Assembly: GCF_040026395.1 (NCBI RefSeq)
Contig: NZ_CP157278.1
Coordinates: 3,782,001 to 3,846,000, forward strand
Length of the DNA stretch: 64,000 nt
Direction of reading: 5' to 3'
Origin: Pedobacter lusitanus
GTDB taxonomy: Bacteria > Bacteroidota > Bacteroidia > Sphingobacteriales > Sphingobacteriaceae
Both the position numbers and the translations under genes were made by a program. Below are positions 1 to 64,000 of this stretch, in pieces. Positions within the stretch are counted from its first letter, which is position 1. The number at the start of each line of letters is the position of its first letter. Under the pieces are notes generated by a model, which saw nothing but the letters and a program-made list of their open reading frames with translations, was not told the origin of the DNA and ran no database searches.

Positions 1-240
1 AGACTACTTGAAGCCTCAGAAACTATTTCGGATGGAATTAAGAATAATCCTGATGCGGCAGAGCTTTACTACAGACAGGTTGCATACCTGTTTGCTCTGG
101 GGCAACATAAAGAAGCTCTTGTTTACCTGGAGACAGCATTGGTGACAGATCCGGAGAAACATTATATCTTATTCGAATATCTCCCTCAGCTACAGGATAA
201 TAATGCAATCATTGAAGTTATTAACAGATATATCAAATAG
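1..240 (+). CDS. TPR-repeat protein, C-terminal fragment
   Basis: The first 240 bases are an open frame (80 codons including the TAG stop) entering from outside the window. The 79 visible residues are helical and contain a tetratricopeptide-like pair: a helix with AELYYRQVAYLFALGQHKEA followed by a second helix with YLETALVTDP, the usual W-LG-Y-A-F-A-P spacing of a TPR. Function cannot be told from this fragment; TPR proteins are protein-protein scaffolds. It is followed after 62 bases by a strong hairpin with a T-run, so it seems to be the last gene of its transcript. Confidence 0.7.
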   Translation, partial: RLLEASETISDGIKNNPDAAELYYRQVAYLFALGQHKEALVYLETALVTDPEKHYILFEYLPQLQDNNAIIEVINRYIK

Positions 241-302
241 CTACTTAATAGTTACAAAATAATACACAGAATATTTTTTCGTTATGCACGTAACGGCCTC
301 TG

Positions 303-335
303 AAAACTTATGTCAGCTAATGACATAAGTTTTTT
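303..335 (+). terminator. Intrinsic terminator after the TPR gene
   Basis: A perfect 13-bp stem (303-315 with 321-333), loop of 5 nt (GCTAA), runs straight into a run of T up to 335. AT-rich stem, but the geometry is that of a Rho-independent terminator for the upstream gene. Confidence 0.7.
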
Positions 336-355
336 AGGTTAAAATAAGTACTGTT

Positions 356-487
356 GATAGCTTCATAGCCTATAAAAAACAAATATATACTGATGAAACC
401 ATCATGATCTTACAGCTCAGCTGACGAAGTCATTAGAAGATCATGATAGCTTCATAACCTATAAAAAACAAATATATCCTGATGAAA
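356..487. repeat. 43-bp direct repeat enclosing an inverted repeat
   Basis: Two 43-bp copies, 356-398 and 445-487, differ at two positions and are offset by 89 bp. The 46-bp spacer contains an exact 10-bp inverted repeat (401-410 ATCATGATCT, 438-447 AGATCATGAT) and, in its loop, a small palindrome CAGCT-C-AGCTG (413-423). The second arm overlaps the start of the second copy. The block lies directly upstream of the phosphosulfolactate synthase gene, so it may be a local duplication of its leader or promoter region; no coding sequence is seen. Confidence 0.75.
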
Positions 488-519
488 ATAGCCTTATTTT
501 TTTCACCTTTACAGCAGAT

Positions 520-1287
520 ATGAATTACCCATTGAATAATATCCCGGTACGTCCAGTAAAACCTCGCCAGAGCGGCATAACTATGGTGATGGACAAGGGC
601 CTCAGTTTGAGACAGACAGAAGATTTTATTGATGTTGCTGGTATCCATTCCGACATCGTGAAATTAGGTTGGGCAACATCTTTTGTTACCCCTAAATTAA
701 AAGAGAAATTAGAAATATACCGGAGTGCAGGTATTCCTACTTATTTTGGTGGTACTTTGTTCGAAGCGTTTGTCATCCGTAATCAGTTTGAAGATTATAT
801 CCGTGTACTGGAGCAATTCGGTATGGAATACGCAGAGGTGTCTGATGGATCTATCGAAATTGAACATGATCTGAAATGTGAATACATCAATAAGTTATCC
901 AAACATGTAACGGTAATATCAGAAGTAGGATCTAAAGATGCTACAAAAATATTTGCACCATACAAATGGATTAAGCTGATGAATGCTGAAATTGAAGCCG
1001 GATCCTGGAAGGTAATTGCTGAGGCAAGAGAAGGTGGAAATGTAGGTATATACAGAGGATCAGGCGAAGTACGGGAAGGATTGGTAGACGAGATCTTAAC
1101 GCAGATACCAGCAGAAACTATTATCTGGGAAGCTCCGCAAAAAGAACAGCAGGTTTGGTTTATCAAATTGATTGGCAGTAATGTGAATCTGGGTAATATT
1201 GCTCCTGCTGAAGTTATTCCTTTGGAAACTATACGTTTAGGGCTGAGAGGGGATACATTTGATTACTTCCTTAACTTAAGTAAATAA
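520..1287 (+). CDS. comA: Phosphosulfolactate synthase (ComA family)
   Basis: 255 residues, full length for the ComA family, which adds sulfite to phosphoenolpyruvate to give (R)-2-phospho-3-sulfolactate. The protein shows the family's TIM-barrel features: an early GITMVMDKGLS segment, then VKLGWATSF, GIPTYFGGTLFE, and later VSDGSIEI and WKVIAEAREGG. In methanogens this is step one of coenzyme M synthesis; in Bacillus the homologue feeds sulfolactate formation. In Bacteroidota the purpose is not settled; sulfonate or sulfonolipid metabolism is a guess. aroE follows 31 bases later and is probably cotranscribed. Confidence 0.85.
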   Translation: MNYPLNNIPVRPVKPRQSGITMVMDKGLSLRQTEDFIDVAGIHSDIVKLGWATSFVTPKLKEKLEIYRSAGIPTYFGGTLFEAFVIRNQFEDYIRVLEQFGMEYAEVSDGSIEIEHDLKCEYINKLSKHVTVISEVGSKDATKIFAPYKWIKLMNAEIEAGSWKVIAEAREGGNVGIYRGSGEVREGLVDEILTQIPAETIIWEAPQKEQQVWFIKLIGSNVNLGNIAPAEVIPLETIRLGLRGDTFDYFLNLSK

Positions 1288-1318
1288 CCGGTTGCCCGGC
1301 ATGCTGCAGATACATAAT

Positions 1319-2062
1319 ATGAGAACATTCGGACTAATTGGTTATCCGCTGTCACATTCTTTTTCAAAGAAATTCTTCACTGAGAAGTTTGAGAAGGAAG
1401 GAATTGCAGAACATAAATATGAACTCTTCCCAATTGAAAATATAGCTGCCGTAATCTCTTTGATTGCGGCAGATAATTCTTTAAGCGGGCTGAATGTAAC
1501 GATCCCTCATAAAGTTGGTGTAATGCCTTATCTGAATGAGCTTGATGCTGCTGCTGAAAAGATCGGGGCAGTGAATTGTATCTCCATTAAACATAAGGAT
1601 GGACAATCGATACTCAAGGGGTATAATACTGATGCGTTTGGGTTTCAGGAATCACTTAAGCCCTTTCTAAAAGCACATCATACGCATGCACTGATACTAG
1701 GTGACGGAGGTGCTGCCAAAGCAGTGAAATATGTGCTGGATCAATTAAATATCTCCTATCTTTCAGTAGTCCGGACAGCCGCTCCTGACGCAATTTTATA
1801 TGCTGATCTGACTCAGGAACTTATTGATAAACACCAGGTAATCATTAATACAACGCCTTTAGGTACTTTTCCAAATGTTGAGGCTGCGCCGGACATACCT
1901 TATCATTGGCTTAAGCCACAGCACCTGGCATATGATCTGGTTTATAACCCGGAAGAGACTGAGTTCCTGAAACGTGCCAGAGCACAGGGCGCTGCGGTTA
2001 AAAACGGATACGAAATGTTAGAACTCCAGGCTGAACGGTCATGGGTTATCTGGAATGCTTAG
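1319..2062 (+). CDS. aroE: Shikimate dehydrogenase
   Basis: Reduces 3-dehydroshikimate to shikimate with NADPH, step four of the chorismate pathway, cytosolic. The N-terminus from ATG 1319 reads MRTFGLIGYPLSHSFSK, the substrate-binding SxS motif of the family. NVTIPHK carries the catalytic lysine, GAVN and the DAFGF segment follow, and GDGGAAKAV is the dinucleotide-binding loop; NTTPLGTFP and YEMLELQAERSW close the protein at 247 residues. Upstream in-frame starts at 1292 (TTG) and 1301 (ATG) would add residues outside the family alignment, so 1319 is preferred. gldD starts 12 bases after the stop. Confidence 0.93.
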   Translation: MRTFGLIGYPLSHSFSKKFFTEKFEKEGIAEHKYELFPIENIAAVISLIAADNSLSGLNVTIPHKVGVMPYLNELDAAAEKIGAVNCISIKHKDGQSILKGYNTDAFGFQESLKPFLKAHHTHALILGDGGAAKAVKYVLDQLNISYLSVVRTAAPDAILYADLTQELIDKHQVIINTTPLGTFPNVEAAPDIPYHWLKPQHLAYDLVYNPEETEFLKRARAQGAAVKNGYEMLELQAERSWVIWNA

Positions 2063-2074
2063 GTTATCATAAAA

Positions 2075-2662
2075 ATGAAACAATATCTGTTGTATAGTAT
2101 CTTTTTCCTTTTATGCTGTAGTGCGGCCTGTACCAGCAATGAAAGCTATATACCGAAGCCAAGAGGTTATTTTCAGATTAACTTCCCGAAAAAGGAATAC
2201 CTGACTTATGATAACGGATGTCCCTTTTCATTCGACTATCCCAAATACGCAAAAATAGAGGGAGATAAAGAGCGGGGCGCCGGTACATGCTGGAATAATC
2301 TTCATTTTCCGCAGTTTAATGCGCGTATTCACCTTACTTATTACAATATTTCTTCAAAAAGCGAATATGAAGGTCTGGTTGAAGATGCCCGAACACTGGC
2401 TTTTAAGCATACGGTCAAAGCCAATGCAATTGATCAGAGACTGATCAATTTTCCTGATAAAAAAGTTTATGGTGTGTATTATGCCATTGAAGGAAATACG
2501 GCCTCATCTGTACAGTTCTTTCTGACAGATAGTGCTAAACATTATTTTAGGGGAGCTTTATATTTTAATGAGCGCCCGCAATATGACTCTGTTGCACCCG
2601 TTGTGACTTTTATAAAGAAGGATATAGATCGTATGATCAATACTTTCAGATGGAAAAACTAA
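2075..2662 (+). CDS. gldD: Gliding-motility-type lipoprotein GldD
   Basis: 195 residues with a lipoprotein signal (hydrophobic stretch followed by a Cys at about residue 19). The body starts IPKPRGYFQINFPKKEY, and CPFSFDYPKYA and CWNNLHFPQFNARIHLTYY follow, which I recognise as the GldD family of Bacteroidota. GldD is a cell-envelope lipoprotein needed for gliding in Flavobacterium; relatives occur in many non-gliding species, so its presence does not prove motility. It sits tightly between aroE and a metallo-hydrolase (12-base gaps), consistent with one transcript running from comA to the small lipoprotein gene ending at 4959. Confidence 0.85.
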   Translation: MKQYLLYSIFFLLCCSAACTSNESYIPKPRGYFQINFPKKEYLTYDNGCPFSFDYPKYAKIEGDKERGAGTCWNNLHFPQFNARIHLTYYNISSKSEYEGLVEDARTLAFKHTVKANAIDQRLINFPDKKVYGVYYAIEGNTASSVQFFLTDSAKHYFRGALYFNERPQYDSVAPVVTFIKKDIDRMINTFRWKN

Positions 2663-2674
2663 TTATAAATTCTG

Positions 2675-3313
2675 ATGATTACTCTTAAACAATTTACCTT
2701 CAATCCGTATAATGAAAATACTTATGTTTTATATGATGAAACAGGAGAATGTGTAATTATTGACCCTGGTATGTATGATGGTGCGGAACAGAATATACTG
2801 GCAGGCTGGATCAGGGAAACTAAGCTGAACCCTGTATTGCTGTTAAATACACATTGTCACCTGGACCATGTTTTTGGTAATAAATTTGTTTTTGATACCT
2901 GGGGACTAAAACCGCAATTCCATAAAGGAGAATTGTATATTCTTCAGGCAGTTCCGGGCTATGCGCCACAAATGGGATTGAATTATGAGCTCTCGCCTGA
3001 ACCTGAAGTTTTCCTGGAAGAAACAGGAACTGTAACTTTTGGAAACAGTGAGCTGGAATTGATTTTTGCTCCCGGACACTCTCCTGCACATTTGTGCTTT
3101 TATGCAAAAGAGGATAAGTTTCTTGTGGGTGGTGATGTGTTATTTTACTCTTCTATTGGCCGGACAGACTTACCTGGCGGCAATCATCAGCAGCTGATTG
3201 ACAATATCAGAGAGAAGCTTTTCATACTGCCTGATAATGTAGAGGTTTTTCCGGGACACGGTCATCTGACTACTATCGGATACGAAAAACGAAACAATCC
3301 TTTTTTAAAATAA
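2675..3313 (+). CDS. Metallo-beta-lactamase-fold hydrolase (glyoxalase II-like)
   Basis: 212 residues. The zinc motif HCHLDH (from the segment NTHCHLDHVFGN, near residue 60) is the MBL-fold HxHxDH signature; later ligands are in APGHSPAH, VGGDVLF and FPGHGH. This is the glyoxalase-II/YcbL-like branch: small, without the C-terminal helical domain of true glyoxalase II. The probable activity is hydrolysis of a thioester such as S-lactoylglutathione, but the substrate cannot be deduced. It lies 12 bases after gldD. Confidence 0.85.
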   Translation: MITLKQFTFNPYNENTYVLYDETGECVIIDPGMYDGAEQNILAGWIRETKLNPVLLLNTHCHLDHVFGNKFVFDTWGLKPQFHKGELYILQAVPGYAPQMGLNYELSPEPEVFLEETGTVTFGNSELELIFAPGHSPAHLCFYAKEDKFLVGGDVLFYSSIGRTDLPGGNHQQLIDNIREKLFILPDNVEVFPGHGHLTTIGYEKRNNPFLK

Positions 3314-3344
3314 GTACCTGTATATTTGACCAAACGATCAGCAT

Positions 3345-4577
3345 TTGAACACAGCCCTTTATATTGCCCGCAGGTATCTTTTTGCTAAAAAGTCTACCAA
3401 TGCTATAAATATCATTTCTACCATATCGGTACTGGGGGTTTTTGTGGGAAGTGCGGCATTGATTATCATTTTGTCAGTATTTAATGGATTTGAGGAGGTT
3501 GTATTAAAGATGTTTAATACCATAACCCCGCACCTGGTTATCGCACCTGCGCAGGGAAAAACCTTTGATCCTCATAGTGTTTATTTCACAGAGCTGAAAA
3601 CTGCAAAAGAAATCTATTCTTATACGGAAGTGCTTTCTGAAAATGCATTGCTGAGATATCGTGACAAACAATCTGTTGGTATGGTAAAAGGCGTAAGTAC
3701 AGCTTATCTTAAAAATAAGAGCCTGGATAGTATTACCGTTCAGGGGAAATTTGTACTGGAGAACGAAGGTGGGCCCAATGCGGTTATCGGATCGGCTTTG
3801 CAAAATTATTTAATGGTCAATACGAACGACCCTTTCACGCAACTGCAGGTTTTTTCACCAAGAAAAGGACTAAAAACCAGCTCGGTCAATCCGGCTGATG
3901 ATTTTATGGATTTATATATTCCGGTATCTGGAATCTTTGAGGTTCAGCAGGACTTTGATAACATCGCTATAGTACCCTTAAGTTTTGCCAGGAAATTATT
4001 GCAGGAGGATACCAAAGTGTCTTCTATAGAACTTAACCTGAATAAAGGGGTAGATCCGGATCTCTTTAAAGCGAAGATAGAACGCCAGCTGGGAGCAGGA
4101 TATGTAGTGAAGGATCGGGTTGAACAGAACAAAGCTTTATATAATATCCTGAGTACAGAAAAATGGGCTGTATATGTCATTTTAACATTTATTCTGATCA
4201 TCGCAATTTTTAATATTATTGGCTCACTAACTATGCTGGTTATTGATAAGCTGAAAGATATAGCCATTTTAAGCAGTCTTGGCGCCGGAAAAGGACTAAT
4301 CAGGAAAATATTCCTTTTTGAAGGAATGATGATTACTCTGGCAGGCTGTATTTTTGGCCTTTTGGTTGGGCTTATATTCTGTTTGGTTCAGCAGAAATTC
4401 GGATTGGTCAAAATGTCACAGGATAACCTGCTGATGAGTAATGCCTATCCGATTGGCCTCAAATGGAAAGATTTTTTATTAGTATTCATCACAGTGAGTA
4501 TTTTCTCGTTTATGGCATCAGCTTTGTCATCTAATTTGAGCGTGAAGAACATTAATCACTTAAATCAAGATCTCTAA
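3345..4577 (+). CDS. ABC transporter permease, FtsX/LolC-LolE family
   Basis: 410 residues, starting at TTG 3345 (the protein opens NTALYIARRYLFAKKSTNAI, typical for the family). One transmembrane helix near residues 20-45, a periplasmic MacB_PCD-like domain to about 270, then three helices with the FtsX pattern (VYVILTFILIIAIFNIIGS, ... LAGCIFGLLVGLIF, ... LLVFITVSIFSFMAS). Such permeases work with a separate LolD-type ATPase and extract lipoproteins or other envelope substrates; no ATPase gene is next to it here. It overlaps nothing and is followed by a small lipoprotein one base after its stop. Confidence 0.85.
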   Translation: MNTALYIARRYLFAKKSTNAINIISTISVLGVFVGSAALIIILSVFNGFEEVVLKMFNTITPHLVIAPAQGKTFDPHSVYFTELKTAKEIYSYTEVLSENALLRYRDKQSVGMVKGVSTAYLKNKSLDSITVQGKFVLENEGGPNAVIGSALQNYLMVNTNDPFTQLQVFSPRKGLKTSSVNPADDFMDLYIPVSGIFEVQQDFDNIAIVPLSFARKLLQEDTKVSSIELNLNKGVDPDLFKAKIERQLGAGYVVKDRVEQNKALYNILSTEKWAVYVILTFILIIAIFNIIGSLTMLVIDKLKDIAILSSLGAGKGLIRKIFLFEGMMITLAGCIFGLLVGLIFCLVQQKFGLVKMSQDNLLMSNAYPIGLKWKDFLLVFITVSIFSFMASALSSNLSVKNINHLNQDL

Positions 4578-4578
4578 C

Positions 4579-4959
4579 ATGAATTCCTTAAAACATACAT
4601 TTTTACTGTTGTTTATACTTTCTATTGTTTTAGTTGCCTGTGACCGTAATGGAAAGGATGCTCAAAAAAGTAAAACAAGAATAATCAAGGGGTTGTATAG
4701 TTACGGTCCTGAAATAAAATCATTTACGGACTGTGAAGAGGGACGGGAATACTGGGTTGCTGACAGTTCCGGCACATTGGAGCTGGGTTACAGTAGGTTT
4801 AATTTCGAGAAACCTTATGAGCCGGTTTACATTGAGGCAGAATGTCATGCCATCAAATCTGATAGTCTGATGGTGTCAGCTGACTTTGACTCTACTCTGG
4901 TAGTTACCAAACTAATTAAGATTACAAAGGAAATTCCTGACGGACCTTGTAATCAATAG
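4579..4959 (+). CDS. Small lipoprotein of unknown function
   Basis: 126 residues with a lipoprotein signal peptide: a hydrophobic core (LLLFILSIVLVAC) with the lipobox Cys at residue 21. The mature part includes SYGPEIKSFTDCEEGREYWVAD and EAECHA, resembling NlpE- or copper-resistance-like small beta-barrel lipoproteins with two further Cys, but I cannot assign a family with certainty. Its start is 1 base after the permease stop, so the two are probably translated together. It ends 19 bases before the convergent mqnD stop. Confidence 0.75.
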   Translation: MNSLKHTFLLLFILSIVLVACDRNGKDAQKSKTRIIKGLYSYGPEIKSFTDCEEGREYWVADSSGTLELGYSRFNFEKPYEPVYIEAECHAIKSDSLMVSADFDSTLVVTKLIKITKEIPDGPCNQ

Positions 4960-4978
4960 AACTTAGCAGCCGGTCTTA

Positions 4979-5830
4979 TTAACTGGTTACGTAAAGGTTT
5001 TTAGTGATTTGCGGAATAATTCCTTTCTCGTGAGCCATTTTGAACAGGATGTCTATTGCTCTTCTGCCTTCTGTATCTAAATCTACGGAGTATTTGTTGA
5101 CGTATAAATCTATGTGTTTATACATTACTGCTTCATCCATTTCCTGTGCATGACGCGAGATAAAATCAATTCCTGATTTTGGATTTTTGAATGCAAACTC
5201 TACAGATTTACGGATCAGGCGATTTACTTTAAGCTGTATTTCGCGATCGAGATTACGGTTGATCACAATACCTCCCAGCGGAATAGCACAACCAGTTAGT
5301 TCTTCCCAGTAACTGCCAAGATCTACAATCTTATGCAGACCTTTACCTGTATAAGTGAAACGGTTCTCATGGATAATCAGTCCAAGATCAATACTGTTAT
5401 TCAGCAGTGCATCCTGAATTTCTGAGAAAACCATTACCTGTTTATGGACTAAATTGGGAAATGCAATACCCAACAGGAAATTTGCCGTAGTCAGTTGTCC
5501 TGGAATAGCCACGGTTAAGGAGGAATTTTCTTTGTTCAATTCTTCGCTTGCAATCAAACTTTCATCCTTACAGATCAGTAAAGGTCCAACTCCAAATCCT
5601 AATGCACTTCCGGCATCCAGCAGAGCATATTTATCAGCCACGTGGGCAAAAGCATGAAAACTTAATTTGGTAATATCCAGCTCAGCTTTTAATGCTTTCT
5701 GATTTAAGGTCTCCACATCATCAAAGAATACTTCGAATTCTAATCCTTCAGTATCAATTTTATGATGAATGAGTGCATCAAAAATAAAAGTATCGTTTGG
5801 ACAGGGAGAAAAGCCGAGTGAAAGTTTCAT
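4979..5830 (-). CDS. mqnD: 1,4-dihydroxy-6-naphthoate synthase
   Basis: 283 residues. The N-terminus KLSLGFSPCPNDTFIFDAL is the hallmark of MqnD, a periplasmic-binding-protein fold enzyme that converts cyclic dehypoxanthine futalosine to 1,4-dihydroxy-6-naphthoate in the futalosine route to menaquinone. LGLIIHENRFTY and the GCAIPLGGIVI segment also fit. It is preceded by mqnB 34 bases upstream on the same strand, so the two steps of one pathway form an operon. This shows that the organism makes menaquinone by the futalosine and not the MenF-MenB route, at least in part. Confidence 0.93.
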   Translation of the reverse strand: MKLSLGFSPCPNDTFIFDALIHHKIDTEGLEFEVFFDDVETLNQKALKAELDITKLSFHAFAHVADKYALLDAGSALGFGVGPLLICKDESLIASEELNKENSSLTVAIPGQLTTANFLLGIAFPNLVHKQVMVFSEIQDALLNNSIDLGLIIHENRFTYTGKGLHKIVDLGSYWEELTGCAIPLGGIVINRNLDREIQLKVNRLIRKSVEFAFKNPKSGIDFISRHAQEMDEAVMYKHIDLYVNKYSVDLDTEGRRAIDILFKMAHEKGIIPQITKNLYVTS

Positions 5831-5864
5831 GGGGTAAATGTAAGTAGTTCCGCTATCTGCTTGG

Positions 5865-6494
5865 TTAATCGTATGTCAAAAATTTAATTGCCCAGTTATT
5901 CAGGTTTTTAATAGCAAGGCCTATTTTCCAGGCTTCCCGGTTTCTTTCTTCCACATAATTGGAGATACTGCGGATCTGTATACAGGGGATATCCAGTTGT
6001 TCACAGCTGTAAAAAACAGCAGCGCCTTCCATACTTTCAGTAACAGGATTCAATCTTTTAATAATGCTGTCTATACTTTGCTTATTTCCGTGTACCTTAT
6101 TTATCGTAATCCCATTTACCTCTGGTAATCCAAGACCGGCAGGAATGTCTCTGGCAAAATATCTGCTCTTGCCAAATCCCATTGCATCAATGGTAAGAAA
6201 TTCGTCTTTATCTTCAGCACCCAGTTCAGAAAATTCATCAATGGTGATATTAACCAGGCTACCTAATGGAATATTATGGTCATAACAGCCGGCTATGCCC
6301 AGGTTAATCACCAGCTTATACGCGGCCGATGCAGATAAATGCTGCCCTAATGCAAACGCTGTAGCTGTCATTCCTACTCCGGTAATCAATATATCGAAGT
6401 GAGGGGTCTGTATGAAATTTCCTTCGGCCAGGCCAAAATTCTGGAAACATTCGGCTAATTCAGCTCTTGTTGCTGCAACTACCAGTATCTTCAT
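5865..6494 (-). CDS. mqnB: Futalosine hydrolase
   Basis: 209 residues of the nucleoside phosphorylase/hydrolase superfamily. It shows ITGVGMTATAF near the N-terminus, LGIAGCYD and ESMEGAAVFYSC, the last matching the MTA/SAH nucleosidase ribose-binding glutamate region (MExxA). Combined with the downstream mqnD this identifies futalosine hydrolase (futalosine to dehypoxanthine futalosine plus hypoxanthine) and not MTA nucleosidase. The gene is divergent from the pterin operon whose promoter lies at 6533-6560. Confidence 0.88.
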   Translation of the reverse strand: MKILVVAATRAELAECFQNFGLAEGNFIQTPHFDILITGVGMTATAFALGQHLSASAAYKLVINLGIAGCYDHNIPLGSLVNITIDEFSELGAEDKDEFLTIDAMGFGKSRYFARDIPAGLGLPEVNGITINKVHGNKQSIDSIIKRLNPVTESMEGAAVFYSCEQLDIPCIQIRSISNYVEERNREAWKIGLAIKNLNNWAIKFLTYD

Positions 6495-6532
6495 TTAACG
6501 AAGTTACAAAATAATGGATCTACCTAGCATGC

Positions 6533-6560
6533 TTGTTTTTAGATAGTCTTCGTATATTTG
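6533..6560 (+). promoter_or_regulatory. Bacteroidota-type promoter for the pterin/fabD operon
   Basis: TTG at 6533-6535, 17 nt, then TATATTTG at 6553-6560, matching the TAnnTTTG -7 element of Bacteroidota. The start codon at 6578 is only about 10-12 nt downstream of the expected transcription start, so the leader is very short. Confidence 0.65.
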
Positions 6561-6577
6561 CGGTCAATTACTGAAAT

Positions 6578-6988
6578 ATGATTTATATAACCCGCAAAGA
6601 ATCTTTCAACGCCGCTCATAAACTAGCAAGACCAGACTGGTCTGATGATCATAATCTTGAAGTTTTTGGCAAATGTGCCAATCCTAACTGGCATGGTCAT
6701 AATTATCAGCTATTTGTTACCGTAAAAGGAGAAGTTAATCCTGAAACCGGATTTTTAGTCGACCTTAAATGGATGAAAGAAATTATCAATGAGCATATCA
6801 TTGACAAACTTGATCATAGAAATCTTAATCTGGATGTAGATTTTATGAAAGACAAACTTGCTTCAACAGAAAACCTGGTGATTGCAGTTTGGGATCAATT
6901 ACTACCACATATTAAAGCAGGTGGCGCAGAGCTGCATTGCGTTAAAATTTACGAGACCGAAAATAATTTTGTAGAGTACTTCGGTTAA
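6578..6988 (+). CDS. 6-pyruvoyltetrahydropterin synthase-like protein (QueD/PTPS family)
   Basis: 136 residues, full length. Zinc histidines are in FNAAHKL and in the segment [11 protein letters not shown]; the family glutamate is in KIYETENN near the C-terminus. The Cys-to-His spacing is C-x5-HGHNY, as in true 6-pyruvoyltetrahydropterin synthases, and not C-x3-HGH as in typical bacterial QueD, so the product may be 6-pyruvoyl- rather than 6-carboxy-tetrahydropterin. It takes dihydroneopterin triphosphate, the product of the folE gene 13 bases downstream, which supports a shared pterin pathway. Queuosine synthesis remains possible. Confidence 0.88.
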
Positions 6989-7001
6989 TCAAACGATATA
7001 C

Positions 7002-7637
7002 ATGGAAAATAATACACTAGATGCCTTTGATGAAGAGAACGAAGGGTATGTTAAAATAGATCGTTATAATACAGCGAAAACAGTTTCTATTTCCAGCCAT
7101 TATACTGATATCCTGACTCAGCTGGGAGAAGACCCACAGCGTGAAGGTTTGTTAAAAACGCCTGAGCGTGTAGCTAAAGCGTTGCAGTATCTTACGCATG
7201 GCTATGATATTAAACCTGACGAAATTCTGCGTTCAGCGATGTTCAAAGAAGATTACAGCCAGATGGTTGTGGTAAAAGATATAGAAGTTTATTCTATGTG
7301 CGAACATCATATGCTGCCTTTCTTTGGTAAAGCCCATGTGGCTTATATTCCCAATGGTCATATTGTTGGTCTAAGTAAAATTCCCCGCGTTGTTGATGCT
7401 TTTGCAAGAAGATTACAGGTGCAGGAAAGACTGACAAATGAAATCAGAGACTGTATTCAGGATACTTTAGATCCTGCAGGAGTAGCGGTAGTCATCGAAT
7501 GTCAGCATTTATGCATGGCAATGAGAGGGATACAAAAGCAAAATTCTGTTACAACAACGTCTGCTTTTACAGGAGAATTTGCAAAAGATAAAACGAGGGC
7601 AGAGTTTTTGAGGTTAATTACAGCACGGTTACATTAG
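7002..7637 (+). CDS. folE: GTP cyclohydrolase I
   Basis: 211 residues; converts GTP to 7,8-dihydroneopterin triphosphate, the entry to folate, queuosine and biopterin synthesis. Family motifs are clear: [34 protein letters not shown] (zinc Cys and His), [20 protein letters not shown], and [12 protein letters not shown] with the third zinc Cys. The first 30 residues are acidic and poorly conserved. It is the middle gene of PTPS-folE-fabD, with 13- and 17-base gaps. Confidence 0.95.
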
Positions 7638-7654
7638 AAAAAAGAATAATATAA

Positions 7655-8539
7655 ATGAAAGCATATTTATTTCCAGGGCAAGGCGCGCAATTTTCAGGTA
7701 TGGGTAAAGAACTATATGAAACTGAGATGGCCAGAGAATTATTTGAAAAGGCAAATAATATTATTGGTTTCCGTATCAGCGACATCATGTTCACAGGTAC
7801 CGAAGATGAATTGAAGCAGACTAAGGTTACCCAGCCGGCGATATTTCTTCACTCTGTTATACTGGCCAAATCTTTAGGTGATGATTTCAAACCGGATATG
7901 GTAGCGGGACATTCTCTGGGAGAGTTTTCAGCACTGGTTGCAGCATCTGCAATTTCATTTGAAGATGGATTGAAACTGGTAATTGCACGTGCAAATGCTA
8001 TGCAGAAAGCATGTGAACTACAACCTTCAACTATGGCTGCTATTTTAGGATTGGCGGATGATGTAGTAGAGAAAATCTGTGAAGAAATTGATGAAGTGGT
8101 GGTAGCGGCAAATTATAACTGTCCGGGACAACTGGTTATTTCAGGTAGTATAGAAGGTATCGATATTGCCTGTGAAAAATTAACTGCAGCGGGAGCTAAG
8201 AGAGCCTTGAAATTAAATGTAGGCGGTGCTTTTCACTCTCCTTTAATGGAACCTGCGAGAATTGAACTTCAGGAAGCAATAGAAAATACTACAATTTTGC
8301 CTCCTGTGTGTCCGATTTACCAGAATGTTGATCCTATACCACAAACAGACCCTGAAAAAATTAAATTCAATTTAATTACCCAGTTAACTGGTGCAGTCAG
8401 ATGGACGCAAACAGTAGAACGTATGCTGGCAGACGGAGCCGATGAATTTATTGAAGTAGGACCGGGCAAGGTATTACAAGGCCTGGTTAAAAAAGTAAGC
8501 AGAGAGGCTCAGACAAGTTCTGCAGTAATTCCTGTATAA
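7655..8539 (+). CDS. fabD: Malonyl-CoA:ACP transacylase
   Basis: 294 residues; loads malonate onto acyl carrier protein for fatty-acid synthesis. It begins KAYLFPGQGAQFSGMGKELY, has the nucleophile in GHSLGEFSAL (serine near residue 89), FHSPLM with the catalytic histidine, and the C-terminal EVGPGKVLQGLVKK. Normal length and no oddities. The histidine kinase gene follows 28 bases later. Confidence 0.95.
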   Translation: MKAYLFPGQGAQFSGMGKELYETEMARELFEKANNIIGFRISDIMFTGTEDELKQTKVTQPAIFLHSVILAKSLGDDFKPDMVAGHSLGEFSALVAASAISFEDGLKLVIARANAMQKACELQPSTMAAILGLADDVVEKICEEIDEVVVAANYNCPGQLVISGSIEGIDIACEKLTAAGAKRALKLNVGGAFHSPLMEPARIELQEAIENTTILPPVCPIYQNVDPIPQTDPEKIKFNLITQLTGAVRWTQTVERMLADGADEFIEVGPGKVLQGLVKKVSREAQTSSAVIPV

Positions 8540-8567
8540 TCGGTGATCATTAACTAAAAAAACCAGC

Positions 8568-11500
8568 GTGAATATAGGGGGTAAAATAAGATTTCTTTTA
8601 TTGATTCTGGGCATATGCTGTATTGTTACGGCATTAATGTTAAAGCATTCTATAACTGAAAAAGACCTTCTGCAACACGAGGCAAGCAAACTTCAGGAAA
8701 ACCTTGCCTTAAATGAACAAACTGTATATAATTTCTTAGCAGATGCGCAACAGCTCGAGAGAGCCAAGCAGTTTCACCTGAATGAAACATTTGCTTTGAA
8801 TTATATCAACTCATATGGTGTCAAAGGAATAAATATCCTCACCTATGACCATTCTGTACTTAAATTCTGGAGCTCTTACAAAGCGATACCGCCAAATCTG
8901 GATAAGGTAAAAGAAGGTTCTTCTTTTCTGCAATTATCTAACGGCTGGTACGAAGCAATCAAAAAAACAGAAGGAAGTTACACCATTATCTTCCTTATTG
9001 ATGTGAAAAACCAGTTCAGTATTCAGAACAGGTATCTTAAAAATGGAATCGTAAATAGCTTATCTTCCTCAAATTCTCTGGCTCTGGCTTCCTTTATGGA
9101 TGAACAGGTTAATGGAATTATGAACCTGGATGGTAAATTACTGTTTGAGGTGAAATTAAAGCCTAATTATACGGAAAGTGTTTACTCTACTATTCAAATC
9201 TGGTTATGGGTCGTCGGGTTATTCAGTTTCTCTTTATTTGTCAACTCATTCTGCGCCAGATTAGCCAAAAGAGGTTATCTGGTTCCGGCAACTTTATTAC
9301 TCCTTACTTTTTTCCTGGGAGTCAGAATTACGGATCTGGAATACGGCTGGTACAATCATCAGTTTACCCTGGAAATTTTCAGCCCCTCGATTTATGCTGA
9401 AAGCTTCTTTTTACCCTCTCTGGGTGATTTTCTGCTTAATGTATTAGCTATTACCTGGGTCGTACTTTTTATATATACTTATAAGGATAGTTACAGGCTC
9501 CCGCAATGGATGGTCAGAAGCAAGATAGCAGGGCTATTTTTCCATTTTGTATTGCTGCTGCTGTTCTCTGGTATCGCTTTTTTGATGAATGATGTCTTTT
9601 TTGGCCTCATTTATAACTCTAAAATAAATTTTGATATTACTAATATTATCAATCTTAGCTGGTTGAGCTGGGTTTGTATTATCATTCTTTGTCTGGTCTG
9701 GTTTAATGTTTACCTGATGGCCAGTATCGCCATACAGCTGACCAGGCAATTAATTGTGAACAATAAGGAAAGGGTAATCTTGTTCATTACGCTGTTCTCA
9801 CTGTATTTCATTTATATGTTATGTATGGATTTTACAGCCTTCTTTATAGCCTATGCTTTATTCCTGTTTATTATTTCCTATAATAGCTATATTCAGAAAA
9901 ATAAATTTTCTATAGGCATTTTTGCTGCGGTATTTTTCTGTCTTGCCTTTGTTTCATCTATCAAGTATTTAAAATTTAATGATATTAAGGAGCGCAGTAA
10001 CCGCTACGTTATCGCACAAAAGCTGCAGAGCTCAGATGATCCTAAAGTAATTAACTCTATTGAAAGCCTGGGAAACGGGATTTCCAATGACCTTTTTATT
10101 ACAGACTATTTTAAAAGCCCGGGGTCAAACAGGCACCTTGCCTTACAGAACTATATTATTAAGACTTTTCTGGATGGTTATTTAGCTCCTTTTGAGCACA
10201 ATTTTTACGAATTTAATGCTTCAGATTCTACGCTTGCCGTAAGAGAAGACAGGTCATTGCAGCATTATCAGAATCTGGTTAAGTCCGGGTCTGTTAAAAT
10301 CTCAAACTTCTTTTACCGGCTTAATGATACGTTTGGTTATCAGAATTACTTCGGGATTATCCCGATTTTTGACGATAATCATATTCTGGGGACACTGGTT
10401 ATCGAACTGAAATCACAACAGTATAATTATAACAGTCAGTTTCCGGAAATCCTGATTGACGGGAAACTGAAAAATGATGAAGATTACAGCAATTATTCTT
10501 TTGCGTTTTATAATAATAATAAACTGATCAAGCAGGCTGGTAAGTATACCTACAAAATTGCGAACACAGAATTCAAGGGCATTTACGGAGAACCGGTTAT
10601 TGTAAATGAACCTAAATTAGGCTATAGTCATTTAATCTATTCGGCGAGTAATTCAAAGATTATAGTGATCAGTAAAGAGAAGGTAAATTATATTGTCAGG
10701 CTAGCTGCATTATCTTTCTTCTTTCTGATGTTTATCATCTTTTCTGCGGGCTTATATATGCTGATCTGGTTGCTGAAGAATATTGACAGGAGCTGGGGCG
10801 GATGGTTCAATATCAATCGCTCCTTAATGATTAATGCAAATAAGATCCTTTATAAAACCAGGATACAACTTTCCATTGTACTTTCTGTAGTGGCTACCTT
10901 ACTGATTGTTGGCTGGTCTACATTCTTCTATATCAGGGATGAGTACAGAAAACAACAGGAAGACTTTATCAGGGAGAAAATCAGGAAAGTACAGCTCTCC
11001 TATGAAAAGCAGATTTTCAGTACAGGTATACCTGAAGCGACTGATATGGCTGTAATTAACTTCAATCAGTTTGCAGATATCAATTCAGCTTATTTAAACC
11101 TTTTTGACACTGACGGGAATCTTTTGTTTACTTCATTGCCCAAGATGTATGATTATGGGATTATAGGAACTAAAATGGAGCCTAAAGCCTATATTTATCT
11201 TAAGCAGCTTCAAAGATCTGAATATTCCAATCCTCATGAAACAATCGGTGAGTTCAAATATTCATCAGCCTATGCACCTATACGGAATGCACAAAATCAG
11301 ACAGTAGCTTATATTGGTCTGCCTTATTATGGAAATGAAGCGGATTATCAGTCAAAAATTGGGCTGTTTATTAATACGCTGATTAATATTTATGCGCTTG
11401 TTTTTGTGGCTATTGGTATTCTGGCAGTTTTCCTGGCTAATCAGATTACAAGTCCGTTAACTTTCATCCAGGAAAGTATTAAAAAGACTAAACTTGGCCA

Positions 11501-12290
11501 GAAAAATCAACCCATTGTCTGGTCCCGTCATGATGAGATAGGTTCACTGATCAAAGAGTATAATAAAATGATCTCTGCGCTTGAAGAGAGCGCAGTTAAG
11601 CTAGCCAAGTCTGAAAGGGAAAGTGCGTGGCGTGAGATGGCTAAACAGGTTGCTCATGAGATTAAAAACCCATTGACACCTTTAAAACTTGGTGTACAAT
11701 TGCTGGAAAAATCCTGGAAAGAGAAAGATCCTAACTTTGAACAAAAATTTGAACGTTTTTACAGGTCTTTTGTAGAGCAGATAGATAGTCTGGCTACCAT
11801 AGCTTCAGAGTTCTCAAATTTTGCAAAAATGCCGGATACGAAACTGGAAAAGCTAAAGCTTATTCCGATTATTGAACAGACAAGAGATGTTTTTGTCAAT
11901 ACAAAGAATGTTGAAATCTACATCTCTAACCTGACCAATAAAGAGGTCTTGATTCAGGGAGATAAAGATCAGATGCTGCGTTCATTTAATAACCTGATGA
12001 AGAATGCGATAGAAGCTGCAAATCTAAAAGACAAGTGCATGATTTTTATCAAAATCACAAATGATTCTGATTATGTATGGGTAGAGGTAGAAGATAATGG
12101 AAAGGGTATTGATGCTGAACTGCAGCCAAAGATATTTGTTCCTAATTTCACGACTAAATCTTCCGGAACAGGATTGGGGCTGGCTTTTGTGAAGCAGGCT
12201 GTAGAAAACGCTGGTGGAACAATAGACTTTAAGTCTGTAGAAGATACCGGAACCACCTTTTATCTGAGTTTCCCGCTGGTTCAGGAATAG
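8568..12290 (+). CDS. Large membrane sensor histidine kinase (NtrY-like)
   Basis: 1240 residues from GTG 8568. One helix near residues 5-25, a periplasmic stretch to about 215, then a block of some six to eight membrane helices (about 217-465), a second extracytoplasmic sensor region, helices near 715-740 and 775-795, a third one of CACHE-like type, a last helix near 940-965 and a HAMP linker. The kinase core shows the H box with His1030 (VAHEIKNPLTPLKLG), N box NNLMKNAIEAA, G1 VEDNGKGID and G2 SGTGLGLAFVKQA. This resembles NtrY-type kinases. No response regulator is adjacent, so partner and signal are unknown. It converges on the next gene with a 12-base gap. Confidence 0.88.
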   Translation: MNIGGKIRFLLLILGICCIVTALMLKHSITEKDLLQHEASKLQENLALNEQTVYNFLADAQQLERAKQFHLNETFALNYINSYGVKGINILTYDHSVLKFWSSYKAIPPNLDKVKEGSSFLQLSNGWYEAIKKTEGSYTIIFLIDVKNQFSIQNRYLKNGIVNSLSSSNSLALASFMDEQVNGIMNLDGKLLFEVKLKPNYTESVYSTIQIWLWVVGLFSFSLFVNSFCARLAKRGYLVPATLLLLTFFLGVRITDLEYGWYNHQFTLEIFSPSIYAESFFLPSLGDFLLNVLAITWVVLFIYTYKDSYRLPQWMVRSKIAGLFFHFVLLLLFSGIAFLMNDVFFGLIYNSKINFDITNIINLSWLSWVCIIILCLVWFNVYLMASIAIQLTRQLIVNNKERVILFITLFSLYFIYMLCMDFTAFFIAYALFLFIISYNSYIQKNKFSIGIFAAVFFCLAFVSSIKYLKFNDIKERSNRYVIAQKLQSSDDPKVINSIESLGNGISNDLFITDYFKSPGSNRHLALQNYIIKTFLDGYLAPFEHNFYEFNASDSTLAVREDRSLQHYQNLVKSGSVKISNFFYRLNDTFGYQNYFGIIPIFDDNHILGTLVIELKSQQYNYNSQFPEILIDGKLKNDEDYSNYSFAFYNNNKLIKQAGKYTYKIANTEFKGIYGEPVIVNEPKLGYSHLIYSASNSKIIVISKEKVNYIVRLAALSFFFLMFIIFSAGLYMLIWLLKNIDRSWGGWFNINRSLMINANKILYKTRIQLSIVLSVVATLLIVGWSTFFYIRDEYRKQQEDFIREKIRKVQLSYEKQIFSTGIPEATDMAVINFNQFADINSAYLNLFDTDGNLLFTSLPKMYDYGIIGTKMEPKAYIYLKQLQRSEYSNPHETIGEFKYSSAYAPIRNAQNQTVAYIGLPYYGNEADYQSKIGLFINTLINIYALVFVAIGILAVFLANQITSPLTFIQESIKKTKLGQKNQPIVWSRHDEIGSLIKEYNKMISALEESAVKLAKSERESAWREMAKQVAHEIKNPLTPLKLGVQLLEKSWKEKDPNFEQKFERFYRSFVEQIDSLATIASEFSNFAKMPDTKLEKLKLIPIIEQTRDVFVNTKNVEIYISNLTNKEVLIQGDKDQMLRSFNNLMKNAIEAANLKDKCMIFIKITNDSDYVWVEVEDNGKGIDAELQPKIFVPNFTTKSSGTGLGLAFVKQAVENAGGTIDFKSVEDTGTTFYLSFPLVQE

Positions 12291-12302
12291 GTTTTTTGGA
12301 AT

Positions 12303-13211
12303 TTATCTCAATGTAATGGCAGCTTTCCCCATTGTAAAGCCATTTGCATAAAGCAGAATAGCGTAGGTGCCTTTGACAAATGGTCTTGGGTTTACCCATT
12401 CAATTGTATAAGCTGTATCATCATTATTATAAGAAATAGTAATCATATCACTATACTGCATTTCCTGACCATCTGCCTCAAACATATTCTGTTCGTCTGC
12501 GATGAGATTTCCTGAAGGGTCAAAAACACGAATATATATCTTATGATAATCTTTTGCCGCCAGTTGATTAGGAATGATATTGAAATAAGTGACCAGTTTT
12601 TTTGCTGTGGAAGCTCTGGTTACTTCTACGTTTTTACCACTGTTTTTTACTTTAAAAGCCAGCAGATTTACATTAAAGGCTTTTAATGCAGCTCCGCTTT
12701 TTACCTTAGCACTCAATTCTGAATTCTTTTTTTCCAGTGCCGTTGCCCTGGCAGAGACGGAACTTACTGATTTGACCAGACTGTCTCTTTCTGCTTTAAG
12801 AAAAGAGTTTTCTTTTTCCAGACGGGAGAAATCTTCTTTATAGTCATTTAAAAATGATCTTAATTTCTTGAGCTCACTCTGAGCAGCAATCAACTCGTTT
12901 TGTGTGACCTCTCCTTTTTGTAATGCCCGTTTTAAGGCTGAAATTTTAGCTCTTGCCAGCTGTTGTTCTTTTTGAAGTTTATCAGTCAGGGCAACATTCA
13001 TCGTGTTAACCTTATCAAATTCAACTTCTATTTTCTCCACTTCCAGCTTTAACCTTTCTTTCTCTGTATTAGTGGTCACAAAGCGCTCTTTTTCATGCTT
13101 ATCTTTGAAATATAAAAAAGCATTTGTACCCAATAGGGCAGCAATTACTACGATCAGAAAATATATTTTATTTCGGTCTCCTTTATTTACGGGATCTTTT
13201 CGGTCTAACAT
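12303..13211 (-). CDS. Membrane-anchored coiled-coil protein of unknown function
   Basis: 302 residues. A short polar N-terminus, one transmembrane helix near residues 17-36 (IYFLIVVIAALLGTNAFLYF), a long heptad-rich coiled coil (about 40-175, rich in K, E, L) and a beta-rich C-terminal domain (about 180-302) with VTYFNIIPNQLAAKDYHKIYI and FVKGTYAILLYANG. I recognise the general architecture from Bacteroidota but no characterised family. The C-terminal domain is extracytoplasmic, judged by topology. Single gene, convergent with the kinase. Confidence 0.8.
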   Translation of the reverse strand: MLDRKDPVNKGDRNKIYFLIVVIAALLGTNAFLYFKDKHEKERFVTTNTEKERLKLEVEKIEVEFDKVNTMNVALTDKLQKEQQLARAKISALKRALQKGEVTQNELIAAQSELKKLRSFLNDYKEDFSRLEKENSFLKAERDSLVKSVSSVSARATALEKKNSELSAKVKSGAALKAFNVNLLAFKVKNSGKNVEVTRASTAKKLVTYFNIIPNQLAAKDYHKIYIRVFDPSGNLIADEQNMFEADGQEMQYSDMITISYNNDDTAYTIEWVNPRPFVKGTYAILLYANGFTMGKAAITLR

Positions 13212-13424
13212 TTGAAATCAAAAATTGAAGTTTCCTTGTTAAGGTGTTTAAAACTTACTGATAAAAAAAACGAACATAGGATAAAAAAAATAATTTGTGG
13301 TAAAAAAATGACTGAAATTGTATGAGACCTTAAAAAAAATCGTTTAATTGCTGACGTTGGGGCTAAATGTTTAGTATTCTGTCCCCATATTGATGTAAAG
13401 TTTAAACTACCAAAAGAACCAATA

Positions 13425-14957
13425 ATGCTGAAAAAGATTGTTTTTACAATTCTAACAACTTTAATTACCCCAATTTTTATTTATGCACAATCATCAGCAA
13501 AAATTGCTCCAAAAAGGGAGTTTAGAGGGGTCTGGGTCGCTACCGTTACGAATATTGACTGGCCTTCAAAGCCAGGACTGAGTGTAGATGAACAAAAACA
13601 GGAGTTGATCGGGTTGCTTGATCAGCATAAAAGAAATGGTATGAATGCTATTATGCTACAGGTAAGGCCTGCTGCGGATGCATTTTACCGTAAATCAAGA
13701 GAACCATGGAGTCAGTGGCTGATGGGAAGACAGGGAATTGCCCCTAGTCCGGGTTATGACCCGTTAGAATTTGCTATTGCTGAAGCACATTCCCGTGGAA
13801 TGGAATTACATGCCTGGTTTAATCCATACCGTGCAAGTATGAGTCCTAATACCGTATTCAGTGAAGACCATATGACCAGAAAAAGACCGGACCTGTTTTT
13901 TACCTACGGAGGAAAAAAGCAATTTGATCCGGGTTTACCTGAGGTTAGAGAATATATTGTTCAGGTAATTCTGGATGTGGTTAAAGGATATGATGTAGAT
14001 GGTATTCACTTTGATGATTATTTCTATCCTTATCCTATTTCTGGTCAGCGTATTAATGATGGTGCTACCTTTAATAAATATCCGAATGGCTTTACAAATC
14101 TGAACGACTGGAGGAGAAATAATGTAGACATGCTGATTAAACAGCTGGATGACAGTATTCATCACTACAAAAAATATGTGAAGTTTGGTATCAGCCCTTT
14201 TGGAATATGGAAAAATAGTAATGAGGACCCGCAAGGGTCTGCTACTCATGGACTTTCTAATTTTACAGAACTGTATGCAGACTCAAGGAAATGGATTAAA
14301 GAAGGCTGGGTAGATTATATCAATCCGCAGGTATATTTCAGCTTTACCAGAAAAGCAGCGCCATTTGATACTTTAGTAGATTGGTGGAGTAATAATACTT
14401 ATGGAAGACACCTCTATATCGGACAAGCAGCTTATTTGATGAATCAGCGTATGGAGGCTGCATGGAGAAACCCAAGTCAGATTCCAGATCAGATCAGATA
14501 TATGAGAGAAAATAACCGTGTTCAGGGAAGTGTTTTCTTCAGTTCCAAATCCTTTTCTACAGTAGCAAGGGCAACTGCTGATTCTTTAAGAAATGATTTG
14601 TATAAATATCCGGCGCTTCCGCCACAAATGCCTTGGCTGGATGAAATTGTACCTAATATACCCCAGGGTTTAAGTGCAGAGGCAGTTGGAACCGGGGTTC
14701 AGCTTAAATGGTCTGCACCATTAAAAGCAGAGGATGGAGAAACTGCATCTGGTTATGTGATCTATAGATTTGATGAGGGCGAAAGAATCAGTGTGGTCAA
14801 CCCTAAAAATATTATAAAGATCAGTTTTGAGAATACAACATCCTTTTTGGATACAGGTGTAATTAAAGGAAGACGGTATAATTACCTGGTTACTGCGCTG
14901 GACAGGCTGAAGAACGAAAGTGATCCAGGTGGACCGGTTGGTGTTGAAACCAGATAA
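13425..14957 (+). CDS. Secreted GH10-like hydrolase (DUF187/YngK family)
   Basis: 510 residues with a signal peptide (KIVFTILTTLITPIFIYAQ). The catalytic-type domain (about 30-380) starts EFRGVWVATVTNIDWPSKPG, the hallmark of the glycosyl-hydrolase-like 10 (GHL10, formerly DUF187) family, and includes MELHAWFNPYRAS, DVDGIHFDDYFYPYP and FGISPFGIW. A fibronectin-III-like domain (about 400-505) ends the protein. Family members act on cell-wall or other polysaccharides; the substrate is not known. A bidirectional terminator directly follows. Confidence 0.85.
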   Translation: MLKKIVFTILTTLITPIFIYAQSSAKIAPKREFRGVWVATVTNIDWPSKPGLSVDEQKQELIGLLDQHKRNGMNAIMLQVRPAADAFYRKSREPWSQWLMGRQGIAPSPGYDPLEFAIAEAHSRGMELHAWFNPYRASMSPNTVFSEDHMTRKRPDLFFTYGGKKQFDPGLPEVREYIVQVILDVVKGYDVDGIHFDDYFYPYPISGQRINDGATFNKYPNGFTNLNDWRRNNVDMLIKQLDDSIHHYKKYVKFGISPFGIWKNSNEDPQGSATHGLSNFTELYADSRKWIKEGWVDYINPQVYFSFTRKAAPFDTLVDWWSNNTYGRHLYIGQAAYLMNQRMEAAWRNPSQIPDQIRYMRENNRVQGSVFFSSKSFSTVARATADSLRNDLYKYPALPPQMPWLDEIVPNIPQGLSAEAVGTGVQLKWSAPLKAEDGETASGYVIYRFDEGERISVVNPKNIIKISFENTTSFLDTGVIKGRRYNYLVTALDRLKNESDPGGPVGVETR

Positions 14958-14996
14958 AAAAAAACGGGTATGATTGAATTTCATACCCGTTTTTTA
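14957..14996. terminator. Bidirectional intrinsic terminator
   Basis: Perfect stem ACGGGTATGA (14964-14973) with TCATACCCGT (14981-14990), 7-nt loop, A-run on the left and T-run on the right. It ends the plus-strand hydrolase gene and, read on the minus strand, the M16 peptidase gene whose stop is at 15001. Confidence 0.9.
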
Positions 14997-15000
14997 TTTA

Positions 15001-17847
15001 TTACTGTGGCAATAGAGTGAGCCTGATGTAGTTATCTTGTTTTAAGTATTTTTGTGCATTAGTTTTAGAAGACTCGATTGTTACTTCCTCCAGTCTTTGC
15101 TTTTCTGTCAGTAGCTGATTTAAGTTATCGCCATATTTTAATCTGGTGGTCAGATAGCCCAGCCAGTATCCGTTATTACGCAGATTTAATTCCTGCTGAC
15201 GCTGTATTTCAGATTTGAATTTGGTGATATCCTGTGCAGTTGCTCCATTAACTCTGATGTTTTTTACTTCATCCAGTGCTGCTGCGATCAGCTTTTCTAC
15301 ATTGGCAGGTGCACAGCTGAAAGAGATGACAAAATAGTAATGGGACACCGGATATTTACTGACACTTAGTGAAACCCCGGGAGAATAAACTCCGCTTTCT
15401 TTTTCACGCAGTCTTTCCAGTATTTTAATTTCCAGGGCAGTGTTCAATGCGTCCAGCTGCACATTATTTGCTGCTGTATAATCATAGTCGCCATGGATAT
15501 ATAACTGGACACTTGCTTTGTCTTCTAATCCTTTGCGGACAGTTTTGCTAATATTCCCATTAGGTGTTCGTGCACCCAGATCTATGAAATCTGTTTTTTT
15601 ATTCAATGTAGGCAGGCTTGCAATATAAGTCTCTATAAGAGGCTTAATTGTATTCAGGTCAAAGTTACCCACAAAGACAAAAGTTTGCTCTCCAAGGTCA
15701 GCAAAACGCCCTTTGTAGAAGTCGAATGCTTTGTCCAGTGAGATTTTATCCAGGTCGGACAGCGTATAGGGCATACTTCTTTTGTTGTAGGAAGAAAGTA
15801 CTGCCTGTATGGTATCTGCAAATACACTTTCGGGATCAGCATTTTTATTCTCCAGACTTACTTTGGCATCGCTAATCCATTTGTTGAAAATTTCTGTGTC
15901 TTTACGGGGGTGGAGAGCTGAAGCGACCACCATTTGTAGTGCATTCTCTAAATCTTTAGGCGAAGAACTTCCTCCAAAACCCTGATATAATTCATCCAGA
16001 TAAGCACTTGCGCTGCCAGTATTCCCTGCTAATAATTTATTTAGCTGAGATGGGTTTAGATCCCCGAGACCGCTTTGGGATATGATTCCGGCATTATCAG
16101 CCGACTGGTAGTCAGCAGGGTTTGCCAGAGAAGTTCCACCTCTGGAAAAAGAACTGAATATAATCTGATCATTTTTGAAATCAGTCGGTTTGAGCAATAC
16201 CTTGATCCCATTGCTTAATGTCCATTCTGTAACCCCAATATCTTCAAATTTCTTTTCTCCGGTTACTTTACCAGCAGTTGGTATTTGCGCTAAAAGAGGT
16301 TTGTTTATGGTATTGTCAATATATGGTTTAAGACCTTTTCCCGCATTGGTAAAAACAGCCAGTAATTGTGTTGCAGTTGGCAGATTGGCTTTTTCTTTCT
16401 CCGGAGCCTGTACAATAATTATCGGATTATTTTTGGTAATCAGTGTTTTTGCCAGTGCATTAACTTCTTTCAACGTGATCGTTTTTAAATTCTGTTTGGT
16501 ATCGGCATAGTTGAACTCAATTGATCCTATAGCCGATCCTGTCAGGAAATGACTAAGATATTCACCAACAAAGGCAGCAGAAGAGGTTTTGTCCTTCTCC
16601 TTGAGTGAAATTTCATTTCCGGCTTCAATATTTTTTTTGACTACATCAAGTTCTGATTGGAGAAATCCAAACCTGACAGCTCTTTCACTCTCCGCTATTG
16701 CGGCAGTTAGAGCATGCTCAAGGTCTTTGCCGGATTTGGCCCCAACTGTTGTTTGAAAAGCATTGATGCCGGGAACTAATCCCCCCTGGTAACCGCCAAA
16801 TGAACTTTGAGCAAATAGAAATGGAGCATTCCCTTTTTCAAGGATTTCCTGAAAACGAGCAGATAGCATAGAATTAATCATGCTATATACAATGTTTTTT
16901 CTTTGGTCTGCTGTGGTTTTTAAGATGTTCCCACGCTGTTTCCAGGTGATTGATGCAGTATTGTATTGTTGTTCTGCGTCAGTAACTATCTTAACAAGCG
17001 GTGTTGTATTGTCGGGAAGATCGTATTTTATCCTTTCCTTTTCTTTTACCGGATTTTTCAGGTCAGAGAAGTTAGCAATAATCAACTTTTCAACTTCATT
17101 AACATCAAAATCGCCAACAGCAATTACTGCTTGTAAATCTGGTCTGTACCAGTCTGCATAAAAATTTCTGATCTTATCATGTGTAAACGTTTTTAATAAG
17201 TCAATTTTTCCAATCGGAATGCGATTTTCATAACGGGAATCTTTAAGAATCACAGGAAGCAATTGTTTTCTTATTCTTTCTCCTGAATTTTTACCACTCT
17301 GGCGATCTTCTTCAATGATTACACCTCTTTCTTTGTCTATTTCCTCACCATCCATGCTGATTTTTCCCGCCCAGTTGGCAAGTATTTTAAAGCCTGTTCT
17401 GAAAAGTTCTATGCTGTCTGTTGGAATTGGTAATTGATAAACTGTCTGATCAAATGAGGTATAGGCATTTAAGTCGGCGCCAAAACGTACTCCTGCTTTC
17501 TGCAGATAATTGATGATTTCGTTTTTTGGAAAATCTTTTGTGCCATTGAAAGCCATATGCTCGGTGAAATGCGCAAGCCCCTGCTGATCGTCGTTTTCCA
17601 TTAATGACCCTATGCGATTGGCCAGATAGAGCTCTGCTCTGTTTTTGGGTTCGATGTTCTTCCTGATATAATAGGTCAGACCGTTTGGCAGTTTACCGAT
17701 TTTGACCGCAGGGTCATTCGGAATTGGTTTTCCGGTGTTGACAGTGGCAGTTGGTTTTTGTTTAATTATTTTATGCTGTGCAGATACCGGGTTGCTAATT
17801 GCAGTAAGCACAGTTAATCCGATTACCGGGATTATATTTTTATACAT
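15001..17847 (-). CDS. M16 family zinc metallopeptidase, double domain
   Basis: 948 residues, signal peptide ending in SAQ (about residue 24). The first peptidase domain carries the inverted zinc motif HFTEH at residues 93-97 and the downstream glutamate region; this is followed by the M16 C-terminal domain, and then by a second pair lacking the HxxEH, as in pitrilysin-like two-domain enzymes of Bacteroidota. Such enzymes degrade peptides inside the clam-shell chamber, here probably in the periplasm. Full length and intact. The gene is monocistronic. Confidence 0.9.
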   Translation of the reverse strand: MYKNIIPVIGLTVLTAISNPVSAQHKIIKQKPTATVNTGKPIPNDPAVKIGKLPNGLTYYIRKNIEPKNRAELYLANRIGSLMENDDQQGLAHFTEHMAFNGTKDFPKNEIINYLQKAGVRFGADLNAYTSFDQTVYQLPIPTDSIELFRTGFKILANWAGKISMDGEEIDKERGVIIEEDRQSGKNSGERIRKQLLPVILKDSRYENRIPIGKIDLLKTFTHDKIRNFYADWYRPDLQAVIAVGDFDVNEVEKLIIANFSDLKNPVKEKERIKYDLPDNTTPLVKIVTDAEQQYNTASITWKQRGNILKTTADQRKNIVYSMINSMLSARFQEILEKGNAPFLFAQSSFGGYQGGLVPGINAFQTTVGAKSGKDLEHALTAAIAESERAVRFGFLQSELDVVKKNIEAGNEISLKEKDKTSSAAFVGEYLSHFLTGSAIGSIEFNYADTKQNLKTITLKEVNALAKTLITKNNPIIIVQAPEKEKANLPTATQLLAVFTNAGKGLKPYIDNTINKPLLAQIPTAGKVTGEKKFEDIGVTEWTLSNGIKVLLKPTDFKNDQIIFSSFSRGGTSLANPADYQSADNAGIISQSGLGDLNPSQLNKLLAGNTGSASAYLDELYQGFGGSSSPKDLENALQMVVASALHPRKDTEIFNKWISDAKVSLENKNADPESVFADTIQAVLSSYNKRSMPYTLSDLDKISLDKAFDFYKGRFADLGEQTFVFVGNFDLNTIKPLIETYIASLPTLNKKTDFIDLGARTPNGNISKTVRKGLEDKASVQLYIHGDYDYTAANNVQLDALNTALEIKILERLREKESGVYSPGVSLSVSKYPVSHYYFVISFSCAPANVEKLIAAALDEVKNIRVNGATAQDITKFKSEIQRQQELNLRNNGYWLGYLTTRLKYGDNLNQLLTEKQRLEEVTIESSKTNAQKYLKQDNYIRLTLLPQ

Positions 17848-17932
17848 ATTAAATGATAATTGTTCGTAATTAACGTTTAAACGCCATTATTCGATTATAC
17901 CCCTATCTTTTTGAAATATTGATCTTAACTCA

Positions 17933-18001
17933 AGCGCCTGTTTAATAAACGGTCAGAAGCTATAATTGATATATTTTCAGACTGTTTATTAAACAGGCGC
18001 T
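17933..18001. repeat. Long inverted repeat between nagB and the M16 gene
   Basis: Exact 18-bp arms 17933-17950 and 17984-18001 (AGCGCCTGTTTAATAAAC and its complement). The pairing continues for four more pairs (one G-U), giving a 22-bp stem with a 25-nt loop. It lies 25 bases after the nagB stop on the minus strand. There is no T-run on either side, so it is either a Rho-independent-like stabiliser, a 3' processing hairpin, or a member of a dispersed repeat family. Confidence 0.8.
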
Positions 18002-18025
18002 AAGATTTTATAAATGAAAGAATGC

Positions 18026-19945
18026 TTAGAATTTCCAGCGAACAAAAGCTTCCATCGCTTCATATTCTGCTAATCCAAGATCATCGTAGGCTTTCGCTGT
18101 TTCTCTGTTTCTGTCCTCAGCACGTTCCCAGAATTCTCTTGAATCATCACCCGGGAATACTGCTCTGTCTTTTTGTGACTGATGTTTGAAAATGGCATAT
18201 TTCTTTTTTAGTAACTCCTGCGGGCTTAATGGAACAGCCATTTCAATCTCATGCGTATCGAATTCCTGCCATGCCCCACGATAAAGCCATAGCCAGCAGT
18301 CTTTTGCCCATTCTTCCGTTTTTCTCAGACGGTTCATCGCCTCCAGAATTATATGAAAACAAACGATGTGAGTACCATGCGGATCTTCAAAATCTCCGGC
18401 CGCGAATATCTGCTCAGGTTTAACTTTTTGAAGTAGCTCTATAGTCAGTTCTATATCCAGGTCGGTTACCGGATTTTTCTTGTTTTTCCCGGTTTCGTAG
18501 AATGGTAATGCCATGAAATGAATATGATCATCTTCAAGGCCACAATAACGTGCTCCTGCTATAGCTTCACCTTTTCTGATCAGTCCTTTTACAGATTGAA
18601 TTTCTGGTGTATCTACCTGGTTAGGTAGTTTTTTTGCAATAAAAGAGCGCATATTCTGGTAGATATTTTCAAGCTCTTTTTGATCAAGTCCCATTTTTTC
18701 TGCAAAATCAATACTGAATTCCACAAACCTCAAAGCGTCATCATCCCAAACGGCAGTGTTTCCGGAAGTCTGATAAGCTACATGAACATCATGTTCCTGA
18801 TCTACCAGGCGGATAAAAGTACCACCCATAGAGATTACATCATCATCCGGGTGCGGAGAAAAAATTACCACTCTTTTTTTAGCAGGCTCTGCTCTTTCCG
18901 GACGCTGAGAGTCGTCTGCATTGGGTTTGCCTCCGGGCCATCCCGTTATAGTATGTTGTAATTTGTTGAATATATGGATATTGATGTTATAAACTGGCCC
19001 TCTTTCAATGGCTAACTGCGCCATACCGTGATTATTATAATCATCCTCAGTAAGTTTTAATATTGGTTTTTTTAGTGTGTTGGCCAGCCATATTACCGCT
19101 TTTCTGATTAATTTGTCTTCCCATACACAATCTTTAACAAGCCATGGTGTATCAAAACGGGTTAATAAAGAGGCTGCATCCTTATCCAGAATAAATTCCA
19201 CATGATCAGAAAGCTGTAAGTAAGTAGCAGGTACTTCACTTGAAATTTCTCCTTCGACTGCTTTTTTTATAATAGAAGCTTTCTTCTGGTTCCATGCCAT
19301 TAATATGATTTCGCGGGCCTTGAAAATAGTCCCGATACCCATTGTAATTGCTTTTGCAGGAACAAAAGATTTTCCTCCGAAGTCTCTGGCAGCATCTCTT
19401 CTGGTCAGGTCATCAAGGGTTACCAGACGGGTACCTGAGTTTGGTGCTGACCCCGGTTCATTAAACCCGATGTGACCGGTACGTCCGATTCCGAGAATTT
19501 GAATATCCAGACCTCCATGTTCACCTATTTTGCGTTCGTAATCCAGACAGAAAGCAGGAATAGCTTCAAGACTTAAGGTCCCGTCCGGAATGTTGATGTT
19601 CTCTTTTGGAATATCAATATGATCAAACAGATGTTCTTTCATGAAAGTCACATAACTCTGGGCTGCATCAGGCTGCATCGGGTAGTATTCATCCAGATTG
19701 AAAGTTATCACATTATTGAAACTCAGATTTTCTTCTTTGTGCAAGCGGACAAGTTCTGCATAAACAGCTATTGGCGTAGCTCCTGTTGCGAGGCCAAGAA
19801 CTGCCTTTTGTTTCTTTTCTTGTTTTTCTCTGATGAGATTAGCGATGCGCTGTGCAACGTTTAGAGATGCTGTCTTGGGATTGTCAAATACTGAAACAGG
19901 GAGTTTTTCGAAACGTGTTTCTTCCAAAAGATTTAATCTTGCCAT
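18026..19945 (-). CDS. nagB: Glucosamine-6-phosphate deaminase fused to PIG-L deacetylase domain
   Basis: 639 residues. The first about 280 residues are a NagB domain (GLATGATPIAVYAELVRLH, FNLDEYYPM, LGIGRTGHIGFNEPGS), which converts glucosamine-6-phosphate to fructose-6-phosphate and ammonia. The rest is a PIG-L/LmbE deacetylase-like domain, recognised from VVIFSPHPDDDVISMGG with the zinc motif starting at His365, and from FEDPHGTH. The fused form of about 640-660 residues is common in Bacteroidota and suggests that N-acetylated substrate is deacetylated and deaminated by one protein, but this coupling is inference. No neighbouring amino-sugar genes are seen. Confidence 0.9.
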   Translation of the reverse strand: MARLNLLEETRFEKLPVSVFDNPKTASLNVAQRIANLIREKQEKKQKAVLGLATGATPIAVYAELVRLHKEENLSFNNVITFNLDEYYPMQPDAAQSYVTFMKEHLFDHIDIPKENINIPDGTLSLEAIPAFCLDYERKIGEHGGLDIQILGIGRTGHIGFNEPGSAPNSGTRLVTLDDLTRRDAARDFGGKSFVPAKAITMGIGTIFKAREIILMAWNQKKASIIKKAVEGEISSEVPATYLQLSDHVEFILDKDAASLLTRFDTPWLVKDCVWEDKLIRKAVIWLANTLKKPILKLTEDDYNNHGMAQLAIERGPVYNINIHIFNKLQHTITGWPGGKPNADDSQRPERAEPAKKRVVIFSPHPDDDVISMGGTFIRLVDQEHDVHVAYQTSGNTAVWDDDALRFVEFSIDFAEKMGLDQKELENIYQNMRSFIAKKLPNQVDTPEIQSVKGLIRKGEAIAGARYCGLEDDHIHFMALPFYETGKNKKNPVTDLDIELTIELLQKVKPEQIFAAGDFEDPHGTHIVCFHIILEAMNRLRKTEEWAKDCWLWLYRGAWQEFDTHEIEMAVPLSPQELLKKKYAIFKHQSQKDRAVFPGDDSREFWERAEDRNRETAKAYDDLGLAEYEAMEAFVRWKF

Positions 19946-20078
19946 TTTTAGTATGGAGTTTTTGAGGATTTAAGGAAGACGTAAATATAAAAAAGATTTT
20001 GAGTCTTCGATTAAAAAAGGGGAATGATGTTTTTTTGATAACATACCGTTTTACATGCGTTATATAGAAGGCTCTTTG

Positions 20079-20111
20079 TTGGGTTATTGCTGTTTTTTTT
20101 TCATATTTTTG
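20079..20111 (+). promoter_or_regulatory. Candidate promoter for the 71-residue gene and S41 protease
   Basis: TATTTTTG at 20104-20111 fits TAnnTTTG; TTG at 20079-20081 lies 22 nt upstream, a little wide. The start codon at 20128 is 17 bases after the -7 element. Confidence 0.45.
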
Positions 20112-20127
20112 CGGGAAAGAATATATT

Positions 20128-20343
20128 ATGGCAAGCTTTACATTCACTCCTGAAACAGCGCAAAGAGTTAAAATCAAAGTTCTTAGAAAATACAGAGATC
20201 TGGCTAAAGAAAATTTAGTGTTTGCACCCGGTCAGGAGGATCAGTTGGTTAATCAGTTGACTACTTTATTGCACAGGGACGCCAGATATGTGGAATTTAC
20301 TATTAATAAAGCACTTGCTGATCCTGAAGGAAACAGGTTGTAA
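20128..20343 (+). CDS. Small conserved-looking protein of unknown function
   Basis: 71 residues, basic N-terminal half and an acidic C-terminal end, no signal peptide or membrane segment. It starts MASFTFTPETAQRVKIKV and contains LLHRDARYVEFTINKAL. No family recognised. A promoter-like sequence precedes it, and its stop is 40 bases before the S41 protease, so it is likely a real expressed gene in the same transcript. Confidence 0.65.
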   Translation: MASFTFTPETAQRVKIKVLRKYRDLAKENLVFAPGQEDQLVNQLTTLLHRDARYVEFTINKALADPEGNRL

Positions 20344-20383
20344 GTTAAGATGCATGTAAACGCATCCTCTTTAAATAATTTGC

Positions 20384-22087
20384 ATGCTCATGAAACGAAA
20401 TAAGTTTGCGCTCCTGTTTGCTCTTATTGCATTTGCGTCTTTAACCTGGTCTTTTAAGGAGGATTTATTCCTTGTATCTAAAAATCTGGACATTTTTGCC
20501 TCCCTGTATAAGGAGATTAATATCAATTATGTAGATGAGACCAGTCCTTCAGATTTAATGAAAACCGGCATTGATGCCATGCTGGAATCATTAGATCCTT
20601 ATACAACTTATGTTCCTGAATCTGAAGTAGAAGAGTATAAACTGAAATATGTAAGTACGCAGTTTGGAGGAATAGGCGCGAGCACTGTTTTTATCGAAGG
20701 AAAACTCTTTGTAAATGAAGTAAGTTCCGGTTACCCTGCATTTAAGCTGGGGATACAACCTGGTGATCAGATTGTGAAGATCAATGGAGTTGAAGTAAAA
20801 GGGAAAGACCGTACAGAAGTTAGCCGTTTACTTCGTGGCCCCCGTGGTACTGCCGTAGACCTGTTGATTGTCAGAGAGGGAACTGTAATTCAGAAACAAC
20901 TGGTAAGAGATGAAATCAGGCAGCCTAATGTATCCTATTCGGGTATGGTAGGTGATATTGCCTATATCCGTTTGGATAAGTTTCTTGAAAATTCTGCACA
21001 GGAAGTACAGGATGCTGCTGTTGAGCTGAATAAACAGCACCCTAAGGGGCTAATTCTTGATCTTAGATATAACGGTGGTGGGATTTTGCAGGAAGCTGTA
21101 AAAATTGTTAATCTCTTTGTAAATAAAGATTTGGTTGTTGTTACTCAAAAGGGGCGTAATCCTGAAAAGACAGTTAGTTATAAAACCAATAATCTTCCAT
21201 TATTACCTGACCTTCCTTTGGCAGTTATTATTAACGGTTCTTCGGCATCGGCCTCCGAAATTGTTGCAGGAGCATTGCAGGATCTGGATCGGGGCGTTAT
21301 TATTGGGCAGCGCAGTTATGGTAAAGGGCTGGTGCAGCAGACGTTTAATTTACCATATAACAGTCTTGTTAAAGTTACTGTTGCTAAATACTTCACCCCA
21401 TCCGGCAGATGTATACAAGCTGTTGATTATGCGCATAAAAATGCAGAAGGAAAGAATATAAAAATAGCGGATTCATTGATCGCCAAATATAAAACCAGGA
21501 CTGGAAGAAGTGTGTATAACGGGAGCGGAGTTTATCCTGATGTAGAAGTTGGAGCTACAAAACTAAGCCCGATTACGATATCTCTGATTAGTAAAAGTAT
21601 GTTTTTTGACTTTGCCAACGCTTACAAAAGGAAGCATGCTGCCATCAGTCCGGCGACGGATTTCCAGCTGTCAGATGAGGAATATGCTGCATTTGCAAGT
21701 TCACTGGATGATAAAGATTATTCTTATGTTTCTGCTACCGAGCGATTGTTATCTGATCTCAGAGCTGAAGCCGAAAAAGAACAGAAACTGACTGCAGTCA
21801 AAAAAGATCTGGAAGATTTAAAAGCCAAGATGCTGGTTGCAAAAAAAACAGAGGTGCTTCAGCATAAAGCTGAGATTAAAAGAATACTGGAAACACAGAT
21901 TGTAAGCAGATATTATTTTGAGAAGGGTAAAATAATGCAAGCATTCCAGTATGATAAAGAGTTGGAAGCAGCAAAATCACTGCTGGGTAACTCCTCTAAA
22001 ATGCTTGCAATATTGAAAGGTGAGGGTGCTTATAAAACTATAGGTGATCCTGCTAAAATAGTAACAGGAGTAACAGATAGTAATTAA
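20384..22087 (+). CDS. S41 family C-terminal processing protease
   Basis: 567 residues; N-terminal signal/anchor (LLFALIAFASLTWSF), helical region, PDZ domain around residues 85-170 (GGIGASTVFIEG, GYPAFKLGIQPGDQIVKINGVEV), then the S41 serine protease core with GLILDLRYNGGGIL and the catalytic serine in NGSSASASEIVAGALQD, and lysine in GQRSYGKGLVQ. The C-terminus has a charged helical extension. It cuts periplasmic protein tails, as Prc/CtpA do. A second start codon at 20390 is equally possible. The stop codon directly abuts that of the convergent ferredoxin gene. Confidence 0.9.
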   Translation: MLMKRNKFALLFALIAFASLTWSFKEDLFLVSKNLDIFASLYKEININYVDETSPSDLMKTGIDAMLESLDPYTTYVPESEVEEYKLKYVSTQFGGIGASTVFIEGKLFVNEVSSGYPAFKLGIQPGDQIVKINGVEVKGKDRTEVSRLLRGPRGTAVDLLIVREGTVIQKQLVRDEIRQPNVSYSGMVGDIAYIRLDKFLENSAQEVQDAAVELNKQHPKGLILDLRYNGGGILQEAVKIVNLFVNKDLVVVTQKGRNPEKTVSYKTNNLPLLPDLPLAVIINGSSASASEIVAGALQDLDRGVIIGQRSYGKGLVQQTFNLPYNSLVKVTVAKYFTPSGRCIQAVDYAHKNAEGKNIKIADSLIAKYKTRTGRSVYNGSGVYPDVEVGATKLSPITISLISKSMFFDFANAYKRKHAAISPATDFQLSDEEYAAFASSLDDKDYSYVSATERLLSDLRAEAEKEQKLTAVKKDLEDLKAKMLVAKKTEVLQHKAEIKRILETQIVSRYYFEKGKIMQAFQYDKELEAAKSLLGNSSKMLAILKGEGAYKTIGDPAKIVTGVTDSN

Positions 22088-22417
22088 TTATTCAACCCCG
22101 TGTAATTTAACTACAAGTCCGTCCATGTCATGACTTAACTGTAACTGGCAGGCTAATCTTGAATTAGGTAAAAGATCAGGCAGGGTGTCCAGCATAGCAT
22201 ATTCGTCATCTGTCATTTCCTTTAGCTTTTCTTCTCCTTCTAAAACATCTACGCAGCAGGTTGCACATAAAGCCATACCTCCGCAGGTAGCTAAAATGTC
22301 ATACTCACAGGCTTTAAGATATTCCATTAAACTTAAGCCCATATCTACCGGGGCTTCAAGTGAAGTCAAAGTACCATCAGGATTCTGAACGTGTACGGTA
22401 ATATTATTTTCTTCCAT
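22088..22417 (-). CDS. 2Fe-2S ferredoxin
   Basis: 109 residues, adrenodoxin/putidaredoxin type. Cluster ligands are in ATCGGMALCATCC (C-x5-C-x2-C) and in a fourth Cys near residue 86 (SRLACQLQL). A typical electron carrier. It is transcribed just after, and probably with, the reductase gene 3 bases upstream, which would reduce it with NAD(P)H. The two genes therefore form a small redox operon. Confidence 0.9.
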   Translation of the reverse strand: MEENNITVHVQNPDGTLTSLEAPVDMGLSLMEYLKACEYDILATCGGMALCATCCVDVLEGEEKLKEMTDDEYAMLDTLPDLLPNSRLACQLQLSHDMDGLVVKLHGVE

Positions 22418-22420
22418 TAT

Positions 22421-23431
22421 TTAAAATTCTGCTACTCCGTTAACTGTAGTATATTTCATAGTGTATTTAATACCAGGGTTCATGTACTGGTAAGCACTGT
22501 GACTCATTAATGCAGCTTCATGGAATCCACAAAGGATTAACTTTAATTTATTTGTATAAGTATTGATATCGCCGATTGCGTAAATACCAGGAATATTCGT
22601 AGAATAATCATCTGTATTTACTTCAATTGCACTTTTGTGGATATTCAGATTCCATTGTTCAATAGGGCCTAATTTCGGACTTAAACCAAAAAGAGGAATC
22701 AGGTGATCAGCAGGAATAATTGTTTTTTCAAGACTGCGGTTATGAACCAGTTCCACATTTTCCAGTTTACCATGTCCTGATACAGAGTTCAGATTACTGT
22801 TTAGTACCAGATTAATTTTTCCGCTTTCAGCCAGTTCCATTACTTTGTTTACTGAATCCGGTGCACCACGGAAGCTTTCACTGCGGTGAACCAGTGTTAA
22901 TTCTTCTACAATGTCAGCCAGAAATATAGTCCAGTCTAATGCTGAGTCACCACCACCGGCAATTACCATTTTTTGTCCCCTGTATTGCTCAGGATCTAAA
23001 ATCATATAGTTAACACCGCGTCCGTTCTCAAATTGTTCCAATCCGGCAACAGCAGGTTTACGAGGTTCAAAACAACCTAATCCACCAGCAATTACAACTA
23101 CTTTGGCTTCTATTTTAGTTCCCATATTAGTGGTCAGAACAAAATCGCCTTCTCCGCGTTTTTCCAATCCTTCAATACGTTCACCCAGGGTGTAACCAGG
23201 GTGAAAAGGCTTGGCCTGTTCTACCAGGTTATCAACTAATTCCTGAGCAAGTACGCTCGGATAACCAGGGATATCATATATCGGTTTTTTAGGATAAATT
23301 TCAGAAAGCTGACCTCCAACCTGAGGTAAGTAATCAATTAAATGACAACGCATTTTAAGCAAACCTGCTTCGAAAATAGCAAACAAACCTACGGGTCCGG
23401 CGCCAATGATGGCTATATCTGTAGAAATCAT
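22421..23431 (-). CDS. Ferredoxin-NADP+ reductase (thioredoxin-reductase-like)
   Basis: 336 residues. FAD-binding GAGPVGLFAIFEAGLLKMR at the N-terminus, EIYPKKPIYDIPGYP, then NAD(P)-binding GGGDSALDWTI and the C-terminal FAD motif YAIGDINTY. There is no CxxC redox pair where thioredoxin reductase has one, which points to the homodimeric ferredoxin/flavodoxin-NADP+ oxidoreductase (YumC type). The ferredoxin gene 3 bases downstream is the likely partner. Confidence 0.9.
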   Translation of the reverse strand: MISTDIAIIGAGPVGLFAIFEAGLLKMRCHLIDYLPQVGGQLSEIYPKKPIYDIPGYPSVLAQELVDNLVEQAKPFHPGYTLGERIEGLEKRGEGDFVLTTNMGTKIEAKVVVIAGGLGCFEPRKPAVAGLEQFENGRGVNYMILDPEQYRGQKMVIAGGGDSALDWTIFLADIVEELTLVHRSESFRGAPDSVNKVMELAESGKINLVLNSNLNSVSGHGKLENVELVHNRSLEKTIIPADHLIPLFGLSPKLGPIEQWNLNIHKSAIEVNTDDYSTNIPGIYAIGDINTYTNKLKLILCGFHEAALMSHSAYQYMNPGIKYTMKYTTVNGVAEF

Positions 23432-23619
23432 GTATTTAAATTTGTTGCGAATTTACGAAATTCATTTGTAATGATTCTCAATTGTATGCATTTGGTTTAA
23501 AATTGAGGCTGATTTGACAAAGTTGACCAATCTAGTGGGGTAAGTATTCATTTTTTCATATGCTTAAGGCCGATTACAGGTAAAAAATATTTTTGAACAT
23601 GAATGATAAAATGGTTGAC

Positions 23620-23627
23620 TATCTTTG
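23620..23627 (+). promoter_or_regulatory. -7 promoter element close to the lpxH start
   Basis: TATCTTTG matches TAnnTTTG. It ends 7 bases before the ATG at 23635, so transcription would begin at or next to the start codon. The -33 element is weak (TTTG at 23592-23595, 24 nt upstream). Confidence 0.45.
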
Positions 23628-23634
23628 AATATTG

Positions 23635-24390
23635 ATGAAAAAGAACATATATTTTGCCTCTGATTTTCATTTAGGGTCACCAAATCACGCGGCAAGTCGT
23701 CTTCGCGAAGACCGTATTGTCCGCTGGCTTACCTCTATCGAACCAACTTGTGCTGAGTTATTTTTGATGGGAGATATTTTTGATTTCTGGTTTGAGTATA
23801 AAACCGTAGTTCCCAAAGGATATATCCGTTTACTTGGTAAGCTGGCCTCAATGTCCGATGCTGGTACAAAAATCTATTTTTTTAAGGGAAACCACGATAT
23901 GTGGGTAGATGATTATTTCACCAAAGAAATGGGGATCCAGATTATCAGCGATGAGCTGGTTATCCATAGAGGGGGAAAGAGTTTTTATTTGCATCACGGA
24001 GATGGATTGGGGCCCGGGGATGCGAATTACAGGATACTGAGAAAGATTTTTAGAAATCCTGTCTGCAGGTGGTTGTTTTCTATTCTCCCGCCAAGGATTG
24101 GCCTGGGCATTGCAAATGGCTGGTCTGGTCATAGCCGTATGGCCAGCAGTTCGGTAGAAGAATTTTTTCTGGGTGATGAAAATGAATGGCTGGCTGTTTA
24201 TTCCCGGGATGTGCTGAAAAAACAGCATTATGATTACTTTATTTACGGACATCGTCATTTGCCTATGATCGTCGATCTGGGGAGCAATAGTAAGTATTAC
24301 AATATAGGGGAGTGGTTTGGATATAATTCTTATGCTGTTTTTGACGGAGAGGAGTTGAGTTTGAAGTACTTTGAAAAGGCCGGAGATTAA
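23635..24390 (+). CDS. lpxH: UDP-2,3-diacylglucosamine diphosphatase
   Basis: 251 residues of the calcineurin-like phosphoesterase fold; cleaves UDP-2,3-diacylglucosamine to lipid X and UMP in lipid A synthesis. Metal motifs: DFHLGSP, GDIFDFW, KGNHDMW, HHGDGLGPGD and GHRHLP, all in the order of the family. Length is normal. ATG 23635 is chosen; a TTG one codon upstream (23632) is also in frame. The gene stands alone between the ferredoxin reductase (divergent) and prfA. Confidence 0.85.
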   Translation: MKKNIYFASDFHLGSPNHAASRLREDRIVRWLTSIEPTCAELFLMGDIFDFWFEYKTVVPKGYIRLLGKLASMSDAGTKIYFFKGNHDMWVDDYFTKEMGIQIISDELVIHRGGKSFYLHHGDGLGPGDANYRILRKIFRNPVCRWLFSILPPRIGLGIANGWSGHSRMASSSVEEFFLGDENEWLAVYSRDVLKKQHYDYFIYGHRHLPMIVDLGSNSKYYNIGEWFGYNSYAVFDGEELSLKYFEKAGD

Positions 24391-24569
24391 TTCTGAGTTG
24401 AAAACAATAACATATTTCAATGAAAAACCTTATTTTTGTAATCCTATAAATATCAATTGCTTCTTACACCATTCTAACACGGCAATTTCTGGTAATTCAC
24501 ATCGGAAGTTGGTCTCATATCGTTGTTTAATGGGTAGGAGTGGTTATTTATTAGTTGAATAAAAAGATT

Positions 24570-25643
24570 ATGTTAGAGAAATTAGAAGCTATAAAAATTC
24601 GCTGGGAAGATGTTGAAGAGCAACTGACCAATCCTGATACTATGCAGGATATGAAACGTTTTGCCCAGTTAAATAAAGAATATAAAGACCTTAGCAAGAT
24701 TGTAAATGAGTATCATGTTTACAAGAATGTAATGAGTAACATCGATGCAAATAAAGAAATCCTTGTTACTGAGAAGGATGCCGAAATGCGTGAAATGGCT
24801 AAAGAAGAACTGGATCTGCTATTAAAACAACAGGAGGAAATTGAAGAAAGAGTTCGTCTGATGTTGATTCCGGTAGATCCTGAGGATTCAAAAAATGCGG
24901 TATTTGAGATCAGAGGTGGTACAGGGGGTGATGAAGCAGCTTTGTTTGCTGGTGATTTATATAGAATGTATACCCGTTTCTTTGAGCAGAAGCGCTGGAA
25001 AGTAGAGGTTGTGGATGTTACTGAAGGTACAGCCGGCGGCTATAAAGAGGTAATCATGAAAGTTAGCGGTGAAGATGTATACGGACAGTTAAAATATGAG
25101 TCTGGTGTACATCGTGTACAGCGTGTACCTGATACAGAAACTCAGGGAAGAGTACATACTTCTGCAGCTTCTGTAGCTGTATTACCAGAGGTAGAGGAAA
25201 TAGATTTCTATTTAAACCCTGCTGATATTGATCTTCAGACTTCACGTTCTGGTGGTGCTGGTGGACAGAACGTAAATAAGGTAGAGACTAAAGTGCAGTT
25301 GACGCACAGACCAACAGGTATGGTTGTAGTTTGTCAGCAGGAGCGTTCACAATTAGGTAACAGAGAGATTGCAATGGAGATGTTGCGTAGTAAGCTGTAT
25401 GATATCGAATTACAGAAGCGTAATGGAGATATTGCTTCGAGACGTAAAACTATGGTGTCTACAGGGGACCGTTCGGCTAAGATCAGAACTTACAATTATC
25501 CGCAGGGAAGGGTAACAGATCACCGTATCGGATTAACCCTTTATAACCTGAATGGTGTAATGGATGGGGGTGTACAGGAACTTATTGATGCCTTGCAGTT
25601 CGCTGAAAATGCTGAAAAGATGAAAGAGGGCTCTGTAATCTAA
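24570..25643 (+). CDS. prfA: Peptide chain release factor 1
   Basis: 357 residues from ATG 24570, the usual RF1 length; an upstream TTG at 24555 would add five residues and is less likely. It carries [23 protein letters not shown], the [13 protein letters not shown] segment with the universal GGQ motif that triggers peptidyl-tRNA hydrolysis, and the anticodon-like region that distinguishes RF1 ([15 protein letters not shown]). Recognises UAA/UAG stops. A TATTTTTG at 24431-24438 may be its promoter. The tRNA-Asp gene follows after a separate promoter. Confidence 0.95.
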
Positions 25644-25682
25644 TGAGTTAGGTTTTTGGCCAAAAATAATTGAAATATTAAT

Positions 25683-25712
25683 TTTGAATTGTAATTATAG
25701 TTCCTATATTTG
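25683..25712 (+). promoter_or_regulatory. Promoter of first tRNA-Asp gene
   Basis: TTTG at 25683-25686, 18-nt spacer, TATATTTG at 25705-25712: a near-ideal Bacteroidota promoter. The mature tRNA starts 21 bases after it. Confidence 0.8.
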
Positions 25713-25732
25713 CAATCCCGAAAGGGAAAGAC

Positions 25733-25806
25733 GGACCGGTAGTTCAGCTGGTTAGAATGCCGCCCTGTCACGGCGGAGGTCGCGGGTTCGAGTCCCGTCC
25801 GGTCCG
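25733..25806 (+). tRNA. tRNA-Asp (GTC), copy 1
   Basis: 74-nt cloverleaf: acceptor GGACCGG pairs with CCGGTCC, discriminator G at 25806; anticodon stem CCGCC/GGCGG with loop CTGTCAC, anticodon GTC at 25767-25769; T loop GTTCGAG. CCA is not encoded. Identical to the second copy at 28464-28537. Confidence 0.97.
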
Positions 25807-25825
25807 CAAGATTAGACAAAATATT

Positions 25826-25860
25826 AAAAAGCCTGTTATCATATGATAACAGGCTTTTTT
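25826..25860 (+). terminator. Terminator after tRNA-Asp copy 1
   Basis: Palindromic hairpin GCCTGTTATCA / TGATAACAGGC flanked by A-run and T-run. The same hairpin follows the second tRNA copy. Being symmetrical it may also stop the MFS gene arriving from the right. Confidence 0.9.
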
Positions 25861-25898
25861 GCTTTACAGCGCTCCTGATTTCTGGTGTTTTTTTTCTG

Positions 25899-27041
25899 TC
25901 AGGTCGAGAATTTCGTATATTGTTTAATCACTAATACGATTGCAGATAATACCAATAAGATGACGCTTGACCATATCACAATGCGGATGTGGAAGTGAGC
26001 GATACATAATCCTCCGATCGCTGTGCCTAAAGTCACAGCCAGATTCCCGCAGGAGGTAAATATGCTATTCACAAATTCCGGTGCCTCCGATGCTGCCGAG
26101 GTTACGTTCACATTGCTAATTAAAAAGCCCGCTGTATGGATGAATCCCCATAGTCCCGTTACAATTATCATTGGAGCAAATTGGCTGCCTTCAAAATAGA
26201 GTAAAATATGAATAAGAGATAAAGCAATTATAAAGGCGAAAGTTGTTTTAGTGATATTTTTACTCAGGAATTTGCCTGCAAAATAGTTACCTCCTATACC
26301 CGTGAAGCCAAAAATGAGCAGCATCAGGCTAATCTCTATATTATTCATCCTGGTGACCTTTTCTAAAAATACTGCTATGTATCCATAGGTAGAATACATG
26401 CCGGCAATCATCAGGCAGGCCAGAATAAGATTTATCCATAAAACAGGTTTTCTTAGTATTGTCCTCTGTGCGCCTTGTGGTTGTTTTTCTATTGCCGGCA
26501 ATTCAGGAAGAAGGATCAGCATAGCTGAAAAAGAAATCAGGTTAATAATTGCACATAATATAAATGATGCCTGCCAATTGAAAAGACTGGTCATAAATGT
26601 GGCTAGTGGTACCCCCAGAACACTTGCTATGGTAAAGCCGCCGAAGACAATACTTACCGCTGCGGGGCTTTGCTCTTTGGGTACGCTGCCTGCTGCTGTG
26701 GATAATGCAATGGACCAGAATATAGGATGTAAAAATGCAGGCAGCATTCTGGCAAGCAGGAGCATATTGAAGCTTACAGAAAAGCCTGATAAGATATTTG
26801 AAATGGTAAAGACAGCCAAAACCAGTAACATGAGCTTCTTTCTGTCGAATGATGAAGCCAGAAGCATCATAAATGGAGCAAAGATTGCAATGATAATTGC
26901 AAATGAGCTTAAAAGCAAGCCGGTTTTATCGATGGTGATATTAAATCTTTCGGCTATTTGTGGCAAGATTCCAATAACGCTAAATTCTGTCGTAGCAATG
27001 CCAAATATACCTGTCGCGAGTATATAAAGTGTTCGTCTCAT
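25899..27041 (-). CDS. MFS transporter, DHA1 drug/sugar efflux type
   Basis: 380 residues with twelve predicted hydrophobic helices. The N-terminus GIFGIATTEFSVIGILPQIAERF is the AraJ/YdhP/PbuE-like signature of the DHA1 family (motif A region follows near SFDRKKLML). Such proteins export sugars, purines or drugs by proton antiport. It is divergent from an HxlR regulator with a 121-base intergenic region, so it is probably the regulator's target. Part of the cassette between the two tRNA-Asp genes. Confidence 0.88.
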   Translation of the reverse strand: MRRTLYILATGIFGIATTEFSVIGILPQIAERFNITIDKTGLLLSSFAIIIAIFAPFMMLLASSFDRKKLMLLVLAVFTISNILSGFSVSFNMLLLARMLPAFLHPIFWSIALSTAAGSVPKEQSPAAVSIVFGGFTIASVLGVPLATFMTSLFNWQASFILCAIINLISFSAMLILLPELPAIEKQPQGAQRTILRKPVLWINLILACLMIAGMYSTYGYIAVFLEKVTRMNNIEISLMLLIFGFTGIGGNYFAGKFLSKNITKTTFAFIIALSLIHILLYFEGSQFAPMIIVTGLWGFIHTAGFLISNVNVTSAASEAPEFVNSIFTSCGNLAVTLGTAIGGLCIAHFHIRIVIWSSVILLVLSAIVLVIKQYTKFST

Positions 27042-27162
27042 AAATGCTTCTTATTATGTTTTTTTGCAAATTGCATAAGAATCCGGTTCGTTTTAGGTTG
27101 CTTACTCATAAGTTAAATACTTACTATTTTGAAAGGATTCTCATTTACAAATACTTATATAG

Positions 27163-27525
27163 ATGCCTGAATTCTTTCACGATAAAAAACTCTATTATAC
27201 GCCTATTGAATTTGCATTGGGACATATAGGCGGTACCTGGAAAATGCCCATACTTTGGCGGCTTCAAAACAACGTTCTGCGCTATGGAGAACTGAAAAAG
27301 GATATTCCACATATTACGGATAAAATGCTGGCGAGTCAGCTCCGTGAATTGGAGAATAAAGGCTTAATTAGACGTACTGTGTATCCTGTCGTGCCTTCAA
27401 AAGTAGAATATAGCATAACAGCGAAAGGGATGAAAACGATTCCCGTAATTGAAACCATCATGAAGTATGGTTATGGACTGATTAAAGAAGAAGGGATAGC
27501 GTATCCGCCAAAACAAGATATTTAA
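27163..27525 (+). CDS. HxlR-family winged-helix regulator
   Basis: 120 residues. PIEFALGHIGGTWKMPILWRL, RYGELKKDIPHITDKMLASQLRELE and VEYSITAKG are the classical HxlR/MarR-like segments, including the recognition helix ITDKMLASQLREL. The family senses electrophiles, aldehydes or drugs and controls a divergent gene; here the MFS exporter. The intergenic region contains a directly repeated CTTACT (27101 and 27120) that could be part of its operator. The repair-protein gene starts 6 bases after the stop. Confidence 0.85.
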   Translation: MPEFFHDKKLYYTPIEFALGHIGGTWKMPILWRLQNNVLRYGELKKDIPHITDKMLASQLRELENKGLIRRTVYPVVPSKVEYSITAKGMKTIPVIETIMKYGYGLIKEEGIAYPPKQDI

Positions 27526-27531
27526 TCAAAT

Positions 27532-28245
27532 ATGCATATGAATGTCACCGAGATTATGGCTGAACTGTACGCAATGGGCAGTGAAAGTATTAAAAATATA
27601 TTGCTGAAGCATGGTGTTAAAGAACCTTTTTTCGGGGTTAAGGTGGAGCAGTTGAAAACGATCCAGAAGAAGATTAAAGTGGATTACCAGCTGGCTAAAG
27701 ACCTATTTGCGACAGGGAATGCAGATGCGATGTATCTGGCCGGTCTGATTGCTGACGATGAAAAAATGACAAGAGCTGAACTACAGGATTGGGTAGGCAA
27801 AGCGGTTTCCAATAATATCAGCGAATATACTGTTCCATGGGTGACTGCAGGTGGGCGGTACGGTTTTGAACTTGCTATGGAATGGATAGATGACAGCAGA
27901 GAATATGTTGCTGCTGCGGGTTGGTCTACCCTGGCTAATCTAATAACATTAAAACCCGATAATGAGCTAAATATAGAGGCTCTGAGGCGCTTGCTGATCA
28001 GGATTGAGCAAACGATACACTCGTCACAAAATCGTGTGCGTTATACAATGAATAACTTTGTCATTTGTGCAGGTGTCTATGTGGTTTCTCTGACTGATGA
28101 TGCGATCACTGCCGCGGGTAAAATAGGTGTTGTGGTCGTAGATAAAAATGGAACGGCATGTAAAGTTCCTGCTGCTGCTGACTATATCAGAAAGGCAAAA
28201 GACAAGGGGGCTGGTCTTGTTAAAAAGAAAACGGTGAAGTGCTAA
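27532..28245 (+). CDS. DNA alkylation repair protein (AlkD-like HEAT repeats)
   Basis: 237 residues, made of repeated helix pairs as in AlkC/AlkD-type HEAT-like DNA glycosylases and related proteins. PFFGVKVEQLKTIQKKIK and WVTAGGRYGFELAMEWI fit the family. AlkD removes bulky or cationic N3/N7-alkylated bases without flipping them out. Key catalytic residues cannot be verified by eye. It follows the HxlR gene by 6 bases, so repair and efflux may be induced together. Confidence 0.75.
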   Translation: MHMNVTEIMAELYAMGSESIKNILLKHGVKEPFFGVKVEQLKTIQKKIKVDYQLAKDLFATGNADAMYLAGLIADDEKMTRAELQDWVGKAVSNNISEYTVPWVTAGGRYGFELAMEWIDDSREYVAAAGWSTLANLITLKPDNELNIEALRRLLIRIEQTIHSSQNRVRYTMNNFVICAGVYVVSLTDDAITAAGKIGVVVVDKNGTACKVPAAADYIRKAKDKGAGLVKKKTVKC

Positions 28246-28385
28246 CTGATGAAAATCTGTGCATATAAAATGCATCTGGTGTCAGAATAACACTTGATTA
28301 AGTCGTTTAGTTAGTCTTCGTAAATAAATATCAGCTAATATTCAGTGAGTTATGAAGGATGTTTAAAAACAGGGGAATTTTGAAC

Positions 28386-28413
28386 TTGTTTTTGATTAAA
28401 GAGTGTATATTTG
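28386..28413 (+). promoter_or_regulatory. Promoter of second tRNA-Asp gene
   Basis: TATATTTG at 28406-28413, with TTG at 28386-28388 (17 nt) as the best -33 element. The -7 region through CCCGAAAG is nearly identical to that of the first copy, but 31 extra bases follow before the tRNA. Confidence 0.65.
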
Positions 28414-28463
28414 CAACCCCGAAAGCATCCAAATGACATTCGTGTTAAAAGGATTGGGAAAAC

Positions 28464-28537
28464 GGACCGGTAGTTCAGCTGGTTAGAATGCCGCCCTGTC
28501 ACGGCGGAGGTCGCGGGTTCGAGTCCCGTCCGGTCCG
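28464..28537 (+). tRNA. tRNA-Asp (GTC), copy 2
   Basis: Identical over all 74 nt to the copy at 25733-25806, with the same downstream bases GCAAGATTA. Marks the left boundary of the accessory phage-tail region. Confidence 0.97.
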
Positions 28538-28555
28538 CAAGATTAAATAAAATAT

Positions 28556-28589
28556 AAAAAGCCTGTTATCATATGATAACAGGCTTTTT
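28556..28589 (+). terminator. Terminator after tRNA-Asp copy 2
   Basis: Same GCCTGTTATCATATGATAAC core palindrome as at 25826-25860, preceded by an A-run and followed by a T-run. Confidence 0.88.
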
Positions 28590-28608
28590 ATATTTTAGGT
28601 ACTTTATT

Positions 28609-28987
28609 TTAAGGCGATGGAATAGGAGATCTGAAAAGCCAGATATTAGATCTGCCTTCCTCGTACTGATCTGCCGTAACCACGATACTGGCTATGTAGC
28701 TTAAGTATACTACTGATATGACATCTCCAACGCTTGCGTTCAGAACAGCGCGTCCTTTGCCTGCTGATATAGCTGTTTCGCCGGTATTCTCGTTTTTAAC
28801 TGTGGCACCATTTACTAATCTTCCAATCGCCCAAACCGGACGGATGATATCCCAGGCAATTGGTTTGCTAAATCTGGCAGGTCTTGTTACAGTTTCTTTT
28901 TTTTCTCTCTTTTGGATTCTTGATTGGGGTAGCGTTGGTCAAAAGTGCTGTAATAATCAAGAGGGTAAACATAGATAGTGTTTTCAT
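28609..28987 (-). pseudogene. Small secreted protein with a -1 frame break in an A8 tract
   Basis: From ATG 28987 on the minus strand the frame reads MKTLSMFTLLIITALLTNA (a signal peptide) and then stops after about 33 codons. Just before this stop lies a run of eight A (T8 on the plus strand, 28897-28904) in the context A AAA AAG. Moving -1 there opens a frame of about 95 codons that reads RPARFSKPIAWDIIRPVW, VNGATVKNENTGETAI and SVGDVISVVYLSYIAS, then stops at 28609. The second part resembles a carboxypeptidase-regulatory-like fold. The whole is 379 nt, one base off a multiple of three. It is a frameshift mutation, a sequencing error, or slippage-dependent expression. Confidence 0.6.
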
Positions 28988-29114
28988 TCTTTTTGATTTA
29001 TAATTAAACATTGAATTATTAATGCAAAAGATAGAAAACAAACATCAATTAAATGTAGTTGTGTTAATGGAGAATAATTATTGTTAATAAATAACTGTTG
29101 TTGTGTTGAAATAA

Positions 29115-29807
29115 TTATAGTTGTGAATTAATTCTGATTGATGCTTTTACCATTGCCAGCGCTTTAATTGCATGTAACGGGAATTCAATTGACTGATGAT
29201 GCTGATTCTGAGAAACAAACCTGACATACCCCTCTTTTTCAGATCTCTGCAGATATTTTGTGAAAAAGAATTCATCTCCGTTATGCTCCAGATAAGTCAG
29301 GTACATTTCACCCCAGATGATATTATGAGCAATGTCTTTGATCTCTTTATACATGACGATATCGCCAGATTTCAGCAATGGATACATGCTGTCACCCGTA
29401 ATGTACAATGCCCCATCACATTTGGGCAATTTAGGAATACGGATATAATCAATCGGAACCTGTTTAAGTCTGTTTTTTCCCAATAGTTCAATCACTCCTG
29501 CACTTGCCTGTACATCATAAAGCGGAATATTTTGTGTATCCATTAATAAGTCTGTTCTTAATTTTCTGACACTAACCTCCTGACCCTCACTTTTCAGCAT
29601 CTCGCCCTGTCCAGTTAACAACCAGTTTGCATCAATGTCGACACATTTTGTGACTATCAACTCGTAGTCGATGGTGTTTCTACTATGCCAGTTAGACAAA
29701 GTGTTAGGTTTTATATCTAAGTAACGTGCAAACTCTGCGTCGTTTTTAAAGTTATAGTGAGATTTTATTTGGCTAAGGATCTGTGATTTACCTGAAGCTT
29801 CCTTCAT
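29115..29807 (-). CDS. LexA/CI-like repressor with S24 peptidase domain
   Basis: 230 residues from ATG 29807; a TTG start at 29828 is possible. The N-terminal HTH (about 8-60, FKNDAEFARYLDIKPNTLSNW) is of the phage CI type. The C-terminal S24 domain has the serine of GDSMYP (Ser140), lysine 184 (FFTKYLQR) and a putative Ala103-Gly104 cleavage site, so RecA-stimulated self-cleavage is expected. It is transcribed away from the phage-tail genes, as in prophages and pyocin loci, and probably keeps the island silent until DNA damage. Confidence 0.85.
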   Translation of the reverse strand: MKEASGKSQILSQIKSHYNFKNDAEFARYLDIKPNTLSNWHSRNTIDYELIVTKCVDIDANWLLTGQGEMLKSEGQEVSVRKLRTDLLMDTQNIPLYDVQASAGVIELLGKNRLKQVPIDYIRIPKLPKCDGALYITGDSMYPLLKSGDIVMYKEIKDIAHNIIWGEMYLTYLEHNGDEFFFTKYLQRSEKEGYVRFVSQNQHHQSIEFPLHAIKALAMVKASIRINSQL

Positions 29808-30124
29808 ATTGTGAATATTTATTTGCAATTAAACACATACTGTGTGTATGTTTGTTTTACCTAAACAAATGGCCTACATCTTTTACAAAGGTAAATAAAA
29901 AAGGAATAAATGCAACTATCAGACTATAAACGAACTATTGTAAAATTATATTGCAATACTCGATACAGTTAATTTGATAGAATGGCAATCAAATGAGAAA
30001 ATTTGTCCACAAAAAGATGAAGGTATTAGTTGTTTTGATCACAGATTGAGTAAGTAATTAATATTCGCACTCAATATGTAAACAGGTTAACCCAGCTGAA
30101 ATGTAAATTATTAAACCCTAAACT
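29808..30124. promoter_or_regulatory. Divergent regulatory region of the island
   Basis: Between the repressor and the first rightward gene. It holds two adjacent inverted repeats, both with 5-bp spacers: ACATAC-TGTGT-GTATGT (29835-29851) and TTTGTTT-TACCT-AAACAAA (29851-29869), next to the repressor start, and a looser pair ATTGAGT/ACTCAAT (30045-30051, 30069-30075) nearer the rightward genes. They are candidate operators for the S24 repressor. No clear TAnnTTTG promoter and no gene are seen. Confidence 0.5.
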
Positions 30125-30337
30125 ATGAATAACTCAATGGACAATCTGGTAGCCTACTACGCAGGAAGTGAAGTAAAAGTAATCAACGAATACCATCCGC
30201 ATTTCTGTGCAATAGGACAGGTAATAGGTGGAGAAAACACCGATACAGGTTTCGGTCTGAAGATCAAACGTTTTGATACACAGGAGCAATTCTATGTGTA
30301 TGATGCCAATCACTTAAAAATTACTAAAAGAAAATAA
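30125..30337 (+). CDS. Small protein of unknown function, first rightward island gene
   Basis: 70 residues, MNNSMDNLVAYYAGSEVKV at the start, no signal peptide or membrane segment; beta-rich with FGLKIKRFDTQEQFYVYD. Not recognised. It is the first gene of the presumed early operon, 1 base before the DUF3164-like gene, and separated from the repressor by the operator region; such genes often encode anti-repressors or regulators, but nothing in the sequence proves it. Confidence 0.6.
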   Translation: MNNSMDNLVAYYAGSEVKVINEYHPHFCAIGQVIGGENTDTGFGLKIKRFDTQEQFYVYDANHLKITKRK

Positions 30338-30338
30338 T

Positions 30339-30989
30339 ATGGAAATGATGAGAATTAACGCAACCGAATTAAGTATCAATCAGTTGGAAGGCTTACTCGC
30401 TGATCGTAAAAAACAAGAAAAAAACAGGAGAGCCAGGGCCAGAATGGATTATGAAATTGCACGGGATACTGACATTTCATCCCTGCTGGATGAGGCTGCA
30501 AAACTGCACTTTATGATACGCCTGTTTAAATCCAGAGTACACCAGGTAATGGCTGCCCAGGCCCAGAAAACAGCAGATTATGGGTTAATTCCAGCTACCA
30601 GCAAAGGTGGATTCAGTTTAACGAATAAGACAGGTAATAAGCGAGTAACCAGAAGGAGGGATACCGATCCTGTCTGGGATGAACGTGCGGTTAAAGCAAT
30701 TGGTCTGATCAAGGATTTTTTGTGTGATACGGTAAAAAAGAGAGATGTAAAACTATTTGAGATACTCTTAAGTTTCCTGGAACGCAATCAGAATGGAGAT
30801 CTTGAATATGCCAGAGTCTTTAATCTGATGCAGCATGAAGATAAGTTCGATGATGTCAGGTGGACTGAAGGGCTGCGTCTTTTGAAAGAAAGTTATAGCA
30901 TTACGCTAAAAGGGTTTGCTTATGATTTCAAGTTGAAAAACGATGCCGGTAAGTGGGATCGTCTGGAATTGAATTTCTCGAGTTTATAA
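30339..30989 (+). CDS. DUF3164-like phage protein
   Basis: 216 residues. The central segment TADYGLIPATSKGGFSLTN, followed by the basic RVTRRRDTDPVWDERA and later LLKESYSITLKG and YDFKLKNDAGKWDRLELN, matches my memory of DUF3164 proteins encoded in the early region of Mu-like phages. Their role is not known; they are found beside DNA transposition and regulatory genes. Here the transposase genes are missing. Its retention hints at a Mu-like ancestor and at a regulatory use in tail production. Confidence 0.7.
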   Translation: MEMMRINATELSINQLEGLLADRKKQEKNRRARARMDYEIARDTDISSLLDEAAKLHFMIRLFKSRVHQVMAAQAQKTADYGLIPATSKGGFSLTNKTGNKRVTRRRDTDPVWDERAVKAIGLIKDFLCDTVKKRDVKLFEILLSFLERNQNGDLEYARVFNLMQHEDKFDDVRWTEGLRLLKESYSITLKGFAYDFKLKNDAGKWDRLELNFSSL

Positions 30990-31050
30990 ACCCATAAATA
31001 TTAATAAACAAATTTCAAGCTCTCAGGAGCGCTCTTAAAAAATTATACTG

Positions 31051-31230
31051 ATGGCAAAACAACAATTTATATCGAGAAATCAAGCTGTTAAAGATTACTT
31101 TGATGAGCTTGTAAAACAGAAACCCGAATGGCGTCTGGACGCACTGGAAGAAAAAACTGCGGCTAAATTTTATATTAGTCCCCGTACTGTCAGAGCAATT
31201 TTAAAAGGTGAAGGCAATTATGCCAGTTAA
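31051..31230 (+). CDS. Small HTH-like protein
   Basis: 59 residues, MAKQQFISRNQAVKDYFDEL at the start and EEKTAAKFYISPRTVRAILKG at the C-terminal half, which looks like a helix-turn-helix (FYISPRTVRAIL as the recognition helix). It follows the DUF3164-like gene and precedes a strong terminator, so it is probably the last gene of the early transcript. It may be the activator of the late genes, but this is inference. Confidence 0.6.
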   Translation: MAKQQFISRNQAVKDYFDELVKQKPEWRLDALEEKTAAKFYISPRTVRAILKGEGNYAS

Positions 31231-31258
31231 AACCTGCATTTTATAATCACCTCCCGGC

Positions 31259-31307
31259 GCCTGTTTTACATTCACCCTTCCCAAGGCTGTAAAACAGGCT
31301 TTTTTTG
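31259..31307 (+). terminator. Terminator of the early island transcript
   Basis: Perfect 11-bp stem 31259-31269 (GCCTGTTTTAC) with 31289-31299, 19-nt loop, then T-run 31300-31306. Confidence 0.85.
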
Positions 31308-31344
31308 TAAACAGAGAAATACTGTCCCAATCGACAGTTATGGC

Positions 31345-31629
31345 TTACCAATCGTCGAAACCTTCTTCCAGTAAAGTGTTCTCTTCTGTGAAGCGTGATT
31401 CTTTCACCTTTACTCTATCGTTTTCAAAGTAACGTCTGGCCTCACTCAGAGAGCCCGTTTCTTCTTCTGCTTTCAGCAAATCGAAAACCTCCGGATCGTA
31501 GCCGTCTTCCTCTTCATTTCTACGCTGCCGGGCACTGTTTCCAGGGCCCTTCTTTCCTTTCAGAATTCCGTTTTTAGCCAGACTTTCTGCCTGGTCTTTT
31601 TTCTTGTTTTTTAAGATCAAATCGTTCAT
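31345..31629 (-). CDS. Small charged protein of unknown function
   Basis: 94 residues from ATG 31629, MNDLILKNKKKDQAESLAKN at the start; highly charged, no membrane segment. An upstream in-frame ATG (31713) would give a hydrophobic extension with unlikely sequence. It is on the opposite strand to all late genes and reads towards the early terminator. Function unknown; it may be an accessory (moron-like) gene or a regulator of the lysis block. Confidence 0.55.
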   Translation of the reverse strand: MNDLILKNKKKDQAESLAKNGILKGKKGPGNSARQRRNEEEDGYDPEVFDLLKAEEETGSLSEARRYFENDRVKVKESRFTEENTLLEEGFDDW

Positions 31630-32060
31630 ATCAAATGCTTTATAAGGACAAATCTCTATGAAAAATAAGGTTAAAAAAAAGTGGTGATCAATCGTTGTAT
31701 CTGACTGATACAAAAAATGTTATGAGAATTACAATGCCTGATTACCAATTTTTTTAGCCCTGAAAAATGCTACACCTTTGTCATTGTAAGGACGACAAAA
31801 TATCAGATGCAGCGCAAATTCAGTCCAGGTTTTTAAGCCTGAAAAATTCGGCTGTAACAGACAGATGAATCAGAAACATTCGTGTATTCAGACCAATGTT
31901 TTACGGCTATCATTTGCAATACTGATAGTCTCCTTCGAAATGCAGGAGACCTTAACGGACTCCTTTTAACAGGGTTAAATAAACAGGTGAAAAATGGCGG
32001 GGAGGCTTAGTGCCACCCGCATAACCCTAACCAGATTATGAAAAAATAAATTAAAGAGAG
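31630..32060 (+). promoter_or_regulatory. Long leader upstream of the late (lysis and tail) genes
   Basis: 431 bases with no convincing gene. Two structured elements stand out: hairpin GTCTCCT/AGGAGAC (31928-31934, 31944-31950), and a compound hairpin GCGGG (31997-32001)/CCCGC (32016-32020) enclosing GGC/GCC (32004-32006, 32012-32014). They sit 40-130 bases before the endolysin start, in the place where phages put late promoters and antitermination sites. No TAnnTTTG match is clear, so an activator-dependent late promoter is possible. Confidence 0.45.
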
Positions 32061-32600
32061 ATGAGCGAATTACCACAAAAATTTAAATGGCTGGACAGTT
32101 TCAAATCTCCACGGATATGGGTGGAGGCCCGTAAGCACTATGGCTTACTGGAGATTCCCGGAAAAGACAGTAACCCCAATATTTTGAAATGGGCTAAAGA
32201 AACCGGCGTTTCGGGCTGGTATACAAATGATGACATTCCATGGTGCGGACTTTTTGTTGGGATTTGTGTGTTGAGGGCCGGATATCAAACAGTTGGAAGT
32301 AAACTGCTGGCTGCACTGGAATGGTCAGACTGGGGAGTTGAAGTGGAAAAAGGAAAAGAAGCTTTTAATGATATTCTGGTATTTAAACGTCCTGGCGGCG
32401 GCCATGTCGGGTTCTACTGTGGTGAAAATGAAAAAGCTTATCTGGTTTATGGCGGTAACCAGAGCAATGCCGTTGGCCTGGCCTGGATTGACAAAACCAG
32501 ATTGGTAGCCTGCAGAAGAGCTGCCTTCAAAAATAAACCTGAAACTGTTAAAAAAATAAGATTAAATGATAGCGGAGCATTTTCAGAAAATGAAGCCTAA
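32061..32600 (+). CDS. Endolysin-like CHAP/NlpC-P60 amidase (TIGR02594-like)
   Basis: 179 residues, no signal peptide. The catalytic pair is Cys62 in IPWCGLFVG and His115 in GGGHVGFYCG, followed by an Asn in YGGNQSNAVG; these are the motifs of the TIGR02594 family of phage-borne peptidoglycan amidases. It opens the late operon and would let the particles out by cutting the cell wall once a holin-type protein has made pores. The next gene begins 14 bases later. Confidence 0.85.
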   Translation: MSELPQKFKWLDSFKSPRIWVEARKHYGLLEIPGKDSNPNILKWAKETGVSGWYTNDDIPWCGLFVGICVLRAGYQTVGSKLLAALEWSDWGVEVEKGKEAFNDILVFKRPGGGHVGFYCGENEKAYLVYGGNQSNAVGLAWIDKTRLVACRRAAFKNKPETVKKIRLNDSGAFSENEA

Positions 32601-32614
32601 AAATTACATAGCCA

Positions 32615-32911
32615 TTGGAAAATATACAAGAAAGCTTAGAGAAAATCTCTTTAAAGGAGATTGCACAAACCCCCTTTGCCTATGCACTTTATGTAATTAC
32701 ACTGGTTTTGGTCAGTGTGATTGTAACTGAGCGGTTTGATGCAAATACCGCAAAAGAGGATTGTGCAAAAAAGATAGAACAGCTTGAAGACATGGTTAAA
32801 GCAGAGCGAAGAGAGAAAGATGAGGTTTTTAAAGCCTACCTGATAGAGCGGTCAGCCAATCTGCAGATACAAAAAACAGTAGACAGTACAGCTATCAGTA
32901 AGTACAGATAA
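32615..32911 (+). CDS. Small single-span membrane protein, possible holin
   Basis: 98 residues from a TTG start; one hydrophobic helix at about residues 21-40 (FAYALYVITLVLVSVIVTE), then a charged coiled coil (KIEQLEDMVKAERREKDEV). Position next to the endolysin makes it a candidate holin or spanin component, but there is no sequence match to a known holin and the coiled coil would also fit an inner-membrane spanin. Function is inference from context. Confidence 0.6.
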   Translation: MENIQESLEKISLKEIAQTPFAYALYVITLVLVSVIVTERFDANTAKEDCAKKIEQLEDMVKAERREKDEVFKAYLIERSANLQIQKTVDSTAISKYR

Positions 32912-32991
32912 GCTATGCCTGTAAATCCCGGATAAAAGAATATACAAATAAAAATTATGCTGATGAAACCCTCAAAAACAAATTTAATCTG

Positions 32992-33714
32992 ATGAAAACA
33001 AAAGGCTTACAACTGGCACTAATCATTGCAGTTTTCCTGATCGCCTGGCTTGGTTTTAAACTATACAGACTCGCTCCACCCTCATCATTGGCACTGCAGA
33101 AAGAGGTAAGACCACCTGCATTAATTGATGAAGCAAAAACAGCGGCAAAGATACTGGCAAGCGCTGTTGATGAAAAAGGTTACACGAAGGTTACCCTTGA
33201 AAGGAAGGCTGATATTATCGGCGATGGAGATATTACCAGGTTGCCAATAAGCAAGTCTGTTCTGGACAGTCTGCGGCTGGACAATCTCGATAAGACCAAA
33301 AAATTGCAGCAGGCTTCCTTAATCAATGCCAGTTTGAAAATTACAGCACTCAGAGCAACAGGTATTATTGACAGTTTACAAAAGAAGCGATATAGCTATC
33401 AGGATGAATATTTAACAGCGGGTTTCAGTCTGGATACGCTGGGTGGGACATTTGATATTAATTACCAGATCAAGCTATTGCGGCAAGATTATCAAAAACG
33501 GAAGAACTGGTTTTCTCCCTATGTGCAGTATACCGATATCCTGAGTCCGGATAAACGAATTACTATCAATGGTATGCAGACGCTGACAATTGCAGCACCT
33601 AAAGCCTCCCGTCTTGGGCTGAGCTTAACAGCCGGCTATTACTATAACCCTGTTCAAGGGCAGTTTATACCTGCGCTGGGGCTCGGCTTGTCTTACAACT
33701 TAGTACAATTTTAA
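32992..33714 (+). CDS. Membrane-anchored protein of unknown function, lysis region
   Basis: 240 residues: N-terminal membrane helix (LQLALIIAVFLIAWLGF, residues 7-24), a helical periplasmic stretch, and a C-terminal beta-rich part with AGYYYNPVQGQFIPALGLGLSYNLV that looks like outer-membrane-like beta strands. No family recognised. Sitting between the small membrane gene and the structural genes, it could be the spanin that joins the membranes, but similar proteins are not known to me. Confidence 0.6.
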   Translation: MKTKGLQLALIIAVFLIAWLGFKLYRLAPPSSLALQKEVRPPALIDEAKTAAKILASAVDEKGYTKVTLERKADIIGDGDITRLPISKSVLDSLRLDNLDKTKKLQQASLINASLKITALRATGIIDSLQKKRYSYQDEYLTAGFSLDTLGGTFDINYQIKLLRQDYQKRKNWFSPYVQYTDILSPDKRITINGMQTLTIAAPKASRLGLSLTAGYYYNPVQGQFIPALGLGLSYNLVQF

Positions 33715-33734
33715 ACAATAATTAACCCGTCAAC

Positions 33735-33932
33735 ATGGCAAAAAGAAACAAAGGAACACCCGTGCTTAAAGCGCAAAAAGAGACAAATACAGTATTTGTT
33801 CCACATCCGGTTGTGGATGTGTATTACCTGACCAGTGATGGCAGTCCATTCTATCTGGAGTCTGCTGCTCAGGATTACGCTCAAGAGTTAAATAACAAAA
33901 CAATTCAAAAAATAACAAAAACAAATCAATGA
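33735..33932 (+). CDS. Small protein coupled to the tail sheath gene
   Basis: 65 residues, basic start (MAKRNKGTPVLKAQKETN) and an otherwise unremarkable sequence with VDVYYLTSDGSPFYL. Its stop overlaps the sheath start as ATGA, so the two are translationally coupled. Unknown function; perhaps a tail-completion or sheath-assembly factor. Confidence 0.6.
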   Translation: MAKRNKGTPVLKAQKETNTVFVPHPVVDVYYLTSDGSPFYLESAAQDYAQELNNKTIQKITKTNQ

Positions 33933-35104
33933 ACGGTGTAAAATTCATCAGAGAAAATGGCGGACTTGCAAGACAGCTTTCAGGTAACGACCACATTAGC
34001 GGACTTATAGTTTATGGCGAAGCTGATACCCCAAAAAGATTAGTACTATCTGCAAACGAAGTAGATAATTTATCTGTAACAAACCCCGTGCTGGTTTACC
34101 ATGTTCAGGAGTTTTTCAGGATCAATGAAGGCGCAAAACTTTATATCAAGGGTATTGCCGGATCGGATTCTCAGTTTACAGAGGTTAAAAATCTGCAGAA
34201 CTTTGCCGAAGGTAATATCAGACAGATTGCAGTCTGTGACCTGGTTATGCCAGCAAGCTCGCTGATCACTGCAGTGCCGGCTTTGCAGGCAATCGCAAAA
34301 GAATTAGGTAATCAGAATATTCCATTAAGTATTTTATTATCTGTATTCACTACTCCGGCTGATATCCCGGCTTTAGTTAATCTGCATGAGCTTAATGCTG
34401 ACCGCGTGAGTGTCGTTATTGGTCAGGATGCAGCCGGAAAAGGAAATTATCTGGCAAAAGCATTAACAACTCCGCGTAATATTTCATGTATCGGTGCAGT
34501 ATTGGGCGCAGTATCAAAAGCAAATGTTCAGGAATCTATTGGCTGGGTTGAGAAACAAAATCTGGTATCTACTGCTTATCCGAAGCCAGCAGATGCAACA
34601 GCAGATATGGCCAGGGAGCTGGATGTACTTGGTTTGACTGATGGTTCGAAAATCAGAGATTATACGCCGTCACAATTACAGTCAATTCATGATAAGGGCT
34701 ACATATTCGGTACAAAATATACAGGAATTGCGGGATCTTATTTAAATGACAGTTTCACAGCTGCAGCCTTAACCAGTGACTTCGCTTATATCGAAAATAA
34801 CAGAACAATTGATAAAGCGATCAGAGAAGTTAACAAGGTGCTTTTACCAAAAGTTTCCGGCCCTGCATATGTAGATCCGGACACCGGAAAAATTCAGGCT
34901 TCAACAGCATCAGCATTAGAATCCATCTGTGATGAGGTTTTAGATCAGATGGTAAGAAGCGGTGAGCTGAGTGGTTATAAAGTAATCATTAACCCTGATC
35001 AGCCTATCCTGCAGACTTCAAAATTAGAGGTCGTATTAAAACTGGTACCAGTAGGAACCTTAAGAGAAATTACAGTAAAAATTGGTTTAACACTTCAAAA
35101 ATAA
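33929..35104 (+). CDS. Contractile tail sheath protein (DUF2586-like)
   Basis: 391 residues. The alternating domain pattern, the segment RQIAVCDLV, LSILLSVFTTPADIPAL and the C-terminal domain (YKVIINPDQPILQTSKLEVVLKLVPVGTLREITVKIGL) are those of the DUF2586 family, the sheath protein of Bacteroidota contractile phages. The sheath surrounds the tube and contracts to drive it into the target. It is the first of an uninterrupted structural operon; the tube gene starts 6 bases after its stop. Confidence 0.75.
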   Translation: MNGVKFIRENGGLARQLSGNDHISGLIVYGEADTPKRLVLSANEVDNLSVTNPVLVYHVQEFFRINEGAKLYIKGIAGSDSQFTEVKNLQNFAEGNIRQIAVCDLVMPASSLITAVPALQAIAKELGNQNIPLSILLSVFTTPADIPALVNLHELNADRVSVVIGQDAAGKGNYLAKALTTPRNISCIGAVLGAVSKANVQESIGWVEKQNLVSTAYPKPADATADMARELDVLGLTDGSKIRDYTPSQLQSIHDKGYIFGTKYTGIAGSYLNDSFTAAALTSDFAYIENNRTIDKAIREVNKVLLPKVSGPAYVDPDTGKIQASTASALESICDEVLDQMVRSGELSGYKVIINPDQPILQTSKLEVVLKLVPVGTLREITVKIGLTLQK

Positions 35105-35110
35105 ATAAAA

Positions 35111-35545
35111 ATGGGAATCACATTAGAGCCATTAATTAACGGTAGAGAGTATGGATGGGCGGATATTGTTGTCAATATCGATGCAGTACCCTTAACAGGT
35201 ATCAGAGCCATCAAGTATGAAGAGGCCATGGAAAAAGAAAATATCTATGGCGCAGGCAGAAATCCGGTGAGCCGCGGCTATGGCCGAATTTCAACAACAG
35301 CTTCTATTACGCTGCTTGCCGGAACTGTATTTTCTTTAAAATCAGGTGCTCCAAAAGGTCAGTTACACCGTATTGCGCCATTTAGCATTACCGTAAACTA
35401 TCAGCCGGAAGCAGGACCACTAATTACACATGTATTAAAAAACTGCGAGTTTAAAAAGAACACTTTTGACTGGAAAGAAGGTGATATGAGTAAAGAAGTA
35501 GAGTTAGAACTAATCGTTTCGCACGTAGTAGATAAAAGCAATTAA
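35111..35545 (+). CDS. Tail tube protein
   Basis: 144 residues, beta-rich, directly after the sheath gene as in most contractile tails. Segments GYGRISTTASITLLAGTVF and FSITVNYQPEAG fit the Hcp/gp19-like tube fold, and the sequence ends with LELIVSHVVD. The identification rests on size, fold impression and position between sheath and chaperone; no characteristic short motif exists for this family. Confidence 0.65.
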   Translation: MGITLEPLINGREYGWADIVVNIDAVPLTGIRAIKYEEAMEKENIYGAGRNPVSRGYGRISTTASITLLAGTVFSLKSGAPKGQLHRIAPFSITVNYQPEAGPLITHVLKNCEFKKNTFDWKEGDMSKEVELELIVSHVVDKSN

Positions 35546-35547
35546 TT

Positions 35548-35874
35548 ATGGAAAATACCGAACAACTGGTTTGCGGACTTAGTGCTATTCAGATCCTGAA
35601 ACTTAAAGAAAAGCATGGCTTTTTAATTTTGGGAGAAGTAAAGCAGGCCGGCACAACCTATCAGGCGATTTTCAAGGAGCCTGATTTCAAAACCCTGGAA
35701 GCTACGGGTGCAGTAGGAGAGAAAAATGCGATTAAAGGTACCATTGCATTATTTGATAATTGTGTGGTTGCCTCAGATGAAGCATTGAGCCAGCGAGACT
35801 TTTTAAAGTTAAAAGCTGTAGAATGTCTGGCGCAGCATATGAACTCTTTTAATGTTACCGTAAAAAACTTGTAG
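35548..35874 (+). CDS. Tail assembly chaperone, short (G-like) form
   Basis: 108 residues ending at TAG 35872-35874. Located between tube and tape measure, where P2, Mu, lambda and pyocin-like systems have the tail chaperone. It contains LSAIQILKLKEKHGFLILG and LKLKAVECLAQHMNSFNVT. Its last codons overlap the slippery sequence at 35862-35868, so ribosomes that shift make the longer product described next. The chaperone coats the tape measure during tube assembly. Confidence 0.8.
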   Translation: MENTEQLVCGLSAIQILKLKEKHGFLILGEVKQAGTTYQAIFKEPDFKTLEATGAVGEKNAIKGTIALFDNCVVASDEALSQRDFLKLKAVECLAQHMNSFNVTVKNL

Positions 35875-36077
35875 GCTCGCTTAATGGCGGGCCTGACAAT
35901 AGCAAAACAGACACCGGAAGGTGGCAGGGCGATGCATTAATCCGCTCGAATTTCAGTGTCGATCCGGAAAGGTTACAACTAAGTGAATGGGCAAAATTAC
36001 ATGCCCAGGCACAATGGCTGGAACGCTGGCGACTTGAAAATCAGGCTGAATTATTCAAAGTAATGTTTGGTGGCTAG
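35548..36077 (+). CDS. Tail assembly chaperone, -1 frameshift (G-T-like) fusion
   Basis: The 0-frame continues to AAA-AAC at 35863-35868; slipping back one base there, the second frame reads KKLVGSLNGGPDNSKTDT, then ALIRSNFSVDPERLQLSEW and AQWLERWRLENQAELFKVMF, ending at TAG 36075-36077. Total 176 residues, 69 of them from the -1 frame. The second part has no start codon of its own in a usable place. It is the same arrangement as lambda gpG/gpGT and its P2 and Mu equivalents, in which the ratio of the two forms matters for tail assembly. Confidence 0.85.
35862..35895 (+). promoter_or_regulatory. -1 programmed ribosomal frameshift signal
   Basis: Slippery heptamer A-AAA-AAC (35862-35868) in the right frame, 4-nt spacer, then a stem GGCTCGC (35874-35880) with GCGGGCC (35887-35893), loop TTAATG, extended by A-T (35873-35894). 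One U-G pair interrupts an otherwise GC-rich stem. This is the canonical layout of phage tail-chaperone frameshift sites. Confidence 0.92.
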
Positions 36078-36174
36078 GGGTATTGTGTATAAAGCCGATA
36101 CCCCGGCTTTTCATCCGCATTCAGTTCTGCAAACAAATAACAATTATATCAATTAAACAAAACAATATTCCAAC

Positions 36175-37929
36175 ATGGCTGACGGCGGCATTATTTTTCC
36201 TATTAATTTCATCACCAATGGCGACCCTGTTTTTGAGAATATAAAAAAAGGGTTAAAAACGATTGATGAAACGATCCAGAAAACGACCAAATCTATTGGT
36301 GATCTTCAAAAGGTTTTCTCCTTAAAACAATTAACGTCTGACCTGAACAAGGCATCAGAATCATTTATAAATCTCAGAGTCAGCTTTGCGGGAGCCATTC
36401 AGGCCGGCAGAGACGTAATTAATGCGGCAAGAGCACAGCCCGATCAGGCCCAGGGTATGGTTGGTATTGTAAGCGATTCAGTAGACAAACTCGGGACATT
36501 TGTTGGTCAGATGGGTACAGTAACCAGTGACATGGGGGGCGTGATGCAAACCATGGGACAGGTATCAGGCAGTATCGGGGAATTATCTTCTAACCTGGGC
36601 GGGGCTATGGGTAATGTAGGTGAGCTGATGACGAAGCTGGGCGGCTCTATGGAAAACATGGGAGGTGTTTCAGCGACTATTGGTAATGTGGTCGGCAATA
36701 TCGGTGGTTATGCAAGTACTATAGGTGATACACTGGGCGGCGTAGGTGAAGTTATGGACACTGTGAACAAAAGTATGGGCAGTGTAGGTGGCCTGGTAGA
36801 TGGTATTGGTAAAAGTATGGGCAGCTTAGGAACAGTAATCAGCACAGTCGGCTCAGGAATAAAAAATATCATCCCTGCTATAAGCGCGGTAGGAACTGCT
36901 ATTATGAGTATTCCGGGGATCGGATGGATTATCGCTGGTATTGTCGCCGTTGTGGTGGCAGTTAAATTATTATGGGATAATTCTCAGCGTTTCCGCGAAA
37001 TTCTCTTCAGTATCTGGGAAGTTGCGCAGGCCGTATTTTATAACATCGGCATTGTAATTAACAGGGTATGGGAACTGATCATTAAACCTGCAATAGACTT
37101 ACTGTGGAATGGGTTTTCTGCCGCATTTGGTGCTGTGATGGTAGCTGCACAATGGGCCTGGGATGTCATTGGTGGTGGCTTACAATGGTTATGGTCATCC
37201 GTGATCATGCCCGTGGCAACCTTTATCTGGGACTTATATACCGGTATATTTTTGGGTATCTGGAACGTCATCAAATCTGTTTTTACTGCGATTTATAATT
37301 TTATATCGGCTATCTGGACCTGGATTACCAAAACATTCTCCGGTTTCGCAAAGTGGATTACCGACACGCTGATTAAACCGATCAGAGAGGCCTTTAGTGG
37401 TATCTGGAAGTGGATTACAGACTTATTCGATGGCATCATGGCTAAAATCATGAAACTGATCAAACCAATCAAAGAGCTGTGGAATAAGATTTTTTCTTCT
37501 GATGGGATGAAAGATCTGAAGGTTGCAGCTGAGGAAGGTAAAGAGAAGGGCCGAAAAAGTTTTGAGGATAGTCAGAATGAAAGAAATAAAGGAGGAGAAT
37601 CAGGGACTGAGAAAAAAGGAGCCGGAAAGGACGCTCCTAAGGATGCAGGACTTGCGATTCCCAGCTTTAATCTTAAAGTCGCACCGGCACTCCCTGCAAT
37701 GAGTCCGATTGGCGGAGTAGCCGCTACTCAGGTTATGAACAGCACTTCAGCGCCGAATAAAGGTACTTCTACCCAGAATGTAGGGAATCTGAATATTACC
37801 AAGCTGGTCGAAAACCTGAATATCTATAATCAAAACGGTACTACAATGAGTAAAGAAAGCATGGTCGCTATGGTGAAAGATGCCTTACTCACTGCGGTCG
37901 CAGATTTTTCACTAGTAAAAGCACAATAA
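36175..37929 (+). CDS. Tail tape measure protein
   Basis: 584 residues. Helical start, then a glycine- and methionine-rich repetitive stretch (about 100-225; G-x2-G/MG-type repeats such as GQVSGSIGELSSNLGGAMGN), a hydrophobic block (about 230-340, with PAISAVGTAIMSIPGIGWI and GIVAVVVAVKLLWD) and a charged tail (K/E/G-rich). These are features of tape measure proteins, whose length sets tail length. At about 1.5 angstrom per residue this would give a tail of very roughly 85-90 nm. It follows the chaperone pair, as expected. Confidence 0.85.
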   Translation: MADGGIIFPINFITNGDPVFENIKKGLKTIDETIQKTTKSIGDLQKVFSLKQLTSDLNKASESFINLRVSFAGAIQAGRDVINAARAQPDQAQGMVGIVSDSVDKLGTFVGQMGTVTSDMGGVMQTMGQVSGSIGELSSNLGGAMGNVGELMTKLGGSMENMGGVSATIGNVVGNIGGYASTIGDTLGGVGEVMDTVNKSMGSVGGLVDGIGKSMGSLGTVISTVGSGIKNIIPAISAVGTAIMSIPGIGWIIAGIVAVVVAVKLLWDNSQRFREILFSIWEVAQAVFYNIGIVINRVWELIIKPAIDLLWNGFSAAFGAVMVAAQWAWDVIGGGLQWLWSSVIMPVATFIWDLYTGIFLGIWNVIKSVFTAIYNFISAIWTWITKTFSGFAKWITDTLIKPIREAFSGIWKWITDLFDGIMAKIMKLIKPIKELWNKIFSSDGMKDLKVAAEEGKEKGRKSFEDSQNERNKGGESGTEKKGAGKDAPKDAGLAIPSFNLKVAPALPAMSPIGGVAATQVMNSTSAPNKGTSTQNVGNLNITKLVENLNIYNQNGTTMSKESMVAMVKDALLTAVADFSLVKAQ

Positions 37930-37930
37930 C

Positions 37931-38542
37931 ATGGATAGTCCACTTAAAATACAATTACCTAACCGTAAACAGCTGGCAGCTGGAACGGTACAAAACCTGG
38001 CATTCCGCTTTGGGCTTGCCAAACCCTTTCAGGTCATAGATCAGCCAGGACCGGATTTTAAAATCCTGGATGACCTGGAAGGTGTTTCCTGGCTTACCTC
38101 TCTGGCCATACAACACGATTCGATTCCGGGTTCTTTCACTTTTGAAGAATGTATTATGACCCTGAACCTTGAGAAAACTATCGTTTCTACAGCGCTGCAA
38201 GGCAGAAACGGAACAATTAAAGAGTATGTGACCCAGGGTGATTACAGTATTACGATGGTTGCCGGTATTACACATTATGAGAACAGTAATCTGACTCCGG
38301 CTTTTACTGAATATCCGACAGATAAGATTAAGGAGCTTAACCGCTATCTGAATATTAAAGATTCACTTAAAGTACATAGTGAGTTTTTAGACTTCTTTAA
38401 CATTGAGTCTGTTGTTATTCAGAAATTTTCACTGAACCAGGAAACTCACAGTAATCGTCAGGGAGTCTCGATAACGATGCTTTCAGATACCCCTTATGAA
38501 ATCAAATTAAAACAGGAGAAAGATGTTAAGGTTGTGCAGTAG
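37931..38542 (+). CDS. DUF6046-like tail/baseplate protein
   Basis: 203 residues, one base after the tape measure stop and overlapping the next gene by 20 bases. It begins DSPLKIQLPNRKQLAAGTVQ, with ESVVIQKFSLNQETHSNRQG near the end. I associate it with DUF6046 proteins of Bacteroidota phages, which sit where P2 has gpU-like tube-initiator or hub-adaptor proteins. The exact function is inferred from position. Confidence 0.6.
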   Translation: MDSPLKIQLPNRKQLAAGTVQNLAFRFGLAKPFQVIDQPGPDFKILDDLEGVSWLTSLAIQHDSIPGSFTFEECIMTLNLEKTIVSTALQGRNGTIKEYVTQGDYSITMVAGITHYENSNLTPAFTEYPTDKIKELNRYLNIKDSLKVHSEFLDFFNIESVVIQKFSLNQETHSNRQGVSITMLSDTPYEIKLKQEKDVKVVQ

Positions 38543-39524
38543 AACTACGATAACCCAGGCTGACGGAGAAAAACTGAGCTGGGAATTTGATTCATTGGTC
38601 AGCTGCACCATACAATCTGACATAAGCACTTTAACTGATACCTGTGAACTGGAGTTGCCCAAAAAGATTTCCTGGGAAGGAAATAAAAAAGGCGGATTAC
38701 CAATAAAAAGAGGAGATAAAATAACGGTAAGACTGGGTTATGATGATGATTTAAAATTGCGTTTTTCAGGAATGATCAAAAACATTGAGACCAAAAATCC
38801 AGTAAAGATCAAATGTGAAGATGGGATGTATATCCTTAAACAGAAAAAACCAGAACCACTGGCTCTTAACGCTGCACCATTAAGTAAGGTTATAGAACAC
38901 TTATTAAAGGGAACTGGGTTTAAGTTCAAACTCATTGATGAGACCCTGAATATTGGTAATTACCGTGTTTCCAAACCAACAGTTTCTGAAGAGCTGCAGG
39001 AGCTGAAGGAAAAATACATGCTGAATGCCTATTTCCGCAATATTGGGGAAGAAAGCATTTTGTATGTCGGGTTAACCTATCCGTTTGACAATCGCAGTAA
39101 AGTGAAGTTTCTTACCGGAAAGAATATCATCAGTGAAACCTTTGAATACCGGGATAAGAGTGAAGTCAAAGCGAAAGTTGTAGCGATCTCTTTTGACGAG
39201 AAACATGTGGAAACCAAGGTGGTATTAGGGGATGAAGATGGTAATGATATCATTCAGATCCGGATTGACGGGTTAACAGATCCGCAGCTTAGAAAATACG
39301 CACAGCAATCTCTGGATACCTATAAAGAAGAAGGACTTAAAGGAAGTTTTGAGGCTTTTGGGGAACCTCTGGTCAATACCTGTGATATGATTGAGATACA
39401 ACCTGCTGAAGGTTCTGGCGGGACCTATCTGATCAAAAAGAATGAGGTCAGATTTGGAATCAGTGGTTACCGTCAGAAAATTGAGTTGGGGCAACCCATT
39501 AATATTAACAAAACCAAGGCATAG
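38523..39524 (+). CDS. Baseplate hub protein (gpD/gp27-like)
   Basis: 333 residues. It resembles P2 gpD and Mu gp44 (late control gene D / T4 gp27-like), with domain segments PIKRGDKITVRLGYDDDLKLRFSG, the structural repeat YDDDLKLRF/MIKNIETK and a C-terminal LIKKNEVRFGISGYRQKIELGQ. It forms the trimeric hub that carries the spike and connects to the tube. The start overlaps the previous gene, so it is coupled; the spike gene begins 2 bases downstream. Confidence 0.7.
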   Translation: MLRLCSRTTITQADGEKLSWEFDSLVSCTIQSDISTLTDTCELELPKKISWEGNKKGGLPIKRGDKITVRLGYDDDLKLRFSGMIKNIETKNPVKIKCEDGMYILKQKKPEPLALNAAPLSKVIEHLLKGTGFKFKLIDETLNIGNYRVSKPTVSEELQELKEKYMLNAYFRNIGEESILYVGLTYPFDNRSKVKFLTGKNIISETFEYRDKSEVKAKVVAISFDEKHVETKVVLGDEDGNDIIQIRIDGLTDPQLRKYAQQSLDTYKEEGLKGSFEAFGEPLVNTCDMIEIQPAEGSGGTYLIKKNEVRFGISGYRQKIELGQPININKTKA

Positions 39525-39526
39525 AT

Positions 39527-40000
39527 ATGAAAGAAATAATACAGGCTCTTGCCCGCACAGGGGATGAAGTATATGCCAAGATTGGAAGAGTAGTTACCGT
39601 TGACCTTGATAAAATGACCTGTAAAGTGCAGCCCATTGACGGTTCTTCAGAGATTCTTGGTGTTCATTTGCAGGCAGACAGTGATCATGGTGGTTTTCTG
39701 TTAGTTCCAAAAGAAAAAAGCCTGGTTTCAGTGGTGTTTGTCAATAAGGAAACTGCTGTACTGGCTAATTCAGGAGAATTGACCAGTGCATCCTTTCAGA
39801 TTGAAAAAACAAAGCTTGAAATGACAGCTGAAGGTTTCCTGCTTCAAAAGGAGCAGGAAACTTTAAAAAAACTAATGCTCGATTTACTGGCTGCAATCAA
39901 ATTAATGAAGTTCACAACCAATATGGGACCAACCATCAAGCTGATTAATGAAGCACAGTTTACCGCTATAGAAAACAGATTTAAAACCTTTTTAAAATGA
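39527..40000 (+). CDS. Central spike / baseplate assembly protein V-like
   Basis: 157 residues, with an OB-fold beginning IGRVVTVDLDKMTCKVQPID and GGFLLVPKEKSLVSVVFVN, followed by a short beta-prism-like stretch and helical C-terminus. This is the size and order of P2 gpV or Mu gp45. I find no HxH iron-binding apex or PAAR-like motif in it, so the tip may be formed by another protein. It is coupled by ATGA to the following small gene. Confidence 0.65.
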   Translation: MKEIIQALARTGDEVYAKIGRVVTVDLDKMTCKVQPIDGSSEILGVHLQADSDHGGFLLVPKEKSLVSVVFVNKETAVLANSGELTSASFQIEKTKLEMTAEGFLLQKEQETLKKLMLDLLAAIKLMKFTTNMGPTIKLINEAQFTAIENRFKTFLK

Positions 40001-40215
40001 GTTTAGACCAGCAAAGATTAAAGCAGAAAATCAAAACTGCTATTCAGGCCGAACAAACGGAAGAAAATAGTGCAAATACATCTTTGGATAAACTTTCAGA
40101 AGCTATATCACAAGCAGTGATTGCCGAAATCAAGGCTGTAAAGATAACTTATCTCGGTGGTTTGGCTAACTCAGGTGGCCCGGTAACAGGAACTATAAAC
40201 TTGACAATAGAATAA
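39997..40215 (+). CDS. Small protein of unknown function next to the spike gene
   Basis: 72 residues, overlapping the spike gene stop (ATGA). Helical and charged N-terminus (MSLDQQRLKQKIKTAIQAEQ) with a short C-terminal beta part (VKITYLGGLANSGGPVTG). The Gly/Pro/Thr-rich end could be part of a tip or fold beside the spike. No family recognised. Confidence 0.55.
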   Translation: MSLDQQRLKQKIKTAIQAEQTEENSANTSLDKLSEAISQAVIAEIKAVKITYLGGLANSGGPVTGTINLTIE

Positions 40216-40216
40216 G

Positions 40217-40504
40217 ATGAAAGACATTTTACTAAAAGACGATGATGCATTGGTGGTCAGAGGCGATTTTTTGATCGAAGAATCTGATGCACAGCATGTA
40301 GAGCACCTCTTAAAAAGCAAACAGGGTGAATGGAAAGAAAATCCACATGCCGGAATTGACATCGGGCAGGCACAAAGTGGTACCATAGACCGCTTTTTGT
40401 ACAGGAATATTCGCGTTCAGCTTGAAGCAGACGGCTTTATAGTTAAAGAGTTAGCGATCAATGAAAATGGAATAGACTTAAACGGAGCATATGAAGGAGT
40501 ATAG
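40217..40504 (+). CDS. Baseplate wedge protein (gpW/gp25-like)
   Basis: 95 residues, with DIGQAQSGTIDRFLYRNIRVQ and the position before tail X and protein J that the gpW/gp25 family takes in P2- and Mu-like tails. These proteins nucleate sheath assembly and connect wedge and tube. Start is one base after the previous stop; it overlaps the next gene by 14 bases. Confidence 0.65.
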   Translation: MKDILLKDDDALVVRGDFLIEESDAQHVEHLLKSKQGEWKENPHAGIDIGQAQSGTIDRFLYRNIRVQLEADGFIVKELAINENGIDLNGAYEGV

Positions 40505-40781
40505 AATTTATGAACAGCAAACGTGGTGGGATATTTCCATACATGAATATGGAACTGCTGAATTTGCTACTGATCTGGCTGTATTCAATAACTCCGGTCC
40601 GGCGGAAGATCTAATAGCCGGAACCCTGATTTTTCTGCCTGATTACAGATCTGAAAGACTGGTATTGCTCAGTATGAAAAATGTTCCGGCAACAGGCTTT
40701 GGCAAATTGGGTGAGGGAACAGTTAATAAACCCCAGGGTATAGACTACTGGGCAATTAGTTACGATTTTATAGTAAGTTAA
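40491..40781 (+). CDS. Tail protein X-like (LysM-type) protein
   Basis: 96 residues. YRIYEQQTWWDISIHEYGTAE and GPAEDLIAGTLIFLPDYRS have the pattern of a LysM domain (xxxxxTxWDI...LxxGxxxxxP), as in P2 gpX-like tail proteins, which bind near the hub. Only one LysM unit fits. It is coupled to the W-like gene and followed by protein J two bases on. Confidence 0.65.
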   Translation: MKEYRIYEQQTWWDISIHEYGTAEFATDLAVFNNSGPAEDLIAGTLIFLPDYRSERLVLLSMKNVPATGFGKLGEGTVNKPQGIDYWAISYDFIVS

Positions 40782-40783
40782 TT

Positions 40784-41635
40784 ATGGCAAGAAGCATAGA
40801 ACAAATACAAGCAGAAATAATACAGGCTAAAGAAGCCGATTCCGATTTGGATGTATTGAACAGTACAAGCAGAGTGGCCATCTGGCGATTGATAACTTTT
40901 GTTATTGCCGCTGCAATTTCCACCCTCGAAAAACTGTTTGATCTGCACAAACAAGAGACAGATACCAGGATCTCATTATTAAAACCACATACTGCAAGAT
41001 GGTACAGAGAGAAAACGATGGCTTTCCAGTACGGTTTCCCACTGGTTCGTGATGCTGATTATTATGACAATAGTAAGGTGACGCCTGAACAGATTCAGAA
41101 CAGTAAAATTATCAAATATGCTGCGGTAACTGAATCTGAAGACGAAAGTCGTCTGATTGTTAAAATCGCTACAGAAACGGCAGGGGATTTAGGGCCGATT
41201 ACAGATGCGCAAAAATTAATCTTCGAAGCGTATATCTCCGAGATCAGGGATGCCGGAGTATCCATAGACGTTATTAATTTCTTGCCGGACAGGCTTTTCC
41301 TGGCCATTGACATCTATCGTGACCCGTTATTACTGGATGCACAGGGGAACAGTATTCTGAATGGTGGAAAACCAGTTGAAGAAGCGATTAGGCAATACCT
41401 CAGAGAGATGCCTTTCAATGGAGAGCTGATTCTGGCTTCGCTGGTAGACAAGTTGCAATTGGTACCAGGTGTAAAGATCCCTCATATTCTCAGTGCGCAA
41501 AGCAGCTGGGTAGACGGGGCTCCGGGTAATTACGGTACACCAAAGGAAATTATTGTGCGTCATACTCCGCTGTCGGGATATTTCGAAATCAAAGACTTTA
41601 GCAAAATTAATTATGTGGTACAAAATAGACTTTAA
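40784..41635 (+). CDS. Baseplate protein J-like
   Basis: 283 residues, the position and size of Mu gp47/P2 gpJ, a wedge protein of the baseplate. Characteristic hydrophobic segments (VAIWRLITFVIAAAISTLEKLFD, VSIDVINFLPDRLFLAIDIY, AIRQYLREMPFNGELI) fit the Baseplate_J family. It overlaps the next gene by 23 bases, showing strong translational coupling within the wedge genes. Confidence 0.7.
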   Translation: MARSIEQIQAEIIQAKEADSDLDVLNSTSRVAIWRLITFVIAAAISTLEKLFDLHKQETDTRISLLKPHTARWYREKTMAFQYGFPLVRDADYYDNSKVTPEQIQNSKIIKYAAVTESEDESRLIVKIATETAGDLGPITDAQKLIFEAYISEIRDAGVSIDVINFLPDRLFLAIDIYRDPLLLDAQGNSILNGGKPVEEAIRQYLREMPFNGELILASLVDKLQLVPGVKIPHILSAQSSWVDGAPGNYGTPKEIIVRHTPLSGYFEIKDFSKINYVVQNRL

Positions 41636-42080
41636 GAAGCTTACGGTTTTAATCCTGCCTACTTTTCTGAGACAGAATCTGATGGTGAGTTATATCCAGG
41701 CTTTGGTTACACCAGTTTCCATGCTGTACCAGCTATGGTATACCAGAAGAGAAGATAATTTGTATAAACTGGCACATAACGGGCAGGTTTGTTATCTGAG
41801 AAAGGCATTGAATGATCTGTTTGATAATGAATTAAGACGTATTTATATAGATAATGGTAACCGTTTCAAGCGGACCTATATCTATACCAGGGCAGAGAAT
41901 CGGCCGCGTTATTTAAAGCGGTTATTTCTGCAGCCCAGTACAAGTTTCGCTGATACCGGTGCTGATTTCAAAGTGATGCTTCCGGCAGAGCTGAACATCC
42001 CGGCAAATTATTACCAGTTAAATGCATTGGTTGATTTTTATAAACTAGCAAGTAAACGATATACAATAGAAACGATATGA
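41613..42080 (+). CDS. Tail protein I-like protein
   Basis: 155 residues from ATG 41613; an upstream in-frame ATG (41553) lies inside the previous gene and is less likely. Sequence MWYKIDFKKLTVLILPTFLR at the start, with RYLKRLFLQPSTSFADTGAD. Position right after J and before the fibres is that of P2 gpI, which links the baseplate to the fibres. The fibre gene overlaps its stop by ATGA. Confidence 0.65.
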   Translation: MWYKIDFKKLTVLILPTFLRQNLMVSYIQALVTPVSMLYQLWYTRREDNLYKLAHNGQVCYLRKALNDLFDNELRRIYIDNGNRFKRTYIYTRAENRPRYLKRLFLQPSTSFADTGADFKVMLPAELNIPANYYQLNALVDFYKLASKRYTIETI

Positions 42081-42916
42081 ACAATATAAATTTTGAACAA
42101 ACCGGAGGGTTTCCATTAGAGACCGATACATTAAATTTTATGCAGGCAAGTTATACCTCCCTGCAATCTGTTACTGCTTTAGGTGGCAGCAATTATATTT
42201 TGTCTGGTTGTACGGTTTCAGGAAGTACAGTTACAGACGGTTATGTTGTTTTAAATGGGGAGTTATTACCCTTTAGAGGTGGGCTGGTACAAACCAACAT
42301 TGTGATCAGGGAAGATAAACAGCAACGTCCTTTTGAAAACGGACAGACCAAAGATGTTTTCTTTACCCGTTATGCACAATTTGGAACTGGTACAGGTGCG
42401 ATCAATTGGGGCACGCTGCCCAGGCTGATGGATTTGCAGACCGTAGGTGCGGAGATTGCGAAAAAAGCACTTTCTGTAGATCTGGCAGCATTGAGAAATG
42501 AGGTCGATACCCTTAAAAAGATAGCAGCTCCTTTTTCTGGTGGCGGAGGTATGGTCTTATTTAAAAAGCCATTCAATCAGATCCCTTTGGGCTGGGCAGA
42601 AGTAGCCGAATGGCGTGGAAGATTACCTATGGGCTGGAATCCTGATGACTATAGATTTAGTAGTGTCGGGCAAAATGGAGGAGCTGCATCACATAGTTTA
42701 AATGAATCACAACTACCAATATTATCGAATGACAGGGCAGGGCTTCAGCGTCAGTCATACTGGGGTGAGAATGTTACTTCAAAAAACACAGATGATAGAG
42801 ATTCAGGGAAAGAGCCAGATATTTTAAATCACATTGGCTGGCCGGGAACAGGGGCTCAGATTGACCATCTTAATCCTTACCGTATTGTGATGTTTATCGA
42901 ATACGTAGGAGGATAA
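42077..42916 (+). CDS. Collar-domain tail fibre protein
   Basis: 279 residues. N-terminal FEQTGGFPLETDTLNFMQASY, a beta part, a short coiled coil (DLAALRNEVDTLKKIA), and a C-terminal half with IPLGWAEVAEWRGRLPMGWNPDDY and HLNPYRIVMFIEYVGG, the pattern of the phage collar (short tail fibre) domain. It is coupled to protein I. It might be the base onto which the larger fibres are attached, or a first fibre of its own. Confidence 0.75.
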   Translation: MNNINFEQTGGFPLETDTLNFMQASYTSLQSVTALGGSNYILSGCTVSGSTVTDGYVVLNGELLPFRGGLVQTNIVIREDKQQRPFENGQTKDVFFTRYAQFGTGTGAINWGTLPRLMDLQTVGAEIAKKALSVDLAALRNEVDTLKKIAAPFSGGGGMVLFKKPFNQIPLGWAEVAEWRGRLPMGWNPDDYRFSSVGQNGGAASHSLNESQLPILSNDRAGLQRQSYWGENVTSKNTDDRDSGKEPDILNHIGWPGTGAQIDHLNPYRIVMFIEYVGG

Positions 42917-42917
42917 C

Positions 42918-42947
42918 ATGGCGAAACAAGCTTTAAGTATCTGCTAA
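42918..42947 (+). repeat. Truncated copy of the fibre gene start
   Basis: ATG 42918 begins a 9-codon frame that stops at TAA 42947. Its first 19 nt (42918-42936) are identical to the first 19 nt of the fibre gene at 42984-43002. It looks like a left-over 5' end of a lost or exchanged fibre gene. Confidence 0.7.
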
Positions 42948-42983
42948 AATCCAGTCCACCACCATAATTTTAATTAAAACAAA

Positions 42984-44618
42984 ATGGCGAAACAAGCTTT
43001 AAATACAATAAAAAACTGGTTTAAGACCGGTTTAAAACCTTCTCAGCAGCAATTCTGGGATACCTGGGATTCTTTTTTGCATAAGGATGAGATGATTCCC
43101 ACTGCAAGCATTGAAAATCTGGACAGGCGTTTCGATGAGAAAGCTGATCAGGAAGCTTTCTCAGGCCATTTGGCCGATGCTATTGCTCATGGGAGTAATA
43201 AGGTAGACAAAGAGCCTGGCAAGGGCCTGTCATCCAATGATTATACCGCTCAGGATAAACAAAAATTAGACAGGCTATACAACTTTGATGATACAGAGAT
43301 ACTGGATCAGCTTGAGGTAATCAATCTGAAAAACACGACTCAGGACACAGATATCGCTGGTCTTAAAGATTTGGCCGCAACTATAAACAGTAAAGAGAAC
43401 ATCATTGCTCCTGGTACCACTGCGCAGTACTTTCGGGGCGATAAGACCTGGCAAACGCTGGATAAGGGAATCGTTGGATTAAATAATCTTCCGGTTTATA
43501 CAACTAACTATGATGCATTAGAAGGAGGACTGGGAGACGGTGATTTTTATAGAATGCCTGAATTTTTAGGGAACTATGCCGTAGCCGCAGCTTCGGTTAA
43601 TATGGCTTCTCCAATTATCATTACTTTGACCGTTATCAGAGATAATTATACCATGAGTGATGGTAGTGTGATTTATAGTAGTAGTGGTCGGCCTATTGAT
43701 TTTTTTATAGATTACGGTGATGGGGATTCCCAAAAATCCAACGGAATTACTGCAGCGATTAAACACACCTATAAAAAAGCAGGGACGTATAAAATAAAAT
43801 TGTTTTTTTCCGATTATTCAATGGTTAATTCGGTTTATATAAGTGATAGTTGTGTCACTAAAACTGAAAATATATCGAGACTGAAGGACTTGCCTCTTTT
43901 TACAGTGTCGAAAGGTAATTTGGGTTATTTTAATACTAAAATGCCATCCAGGCTACAGGTGTTTGCTCTTTCTAATGGAGAAGATGGTAAAAATAATGAT
44001 ATCGTAACCGGCATTGATCTGGATATTTTTAACGATCATATTTCTTCGTATTTAGCGATACAGATTTTAGCCACTGCCCTGAATAAAATTGATTTCAACG
44101 TTGGATTACCAGCTAGTTTGGATAATATCGTTATAAGTATGAATAAGCAGTTGAAGAATATCAATCTGGATATGTTTAAGAACTGCGTCAATCTTAGATC
44201 TATTGACTTTAACCTGAATGATAATTTGAGCGAAGTGAATTCGACAATTAGCCTGCCTTCATCGTTAACACGGTTTTCAATGGATACCTCTAAAATAACT
44301 TCATTTAATCCGGACCGTTTTAAAAATTGTTTAAATCTATCTTTTATTGCAATTGAAAAGAGTAACCTGGCTTCATTTACACCTTTGGTATTTTTATCTC
44401 AGAGACTTAAGCAATTGAATCTGAAAGGCAATAAATTCTCAGTAGAGGAGGTGAATAATATTCTGATTGATTTAGATAAGCTTGAGTTTACCTCTCTGAG
44501 CGTTGAGTTGAACAATCAAAATCCTCCGGCTGTACCAACAGGAGCTGGTTTAGCTGCAAAAGAAAGGCTGATTGCGAAAGGATTTTCTATAACTACGGAT
44601 ACAGCTGCGGTTGAATAA
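42984..44618 (+). CDS. Tail fibre 1 with PKD-like and leucine-rich-repeat regions
   Basis: 544 residues. Adaptor at residues 1-48 (KNWFKTGLKPSQQQFWDTWD), then phage-fibre motifs (GKGLSSNDYTAQDK; LNNLPVY follows) and a coiled region. From about 195 a PKD-like beta sandwich (IDYGDGDSQ, HTYKKAGTYKIKLFF). From about 290 to 530 a BspA-like leucine-rich repeat array with units such as FKNCVNLRSIDFNLN and FKNCLNLSFIAIE. The LRR is the probable receptor-binding head. It shares only the N-terminal adaptor with fibres 2 and 3. Confidence 0.75.
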   Translation: MAKQALNTIKNWFKTGLKPSQQQFWDTWDSFLHKDEMIPTASIENLDRRFDEKADQEAFSGHLADAIAHGSNKVDKEPGKGLSSNDYTAQDKQKLDRLYNFDDTEILDQLEVINLKNTTQDTDIAGLKDLAATINSKENIIAPGTTAQYFRGDKTWQTLDKGIVGLNNLPVYTTNYDALEGGLGDGDFYRMPEFLGNYAVAAASVNMASPIIITLTVIRDNYTMSDGSVIYSSSGRPIDFFIDYGDGDSQKSNGITAAIKHTYKKAGTYKIKLFFSDYSMVNSVYISDSCVTKTENISRLKDLPLFTVSKGNLGYFNTKMPSRLQVFALSNGEDGKNNDIVTGIDLDIFNDHISSYLAIQILATALNKIDFNVGLPASLDNIVISMNKQLKNINLDMFKNCVNLRSIDFNLNDNLSEVNSTISLPSSLTRFSMDTSKITSFNPDRFKNCLNLSFIAIEKSNLASFTPLVFLSQRLKQLNLKGNKFSVEEVNNILIDLDKLEFTSLSVELNNQNPPAVPTGAGLAAKERLIAKGFSITTDTAAVE

Positions 44619-44642
44619 AAACGTAATCATGAAATTATAAAA

Positions 44643-46241
44643 ATGGCGAAACAAACTCTAAATACTATAAAAGACTGGTTTAATACCGGATTTAAGCCAC
44701 TGCAACAACAATTCCGGGATACTTTTGATTCTTTCTGGCATAAGGACGAGGTTATCCCTGCGGCAAACATAGAAAATCTGGATATCCGTTTTGGTGAAAA
44801 AGCTGACAACGATAACTTTGCCAGGCATATCAGTGATCTTAATACACATGAGCTGGATCAGAAAGCCGGTCTTGCGGACCGGAATACTTTCCTGAAAGAG
44901 AATACATTTGTTAAACAGGTTCGTATACCTGGTCTGCTAACCGATGCTGGCCTGGAGTTGAATCCGGATCGGGATAACAATGAAGTAGTTAAAGGCTTTT
45001 CCGGCGAACTGTTTTTTGATACTGAAGACGGTACCTTATCGTATTCTTCTGTATCACGTGATTCAGGGGGGGTGTCACGTGAAATCTTTTCGGGAGCTAA
45101 GTTCAGCATAAAGCCGTCTGGTGATCTGGATGTATCCGGGTTGCTGAATGCCTCAGTGATATCATTAAGTGCAAATGATGGTTTTGAGCAGCATATTCAG
45201 CCGGCAGCAGTAGTTACAACTGAAGATACTGAGTTGTCTTTGCCTCAATTAAGTGGTATACTGGCCAGAAAAGAAGATATACCGGCCATCAGTGCCGGTA
45301 ATAATATTACCATTACCGGTACACTTTTAAAACCAGTCATTAATGCCACGGTAGGAGGCGGGAATCTTACAGAGAGCAGCGGAAATTTTATTACTGAGGT
45401 CACTTATGAGGAATTAAATGCACTGATCCACACTGAAAGCCTTGTGCCAGGTAAAGAATATTGTATATCAGATTTTCAGAGCACTTTTGTTTATGCAGAA
45501 CACAAGATAGCAGATAACCCGATTCCTAGTGAGTCTTTATATTACGGATCAGAAGTTTATTCTGGTCCGGTAGAACCGCTGATCGTTTTGGCCATCACTC
45601 CTGCTAAAATTCATGCAGTAGTCCGTTCAGCTAATTTCCCGGCTGATGAGATTGTTTATACTACACAAAATCTATATCGTGGAATATTAGCTTCGACAAA
45701 AGGTACTATACTGAGAAGAACGGATATGATGTTGAATAATACTGCCAATTTCGATTACAGACGCACAAAATTCCGGACTAATGGTGGAGAACCCCAGGAT
45801 GCTTTGTATCTGTCGTCAAATTGCACCGTAGAGGCTTTAGGGGATTACGGGACTGTTACACCTGTGGTGATCATGGAGATGGAAAATTCAGTATTGTACT
45901 CTTTTAGTGGTGACATCATGAGAACATTGCGGGATTCGAATCTGCAAATGCTTACAGGCAGAATTTATTCTATTTCAGCCAATGTTTATAAATGTAATAT
46001 AAAGGGAGAGCTAATTTATATAGACAGAAATTATACAGACACAAGATTTAGCCTTAATTACGTCTATGCGAGAATCGGACAGGTAAATAGTTCTTTACAG
46101 AATGATCGGGTATTACAATACCTGGCTAATCAACAACAACCCTCTGTTGTTGTTGAAGCAAGTGATCGTAGATTATATCTGCAGAAGATTGACAATACGG
46201 GCCTGGTCATCACAGAGAGACTGTCATATAGTGCGGTCTGA
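44643..46241 (+). CDS. Tail fibre 2
   Basis: 532 residues. The same N-terminal adaptor (KDWFNTGFKPLQQQFRDTFD) and a middle part of beta repeats (LPQLSGILARKEDIPAISAG). The C-terminal half is homologous to that of fibre 3: ISDFQSTFVYAE, YYGSEVYSGPVEPLIVLAIT, LASTKGTILRRTD and NNTANFDYR. The C-terminal part is unrelated to fibre 1, so the modules are exchanged behind a fixed adaptor. It lies 24 bases downstream of fibre 1, which suggests one transcript. Confidence 0.75.
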   Translation: MAKQTLNTIKDWFNTGFKPLQQQFRDTFDSFWHKDEVIPAANIENLDIRFGEKADNDNFARHISDLNTHELDQKAGLADRNTFLKENTFVKQVRIPGLLTDAGLELNPDRDNNEVVKGFSGELFFDTEDGTLSYSSVSRDSGGVSREIFSGAKFSIKPSGDLDVSGLLNASVISLSANDGFEQHIQPAAVVTTEDTELSLPQLSGILARKEDIPAISAGNNITITGTLLKPVINATVGGGNLTESSGNFITEVTYEELNALIHTESLVPGKEYCISDFQSTFVYAEHKIADNPIPSESLYYGSEVYSGPVEPLIVLAITPAKIHAVVRSANFPADEIVYTTQNLYRGILASTKGTILRRTDMMLNNTANFDYRRTKFRTNGGEPQDALYLSSNCTVEALGDYGTVTPVVIMEMENSVLYSFSGDIMRTLRDSNLQMLTGRIYSISANVYKCNIKGELIYIDRNYTDTRFSLNYVYARIGQVNSSLQNDRVLQYLANQQQPSVVVEASDRRLYLQKIDNTGLVITERLSYSAV

Positions 46242-46306
46242 TGTTTATTATTTCAGCAATCAAATAACCTTATCTGATAACTGGCAAAACAAATAAAATT
46301 ATAGAA

Positions 46307-47869
46307 ATGGCAAAACAAACTTTAAATATCATAAAGAACTGGTTTAGAACCGGTCTTAAACCTTCTCAGCAGCAATTTTGGGATACCTGGGACTCTTTCT
46401 GGCATAAAGACGCTATTATTCCGTCTGGTAATATTGAAAATCTCGATCTGCGTTTTGATCAGAAAGCAGATGCCGAAGCGTTGAACAGTCATATCAAGGA
46501 TCAGACAGCCCATGGACTTAACCAGAAAGCCGGGTTGACTGATCAGAATATATTCGCCGCAGAGAATACATTTATCAATAAGATAAGGGTTCCAAAGGTG
46601 TTGACGGATACAGGAATAGATTTTAATCTCGATCTGAAAAATAAGATGGCCGTCAGTGGCTTTGCAGGGAAACTGACTTTTGGTATAGAAGACGGTACAT
46701 TGTCGTTTACTGGTACACGAGCAGCAAAAGAAGGTTCGGCAGATCCATCCTTTGCTGGGGCTCAATTCAGAATCAGTTCAGATGGCGATACGGACATTCA
46801 GGGGAAACTTAATGCTTCGGGTTTATCATTTCCTACGGCTGATAATTTCTATCAGTATATCAGCCCGGCTGCAATAACAACTGAAAATACGGAGGTTTTT
46901 TTACCGGCTTTAAGCGGAACCCTGGCCAGAACAGCAGATATTCCTGTCCTGACTGCTGGTGATAATATTACGATCACCGGTACGGCTTTAAATCCAGTTA
47001 TTAATGCGACTGGTGGCGGCGGCCCTGCGCTGATTTCGGTAACTTATGAGGAGTTAAATACGTTAATTGAAACCAGTAAACTGATACCGGAACAACAATA
47101 TCTGCTCAGCGACTTTCAGAGTACTTTTATTTATGGTAATCATTTTATGGATGAAGAGCGGGAGGCAATTTATTTTGGGTCAGAAGTTTATTCAGGTGAT
47201 ATAGAGCCCTTAATTCTAAAGGCCTTGAGTAAAAATCAACTTTACCTTGAAGGTAAATCGACAGTCTATCAGAGTGATGAGGTATTATACAGTATAGAAA
47301 ATCAAAAACGCGGCATACTGGCCTCAACTAAAGGTACCCTATTGAGAAGAATTGATAAAGAGTTTAACAATACAGCTAATTTTGATTATAGAGTTACCCG
47401 GTACAAAACCAATGGAGAAGAGCCTAAACAAGCTTTATATCTGACAAGAAACTGTACAATAGATGCGTTTGGACGTTATGATATGGTATATCCTGTAGTG
47501 ATCCGTGAGATGGAGAATTCATACCTTAAATCGTATGAAGGAACCATTATGAACTCATTACGCAATTCAAAATTAGATATAGGATATAGAAGTATAACTT
47601 CCAGTATGGTGAATGTATATGGCTGCGAAATTACCGGACCACTATTTGGCATGTGGAAAAGTTATAAGAACGTTGGATCTGTAAGTCTATCTTATATTTA
47701 TGCGAACACTGTTGAGTATATCGGCTGGATGACGGAAGAGGATGTCATTAAGCATTTGGCCAATAAGTCTTATCCTTCTTATGTGGTGCAAAGTGGTAAT
47801 GCAATTTATCTCCAGAATAATGAGTCAACAGGAGTGACCACAACATTGATCAGTTATGTGCCGGTTTAA
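46307..47869 (+). CDS. Tail fibre 3
   Basis: 520 residues, close paralogue of fibre 2 over the entire length: adaptor KNWFRTGLKPSQQQFWDTWD, middle LPALSGTLARTADIPVLTAG, and C-terminus with LSDFQSTFIYGNH, YFGSEVYSGDIEPLILKAL, LASTKGTLLRRID, NNTANFDYR. Divergence is greatest in the last about 200 residues, as expected for the receptor-binding end. The glycosyltransferase-like gene starts inside its last codons (14-base overlap). Confidence 0.75.
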   Translation: MAKQTLNIIKNWFRTGLKPSQQQFWDTWDSFWHKDAIIPSGNIENLDLRFDQKADAEALNSHIKDQTAHGLNQKAGLTDQNIFAAENTFINKIRVPKVLTDTGIDFNLDLKNKMAVSGFAGKLTFGIEDGTLSFTGTRAAKEGSADPSFAGAQFRISSDGDTDIQGKLNASGLSFPTADNFYQYISPAAITTENTEVFLPALSGTLARTADIPVLTAGDNITITGTALNPVINATGGGGPALISVTYEELNTLIETSKLIPEQQYLLSDFQSTFIYGNHFMDEEREAIYFGSEVYSGDIEPLILKALSKNQLYLEGKSTVYQSDEVLYSIENQKRGILASTKGTLLRRIDKEFNNTANFDYRVTRYKTNGEEPKQALYLTRNCTIDAFGRYDMVYPVVIREMENSYLKSYEGTIMNSLRNSKLDIGYRSITSSMVNVYGCEITGPLFGMWKSYKNVGSVSLSYIYANTVEYIGWMTEEDVIKHLANKSYPSYVVQSGNAIYLQNNESTGVTTTLISYVPV

Positions 47870-48461
47870 TATTGCCACAACTAACTCCAGTCTGTCTGCA
47901 GACAGACTGGCTGATCTGATCCCATTACTTAACCAGTCTGTTATTCCTTTCCGGGTGTATACCGGAGAAATAACCTCGCTGAAATATGACGGACTATACA
48001 ATGTAGCCAAACAGATTATCAGGGATCATACAGATGAGCCATATGTCATCTTCGCTGAGGATGATCTGGTACTGACCGAGTTTTTCAGTATGGAAAAGCT
48101 TAATACCTCTATTAATCAGGCTGCGGAATTAAATCTGGACATCCTGGCTACCGGAGCCTGGCTGAGTTATGAAGAGATTGCTGTTGCAGATGGTCTGCTG
48201 AAAATCGGGGGATTCAGGGGTACACAATTAACCGTGATTTTCAGACCGGCTTACCAGATTCTGCTGGATTCGCCGGTTTATAACCATTTTGAAGATACAA
48301 TCAGCAAGTGTCAGCCTAAATTGCAGATCGGTTTGACCTTCCCTTTTCTCAGTAAACAGCGCGAAGATATCCCTTCTATGATAGTTGCTGAAAATCACAA
48401 TTATCTTTTCCATGAAAATGAAGAAAAGATCAGTAAACAGTTAAATAAACAGGCGAAATAA
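47856..48461 (+). CDS. Glycosyltransferase-like protein coupled to fibre 3
   Basis: 201 residues. The sequence has a Rossmann-like pattern: RFNIATTNSSLSADRLADL at the start, then YVIFAEDDLVL, a beta strand ending in an EDD acidic triad such as GT-A and GT25-like glycosyltransferases use to bind nucleotide sugar and metal, and LDILATGAWLS. It overlaps the fibre 3 gene by 14 bases, so the two are translationally coupled. A role in glycosylating the fibre or altering the producer's surface (self-immunity) is plausible inference. A 24-bp palindrome lies in its 5' end. Confidence 0.55.
   Translation: MCRFNIATTNSSLSADRLADLIPLLNQSVIPFRVYTGEITSLKYDGLYNVAKQIIRDHTDEPYVIFAEDDLVLTEFFSMEKLNTSINQAAELNLDILATGAWLSYEEIAVADGLLKIGGFRGTQLTVIFRPAYQILLDSPVYNHFEDTISKCQPKLQIGLTFPFLSKQREDIPSMIVAENHNYLFHENEEKISKQLNKQAK
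47887..47910. repeat. Perfect 24-bp palindrome just after fibre 3
   Basis: CCAGTCTGTCTG (47887-47898) is followed by its exact complement CAGACAGACTGG (47899-47910). It lies 17 bases beyond the fibre 3 stop and inside the next gene. A further CCAGTCTG occurs at 47933-47940. Confidence 0.8.
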
Positions 48462-48500
48462 ATTTGCCGGGCTATTACACCAAAAGAGGTCATAAAACGC

Positions 48501-48508
48501 TATTTTTG
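48501..48508 (+). promoter_or_regulatory. -7 promoter element of the TetR-type gene
   Basis: TATTTTTG fits TAnnTTTG and lies 24 bases before the preferred start codon (48533). No convincing -33 element is at the right distance. It argues for a start downstream of this site. Confidence 0.4.
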
Positions 48509-48532
48509 GAGAAATGCCCTACGATAGAGACT

Positions 48533-49195
48533 ATGCCGGAGAAAAATGATTTGCTTAAAGCAGAACCAAAAAACAGAAAATTGACAGAGCGTAAACTTAT
48601 TGATGCAGTGGGGGAAATTATCCGGTCAAAAGGATACACGGGTTTGGGTGTAAATGCAATTGCCAAGATAGCCGGGGTCAGTAAAAAACTGATCTATCGT
48701 TATTTTGGTACTGTAGATCAGCTGATAGAGACCTACCTGATAGAAAGAGATTACTGGGTTACTTTCTCTAAGAAAGTCAGTGATGCGGCTGTCGCTGCAA
48801 ATAAAAAACAAACGATGATTGAGTTTGCTTCAGGGATCTTTGAAAATCAGTTTGATTTCTTTTTTAATGAGGATGAAATGCAGCGGATTATTCTTTGGGA
48901 GATCTCTGAAAAAAGCAGCATTCTGAATGATCTGAGTAAAAAAAGGGAGACTATGGGAGAAGAGCTGCTGAAGTTAACTGACCCTTACTTTAAAGATTCA
49001 GATATCAATTTCAGGGCAGTTTCAGCGATCATTATTTGCGGCATATACTATTCCGTTTTACATACAAAAAAAAATACAAGTACCTTATGTGGTCTTGATC
49101 TCAATACCGAATCAGGAAGAAAGGAAATTACGAAAGCTGTGAGAAAGATTGTGGAACTGTGTTTTGCAAGCAAAAAGAAAAAGACCGTTTCATAG
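48533..49195 (+). CDS. TetR/AcrR-family regulator
   Basis: 220 residues from ATG 48533; an upstream in-frame TTG (48464) would cover the promoter-like site. The HTH is TGLGVNAIAKIAGVSKKLIYRYFGTVDQLIETYL, near residues 38-75, typical TetR. The remaining helical part is a ligand-binding domain of unknown specificity. It follows the fibre-linked gene by 71 bases in the same direction; whether it belongs to the island or the flanking chromosome is unclear, as no target is adjacent. Confidence 0.85.
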   Translation: MPEKNDLLKAEPKNRKLTERKLIDAVGEIIRSKGYTGLGVNAIAKIAGVSKKLIYRYFGTVDQLIETYLIERDYWVTFSKKVSDAAVAANKKQTMIEFASGIFENQFDFFFNEDEMQRIILWEISEKSSILNDLSKKRETMGEELLKLTDPYFKDSDINFRAVSAIIICGIYYSVLHTKKNTSTLCGLDLNTESGRKEITKAVRKIVELCFASKKKKTVS

Positions 49196-49233
49196 ATACC
49201 TCATGGCAAAACACACCTAAAGCCATGAGGTAT
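49196..49233 (+). terminator. Hairpin after the TetR gene
   Basis: Exact 12-bp stem (49196-49207 with 49222-49233; TACCTCATGGC arm) directly after the stop codon, loop 14 nt. No T-run follows, so termination efficiency is uncertain. The next about 230 bases to 49464 show no gene. Confidence 0.5.
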
Positions 49234-49464
49234 ACTAAACTAATGTTGGTAAGAACGATTTCTAATCTTATAAAGATTCACACAAAACAAAGTTATACTA
49301 CATTAATTCCCTAAGTGGTGACATAAGGCGAAAAAAGTGGAAATATATTTAGCTTAATTATTTTGTTAAAGCCCTATAAATTAGGTTGTTATGTATTTTA
49401 AAAAATACAGACTAAATAAATAATTTAATAAGTCGTTTTATAATCAGTAAATGACCGCTGAAAA

Positions 49465-52400
49465 TCATTCAATGATGAGCATTAATCCCTGTCCTTTTTT
49501 TACTATTATTTCTTCGTTTGCCGCAATAGTCTGAGCTGTCTGGAAGTTTTTAATTGCAGGAGCAGTCAGCGTAGCTTTTTTCGGATCAATTCCTAAAGCT
49601 TTCCAGTCAATTACCAGTTTGACTTTAGTATCTTCCTTAGCCCAGCTTGCTATAGCTACCAGAGCTTTTTTGTCCTTTAGATAAACAGTAGCGAGCACAT
49701 CCTGCTGCGTGGTCTTAACCGGATTGTTTTTTACCCAGTATCCGATCATGCGGCTTTGTCTGATGCCAAAATTATCCCATGTTTTCCAAATTGGACGAGG
49801 ATCGGCATTCGCTGACCATGGCATACGGTTAGTCATCCCATAAACCATTCCTCTCCATGGATTGCCACCACCTTCAAGCATTTCACCCATTAATCCAAAA
49901 GGAATTCCTGAAATTTCTGTCAGATAAAAATCCTGTGTATTGTTTTCATAATCAAAGTTTTCTCCAAACCACAGCCTGTTTAAATAAGGGAAATGATCCA
50001 TGTATAAATTGGCACTGTTGTTAAAACCATCACGCTTATTATACTGATTGGCAGAATGCAGATCAATAATACCCGGATGCCCGTTTTGAGTCAGTACCCT
50101 TTTGATTCTTTTCATGGTTGTTCTGTCATAAGCTACATCATCCAGATAGATGCCGTCAATACCGATGTTTTGTACCAGCCAGCTCATTCCTTCCACGTAG
50201 TAATTATGCCAGCGGCTCATACCGCTGTTGATAATTGCAGCATCTTTTACCTCAGGTACATACCAGGCAGCAATATAATCCGCATTCAGATGCTCCTGTA
50301 GCCAGGCATAACCTCCGCCTTTACCCTTTGAAAAGACCTCATGGCCCAGACTTCTAAGCGGAGCGAGTTCATATGCGCTGTTTGAAACTTCACGTACAGT
50401 GTTATAGATTTTTACTTTCAGCCCCAGGTGATGTGCAGAATCTATATAATTCTTCATCGCATCATGAGCAATAAAAGGGTAATTGATATAGGGATTTATT
50501 GCTGTTCCATGATGAATATTAACCACAGTGGCACCGGTAGCCTTAATAGTATCCACGTTGTTGTATTTGTGATAGTATCTGGTTGCCCACTGATCCCCGG
50601 TATTGAGTGTATGGAAAGGGGTAATCATTAAATTGAAATTATAGTGAAGCGTGTCACCGGCTTTCATTTCTCTTGCGCCGCTGTAATTGGTTACAGAAGT
50701 ATTCAGGGCATTTTGCTGAATATCTATTCCGCCTTTATCATGATTTCCCCATGAAGAAGGTAATAAGAGTGGTTTATCCAGATAGAAGTTTGTATTTAAC
50801 GGACGCGTGTAATGTTCATCCTTCAGAGCGAAACGTATACCAGCATTTACAGCACCTATCCAGGCTCCGTCCTGATTTTTGTGTGCTACATCCCATTTCC
50901 ATTTGTAATCTGCAGGTATTTTTCCTCCTTTGAGATTCAGCCCCATCATATATTCGGCTACCTCTTTTTTGAAAGGGATGACCATTCTGATATCTTTCAG
51001 ATTAACGTCGCTTAACGCTGTCAGTTTTACAGAATAATTTACAAAACCATCAAATTCCAGGCTCGCTTTAATATCCATCTGCAATTTAGAAGAGGTATTT
51101 GTAGCTGTCCATATGACTTCGCCTGGTTCAACCTGCCGGATTGTTGGTTTGCCGGTTTTCCATTTCAGTGCTGTACCATCTGTCTGTTCAGCGATCAGTG
51201 CAAATGGAGAAGCTAATAAAGGACGTGCCTGCTGATCGATTGCTGTCATCTCTTCGGTAAAGAAAGACTCAATCTGCGCTGGCATACCATCATTTCCGAG
51301 AATTAGTTTCCGGCCCAGCAAGCTAATCGTATTACCATTGATTTTTAAAGGAATATATGGCCCGATCAAGTCGTTTTTCTGACCTAAAGAAGAATTCAGC
51401 CAGGTTAAGCGGGTTTGTTTCCAGGGCTCGTTTACACCACCATTAACGGCTGTTTTCTGGCTGACCACTAAATTGATCTGTACAGGAACAGGTGCTGTTC
51501 CGTTAGCCGTTACTGTTACGGTTCCACGATAAGTAGCCGGATTTGTATTTTTTGGGATATCCAGCAAACACCATAAAGACTGAATATCATTTTTGTTAAT
51601 ATCTACCTGTTTGCTGAGTATTTTATTATCCCAGTTTATGCCGTCAGTGTTTAGGCAGGAAATGAGCTTAGCAGGGATGACATCACCCGCAGAGCTTTTT
51701 AAATCAGTGAATTTCAATTTCACATTATGCAGATCCTTTGAGGCAGCAAATAATCCCAGCTGAAAACTGAAATTTTCACCACGATCTGCAGTATCTGTAA
51801 AAGTTTTGCCTGTTCCTTTCAGAATCCAGCGTAAAGGGAGGTCTTTCTCCATTTTTACAGGATGGAGTCTGTCTTCCGGGAAAATCAGGTAAGGCTGATC
51901 TTTGTTTTTTGAAATTAATGCATTTACTTCTTTTGCAGTGGCGATAACCTCCATCGGATAAAAGCTGTTTAACTGGTTAAAAGATTCCAGATAATCAATT
52001 TTAGCTGTGATGGGTTTACTGGTTATTTTATTAGTCCACGCTACAGCGGTGCGATCATTAGGCTTTTTGTAAATTGCTGTGGGGTAATTTGATCCGGGCT
52101 GAACATGGAAAGGCAGATAGTAAATATAATAAGTGCCTGCACCTGAAACCGGCTCAAAATATATTGTTCCGGTTTCTCTTGAAAGTGATTCTGTTTTCAC
52201 GTTTAAGATCCGCTGGTTTGAACGGGCATCTATCACGATGATTTCTTTGTTTGCCGGATTATCTTTTCTGCGCCATTCAATCACTGCTCTGGCTACCGGG
52301 CCTGAGACCGGAACCTGAACTACAGCACGATGATTTCCCAGTGAATCTGCATCCCAGGTACTATTGCCGGATACATATTTTAATTGCTGTGCCTGACTAC

Positions 52401-52479
52401 CCGTACCGGCAGTACTTAAAAATAAAGCGATCCCGAAGACTGCTTTTGATAAAAAGTTTGGTTTGATTAATTTGAACAT
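49465..52479 (-). CDS. Large secreted glycoside-hydrolase-like protein (GH123-like domain)
   Basis: 1004 residues, signal peptide to about residue 30 (ending SQAQQ). A beta-rich first half (about 35-620) precedes a TIM-barrel-like half with NPYINYPFIAHDAMKN, GIDGIYLDDVAYDR, GHPGIIDLHSANQYN and RMPWSANADPRPIWKTWDNFGI, and a short C-terminal beta domain. I associate this with glycoside hydrolases of the GH123-like/DUF6067 type in Bacteroidota. The aspartates of IYLDD are likely in the active site. Substrate unknown. It lies alone on the minus strand, with a LacI-type operator candidate about 95 bases upstream. Confidence 0.6.
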   Translation of the reverse strand: MFKLIKPNFLSKAVFGIALFLSTAGTGSQAQQLKYVSGNSTWDADSLGNHRAVVQVPVSGPVARAVIEWRRKDNPANKEIIVIDARSNQRILNVKTESLSRETGTIYFEPVSGAGTYYIYYLPFHVQPGSNYPTAIYKKPNDRTAVAWTNKITSKPITAKIDYLESFNQLNSFYPMEVIATAKEVNALISKNKDQPYLIFPEDRLHPVKMEKDLPLRWILKGTGKTFTDTADRGENFSFQLGLFAASKDLHNVKLKFTDLKSSAGDVIPAKLISCLNTDGINWDNKILSKQVDINKNDIQSLWCLLDIPKNTNPATYRGTVTVTANGTAPVPVQINLVVSQKTAVNGGVNEPWKQTRLTWLNSSLGQKNDLIGPYIPLKINGNTISLLGRKLILGNDGMPAQIESFFTEEMTAIDQQARPLLASPFALIAEQTDGTALKWKTGKPTIRQVEPGEVIWTATNTSSKLQMDIKASLEFDGFVNYSVKLTALSDVNLKDIRMVIPFKKEVAEYMMGLNLKGGKIPADYKWKWDVAHKNQDGAWIGAVNAGIRFALKDEHYTRPLNTNFYLDKPLLLPSSWGNHDKGGIDIQQNALNTSVTNYSGAREMKAGDTLHYNFNLMITPFHTLNTGDQWATRYYHKYNNVDTIKATGATVVNIHHGTAINPYINYPFIAHDAMKNYIDSAHHLGLKVKIYNTVREVSNSAYELAPLRSLGHEVFSKGKGGGYAWLQEHLNADYIAAWYVPEVKDAAIINSGMSRWHNYYVEGMSWLVQNIGIDGIYLDDVAYDRTTMKRIKRVLTQNGHPGIIDLHSANQYNKRDGFNNSANLYMDHFPYLNRLWFGENFDYENNTQDFYLTEISGIPFGLMGEMLEGGGNPWRGMVYGMTNRMPWSANADPRPIWKTWDNFGIRQSRMIGYWVKNNPVKTTQQDVLATVYLKDKKALVAIASWAKEDTKVKLVIDWKALGIDPKKATLTAPAIKNFQTAQTIAANEEIIVKKGQGLMLIIE

Positions 52480-52573
52480 GACCTTAGGTTAGGTTGATTT
52501 GCCTGACATGAAGGTATTCATTTTAATCCCGAAAGACCTGAAAAGGGATCCGTTTTAGGCCCGAATTTCTACG

Positions 52574-52583
52574 CAAACGTTTG
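52574..52583. promoter_or_regulatory. LacI-type operator candidate
   Basis: Perfect palindrome CAAACGTTTG, the core of many LacI/CcpA-family operators (central CG, A/T-rich arms). It lies 95 bases upstream of the glycoside-hydrolase start and 190 bases past the end of the 115-residue gene. The remaining intergenic region 52480-52775 shows nothing else. Confidence 0.4.
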
Positions 52584-52775
52584 AAATGGTGCAGCATTAA
52601 ACCTTTCCTGAAAGCTCCTTTACAGATAAGTAACTGTGTATTTCAGCCCGGCTATGCATCAATGAGGTGATCCTGTTTCCAGGCAGTGAAGAGATGAAAG
52701 AACTGCCTCCGGAATTAGGGAAATAATCTGCACAAAGGGAAGTCCATTCTTTTTTCCTTTGTGCAGATCAGTTGT

Positions 52776-53123
52776 TTATTTAAATAATTCCTGCAGATCT
52801 CTGTCAGCAGTAGGGATTTTTTTCAGAAAATCATCAAACCCCGTTCCTTCCTGAGAACTGTACATTCCATAGGCATCTATAATATAACCGATCTGACCTT
52901 CTTTATCTTCCAGTAAATAAAGGACAGAATTATCTCCCGGATCTGAATCACCTTCAAAACGATAAGTTTTTATAATAGTCAGATCCTCCGGGTTATAGAT
53001 TTTGTGCAGACCGACCCCTTGCATCTTACCATGATCCGTCATCTTTATTTCGTTATCTAGCCCTTTTTGCCTTAGTTTTTCTAAAATCTGGCTAAGTGTG
53101 TTCATTTCAGCTGGTTGTTCCAT
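52776..53123 (-). CDS. Small conserved Bacteroidota protein of unknown function
   Basis: 115 residues, with EDLTIIKTYRFEGDSDPGDN and LYLLEDKEGQIGYIIDAYGMY. I recall such short proteins in many Bacteroidota, often misnamed 'phosphoribosylpyrophosphate synthetase' although too short for that enzyme and lacking its PRPP loop. The initiator may be at residue 1 or 7 (both Met). It is on the same strand as trehalase, 54 bases downstream of its stop, possibly cotranscribed. Confidence 0.75.
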   Translation of the reverse strand: MEQPAEMNTLSQILEKLRQKGLDNEIKMTDHGKMQGVGLHKIYNPEDLTIIKTYRFEGDSDPGDNSVLYLLEDKEGQIGYIIDAYGMYSSQEGTGFDDFLKKIPTADRDLQELFK

Positions 53124-53177
53124 AATAAAGGTTGTTTGCCTATTAAAACAAAGCCTTTTATAAATGGTTTTCTTTTT

Positions 53178-54728
53178 TTACAGCGTATAACCGTATTTCT
53201 TCATCAGTGAAAGTAATACGCCATTTGTCCATCCGAACCCGTCCTGAGAGGCGTATTCTCCACCTCCGGCCTTCAGTTGAAGATCAACAACATTATATTT
53301 CTCCATTAATTTGCCTGTTCTTTTGTAAACGTTGGTGTTTAAATCGATCCAGCGTACAGAAATATCTTTTTCCAGGTCATGGAAACCATAATTACCCAGT
53401 CCGTTAATGGCTATCCATTGCAAAGGGGCCCATCCGTTAGGCGCATCCCACTGCTGATGCGTGTTCAGTGGTGTAGAAACCAATCCGCCTGGTTTAAGGA
53501 ATTTTTGCTGTAATATGTTTTTGGCCAGTTTAGCCTGTCTGAGATCTGCAAGATTGAAAAACAGCGGATACATGCCTGCCAGACTTAGTACCGGAGCCTG
53601 TTTTTTTGTTTTGATATTGTAATCCGTGAACCAGGATTGCTGCGGAGACCAGAAATATTTTTGCATACTGGTTTTTCTTTTTAAAGCCAGGGCGCGGAAC
53701 TGTTTTTCTTTGGCTGTATCCTTTTGAAGAGCATAACATTGCTGCAGGGTAACTTCCAGGTTATAGAGTAAACAATTTAAATCCACAGGGACTATTTGTG
53801 TGGTTTGAATGGTTTTTAACTGCATGCCGTCTGCGAGCCATCTGCTGCTGAAATCCCATCCGCTTTCTGCTGCAGATCTGATATCACGATACACTTCGGG
53901 GTTATTTTGTGCTGCCTGTCTGCCGATTAGTACATCTTCTTTATAAGATTCTTGTCTGGGTGTATTTAACTGGTCATAATAGCGGTTTAACTTGCTGCCG
54001 TCAGGCATGACCACTACATGTCTGGTTGGTGCTGACTGATCCATCCAGTATGCATATTCTTTTTCCAGAACAGGTAAATAAGTGCTGTATATAGCTTCTC
54101 CCTTAATTTTGGCAAGCAGGCCAATCATCAGGGAGAAAAACGGAGGTTGTGATCTGCTGAGGTAATAATTTCTGTTTCCATTTGGAATATGTCCGTTCTG
54201 ATCTATCAGGTAGGCGAAGTTTTTGATCATATTCTCAATGGTTTCATTTTCTCCCGAAACCTGTAAACCCAGCATAGTGAAATAACTGTCCCAATAATAA
54301 ACCTCTCTGAAGCGTCCGCCTGGTACAATATAAGGAGACGGCAGATCAAGCAGGGAGCTGTTCGCAATTTTTGCTGCCGGTTTACGGCGCAGTGCTTCCC
54401 ATAGTTCATTAATATGTGCTGCAACTGGTTTGTTGGCTGTGATGACAGCAGTCGTAGCGGTATCAGGGAGGATAAAGTTCTCTTTAACAAAATTCAGCGT
54501 ACTGAAGCTGGTATTGGCCTTTTTCAGTGCAATGTAATCTGCCAGAATTTTAGCAGGCTCTCTTTTAGGGATACAGTCTACAAATGTTTTTCCGTCTTTA
54601 AGTACGTTCTGCATTTGTACATCAATAAATAATTGTCCGTATAACTGATCAGGAGTTTTAGTCTGCGCTTTAACACTTCCAAATTGAAGCCCTATAAACA
54701 GGATTAATATAAATCTGTGCATCATCAT
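53178..54728 (-). CDS. treA: Trehalase (GH37), secreted
   Basis: 516 residues with a signal peptide (MMMHRFILILFIGLQFGSV, cleaved near AQT). Both GH37 signatures are present: PGGRFREVYYWDSY at 136-149 and QWDAPNGWAP starting at Gln426. It hydrolyses trehalose to two glucose molecules in the periplasm or outside. There is no transporter or SusC/D gene nearby. The gene lies upstream of the 115-residue protein on the minus strand. Confidence 0.95.
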   Translation of the reverse strand: MMMHRFILILFIGLQFGSVKAQTKTPDQLYGQLFIDVQMQNVLKDGKTFVDCIPKREPAKILADYIALKKANTSFSTLNFVKENFILPDTATTAVITANKPVAAHINELWEALRRKPAAKIANSSLLDLPSPYIVPGGRFREVYYWDSYFTMLGLQVSGENETIENMIKNFAYLIDQNGHIPNGNRNYYLSRSQPPFFSLMIGLLAKIKGEAIYSTYLPVLEKEYAYWMDQSAPTRHVVVMPDGSKLNRYYDQLNTPRQESYKEDVLIGRQAAQNNPEVYRDIRSAAESGWDFSSRWLADGMQLKTIQTTQIVPVDLNCLLYNLEVTLQQCYALQKDTAKEKQFRALALKRKTSMQKYFWSPQQSWFTDYNIKTKKQAPVLSLAGMYPLFFNLADLRQAKLAKNILQQKFLKPGGLVSTPLNTHQQWDAPNGWAPLQWIAINGLGNYGFHDLEKDISVRWIDLNTNVYKRTGKLMEKYNVVDLQLKAGGGEYASQDGFGWTNGVLLSLMKKYGYTL

Positions 54729-54807
54729 ATTTTATTATTGAATAATAATAATACGATTTATTCCGGGTTTTATCTGCCTGTATATGAATTAATATCAGGG
54801 ACCCTGT

Positions 54808-54872
54808 GAGTCCACCCCGAGTCCACAATGAGTCCACGTTGAGTCCACCTTTTTGCGTAAAAAGGTGGACTC
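54808..54872. repeat. In-phase 11-bp repeat ending in a 14-bp hairpin
   Basis: GAGTCCAC occurs at 54808, 54819, 54830 and 54841, exactly 11 bp apart (unit GAGTCCACNNN). The fourth copy starts a perfect 14-bp stem (54841-54854 with 54859-54872, loop GCGT), so an inverted copy GTGGACTC lies at 54865-54872. No gene is seen here; the array is 129 bases before the metK stop and about 80 bases upstream of the trehalase start (minus strand). Confidence 0.9.
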
Positions 54873-54942
54873 GCTATGGAGTTGTGATGAACCTGATGCG
54901 GACAGGCAGGAATGCAGACCGCAGGACAACCGGATGTTAAAC

Positions 54943-54978
54943 AAAAAAAGAGCGGTGTCTGTACAGACACCGCTCTTT
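54943..54978 (-). terminator. Terminator of metK
   Basis: A 32-bp perfect palindrome (54947-54978; arm AAAGAGCGGTGTCTGT) followed on the minus strand by a T-run (A7 at 54943-54949 on the plus strand). Stem and T-run lie 23 bases after the metK stop. Confidence 0.88.
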
Positions 54979-55000
54979 CAATTATGAATATTATACCGGA

Positions 55001-56269
55001 TTATAGAGAAAATGCTTTTTTAACAGCATCTACATAGTCTAATTTTTCCCAGGTAAATAATTCTACTGTGATTTCTTTTTCAACACCGTTAGAAGCTTTG
55101 AATACTTTGGTGATTACTTCGTTATTTTTACCAAAGTGACCATAAGCTGCAGTTTCTGAATAAATCGGGTTTCTCAGTTTTAAACGGGTTTCAATACCAT
55201 AAGGAGTCATGTCGAAGATTTTTTCTACTTCTTTCGCTATCTGACCATCAGTAAGTAATTTGCCGTCTGCGTCTTTAACTTTTGCAGTACCGTAAGTATT
55301 TACGTAAATACCCATAGGCTGAGCAACACCGATTGCATAAGATACCTGAACCAGGATTTCGTCTGCAACACCGGCAGCTACCAGGTTTTTTGCAATATGT
55401 CTGGTTGCATAAGCGGCAGAACGGTCAACTTTAGAAGGATCTTTTCCTGAAAAAGCACCACCACCATGTGCACCTTTACCACCATAAGTATCAACGATGA
55501 TTTTTCTTCCTGTCAGACCTGTATCACCATGCGGACCACCAATAACGAATTTACCGGTTGGGTTAATGTGATATTTAATATCCTTGTTGAACAGTTTGCT
55601 GAACTGAGGATATTGACTTGATACACGTGGAATCAGGATATTGATAATATCGTCATTTATCTTTTTAAGCATGGCAGGCTCATCGTCGAAATCATCATGT
55701 TGTGTAGAGACAACGATAGAATCGATTCTTACCGGCTCATTGTTATCATTATACTCTAAAGTAACCTGAGATTTTGCATCAGGACGCAGGTAGGTGATTT
55801 CAGTGTTTTCGCGACGGATTGCAGCTAATTCAATCAGAATTTTGTGTGCAAGATCCAGTGCAAGAGGCATGAAGTTTTCAGTTTCTCTTGTTGCGTAACC
55901 AAACATCATTCCCTGGTCACCAGCTCCCTGAGTTGTTTTGTCTTCTTTATCTACACCCTGATTGATATCAGGAGATTGCTCGTGAATTGCAGAAAGCACA
56001 CTACAAGAGTTACTGTCAAACATATATTCACCTTTAGTATAACCAATTTTATTGATTACTTCTCTTGCGATCTTCTGGACATCAAGATAGGCGGTTGATT
56101 TTACTTCGCCAGCCAGGAAAACCTGTCCGGTAGTTACTAAAGTTTCACAGGCAACTTTTGATTCAGGATCAAATGCTAAAAAATTATCAATTAGTGCATC
56201 CGAAATTTGATCTGCTACTTTATCAGGATGGCCTTCAGAAACAGATTCTGATGTAAATAAATATGACAT
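55001..56269 (-). CDS. metK: S-adenosylmethionine synthetase
   Basis: 422 residues; forms S-adenosylmethionine from methionine and ATP. Clear family motifs: [48 protein letters not shown] and [15 protein letters not shown] little longer than the E. coli enzyme, as usual in Bacteroidota. Monocistronic, with a strong terminator. I see no SAM-responsive riboswitch in the 154 bases upstream. Confidence 0.97.
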
Positions 56270-56501
56270 TTTAAATAATTAGTTTATTAATCAACAATTT
56301 TTTAAAATGGACATTGACCCCGTATAAACAGGCAGTAAAATGAAGTGTATGAATGGTTAGCACTTTTTTTTACGTGGTTGCAATCCCGTCATGTTAACAT
56401 AACATCGCAAATCAGTCCACCTTTTGAATGCAAAATTACTATATATATTCAAAATAGTCAAAAAATATCAATTATTTTGTGCCATAATTAAATCATATCC
56501 T

Positions 56502-57407
56502 TTGGCAAAGTCGAACATTCTATTTATTATTAATCCTATATCCGGGGGTAAGGATAAATTAAAGATCCCTGCTATAATAGATGCCAACCTGGACAGGTCC
56601 AGGTTTAATCCTAATTATAGTTTTACGGAGTATGTAGGACATGCTGCAGAGATAGCGGAAGAAGCTGCGAATAAGAACTTTGATATTATTGTTGCCGTAG
56701 GCGGTGATGGAACGATCAATGAAATTGCAGCAAAAGTAATGCAGCAGCAAAAAATCCTTGGAATTATTCCCTTTGGTTCAGGAAATGGTTTGGCCCGTTT
56801 TTTAAAAATACCGATGAATACCGCGAAAGCTATTCAGGTATTAAACAAACTGAATGTGATTAAAATAGATACGGGAACATTCAATGATAAATTTTTCTTT
56901 AATATGGCAGGTATGGGATTTGATGCCCATATCAGTTCTGTATTTGTGGGGAATAAAAAAAGAGGATTATCTGGTTATCTTAAACTGGGATTTAAGGAAA
57001 TGATTAATTATAAACCTGAAACCTATCATATCCGGATTGATGGGGTGGGTTATACCAGAACAGCTTTTGTGGTTAGTGTAGCAAACTCTTCTCAATATGG
57101 AAATAATGCACACGTTTCTCCACAAGCCTCAGTAACAGATGGTTTGCTGGATGTTTGTATTATAAAATCATTCCCTTTATATAAATTACCGGTACTGGCT
57201 TATCATATGCTGAGTGCTACCACTGATCGTTCTGACCTGGTAGAGATTATCAAAGGGAAAGATATACAGATTACCAGGGTGGAAGATGCGGCTATACATA
57301 TTGACGGAGAGCCTTATTTTATGGGCAGAGAGATCGCGGTAAGTATTTCTCCTTTGTCTTTAAATGTAATTGTACCACCGGAGATGGGTATTACGGTTCC
57401 GGAATAA
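56502..57407 (+). CDS. Diacylglycerol/sphingosine kinase-like lipid kinase (YegS/DagK family)
   Basis: 301 residues from TTG 56502, where the protein reads AKSNILFIINPISGGKDKL, the normal start of the family. An upstream TTG at 56424 would add 26 residues with no counterpart. The ATP-binding motif VAVGGDGTINEIA and GIIPFGSGNGLARFLKIP are diagnostic. It phosphorylates diacylglycerol or a related lipid at the inner membrane. The SUI1-like gene starts 39 bases downstream. Start choice is moderately certain. Confidence 0.88.
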   Translation: MAKSNILFIINPISGGKDKLKIPAIIDANLDRSRFNPNYSFTEYVGHAAEIAEEAANKNFDIIVAVGGDGTINEIAAKVMQQQKILGIIPFGSGNGLARFLKIPMNTAKAIQVLNKLNVIKIDTGTFNDKFFFNMAGMGFDAHISSVFVGNKKRGLSGYLKLGFKEMINYKPETYHIRIDGVGYTRTAFVVSVANSSQYGNNAHVSPQASVTDGLLDVCIIKSFPLYKLPVLAYHMLSATTDRSDLVEIIKGKDIQITRVEDAAIHIDGEPYFMGREIAVSISPLSLNVIVPPEMGITVPE

Positions 57408-57446
57408 TTTAAGGCCGGTTATTGAAAAAAAGAAAATAAATAACAG

Positions 57447-57800
57447 ATGAAACCGAATAAAAAGTCATTGAGCGATCTTGGAGGAATCATGTATTCTACA
57501 GATCCTTCTTATAGTTTTGAAAATGAGGATGATACGGCGCAGGAAGTGGTTGCGAATAATCAGCAGGATCTGCGTGTGATGCTGGACCGTAAGAACAGGG
57601 GAGGGAAAGCTGTTACACTGATTACCGGTTATCGGGGTAGTGCAGCAGATTTGGAGAAGCTCTCCAAAATGCTGAAGACTAAATGCGGGGTAGGTGGAAG
57701 TGCCAAAGACGGAGAGATTATTATCCAGGGTGATTTCAGAGATAAGGTTGTTTTGATGCTTCAGAAAGAAGGATATAAAGTGAAAAAATCCGGCGGATAA
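57447..57800 (+). CDS. SUI1/eIF1-like translation factor (YciH family)
   Basis: 117 residues. The C-terminal half has the SUI1 fold signature RKNRGGKAVTLITGY, then LEKLSKMLKTKCGVGGSAKDGEIIIQGDF and VVLMLQKEGYKVKKSGG. The N-terminal half is acidic. The bacterial homologue YciH may influence start-codon selection. Likely cotranscribed with the lipid kinase gene upstream; pckA downstream has its own promoter-like sequence. Confidence 0.9.
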   Translation: MKPNKKSLSDLGGIMYSTDPSYSFENEDDTAQEVVANNQQDLRVMLDRKNRGGKAVTLITGYRGSAADLEKLSKMLKTKCGVGGSAKDGEIIIQGDFRDKVVLMLQKEGYKVKKSGG

Positions 57801-57905
57801 TAGTGTGGTTAATTATCTGATATTCAGTTAATTGTATTATAGTGTATATGCCACAATAAGTGAAATATTTCCTTTGGAATGATAATTTTTCAATAAATAT
57901 CTCCT

Positions 57906-57913
57906 TAACTTTG
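57906..57913 (+). promoter_or_regulatory. -7 promoter element of pckA
   Basis: TAACTTTG fits TAnnTTTG, 20 bases before the start codon 57934. A T-rich stretch precedes it but no clear TTTG at the usual distance. Confidence 0.4.
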
Positions 57914-57933
57914 CCTAAACAAATAATCATTTT

Positions 57934-59538
57934 ATGAGCAAAGTTTTAATGCCTAAACCAGACTTATCCCGGTTGAATTTGGGTACTGATAATGCATACT
58001 ATCAGTTAAGCGTACCGCAACTGATAGAAGAAGCGATCAATAACGGAGAGGGTACGCTCTCATCTTCAGGTGCTTTGGCAATTGACACTGGTAAATTTAC
58101 CGGTCGTTCGCCAAAAGACAGGTTTATAGTACTGGATGATATTACAAGAGATTCAGTTTGGTGGGGCGATATTAATATCCAGTTTAGTCAGTCAGATTTC
58201 AAGTCGTTGCTGCACAAAGTTTGTGCGCACCTTAACAAAGACAAATTTTATGTAAGAGACGCTTATGCCTGTGCCGATGATGCCTATAAAATGAGTATAA
58301 GGGTCATCACTGAAACTGCTTATCAAAATCTATTTGCCAATAACCTATTCCTGAGACCGGAAGCCGGAGAGACTATTGAAAATCCGGAGTGGACTATTAT
58401 TGCTGCGCCAACTTTTCTGGCAGATCCTGCCGTTGACGGAACACGCCAGGCAAATTTTGCCATTCTGAATTTTTCAGAAAAAATAATCCTGATAGGGGGA
58501 ACAGGATATACCGGCGAAATTAAAAAGGGAATTTTCTCTGTTTTAAATTTCATTCTGCCTGAGCAGAAAAATACACTGTCGATGCACTGTTCAGCGAATG
58601 TTGGTGCTGATGGCGATACAGCTATATTCTTTGGCCTTTCGGGAACAGGTAAAACCACTTTATCTGCTGATCCTGCAAGAGGATTAATCGGTGATGATGA
58701 GCATGGCTGGGGTGATTCTTCTGTTTTCAATTTTGAAGGAGGATGTTATGCGAAGTGTGTGGATCTGACTGCAGAAAAAGAACCGCAGATCTATAATGCA
58801 ATCAAATTTGGCTCATTACTGGAGAATATCAATTATTTTCCGGGTACCAGAGATGTTGATTTTTCAAATATTGAAAAAACAGAGAATACAAGGGTAGCTT
58901 ACCCAATCAATTATATTGATAATGCGGTTTTACCTTCTATTGCAGGTATGCCTAAAAATATTTTCTTCCTGACTGCAGATGCTTTTGGGGTTTTACCTCC
59001 ATTATCAAAATTAAATCCGGGTCAGGCGATGTTTCATTTCATTTCCGGCTATACAGCTAAGGTAGCGGGTACTGAAGCAGGCGTAACGGAGCCACAGGTG
59101 ACTTTCTCTGCCTGTTTTGGTAAAGCTTTCCTGCCATTGCACCCTACTAAATATGCGGACCTGCTTGGAAAGAAAATGGAAGAGCATAAAGTTAATGTAT
59201 GGCTGGTGAATACCGGTTGGAGCGGAGGAGCGTATGGTGTAGGTCAGCGCATGAAATTAAGTTATACACGTGCTTTGATTACAGCGGCCTTAAATGGAGA
59301 ACTGGATGCTGCAACATTTACTGAACATCCTGTTTTTGGCTTACAAATGCCAGATGCCTGTCCGGGTGTTCCTGCTGAAATATTAAACCCAAGAAATACC
59401 TGGTCGGACAAACAAAATTACGATCATAAAGCAAATGAACTTGCCAAAGCGTTTATTGACAACTTTAAGCAATTTGAAGAGTTCGCAAACGATGAAATAC
59501 TGAAATCAGTCCCAAAAGTTGTAGAAATCACACTTTAA
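57934..59538 (+). CDS. pckA: Phosphoenolpyruvate carboxykinase (ATP)
   Basis: 534 residues; makes phosphoenolpyruvate from oxaloacetate and ATP, the first gluconeogenic step. The P-loop GLSGTGKTTLS is at about 234-244, followed by GDDEHGWGD with metal-binding aspartates and NFEGGCYAKCVDL. TGRSPKDRFIV is near the start (substrate site). It is full length for this class, preceded by its own promoter-like sequence and followed by a strong terminator. Confidence 0.97.
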   Translation: MSKVLMPKPDLSRLNLGTDNAYYQLSVPQLIEEAINNGEGTLSSSGALAIDTGKFTGRSPKDRFIVLDDITRDSVWWGDINIQFSQSDFKSLLHKVCAHLNKDKFYVRDAYACADDAYKMSIRVITETAYQNLFANNLFLRPEAGETIENPEWTIIAAPTFLADPAVDGTRQANFAILNFSEKIILIGGTGYTGEIKKGIFSVLNFILPEQKNTLSMHCSANVGADGDTAIFFGLSGTGKTTLSADPARGLIGDDEHGWGDSSVFNFEGGCYAKCVDLTAEKEPQIYNAIKFGSLLENINYFPGTRDVDFSNIEKTENTRVAYPINYIDNAVLPSIAGMPKNIFFLTADAFGVLPPLSKLNPGQAMFHFISGYTAKVAGTEAGVTEPQVTFSACFGKAFLPLHPTKYADLLGKKMEEHKVNVWLVNTGWSGGAYGVGQRMKLSYTRALITAALNGELDAATFTEHPVFGLQMPDACPGVPAEILNPRNTWSDKQNYDHKANELAKAFIDNFKQFEEFANDEILKSVPKVVEITL

Positions 59539-59593
59539 ATCATTTTTTTTAAGGAAAAATTTGCATTTCAATTTTTTTTTAGTTTTCATTGTG

Positions 59594-59626
59594 AAAGATT
59601 GTCTCCTAACCGAGACAATCTTTTTT
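59594..59626 (+). terminator. Terminator of pckA
   Basis: AGATTGTCTC (59596-59605) pairs perfectly with GAGACAATCT (59612-59621); loop of 6 nt; T-run follows. Confidence 0.92.
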
Positions 59627-59690
59627 AATATAAGCTACGCGACGACAGAATTATTGCGAAAATCAAATTTACCTGGTAATGATAATTTAA

Positions 59691-59720
59691 TTTGGAATTA
59701 AAATCAAAGTTGTAGATTTG
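59691..59720 (+). promoter_or_regulatory. Promoter of the ExbB-ExbD-TonB operon
   Basis: TTTG at 59691-59694, 18-nt spacer, TAGATTTG at 59713-59720: a strong Bacteroidota promoter. It gives a leader of about 95 nt to the ExbB start, longer than usual here. Confidence 0.75.
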
Positions 59721-59820
59721 TTATTGCAACATTTGATTCTATTCGTCGTTGTGTGTATTACGAGATATTTAATCTAAATTTAAAAAAAAACAAAGTACTA
59801 AAAACTCAAAAACTAAAAAA

Positions 59821-60648
59821 ATGGCAAACGCACCAAAACCAACAACAGTTAAAAAGGAAAGCTCATCAGCTTCAAATCTATTCGCTACTCTAGTCATTCC
59901 AATTTGTATTATCATCGCGGCACTTATCTACAAATTTGTTCTTGGAGATGCAAATAACTTTATTGACAACAACGTTGAGAACTTACCTAAAGTTGGTAAC
60001 TATGCAGGTATGGCTTACAAAGGTGGACCAATCGTTCCAGTCTTAATGGGTATGCTTTTAATGGTAATCGTATTCTCAGTAGAACGTTTCATCGTTATCG
60101 GAAAAGCAACTGGTACATCTAGTTTAGATGCTTTTGTGAAAAAAGTACAAACTCTTTTAAATTCAAATAATATCGAAGCAGCTATGGCTGAGTGCGATAA
60201 ACAACAAGGTTCGGTTGCTAACGTAATCAAATCTGGTTTGAAAAAATATCGTGAGATGGAAGTTGAAGCAAACATGGATACAGATCAGAAATGTTTAGCT
60301 ATCCAGAAAGATATCGAAGAAGCTACAACATTAGAAATGCCAATGTTAGAGCAAAACTTAACTGTAATCGCAACATTAGTATCAGTAGGTACATTAATGG
60401 GATTATTAGGAACAGTAACAGGTATGATCAAGGCGTTTGGTGGTTTAGGTGCTTCTGGAGCTCCGGATTCAGCAGCGTTAGCAACAGGTATCTCTGAGGC
60501 ACTAATCAACACAGCTACTGGTATCGGTACTTCAACTTTAGCGATCATCATGTACAACATCCTGACTTCTAAAATTGATAAATTAACTTATGCAATTGAT
60601 GAAGCTGGTTTTAGCATCATCCAAACTTATGCTTCTACGCATAAATAG
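59821..60648 (+). CDS. exbB: ExbB/TolQ-type proton channel protein
   Basis: 275 residues, three transmembrane segments (about 23-43; 65-88; 175-215) and the MotA/TolQ/ExbB core LTVIATLVSVGTLMGLLGTV. It forms a pentamer around an ExbD dimer, converting the proton motive force into mechanical work for TonB. A lysine- and proline-rich N-terminus (NAPKPTTVKKESSS) is unlike classical E. coli ExbB. It opens the five-gene ExbB-ExbD-ExbD-TonB operon and has a strong promoter. Confidence 0.93.
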   Translation: MANAPKPTTVKKESSSASNLFATLVIPICIIIAALIYKFVLGDANNFIDNNVENLPKVGNYAGMAYKGGPIVPVLMGMLLMVIVFSVERFIVIGKATGTSSLDAFVKKVQTLLNSNNIEAAMAECDKQQGSVANVIKSGLKKYREMEVEANMDTDQKCLAIQKDIEEATTLEMPMLEQNLTVIATLVSVGTLMGLLGTVTGMIKAFGGLGASGAPDSAALATGISEALINTATGIGTSTLAIIMYNILTSKIDKLTYAIDEAGFSIIQTYASTHK

Positions 60649-60734
60649 AAAATAATGTAATTTTTTTTTACCGGCTTTATGGAAAACCGGAAGAATTAAC
60701 ATCATTATACAAAACATAAGTAATTTTTAAAATT

Positions 60735-61349
60735 ATGCCTAGAGCAAAGGTTCAAAGAAAGAGTACCTCGATTGATATGACCGCCATGTGCGACGTGTCC
60801 TTCCTGTTACTTACTTACTTTATTTTATCAGCAACAGCAAAACAACCGGATCCTTTGGATGTAAGACTTCCTACTTCAACGTATAAGATCAAAGTTCCTG
60901 AAAAGGACATTGCAATCTTAACGATTGGTGCAGACAAAGTTTTCTTCGAAGCTGCTGGTCAGGATATCAAAGTAGCTACGCTGGAAAAAATAGGTGAGCA
61001 ATATAAAATTAATTTCACGCCAGAAGAGAAAAAACGCTTTAGCGTTATAGGCTCATTTGGTGTTCCAATTCAGAGCTTGAAACAGTTCGTGATGCTGGAC
61101 GGAGAGAAAAGAAAGAAATCAGGTCTGGAAACAGGTATACCTACAGATTCTACCAATAATCAATTGGCAGACTGGATTCTTCAATCCCGTAAAGCAGTTG
61201 CTGAGCTGCATTCTGAAGGAATGAGAGTAAGTATTAAAGGCGATGCCGATGAAGGTTATCCAATGGTCAAAAAAATTGTTGACATCCTTCAAAAACAAAA
61301 AATTAACAAATTCAGTTTAATCACCACTGCTGAAGGCGGTAGCAAATAA
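60735..61349 (+). CDS. exbD: ExbD/TolR-type protein, first copy
   Basis: 204 residues. The N-terminal anchor has the family's essential aspartate: IDMTAMCDVSFLLLTYFILSATAK (Asp near residue 19). The periplasmic part is longer than in enterobacterial ExbD and includes LAIL-free helices and PIQSLKQFVMLDGEKRK. It transmits energy between ExbB and TonB. The gene sits between ExbB and a second, more diverged ExbD. Confidence 0.9.
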   Translation: MPRAKVQRKSTSIDMTAMCDVSFLLLTYFILSATAKQPDPLDVRLPTSTYKIKVPEKDIAILTIGADKVFFEAAGQDIKVATLEKIGEQYKINFTPEEKKRFSVIGSFGVPIQSLKQFVMLDGEKRKKSGLETGIPTDSTNNQLADWILQSRKAVAELHSEGMRVSIKGDADEGYPMVKKIVDILQKQKINKFSLITTAEGGSK

Positions 61350-61356
61350 TTAGAAC

Positions 61357-61893
61357 ATGGCAGAATTAGATACCTCCGGCGGGGGTGGCAAAAAGGGTGG
61401 GAAAGTAAGAAGTAAGAAATCGTCTACGAAAGTAGATTTAACCGCGATGGTTGATTTGGCTTTCTTATTGATTACCTTCTTCATGTTAACCACCACGCTG
61501 AATAAACCAATCGCAATGGATATTGCGAAGCCGGATAAAGATGAAAAGTCTGAACAAAGACTTGAATTAAGGGCATCTCAGACTATGACAATTTTGTTAG
61601 GTAAAAACAATAAAGTTGCATGGTACATGGGAGAAGCTGGTAAATCAGCTCCTGAAGTTCAGGATTTTACTCAGATCAGAAAATCGATACTGGACAACAA
61701 ACAAAAAGTACAGGCTGCAAGTGGTAAATCAATCGTTATGGTGATTAAACCAACTTCTGGCGCTACCTATAAAAACTTTGTTGATATCATGGATGAATTA
61801 GCAATTACCGGAATCAAATCGGCTCCTGCAATTGACGATGAAAACATCACTGATGCTGAAAAAGCATTCATGAAATCGCAGAATCTTTTATAA
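61357..61893 (+). CDS. exbD: ExbD/TolR-type protein, second copy
   Basis: 178 residues; Gly-rich start (MAELDTSGGGGKKGGKVRS), then the transmembrane anchor VDLTAMVDLAFLLITFFML with the conserved Asp near residue 32. It differs clearly from the first copy in its periplasmic domain. Two ExbD genes in one operon are usual in Bacteroidota, and may form a heterodimer. The gene starts 7 bases after the first copy. Confidence 0.9.
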   Translation: MAELDTSGGGGKKGGKVRSKKSSTKVDLTAMVDLAFLLITFFMLTTTLNKPIAMDIAKPDKDEKSEQRLELRASQTMTILLGKNNKVAWYMGEAGKSAPEVQDFTQIRKSILDNKQKVQAASGKSIVMVIKPTSGATYKNFVDIMDELAITGIKSAPAIDDENITDAEKAFMKSQNLL

Positions 61894-61920
61894 TATTATT
61901 AACATTTTAAATAACAAGCA

Positions 61921-62742
61921 ATGTTCGGATCTAAAATAGATTTATTCAATAAAGAATGGCTTGATGTTGTTTTCGCTAAAAAGAACAAATCTTACGGTGC
62001 TTACGAGTTACGTAAACAGAATGGCGCGAACACATCCAAAGCACTACTTTTTGCTTCGGCAGCTTTTATATTTTTGTTTCTTTTACCTAAGATCGTTACT
62101 CTGATCAAAGGTCAGCTTCCTGAAGAGGAAATTGTGAAACAGGTTGAAGTTGTTGTTGCACCTCCGCCGCCGGTGGATCCAAAAACACCTCCGCCGCCTC
62201 CGGTAGAGCCTCCGCCACCAAAGACGGATCAAATCAAGTTCCCTCCTCCGATTGTAAAACCGGATAATCAGGTACGTGATGAAGATCCTCCGCAGATTGA
62301 GCAATTAAAAGCTGCTGACCCAGGTCAGAAAACAATCGAAGGTGATCCGGGAGCTGATATCGTAGTGACTGGTCCTGTAGGTGAAGGTCCTAAACAGGCA
62401 GCAGTAGTGGAAGATACTAAAGTTTATGACTTCGTAAGTATCGAAACTCAGCCAGGTTTCCCTGGAGGTATGGAGAAATTCTATGCTTATCTGCATAAAG
62501 CAGTAAGATATCCTCCTATGGCTCAGGAAAATAATATCCAGGGTAAAGTGTTCTTGTCTTTCGTAGTTGAGAAAGATGGTCGTCTTACCGATATTAAAGT
62601 TGAGCGTAAATTAGGTGGTGGTACTGATGAAGAAGCCATCAGGGTATTAAAGGCCAGTCCAAAATGGACTCCTGGTATCCAGAATGGTAAACCTGTTCGT
62701 GTGAAGTATAACATCCCGATCAGTTTTACTTTATCTAACTAA
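61921..62742 (+). CDS. tonB: TonB-like energy transducer
   Basis: 273 residues. One membrane helix at about 36-57 (ALLFASAAFIFLFLLPKIVTL), a proline-rich periplasmic linker (PPPPVDPKTPPPPPVEPP type, about 75-105), and the C-terminal TonB domain with GGMEKFYAYLHKAVRYPPMA, NIQGKVFLSFVVEKDGR and VKYNIPISFTLSN. It couples the ExbB/ExbD motor to TonB-dependent outer-membrane receptors. The start AKKNKSYGAYELRK is typical of the Bacteroidota TonB family. Confidence 0.93.
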   Translation: MFGSKIDLFNKEWLDVVFAKKNKSYGAYELRKQNGANTSKALLFASAAFIFLFLLPKIVTLIKGQLPEEEIVKQVEVVVAPPPPVDPKTPPPPPVEPPPPKTDQIKFPPPIVKPDNQVRDEDPPQIEQLKAADPGQKTIEGDPGADIVVTGPVGEGPKQAAVVEDTKVYDFVSIETQPGFPGGMEKFYAYLHKAVRYPPMAQENNIQGKVFLSFVVEKDGRLTDIKVERKLGGGTDEEAIRVLKASPKWTPGIQNGKPVRVKYNIPISFTLSN

Positions 62743-62756
62743 TATTATTTACTATA

Positions 62757-62981
62757 ATGTTTGACTTCAATACATTTAAACAGAAATCGCCTCAACAGCG
62801 ATTTCTGTTCATTTTAGGGCTAGTGATGCTCACCATGTATCTGGTACTGGGAGCTGCTCTGATCTTTTGGAAAGACATTCCGTTTGAGATTAAGCCGACC
62901 TACCGCATTTTATTTGGGCTATTGCTGATTGTTTATGCAATCATCAGATTTTTCCGTTTAATTAATCAAAAAGACAATTAG
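62757..62981 (+). CDS. Small two-helix membrane protein after tonB
   Basis: 74 residues, with two hydrophobic helices (LFILGLVMLTMYLVLGAALIF and YRILFGLLLIVYAIIRFF). Not recognised, but its position between tonB and the PstS-like gene, with gaps of 14 and 1 bases, makes cotranscription likely. Perhaps an accessory to the transport complex. Confidence 0.75.
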   Translation: MFDFNTFKQKSPQQRFLFILGLVMLTMYLVLGAALIFWKDIPFEIKPTYRILFGLLLIVYAIIRFFRLINQKDN

Positions 62982-62982
62982 A

Positions 62983-63888
62983 ATGAAGAAGCTAATTTTT
63001 ATCCTGCCATTATTTTTATTTATTGCCTGTAAGCAAAAACCTAAAAATGATGATGGGGGGGGATCTCGTACTTCAGGCACTGTTAAAATGCTTGTCGATG
63101 AAAGCTTTTCTTCAGTTCTTCAGGATCAGATTGAAGTTTTTAAACTGGATTATCCGGATGCCAGGTTTGAACTGATACAGGGCAATGAGAATAAAATCCT
63201 TCCTACTTTTCTAAATGATAGCGTAAGGGTGGCCATTTTATCAAGAATGCTTACTCCGGAAGAAGAGAAAGCCTACAGCAAAAGGAGTATTCCTGTTTTT
63301 ACATCCAGGTTCGCTATTGATGGTATTGCATTGATAACCGGAAATGACAATCCTGACTCTACAATTACTGCGGATGAGGTTGTCTCTATACTGAAAGGAA
63401 CATCTGCTTCAGGAAAACAACTCGTTTTCGATAACGCTTATTCGAGCACACTGCGCTACTTCAAAGACCTTGCAAAAATTAAAGATCTGCCTAAATCAGG
63501 TATTTATACTTTGCAGAACAATAATGACGTTATAAAATACGTTGCAGAACATAAGAACTATATTGGGGTTGTTGGGGTGAACTGGCTACTAAAAAGTAGC
63601 AGGGATCAGCAGGACTTTACCTCTAAGGTGAAAGTTATGGGTGTAAAAAACACCGCGGGCAAAAAAGGGGATAATGCCTTTTATAAACCTACTCAAAAGA
63701 ACTTAATTGATGGTATATATCCTTTTCTGAGGAATATATATATTGTTAATGCGGAAGGTAAAAATGGTTTAGGCACGGGTTTTGCAACGTGGTTAACTGG
63801 CCAGAGGGGTCAGCTGATCGTTTTGAAATCCGGACTGGGACCAAACAAAATGAATCCGCGGGAGATTAATATAAAAAATAAAAATTAA
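62983..63888 (+). CDS. PstS-like substrate-binding lipoprotein
   Basis: 301 residues with lipoprotein signal (FILPLFLFIACKQ, lipid-modified Cys at residue 16). The body has the PstS/PBP-like pattern: TVKMLVDESFSSVLQDQIEVF, a low-affinity SRMLTPEEEKAY, and a C-terminal part with GLGTGFATWLTG and GQLIVLKSGLGP. It resembles phosphate-binding PstS-like proteins, but the pstSCAB genes are absent, so the ligand and partner are uncertain. It sits at the end of the TonB operon. Confidence 0.85.
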   Translation: MKKLIFILPLFLFIACKQKPKNDDGGGSRTSGTVKMLVDESFSSVLQDQIEVFKLDYPDARFELIQGNENKILPTFLNDSVRVAILSRMLTPEEEKAYSKRSIPVFTSRFAIDGIALITGNDNPDSTITADEVVSILKGTSASGKQLVFDNAYSSTLRYFKDLAKIKDLPKSGIYTLQNNNDVIKYVAEHKNYIGVVGVNWLLKSSRDQQDFTSKVKVMGVKNTAGKKGDNAFYKPTQKNLIDGIYPFLRNIYIVNAEGKNGLGTGFATWLTGQRGQLIVLKSGLGPNKMNPREINIKNKN

Positions 63889-63971
63889 TATTATATTGAG
63901 CCCTGACCTGGCAGAGGTTATTGGTGCGCCAAAAACGAATTAGCTAAATACTAAAAACAAATAGAAAACGG

Positions 63972-64000
63972 ATGAAAACTGCATTTTTCCATGCATGCTT
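63972..64000 (+). CDS. Start of a possible next gene (truncated by window end)
   Basis: ATG at 63972 starts a frame MKTAFFHAC that runs off the window. Eighty-three bases separate it from the PstS-like gene. Only nine codons are visible, so this is a guess based on position and the signal-peptide-like start. Confidence 0.3.

Follow-up and report, generated by a model that had tools for sequence, protein, structure and literature searches.

Gene content of the island

The 64,000-nucleotide stretch of the Pedobacter lusitanus genome analysed here (contig NZ_CP157278.1, positions 3,782,001 to 3,846,000), called the window below, carries between positions 29115 and 48461 a repressor, a lysis block, the genes of a contractile tail, and tail fibres, all in open frames. 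The island is flanked by a tRNA-Asp on one side and by a TetR-family regulator gene on the other. Another Pedobacter genome, G024, has the same neighbour genes and no island at this place; the two neighbours are 6.2 kb apart, with other genes in this interval, and the island copy of G024 sits on another contig. Since homology with this island-free locus ends at position 28611 and restarts at 48491, we could set the bounds of an element of about 19.9 kb, whose features are listed below together with the corresponding genes of G024 and of a further genome, G023.

28464..28538, plus strand: tRNA-Asp adjoining the insertion (second copy at 25733-25807)
28612..48490, no strand assigned: the island, bounded by loss of homology
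29115..29828, minus strand: CI-type repressor with S24 self-cleavage domain (Pfam)
29884..30093 (approximate), plus strand: decayed small early gene, which precedes tnpA in G024; fossil of a transposition operon
30125..30989, plus strand: early genes for a 70-aa protein and a DUF3164 protein (homologues in transposase-bearing headless elements)
31051..31230, plus strand: conserved 59-aa protein (identity of 100% with G023 and 90% with G024)
31345..31713, minus strand: small frame with uncertain start codon, conserved in G023 and G024
32061..33714, plus strand: lysis block with TIGR02594 enzyme, holin-like protein, and spanin-like protein (the latter two assigned from their position and membrane-protein appearance)
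33929..35104, plus strand: tail sheath (DUF2586; Pfam E 3.2e-50, PHROG sheath match)
35111..35874, plus strand: tail tube and chaperone-position protein (PHROGs, homology to phage genes)
36175..37929, plus strand: tape measure, 584 aa (PHROG)
37931..39524, plus strand: DUF6046 hub-type protein (E 1.3e-30) and baseplate hub (two baseplate-hub PHROG families)
39527..40781, plus strand: spike, 72-aa protein, W-like and X-like baseplate proteins (PHROGs, headed-phage homology)
40784..42080, plus strand: baseplate wedge J (283 aa, by predicted fold) and I (both by phage homology)
42077..42916, plus strand: Gp10_C-like fibre or collar protein (profile match, headed-phage homology)
42918..42947, plus strand: stub (nine codons) of a fibre gene lost here and complete in G023 and G024
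42984..47869, plus strand: fibre genes A, B, and C with the first 80 residues in common (sequence comparison)
47856..48461, plus strand: glycosyltransferase with GT-A fold (predicted structure, mean pLDDT 89.5)

The repressor with an SOS-type S24 domain named in the preliminary description was recovered with two Pfam families, Phage_CI_repr (E 4.1e-11) and Peptidase_S24 (E 1.8e-11). For a palindrome at 29835-29851, a search with the same pattern gave no match in G023, G024, or the related genome G055, and for this reason we do not propose an operator. Downstream, the DUF3164 protein matches its Pfam family with E 2e-12, the 59-aa protein is perhaps a regulator, and the frame at 31345-31713 is related to a minus-strand W-like gene of G055-type elements (E 1.9e-8). 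The lysis block described earlier is likewise recognizable, as its enzyme matches TIGR02594 and, among PHROG families, “baseplate hub subunit and tail lysozyme” (1.8e-29), followed by endolysin (1.4e-4). Different from the single direction reported at first, which holds for the structural genes on the plus strand, the repressor and the small frame at 31345-31713 run the opposite way.

The assignments of sheath, tube, tape measure, hub, spike, W, X, J, and I could all be retained, on the basis of Pfam and PHROG matches, the predicted fold of J, and homology to phage genes. In particular, the best PHROG match of the tube gene is “major head protein” (2.3e-23, covering residues 19-160 of a 501-residue profile) and the second is “tail protein” (6.3e-17). 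The W-like and X-like proteins gave weak PHROG matches (E 0.05 and 0.03, respectively) and the spike and I proteins none; nevertheless, W, X, spike, and I match their counterparts in headed phages of the Winoviridae (E 1.1e-14, 1.9e-4, 2.2e-12, and 1.3e-31, respectively). The first Foldseek match of the predicted J fold is the baseplate of the R2 pyocin, and baseplates of extracellular contractile injection systems (eCIS) also match, while the sheath has no sequence relative among solved structures (one unrelated row at E 0.48). The set of contractile tail genes is thus complete and intact apart from a recognizable tail-completion gene, of which none was found in the window and one is kept in the G055 type.

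The three fibres share 62 to 70% identity over their first 80 residues and diverge behind them, where B and C are 49% identical and A aligns with neither over its length; in the same part, the G023 orthologues are 56 to 57% identical to the window fibres. The structure predicted for the terminal glycosyltransferase best matches a glycosyltransferase and human COLGALT1, and a protein search returned 12 relatives including the protein itself, with G023 and G024 having it at 72%. It may decorate the fibres or alter the surface glycan of the producer, a role that we offer as a guess.

Search for head genes and for injection-system components

Profile searches for a Winoviridae-type capsid and large terminase gave no match in the island frames or in the whole genome, in agreement with the earlier statement that the island lacks them. 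No portal was found in the element either. The head proteins of four phages matched no frame of the window, and of the core genes of the Winoviridae as listed in PMC8776804, sheath and hub match in the window, with no counterpart of the capsid, neck, Clp protease, or head morphogenesis/portal genes. Both profiles were also negative in all four genomes of a first round (the window genome G000, G023, G024, and G055), where the capsid profile found six of six controls, several of which had been used to build it. In a second round, G106, G125, G149, G155, and nine other presumed-headless genomes or records (two of which, L068 and L076, carry sheaths identical to those of L013 and L011) scored 0/13 with both profiles, which found all three headed controls, two of them from outside the profile-building set. 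Frame searches of the elements agree with the headless calls (5/5 controls found). The profiles are of the Winoviridae type and would miss a head unrelated to it; the maps of the window, G024, G125, and G149 elements, which are seen to both sides, show no large unassigned block between the transposition or early genes and the sheath, and the contigs of G055 and G155 stop within the fibre genes or shortly behind them.

As stated in the preliminary description, an AAA+ ATPase and effectors of the eCIS kind are missing from the island: no such family appeared in Pfam, PHROG, and NCBIfam scans of its proteins, the NCBIfam scan covering part of them.

Conservation at the locus and selection

The headless module is common to three Pedobacter species, represented by the window, G023, and G024. 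Examination of related genomes, proposed at the outset, located the island of the second species, G023, between the same two neighbours, i.e., at the same tRNA-Asp locus; among the flank loci L050-L056, the window's neighbour genes occur only in those of G024 and G150. Furthermore, the sheath of Pedobacter sp. NJ-S-72 is 81% identical to that of the window.

Between the window and G023, dN/dS (Nei-Gojobori) ranges from 0.009 to 0.25 in 20 shared non-fibre genes, a set from which fibres A to C and the DUF3164 gene (dS saturated) were left out; with dS between 0.56 and 2.1 and many values near saturation, these ratios are approximate, and the headless state shared with G023 is old. The lowest value belongs to the repressor and the 59-aa protein and the highest to the small frame at 31345-31713, with the sheath at 0.17, the tube at 0.04, and the hub at 0.08. 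It follows from these values that selection keeps the module in the host lineage, as had been proposed from its intact frames, and the simple decay of a prophage is disfavoured.

Phage ancestry and the trace of a transposition operon

Among annotated records, the nearest headed phages are Winoviridae, with sheaths up to 38% identical; closer headed sheaths (49 to 66%) belong to prophages of Flavobacteriaceae and Weeksellaceae. The winoviruses Peternella_1, pippi8-1, FPSV-S1, and fF4 share with the window the sheath family (28 to 38% identity) and the early-lysis-tail order, and differ from it in having capsid, portal, and terminase genes, which the window lacks together with the transposase. 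For Peternella_1, a MuA transposase is reported, and its authors hold that it replicates by transposition (available text of PMC8776804). Its genes run from the repressor through a small gene, TnpA, TnpB, ATPase, DUF3164, head genes, and lysis genes to the sheath and tail, and the order in the window is the same minus the transposition and head genes. The genomic comparison thus indicates that the island descends from Mu-like transposable phages of the Winoviridae kind.

The TnpA and TnpB genes of a Mu-type element are absent from the window, and the TnpA of G024 has no match in the window genome. Between the repressor and the next gene, however, both the window and G023 hold a decayed small gene with stop codons, whose two ends align with the small early gene of G024, perhaps comparable to the Ner gene of Mu, at 42/52 and 39/46 identical bases; none of 1000 block shuffles scored as high at either end. 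This fossil implies that the ancestor of the window and G023 islands had the start of a transposition operon and then lost it.

Headless elements with Mu-type transposition genes in Pedobacter

The distribution of the sheath in the genus is patchy (12 of 145 Pedobacter genomes by sheath profile). By gene map, eight of the positive genomes are headless (G000, G023, G024, G055, G106, G125, G149, and G155) and four are headed (G159, judged without its third sheath place, C191, and G165, G172, and G183); G045, which is TnpA positive on a 3.8-kb contig, stands outside this judgement. Full-length frames of Mu-type TnpA, TnpB, and ATPase are present in six of the eight headless elements, the exceptions for TnpA and TnpB being the window and G023, both with the decayed early gene. 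The distance from TnpA to the sheath is 7.3 to 8.8 kb in the six, compared to 23.1 kb in Peternella_1 and 21.2 kb in the headed G172. The G024 TnpA aligns throughout with that of Peternella_1, with the putative catalytic acidic triad in place as judged by eye. Moreover, the G125 and G149 elements, which sit at different loci, have TnpA 88% identical (dN/dS 0.045) and TnpB 90% identical (dN/dS 0.044), and these genes are as constrained as their own tail genes (0.04 to 0.15).

A scan of IMG/VR for the G125/G149 TnpA lineage returned four loci. The G125 locus itself and two metagenomic contigs are headless in the part covered, the fourth, nearly a copy of G149, is too short to judge, and no headed member was seen among the four. 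For the G024-type TnpA, nine loci were found, namely, G024 itself, four with head genes, and four not reaching so far. Candidate target-site duplications, with the ends also placed by eye, are of 5 bp in G125 and 6 bp in G024, with none for G149. Four genomes have the left neighbour gene of G125 (70 to 77% identical), the other neighbour being absent from the loci seen, and for the right neighbour of G024 the best homologue, in G029 (51%), is not adjacent to the left one, so that a clean empty site was recovered for neither.

Because six of the eight elements keep TnpA and TnpB frames and the G125/G149 TnpA is constrained, headless elements bearing a transposase appear to form a durable type in Pedobacter, which could be called “transposing tailocins” on the supposition that they do transpose. 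The window appears to hold a settled descendant of such elements.

Recurrent loss of the head

The sheath tree comprises 56 rows, with 18 labelled headless, 34 headed, and 4 unknown, among which G172 was later found to be headed; L082 was labelled headless from partial sequence and its likeness to L019-L021, and some labels outside Pedobacter derive from 10 kb of upstream sequence and profile searches. With these labels, the headless state changes seven times, and at least six changes are forced by well-supported branches; three of the headless places are in Pedobacter, and the others are in Chryseobacterium, another member of the Weeksellaceae, and Flavobacterium. The tree thus indicates that head loss recurred. 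The sheaths of the window, G023, and G024 group in a single clade, which is surrounded by headed elements of the Flavobacteriia. In addition, the window has a mosaic composition: identity to G055 is 66% for the J protein and 57% for I, but 26 to 32% for the sheath, tube, and hub.

Proposed function and alternative explanations

On the grounds of its tail gene set, the lack of any head gene found, the strong selection, and the presence of the module at this locus in another species as well, we consider it likely that the island is an R-type tailocin module maintained by selection in Pedobacter and derived from a Mu-like phage of the Winoviridae kind; the candidate put forward in the preliminary description is thereby strengthened. 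DNA damage would trigger self-cleavage of the S24 repressor, upon which the early and late operons would be read. Contractile tails of about 92 nm would then be assembled and released as the producer lyses, a length obtained by scaling the 584-residue tape measure to that of Peternella_1 (669 residues by coordinates), for which a tail of 105.8 nm is given in the available text of PMC8776804. Fibres A to C would choose the target, whose envelope would be breached by contraction, leading to killing; the headless tail is probably a weapon against relatives. As to its history, a headed transposable phage would have lost its head and packaging genes and kept repressor, transposase, lysis, and tail; the resulting headless elements would have persisted in Pedobacter, and the copy beside tRNA-Asp would have lost tnpAB and become fixed in the common ancestor of the window and G023.

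It is also possible to hypothesize that headless Mu-like elements are an autonomous mobile class, i.e., transposons that carry a phage-tail weapon as cargo, spread capsid-free by transposition and gene exchange, arm their host, and sometimes settle by transposase loss, as in the window and G023; we hold the chances of this proposal to be about even.

Some phage satellites make capsids and borrow tails. The mirror image, a satellite that forms its own tails and depends on a headed helper of the Winoviridae for heads and packaging, would account for the conservation of transposition genes without head genes, which calls for some route between cells, and headed relatives do occur in the genus. 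However, helper-type capsid and large terminase were found in 0/8 headless genomes with each profile, no packaging gene was recognized in the elements, and the window, which is without transposase, would be little explained; we regard this reading as improbable. A defective prophage in early decay, with its head lost by chance, has in its favour the relics themselves, the decayed early gene and the fibre stub, and is more doubtful still, given that all other genes have open frames and show purifying selection over a large divergence, that G023 has the same content and locus, and that six parallel changes of head state occur on the sheath tree. An eCIS delivering a protein effector, suggested by the headless contractile tail and the matches of the J fold, is very unlikely in view of the phage-type repressor and lysis block and because none of the scanned island proteins matched an AAA+ ATPase or an effector family.

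Relation to known systems and significance

Like the R-type tailocins of Pseudomonas (the R2 pyocin, with a wedge fold in common with the window J protein, and that of Pseudomonas syringae), the island combines a contractile tail with repressor and lysis genes and no head, in our case at the level of genes. The P. syringae R-type tailocin is known to derive from a Mu-like phage (available text of PMC12090994). Different from both, the island belongs to another phage family, the Winoviridae of Bacteroidota, and its sister elements keep a Mu-type transposase. With the eCIS it shares a headless contractile tail, from which it differs in the absence of the ATPase and effector families and in the phage-type lysis genes and repressor.

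The Winoviridae descent, the decayed early gene, the transposase-bearing headless kin, and the terminal glycosyltransferase are new with respect to the preliminary description. The wider new finding is that of headless elements keeping Mu-type transposition genes, the window being a tailocin candidate of a new lineage; among the open-licence papers listed, judged mostly by title and the opening of the abstract, we found no description of a headless tailocin-like element with Mu-type transposition genes.

Tailocins are usually regarded as static, domesticated remains of phages. In Pedobacter, one genus presents side by side a headed transposable prophage, headless elements with a full-length transposase, conserved in one pair, and a fixed island with the fossil of the operon. 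It thereby becomes possible to test if a bacteriocin may act as its own mobile element and to address the reasons for the repeated loss of the head, and the Sphingobacteriaceae gain a tailocin candidate with variable fibres.

The tRNA-Asp locus

The tRNA-Asp gene and its downstream hairpin occur twice at the insertion locus:
25733-25859, tRNA-Asp with downstream hairpin, copy 1
28464-28590, tRNA-Asp with downstream hairpin, copy 2

The duplicated block comprises 105 bases, with 95% identity between the two tRNA-Asp copies, and the hairpin located 3' of both is the same. In the relative G024, this tRNA-Asp locus also carries other variable genes. The sequence of the short interval between the tRNA and the repressor (28612-29110), which contains a single putative frame of 86 aa, is unlike those of both G024 and G023, another Pedobacter relative.

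Headless loci in relatives

Outside Pedobacter, in the Flavobacterium loci L019, L020, and L021, the sheath is preceded upstream by an additional DUF6046/hub pair. Profile searches for a Winoviridae-type capsid and the large terminase found no head gene for these loci. In the headless Chryseobacterium loci L011, L013, and L014, minus-strand frames lie upstream of the sheath: one resembles patatin on visual inspection, another is peptidase-like, and others are very long, at about 1220 aa.

The headless elements of the G055 type (L048, L136, L137, and L138) retain a tail-completion-like gene, whereas no tail-completion match was found among the window frames. In the same four elements, a gene for a W-like baseplate protein is located on the minus strand, immediately ahead of the lysis genes. 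The frame at 31345-31713 (minus strand) is related to this gene and occupies the same place and strand; it may be a remnant of that gene or may have taken on a different function.
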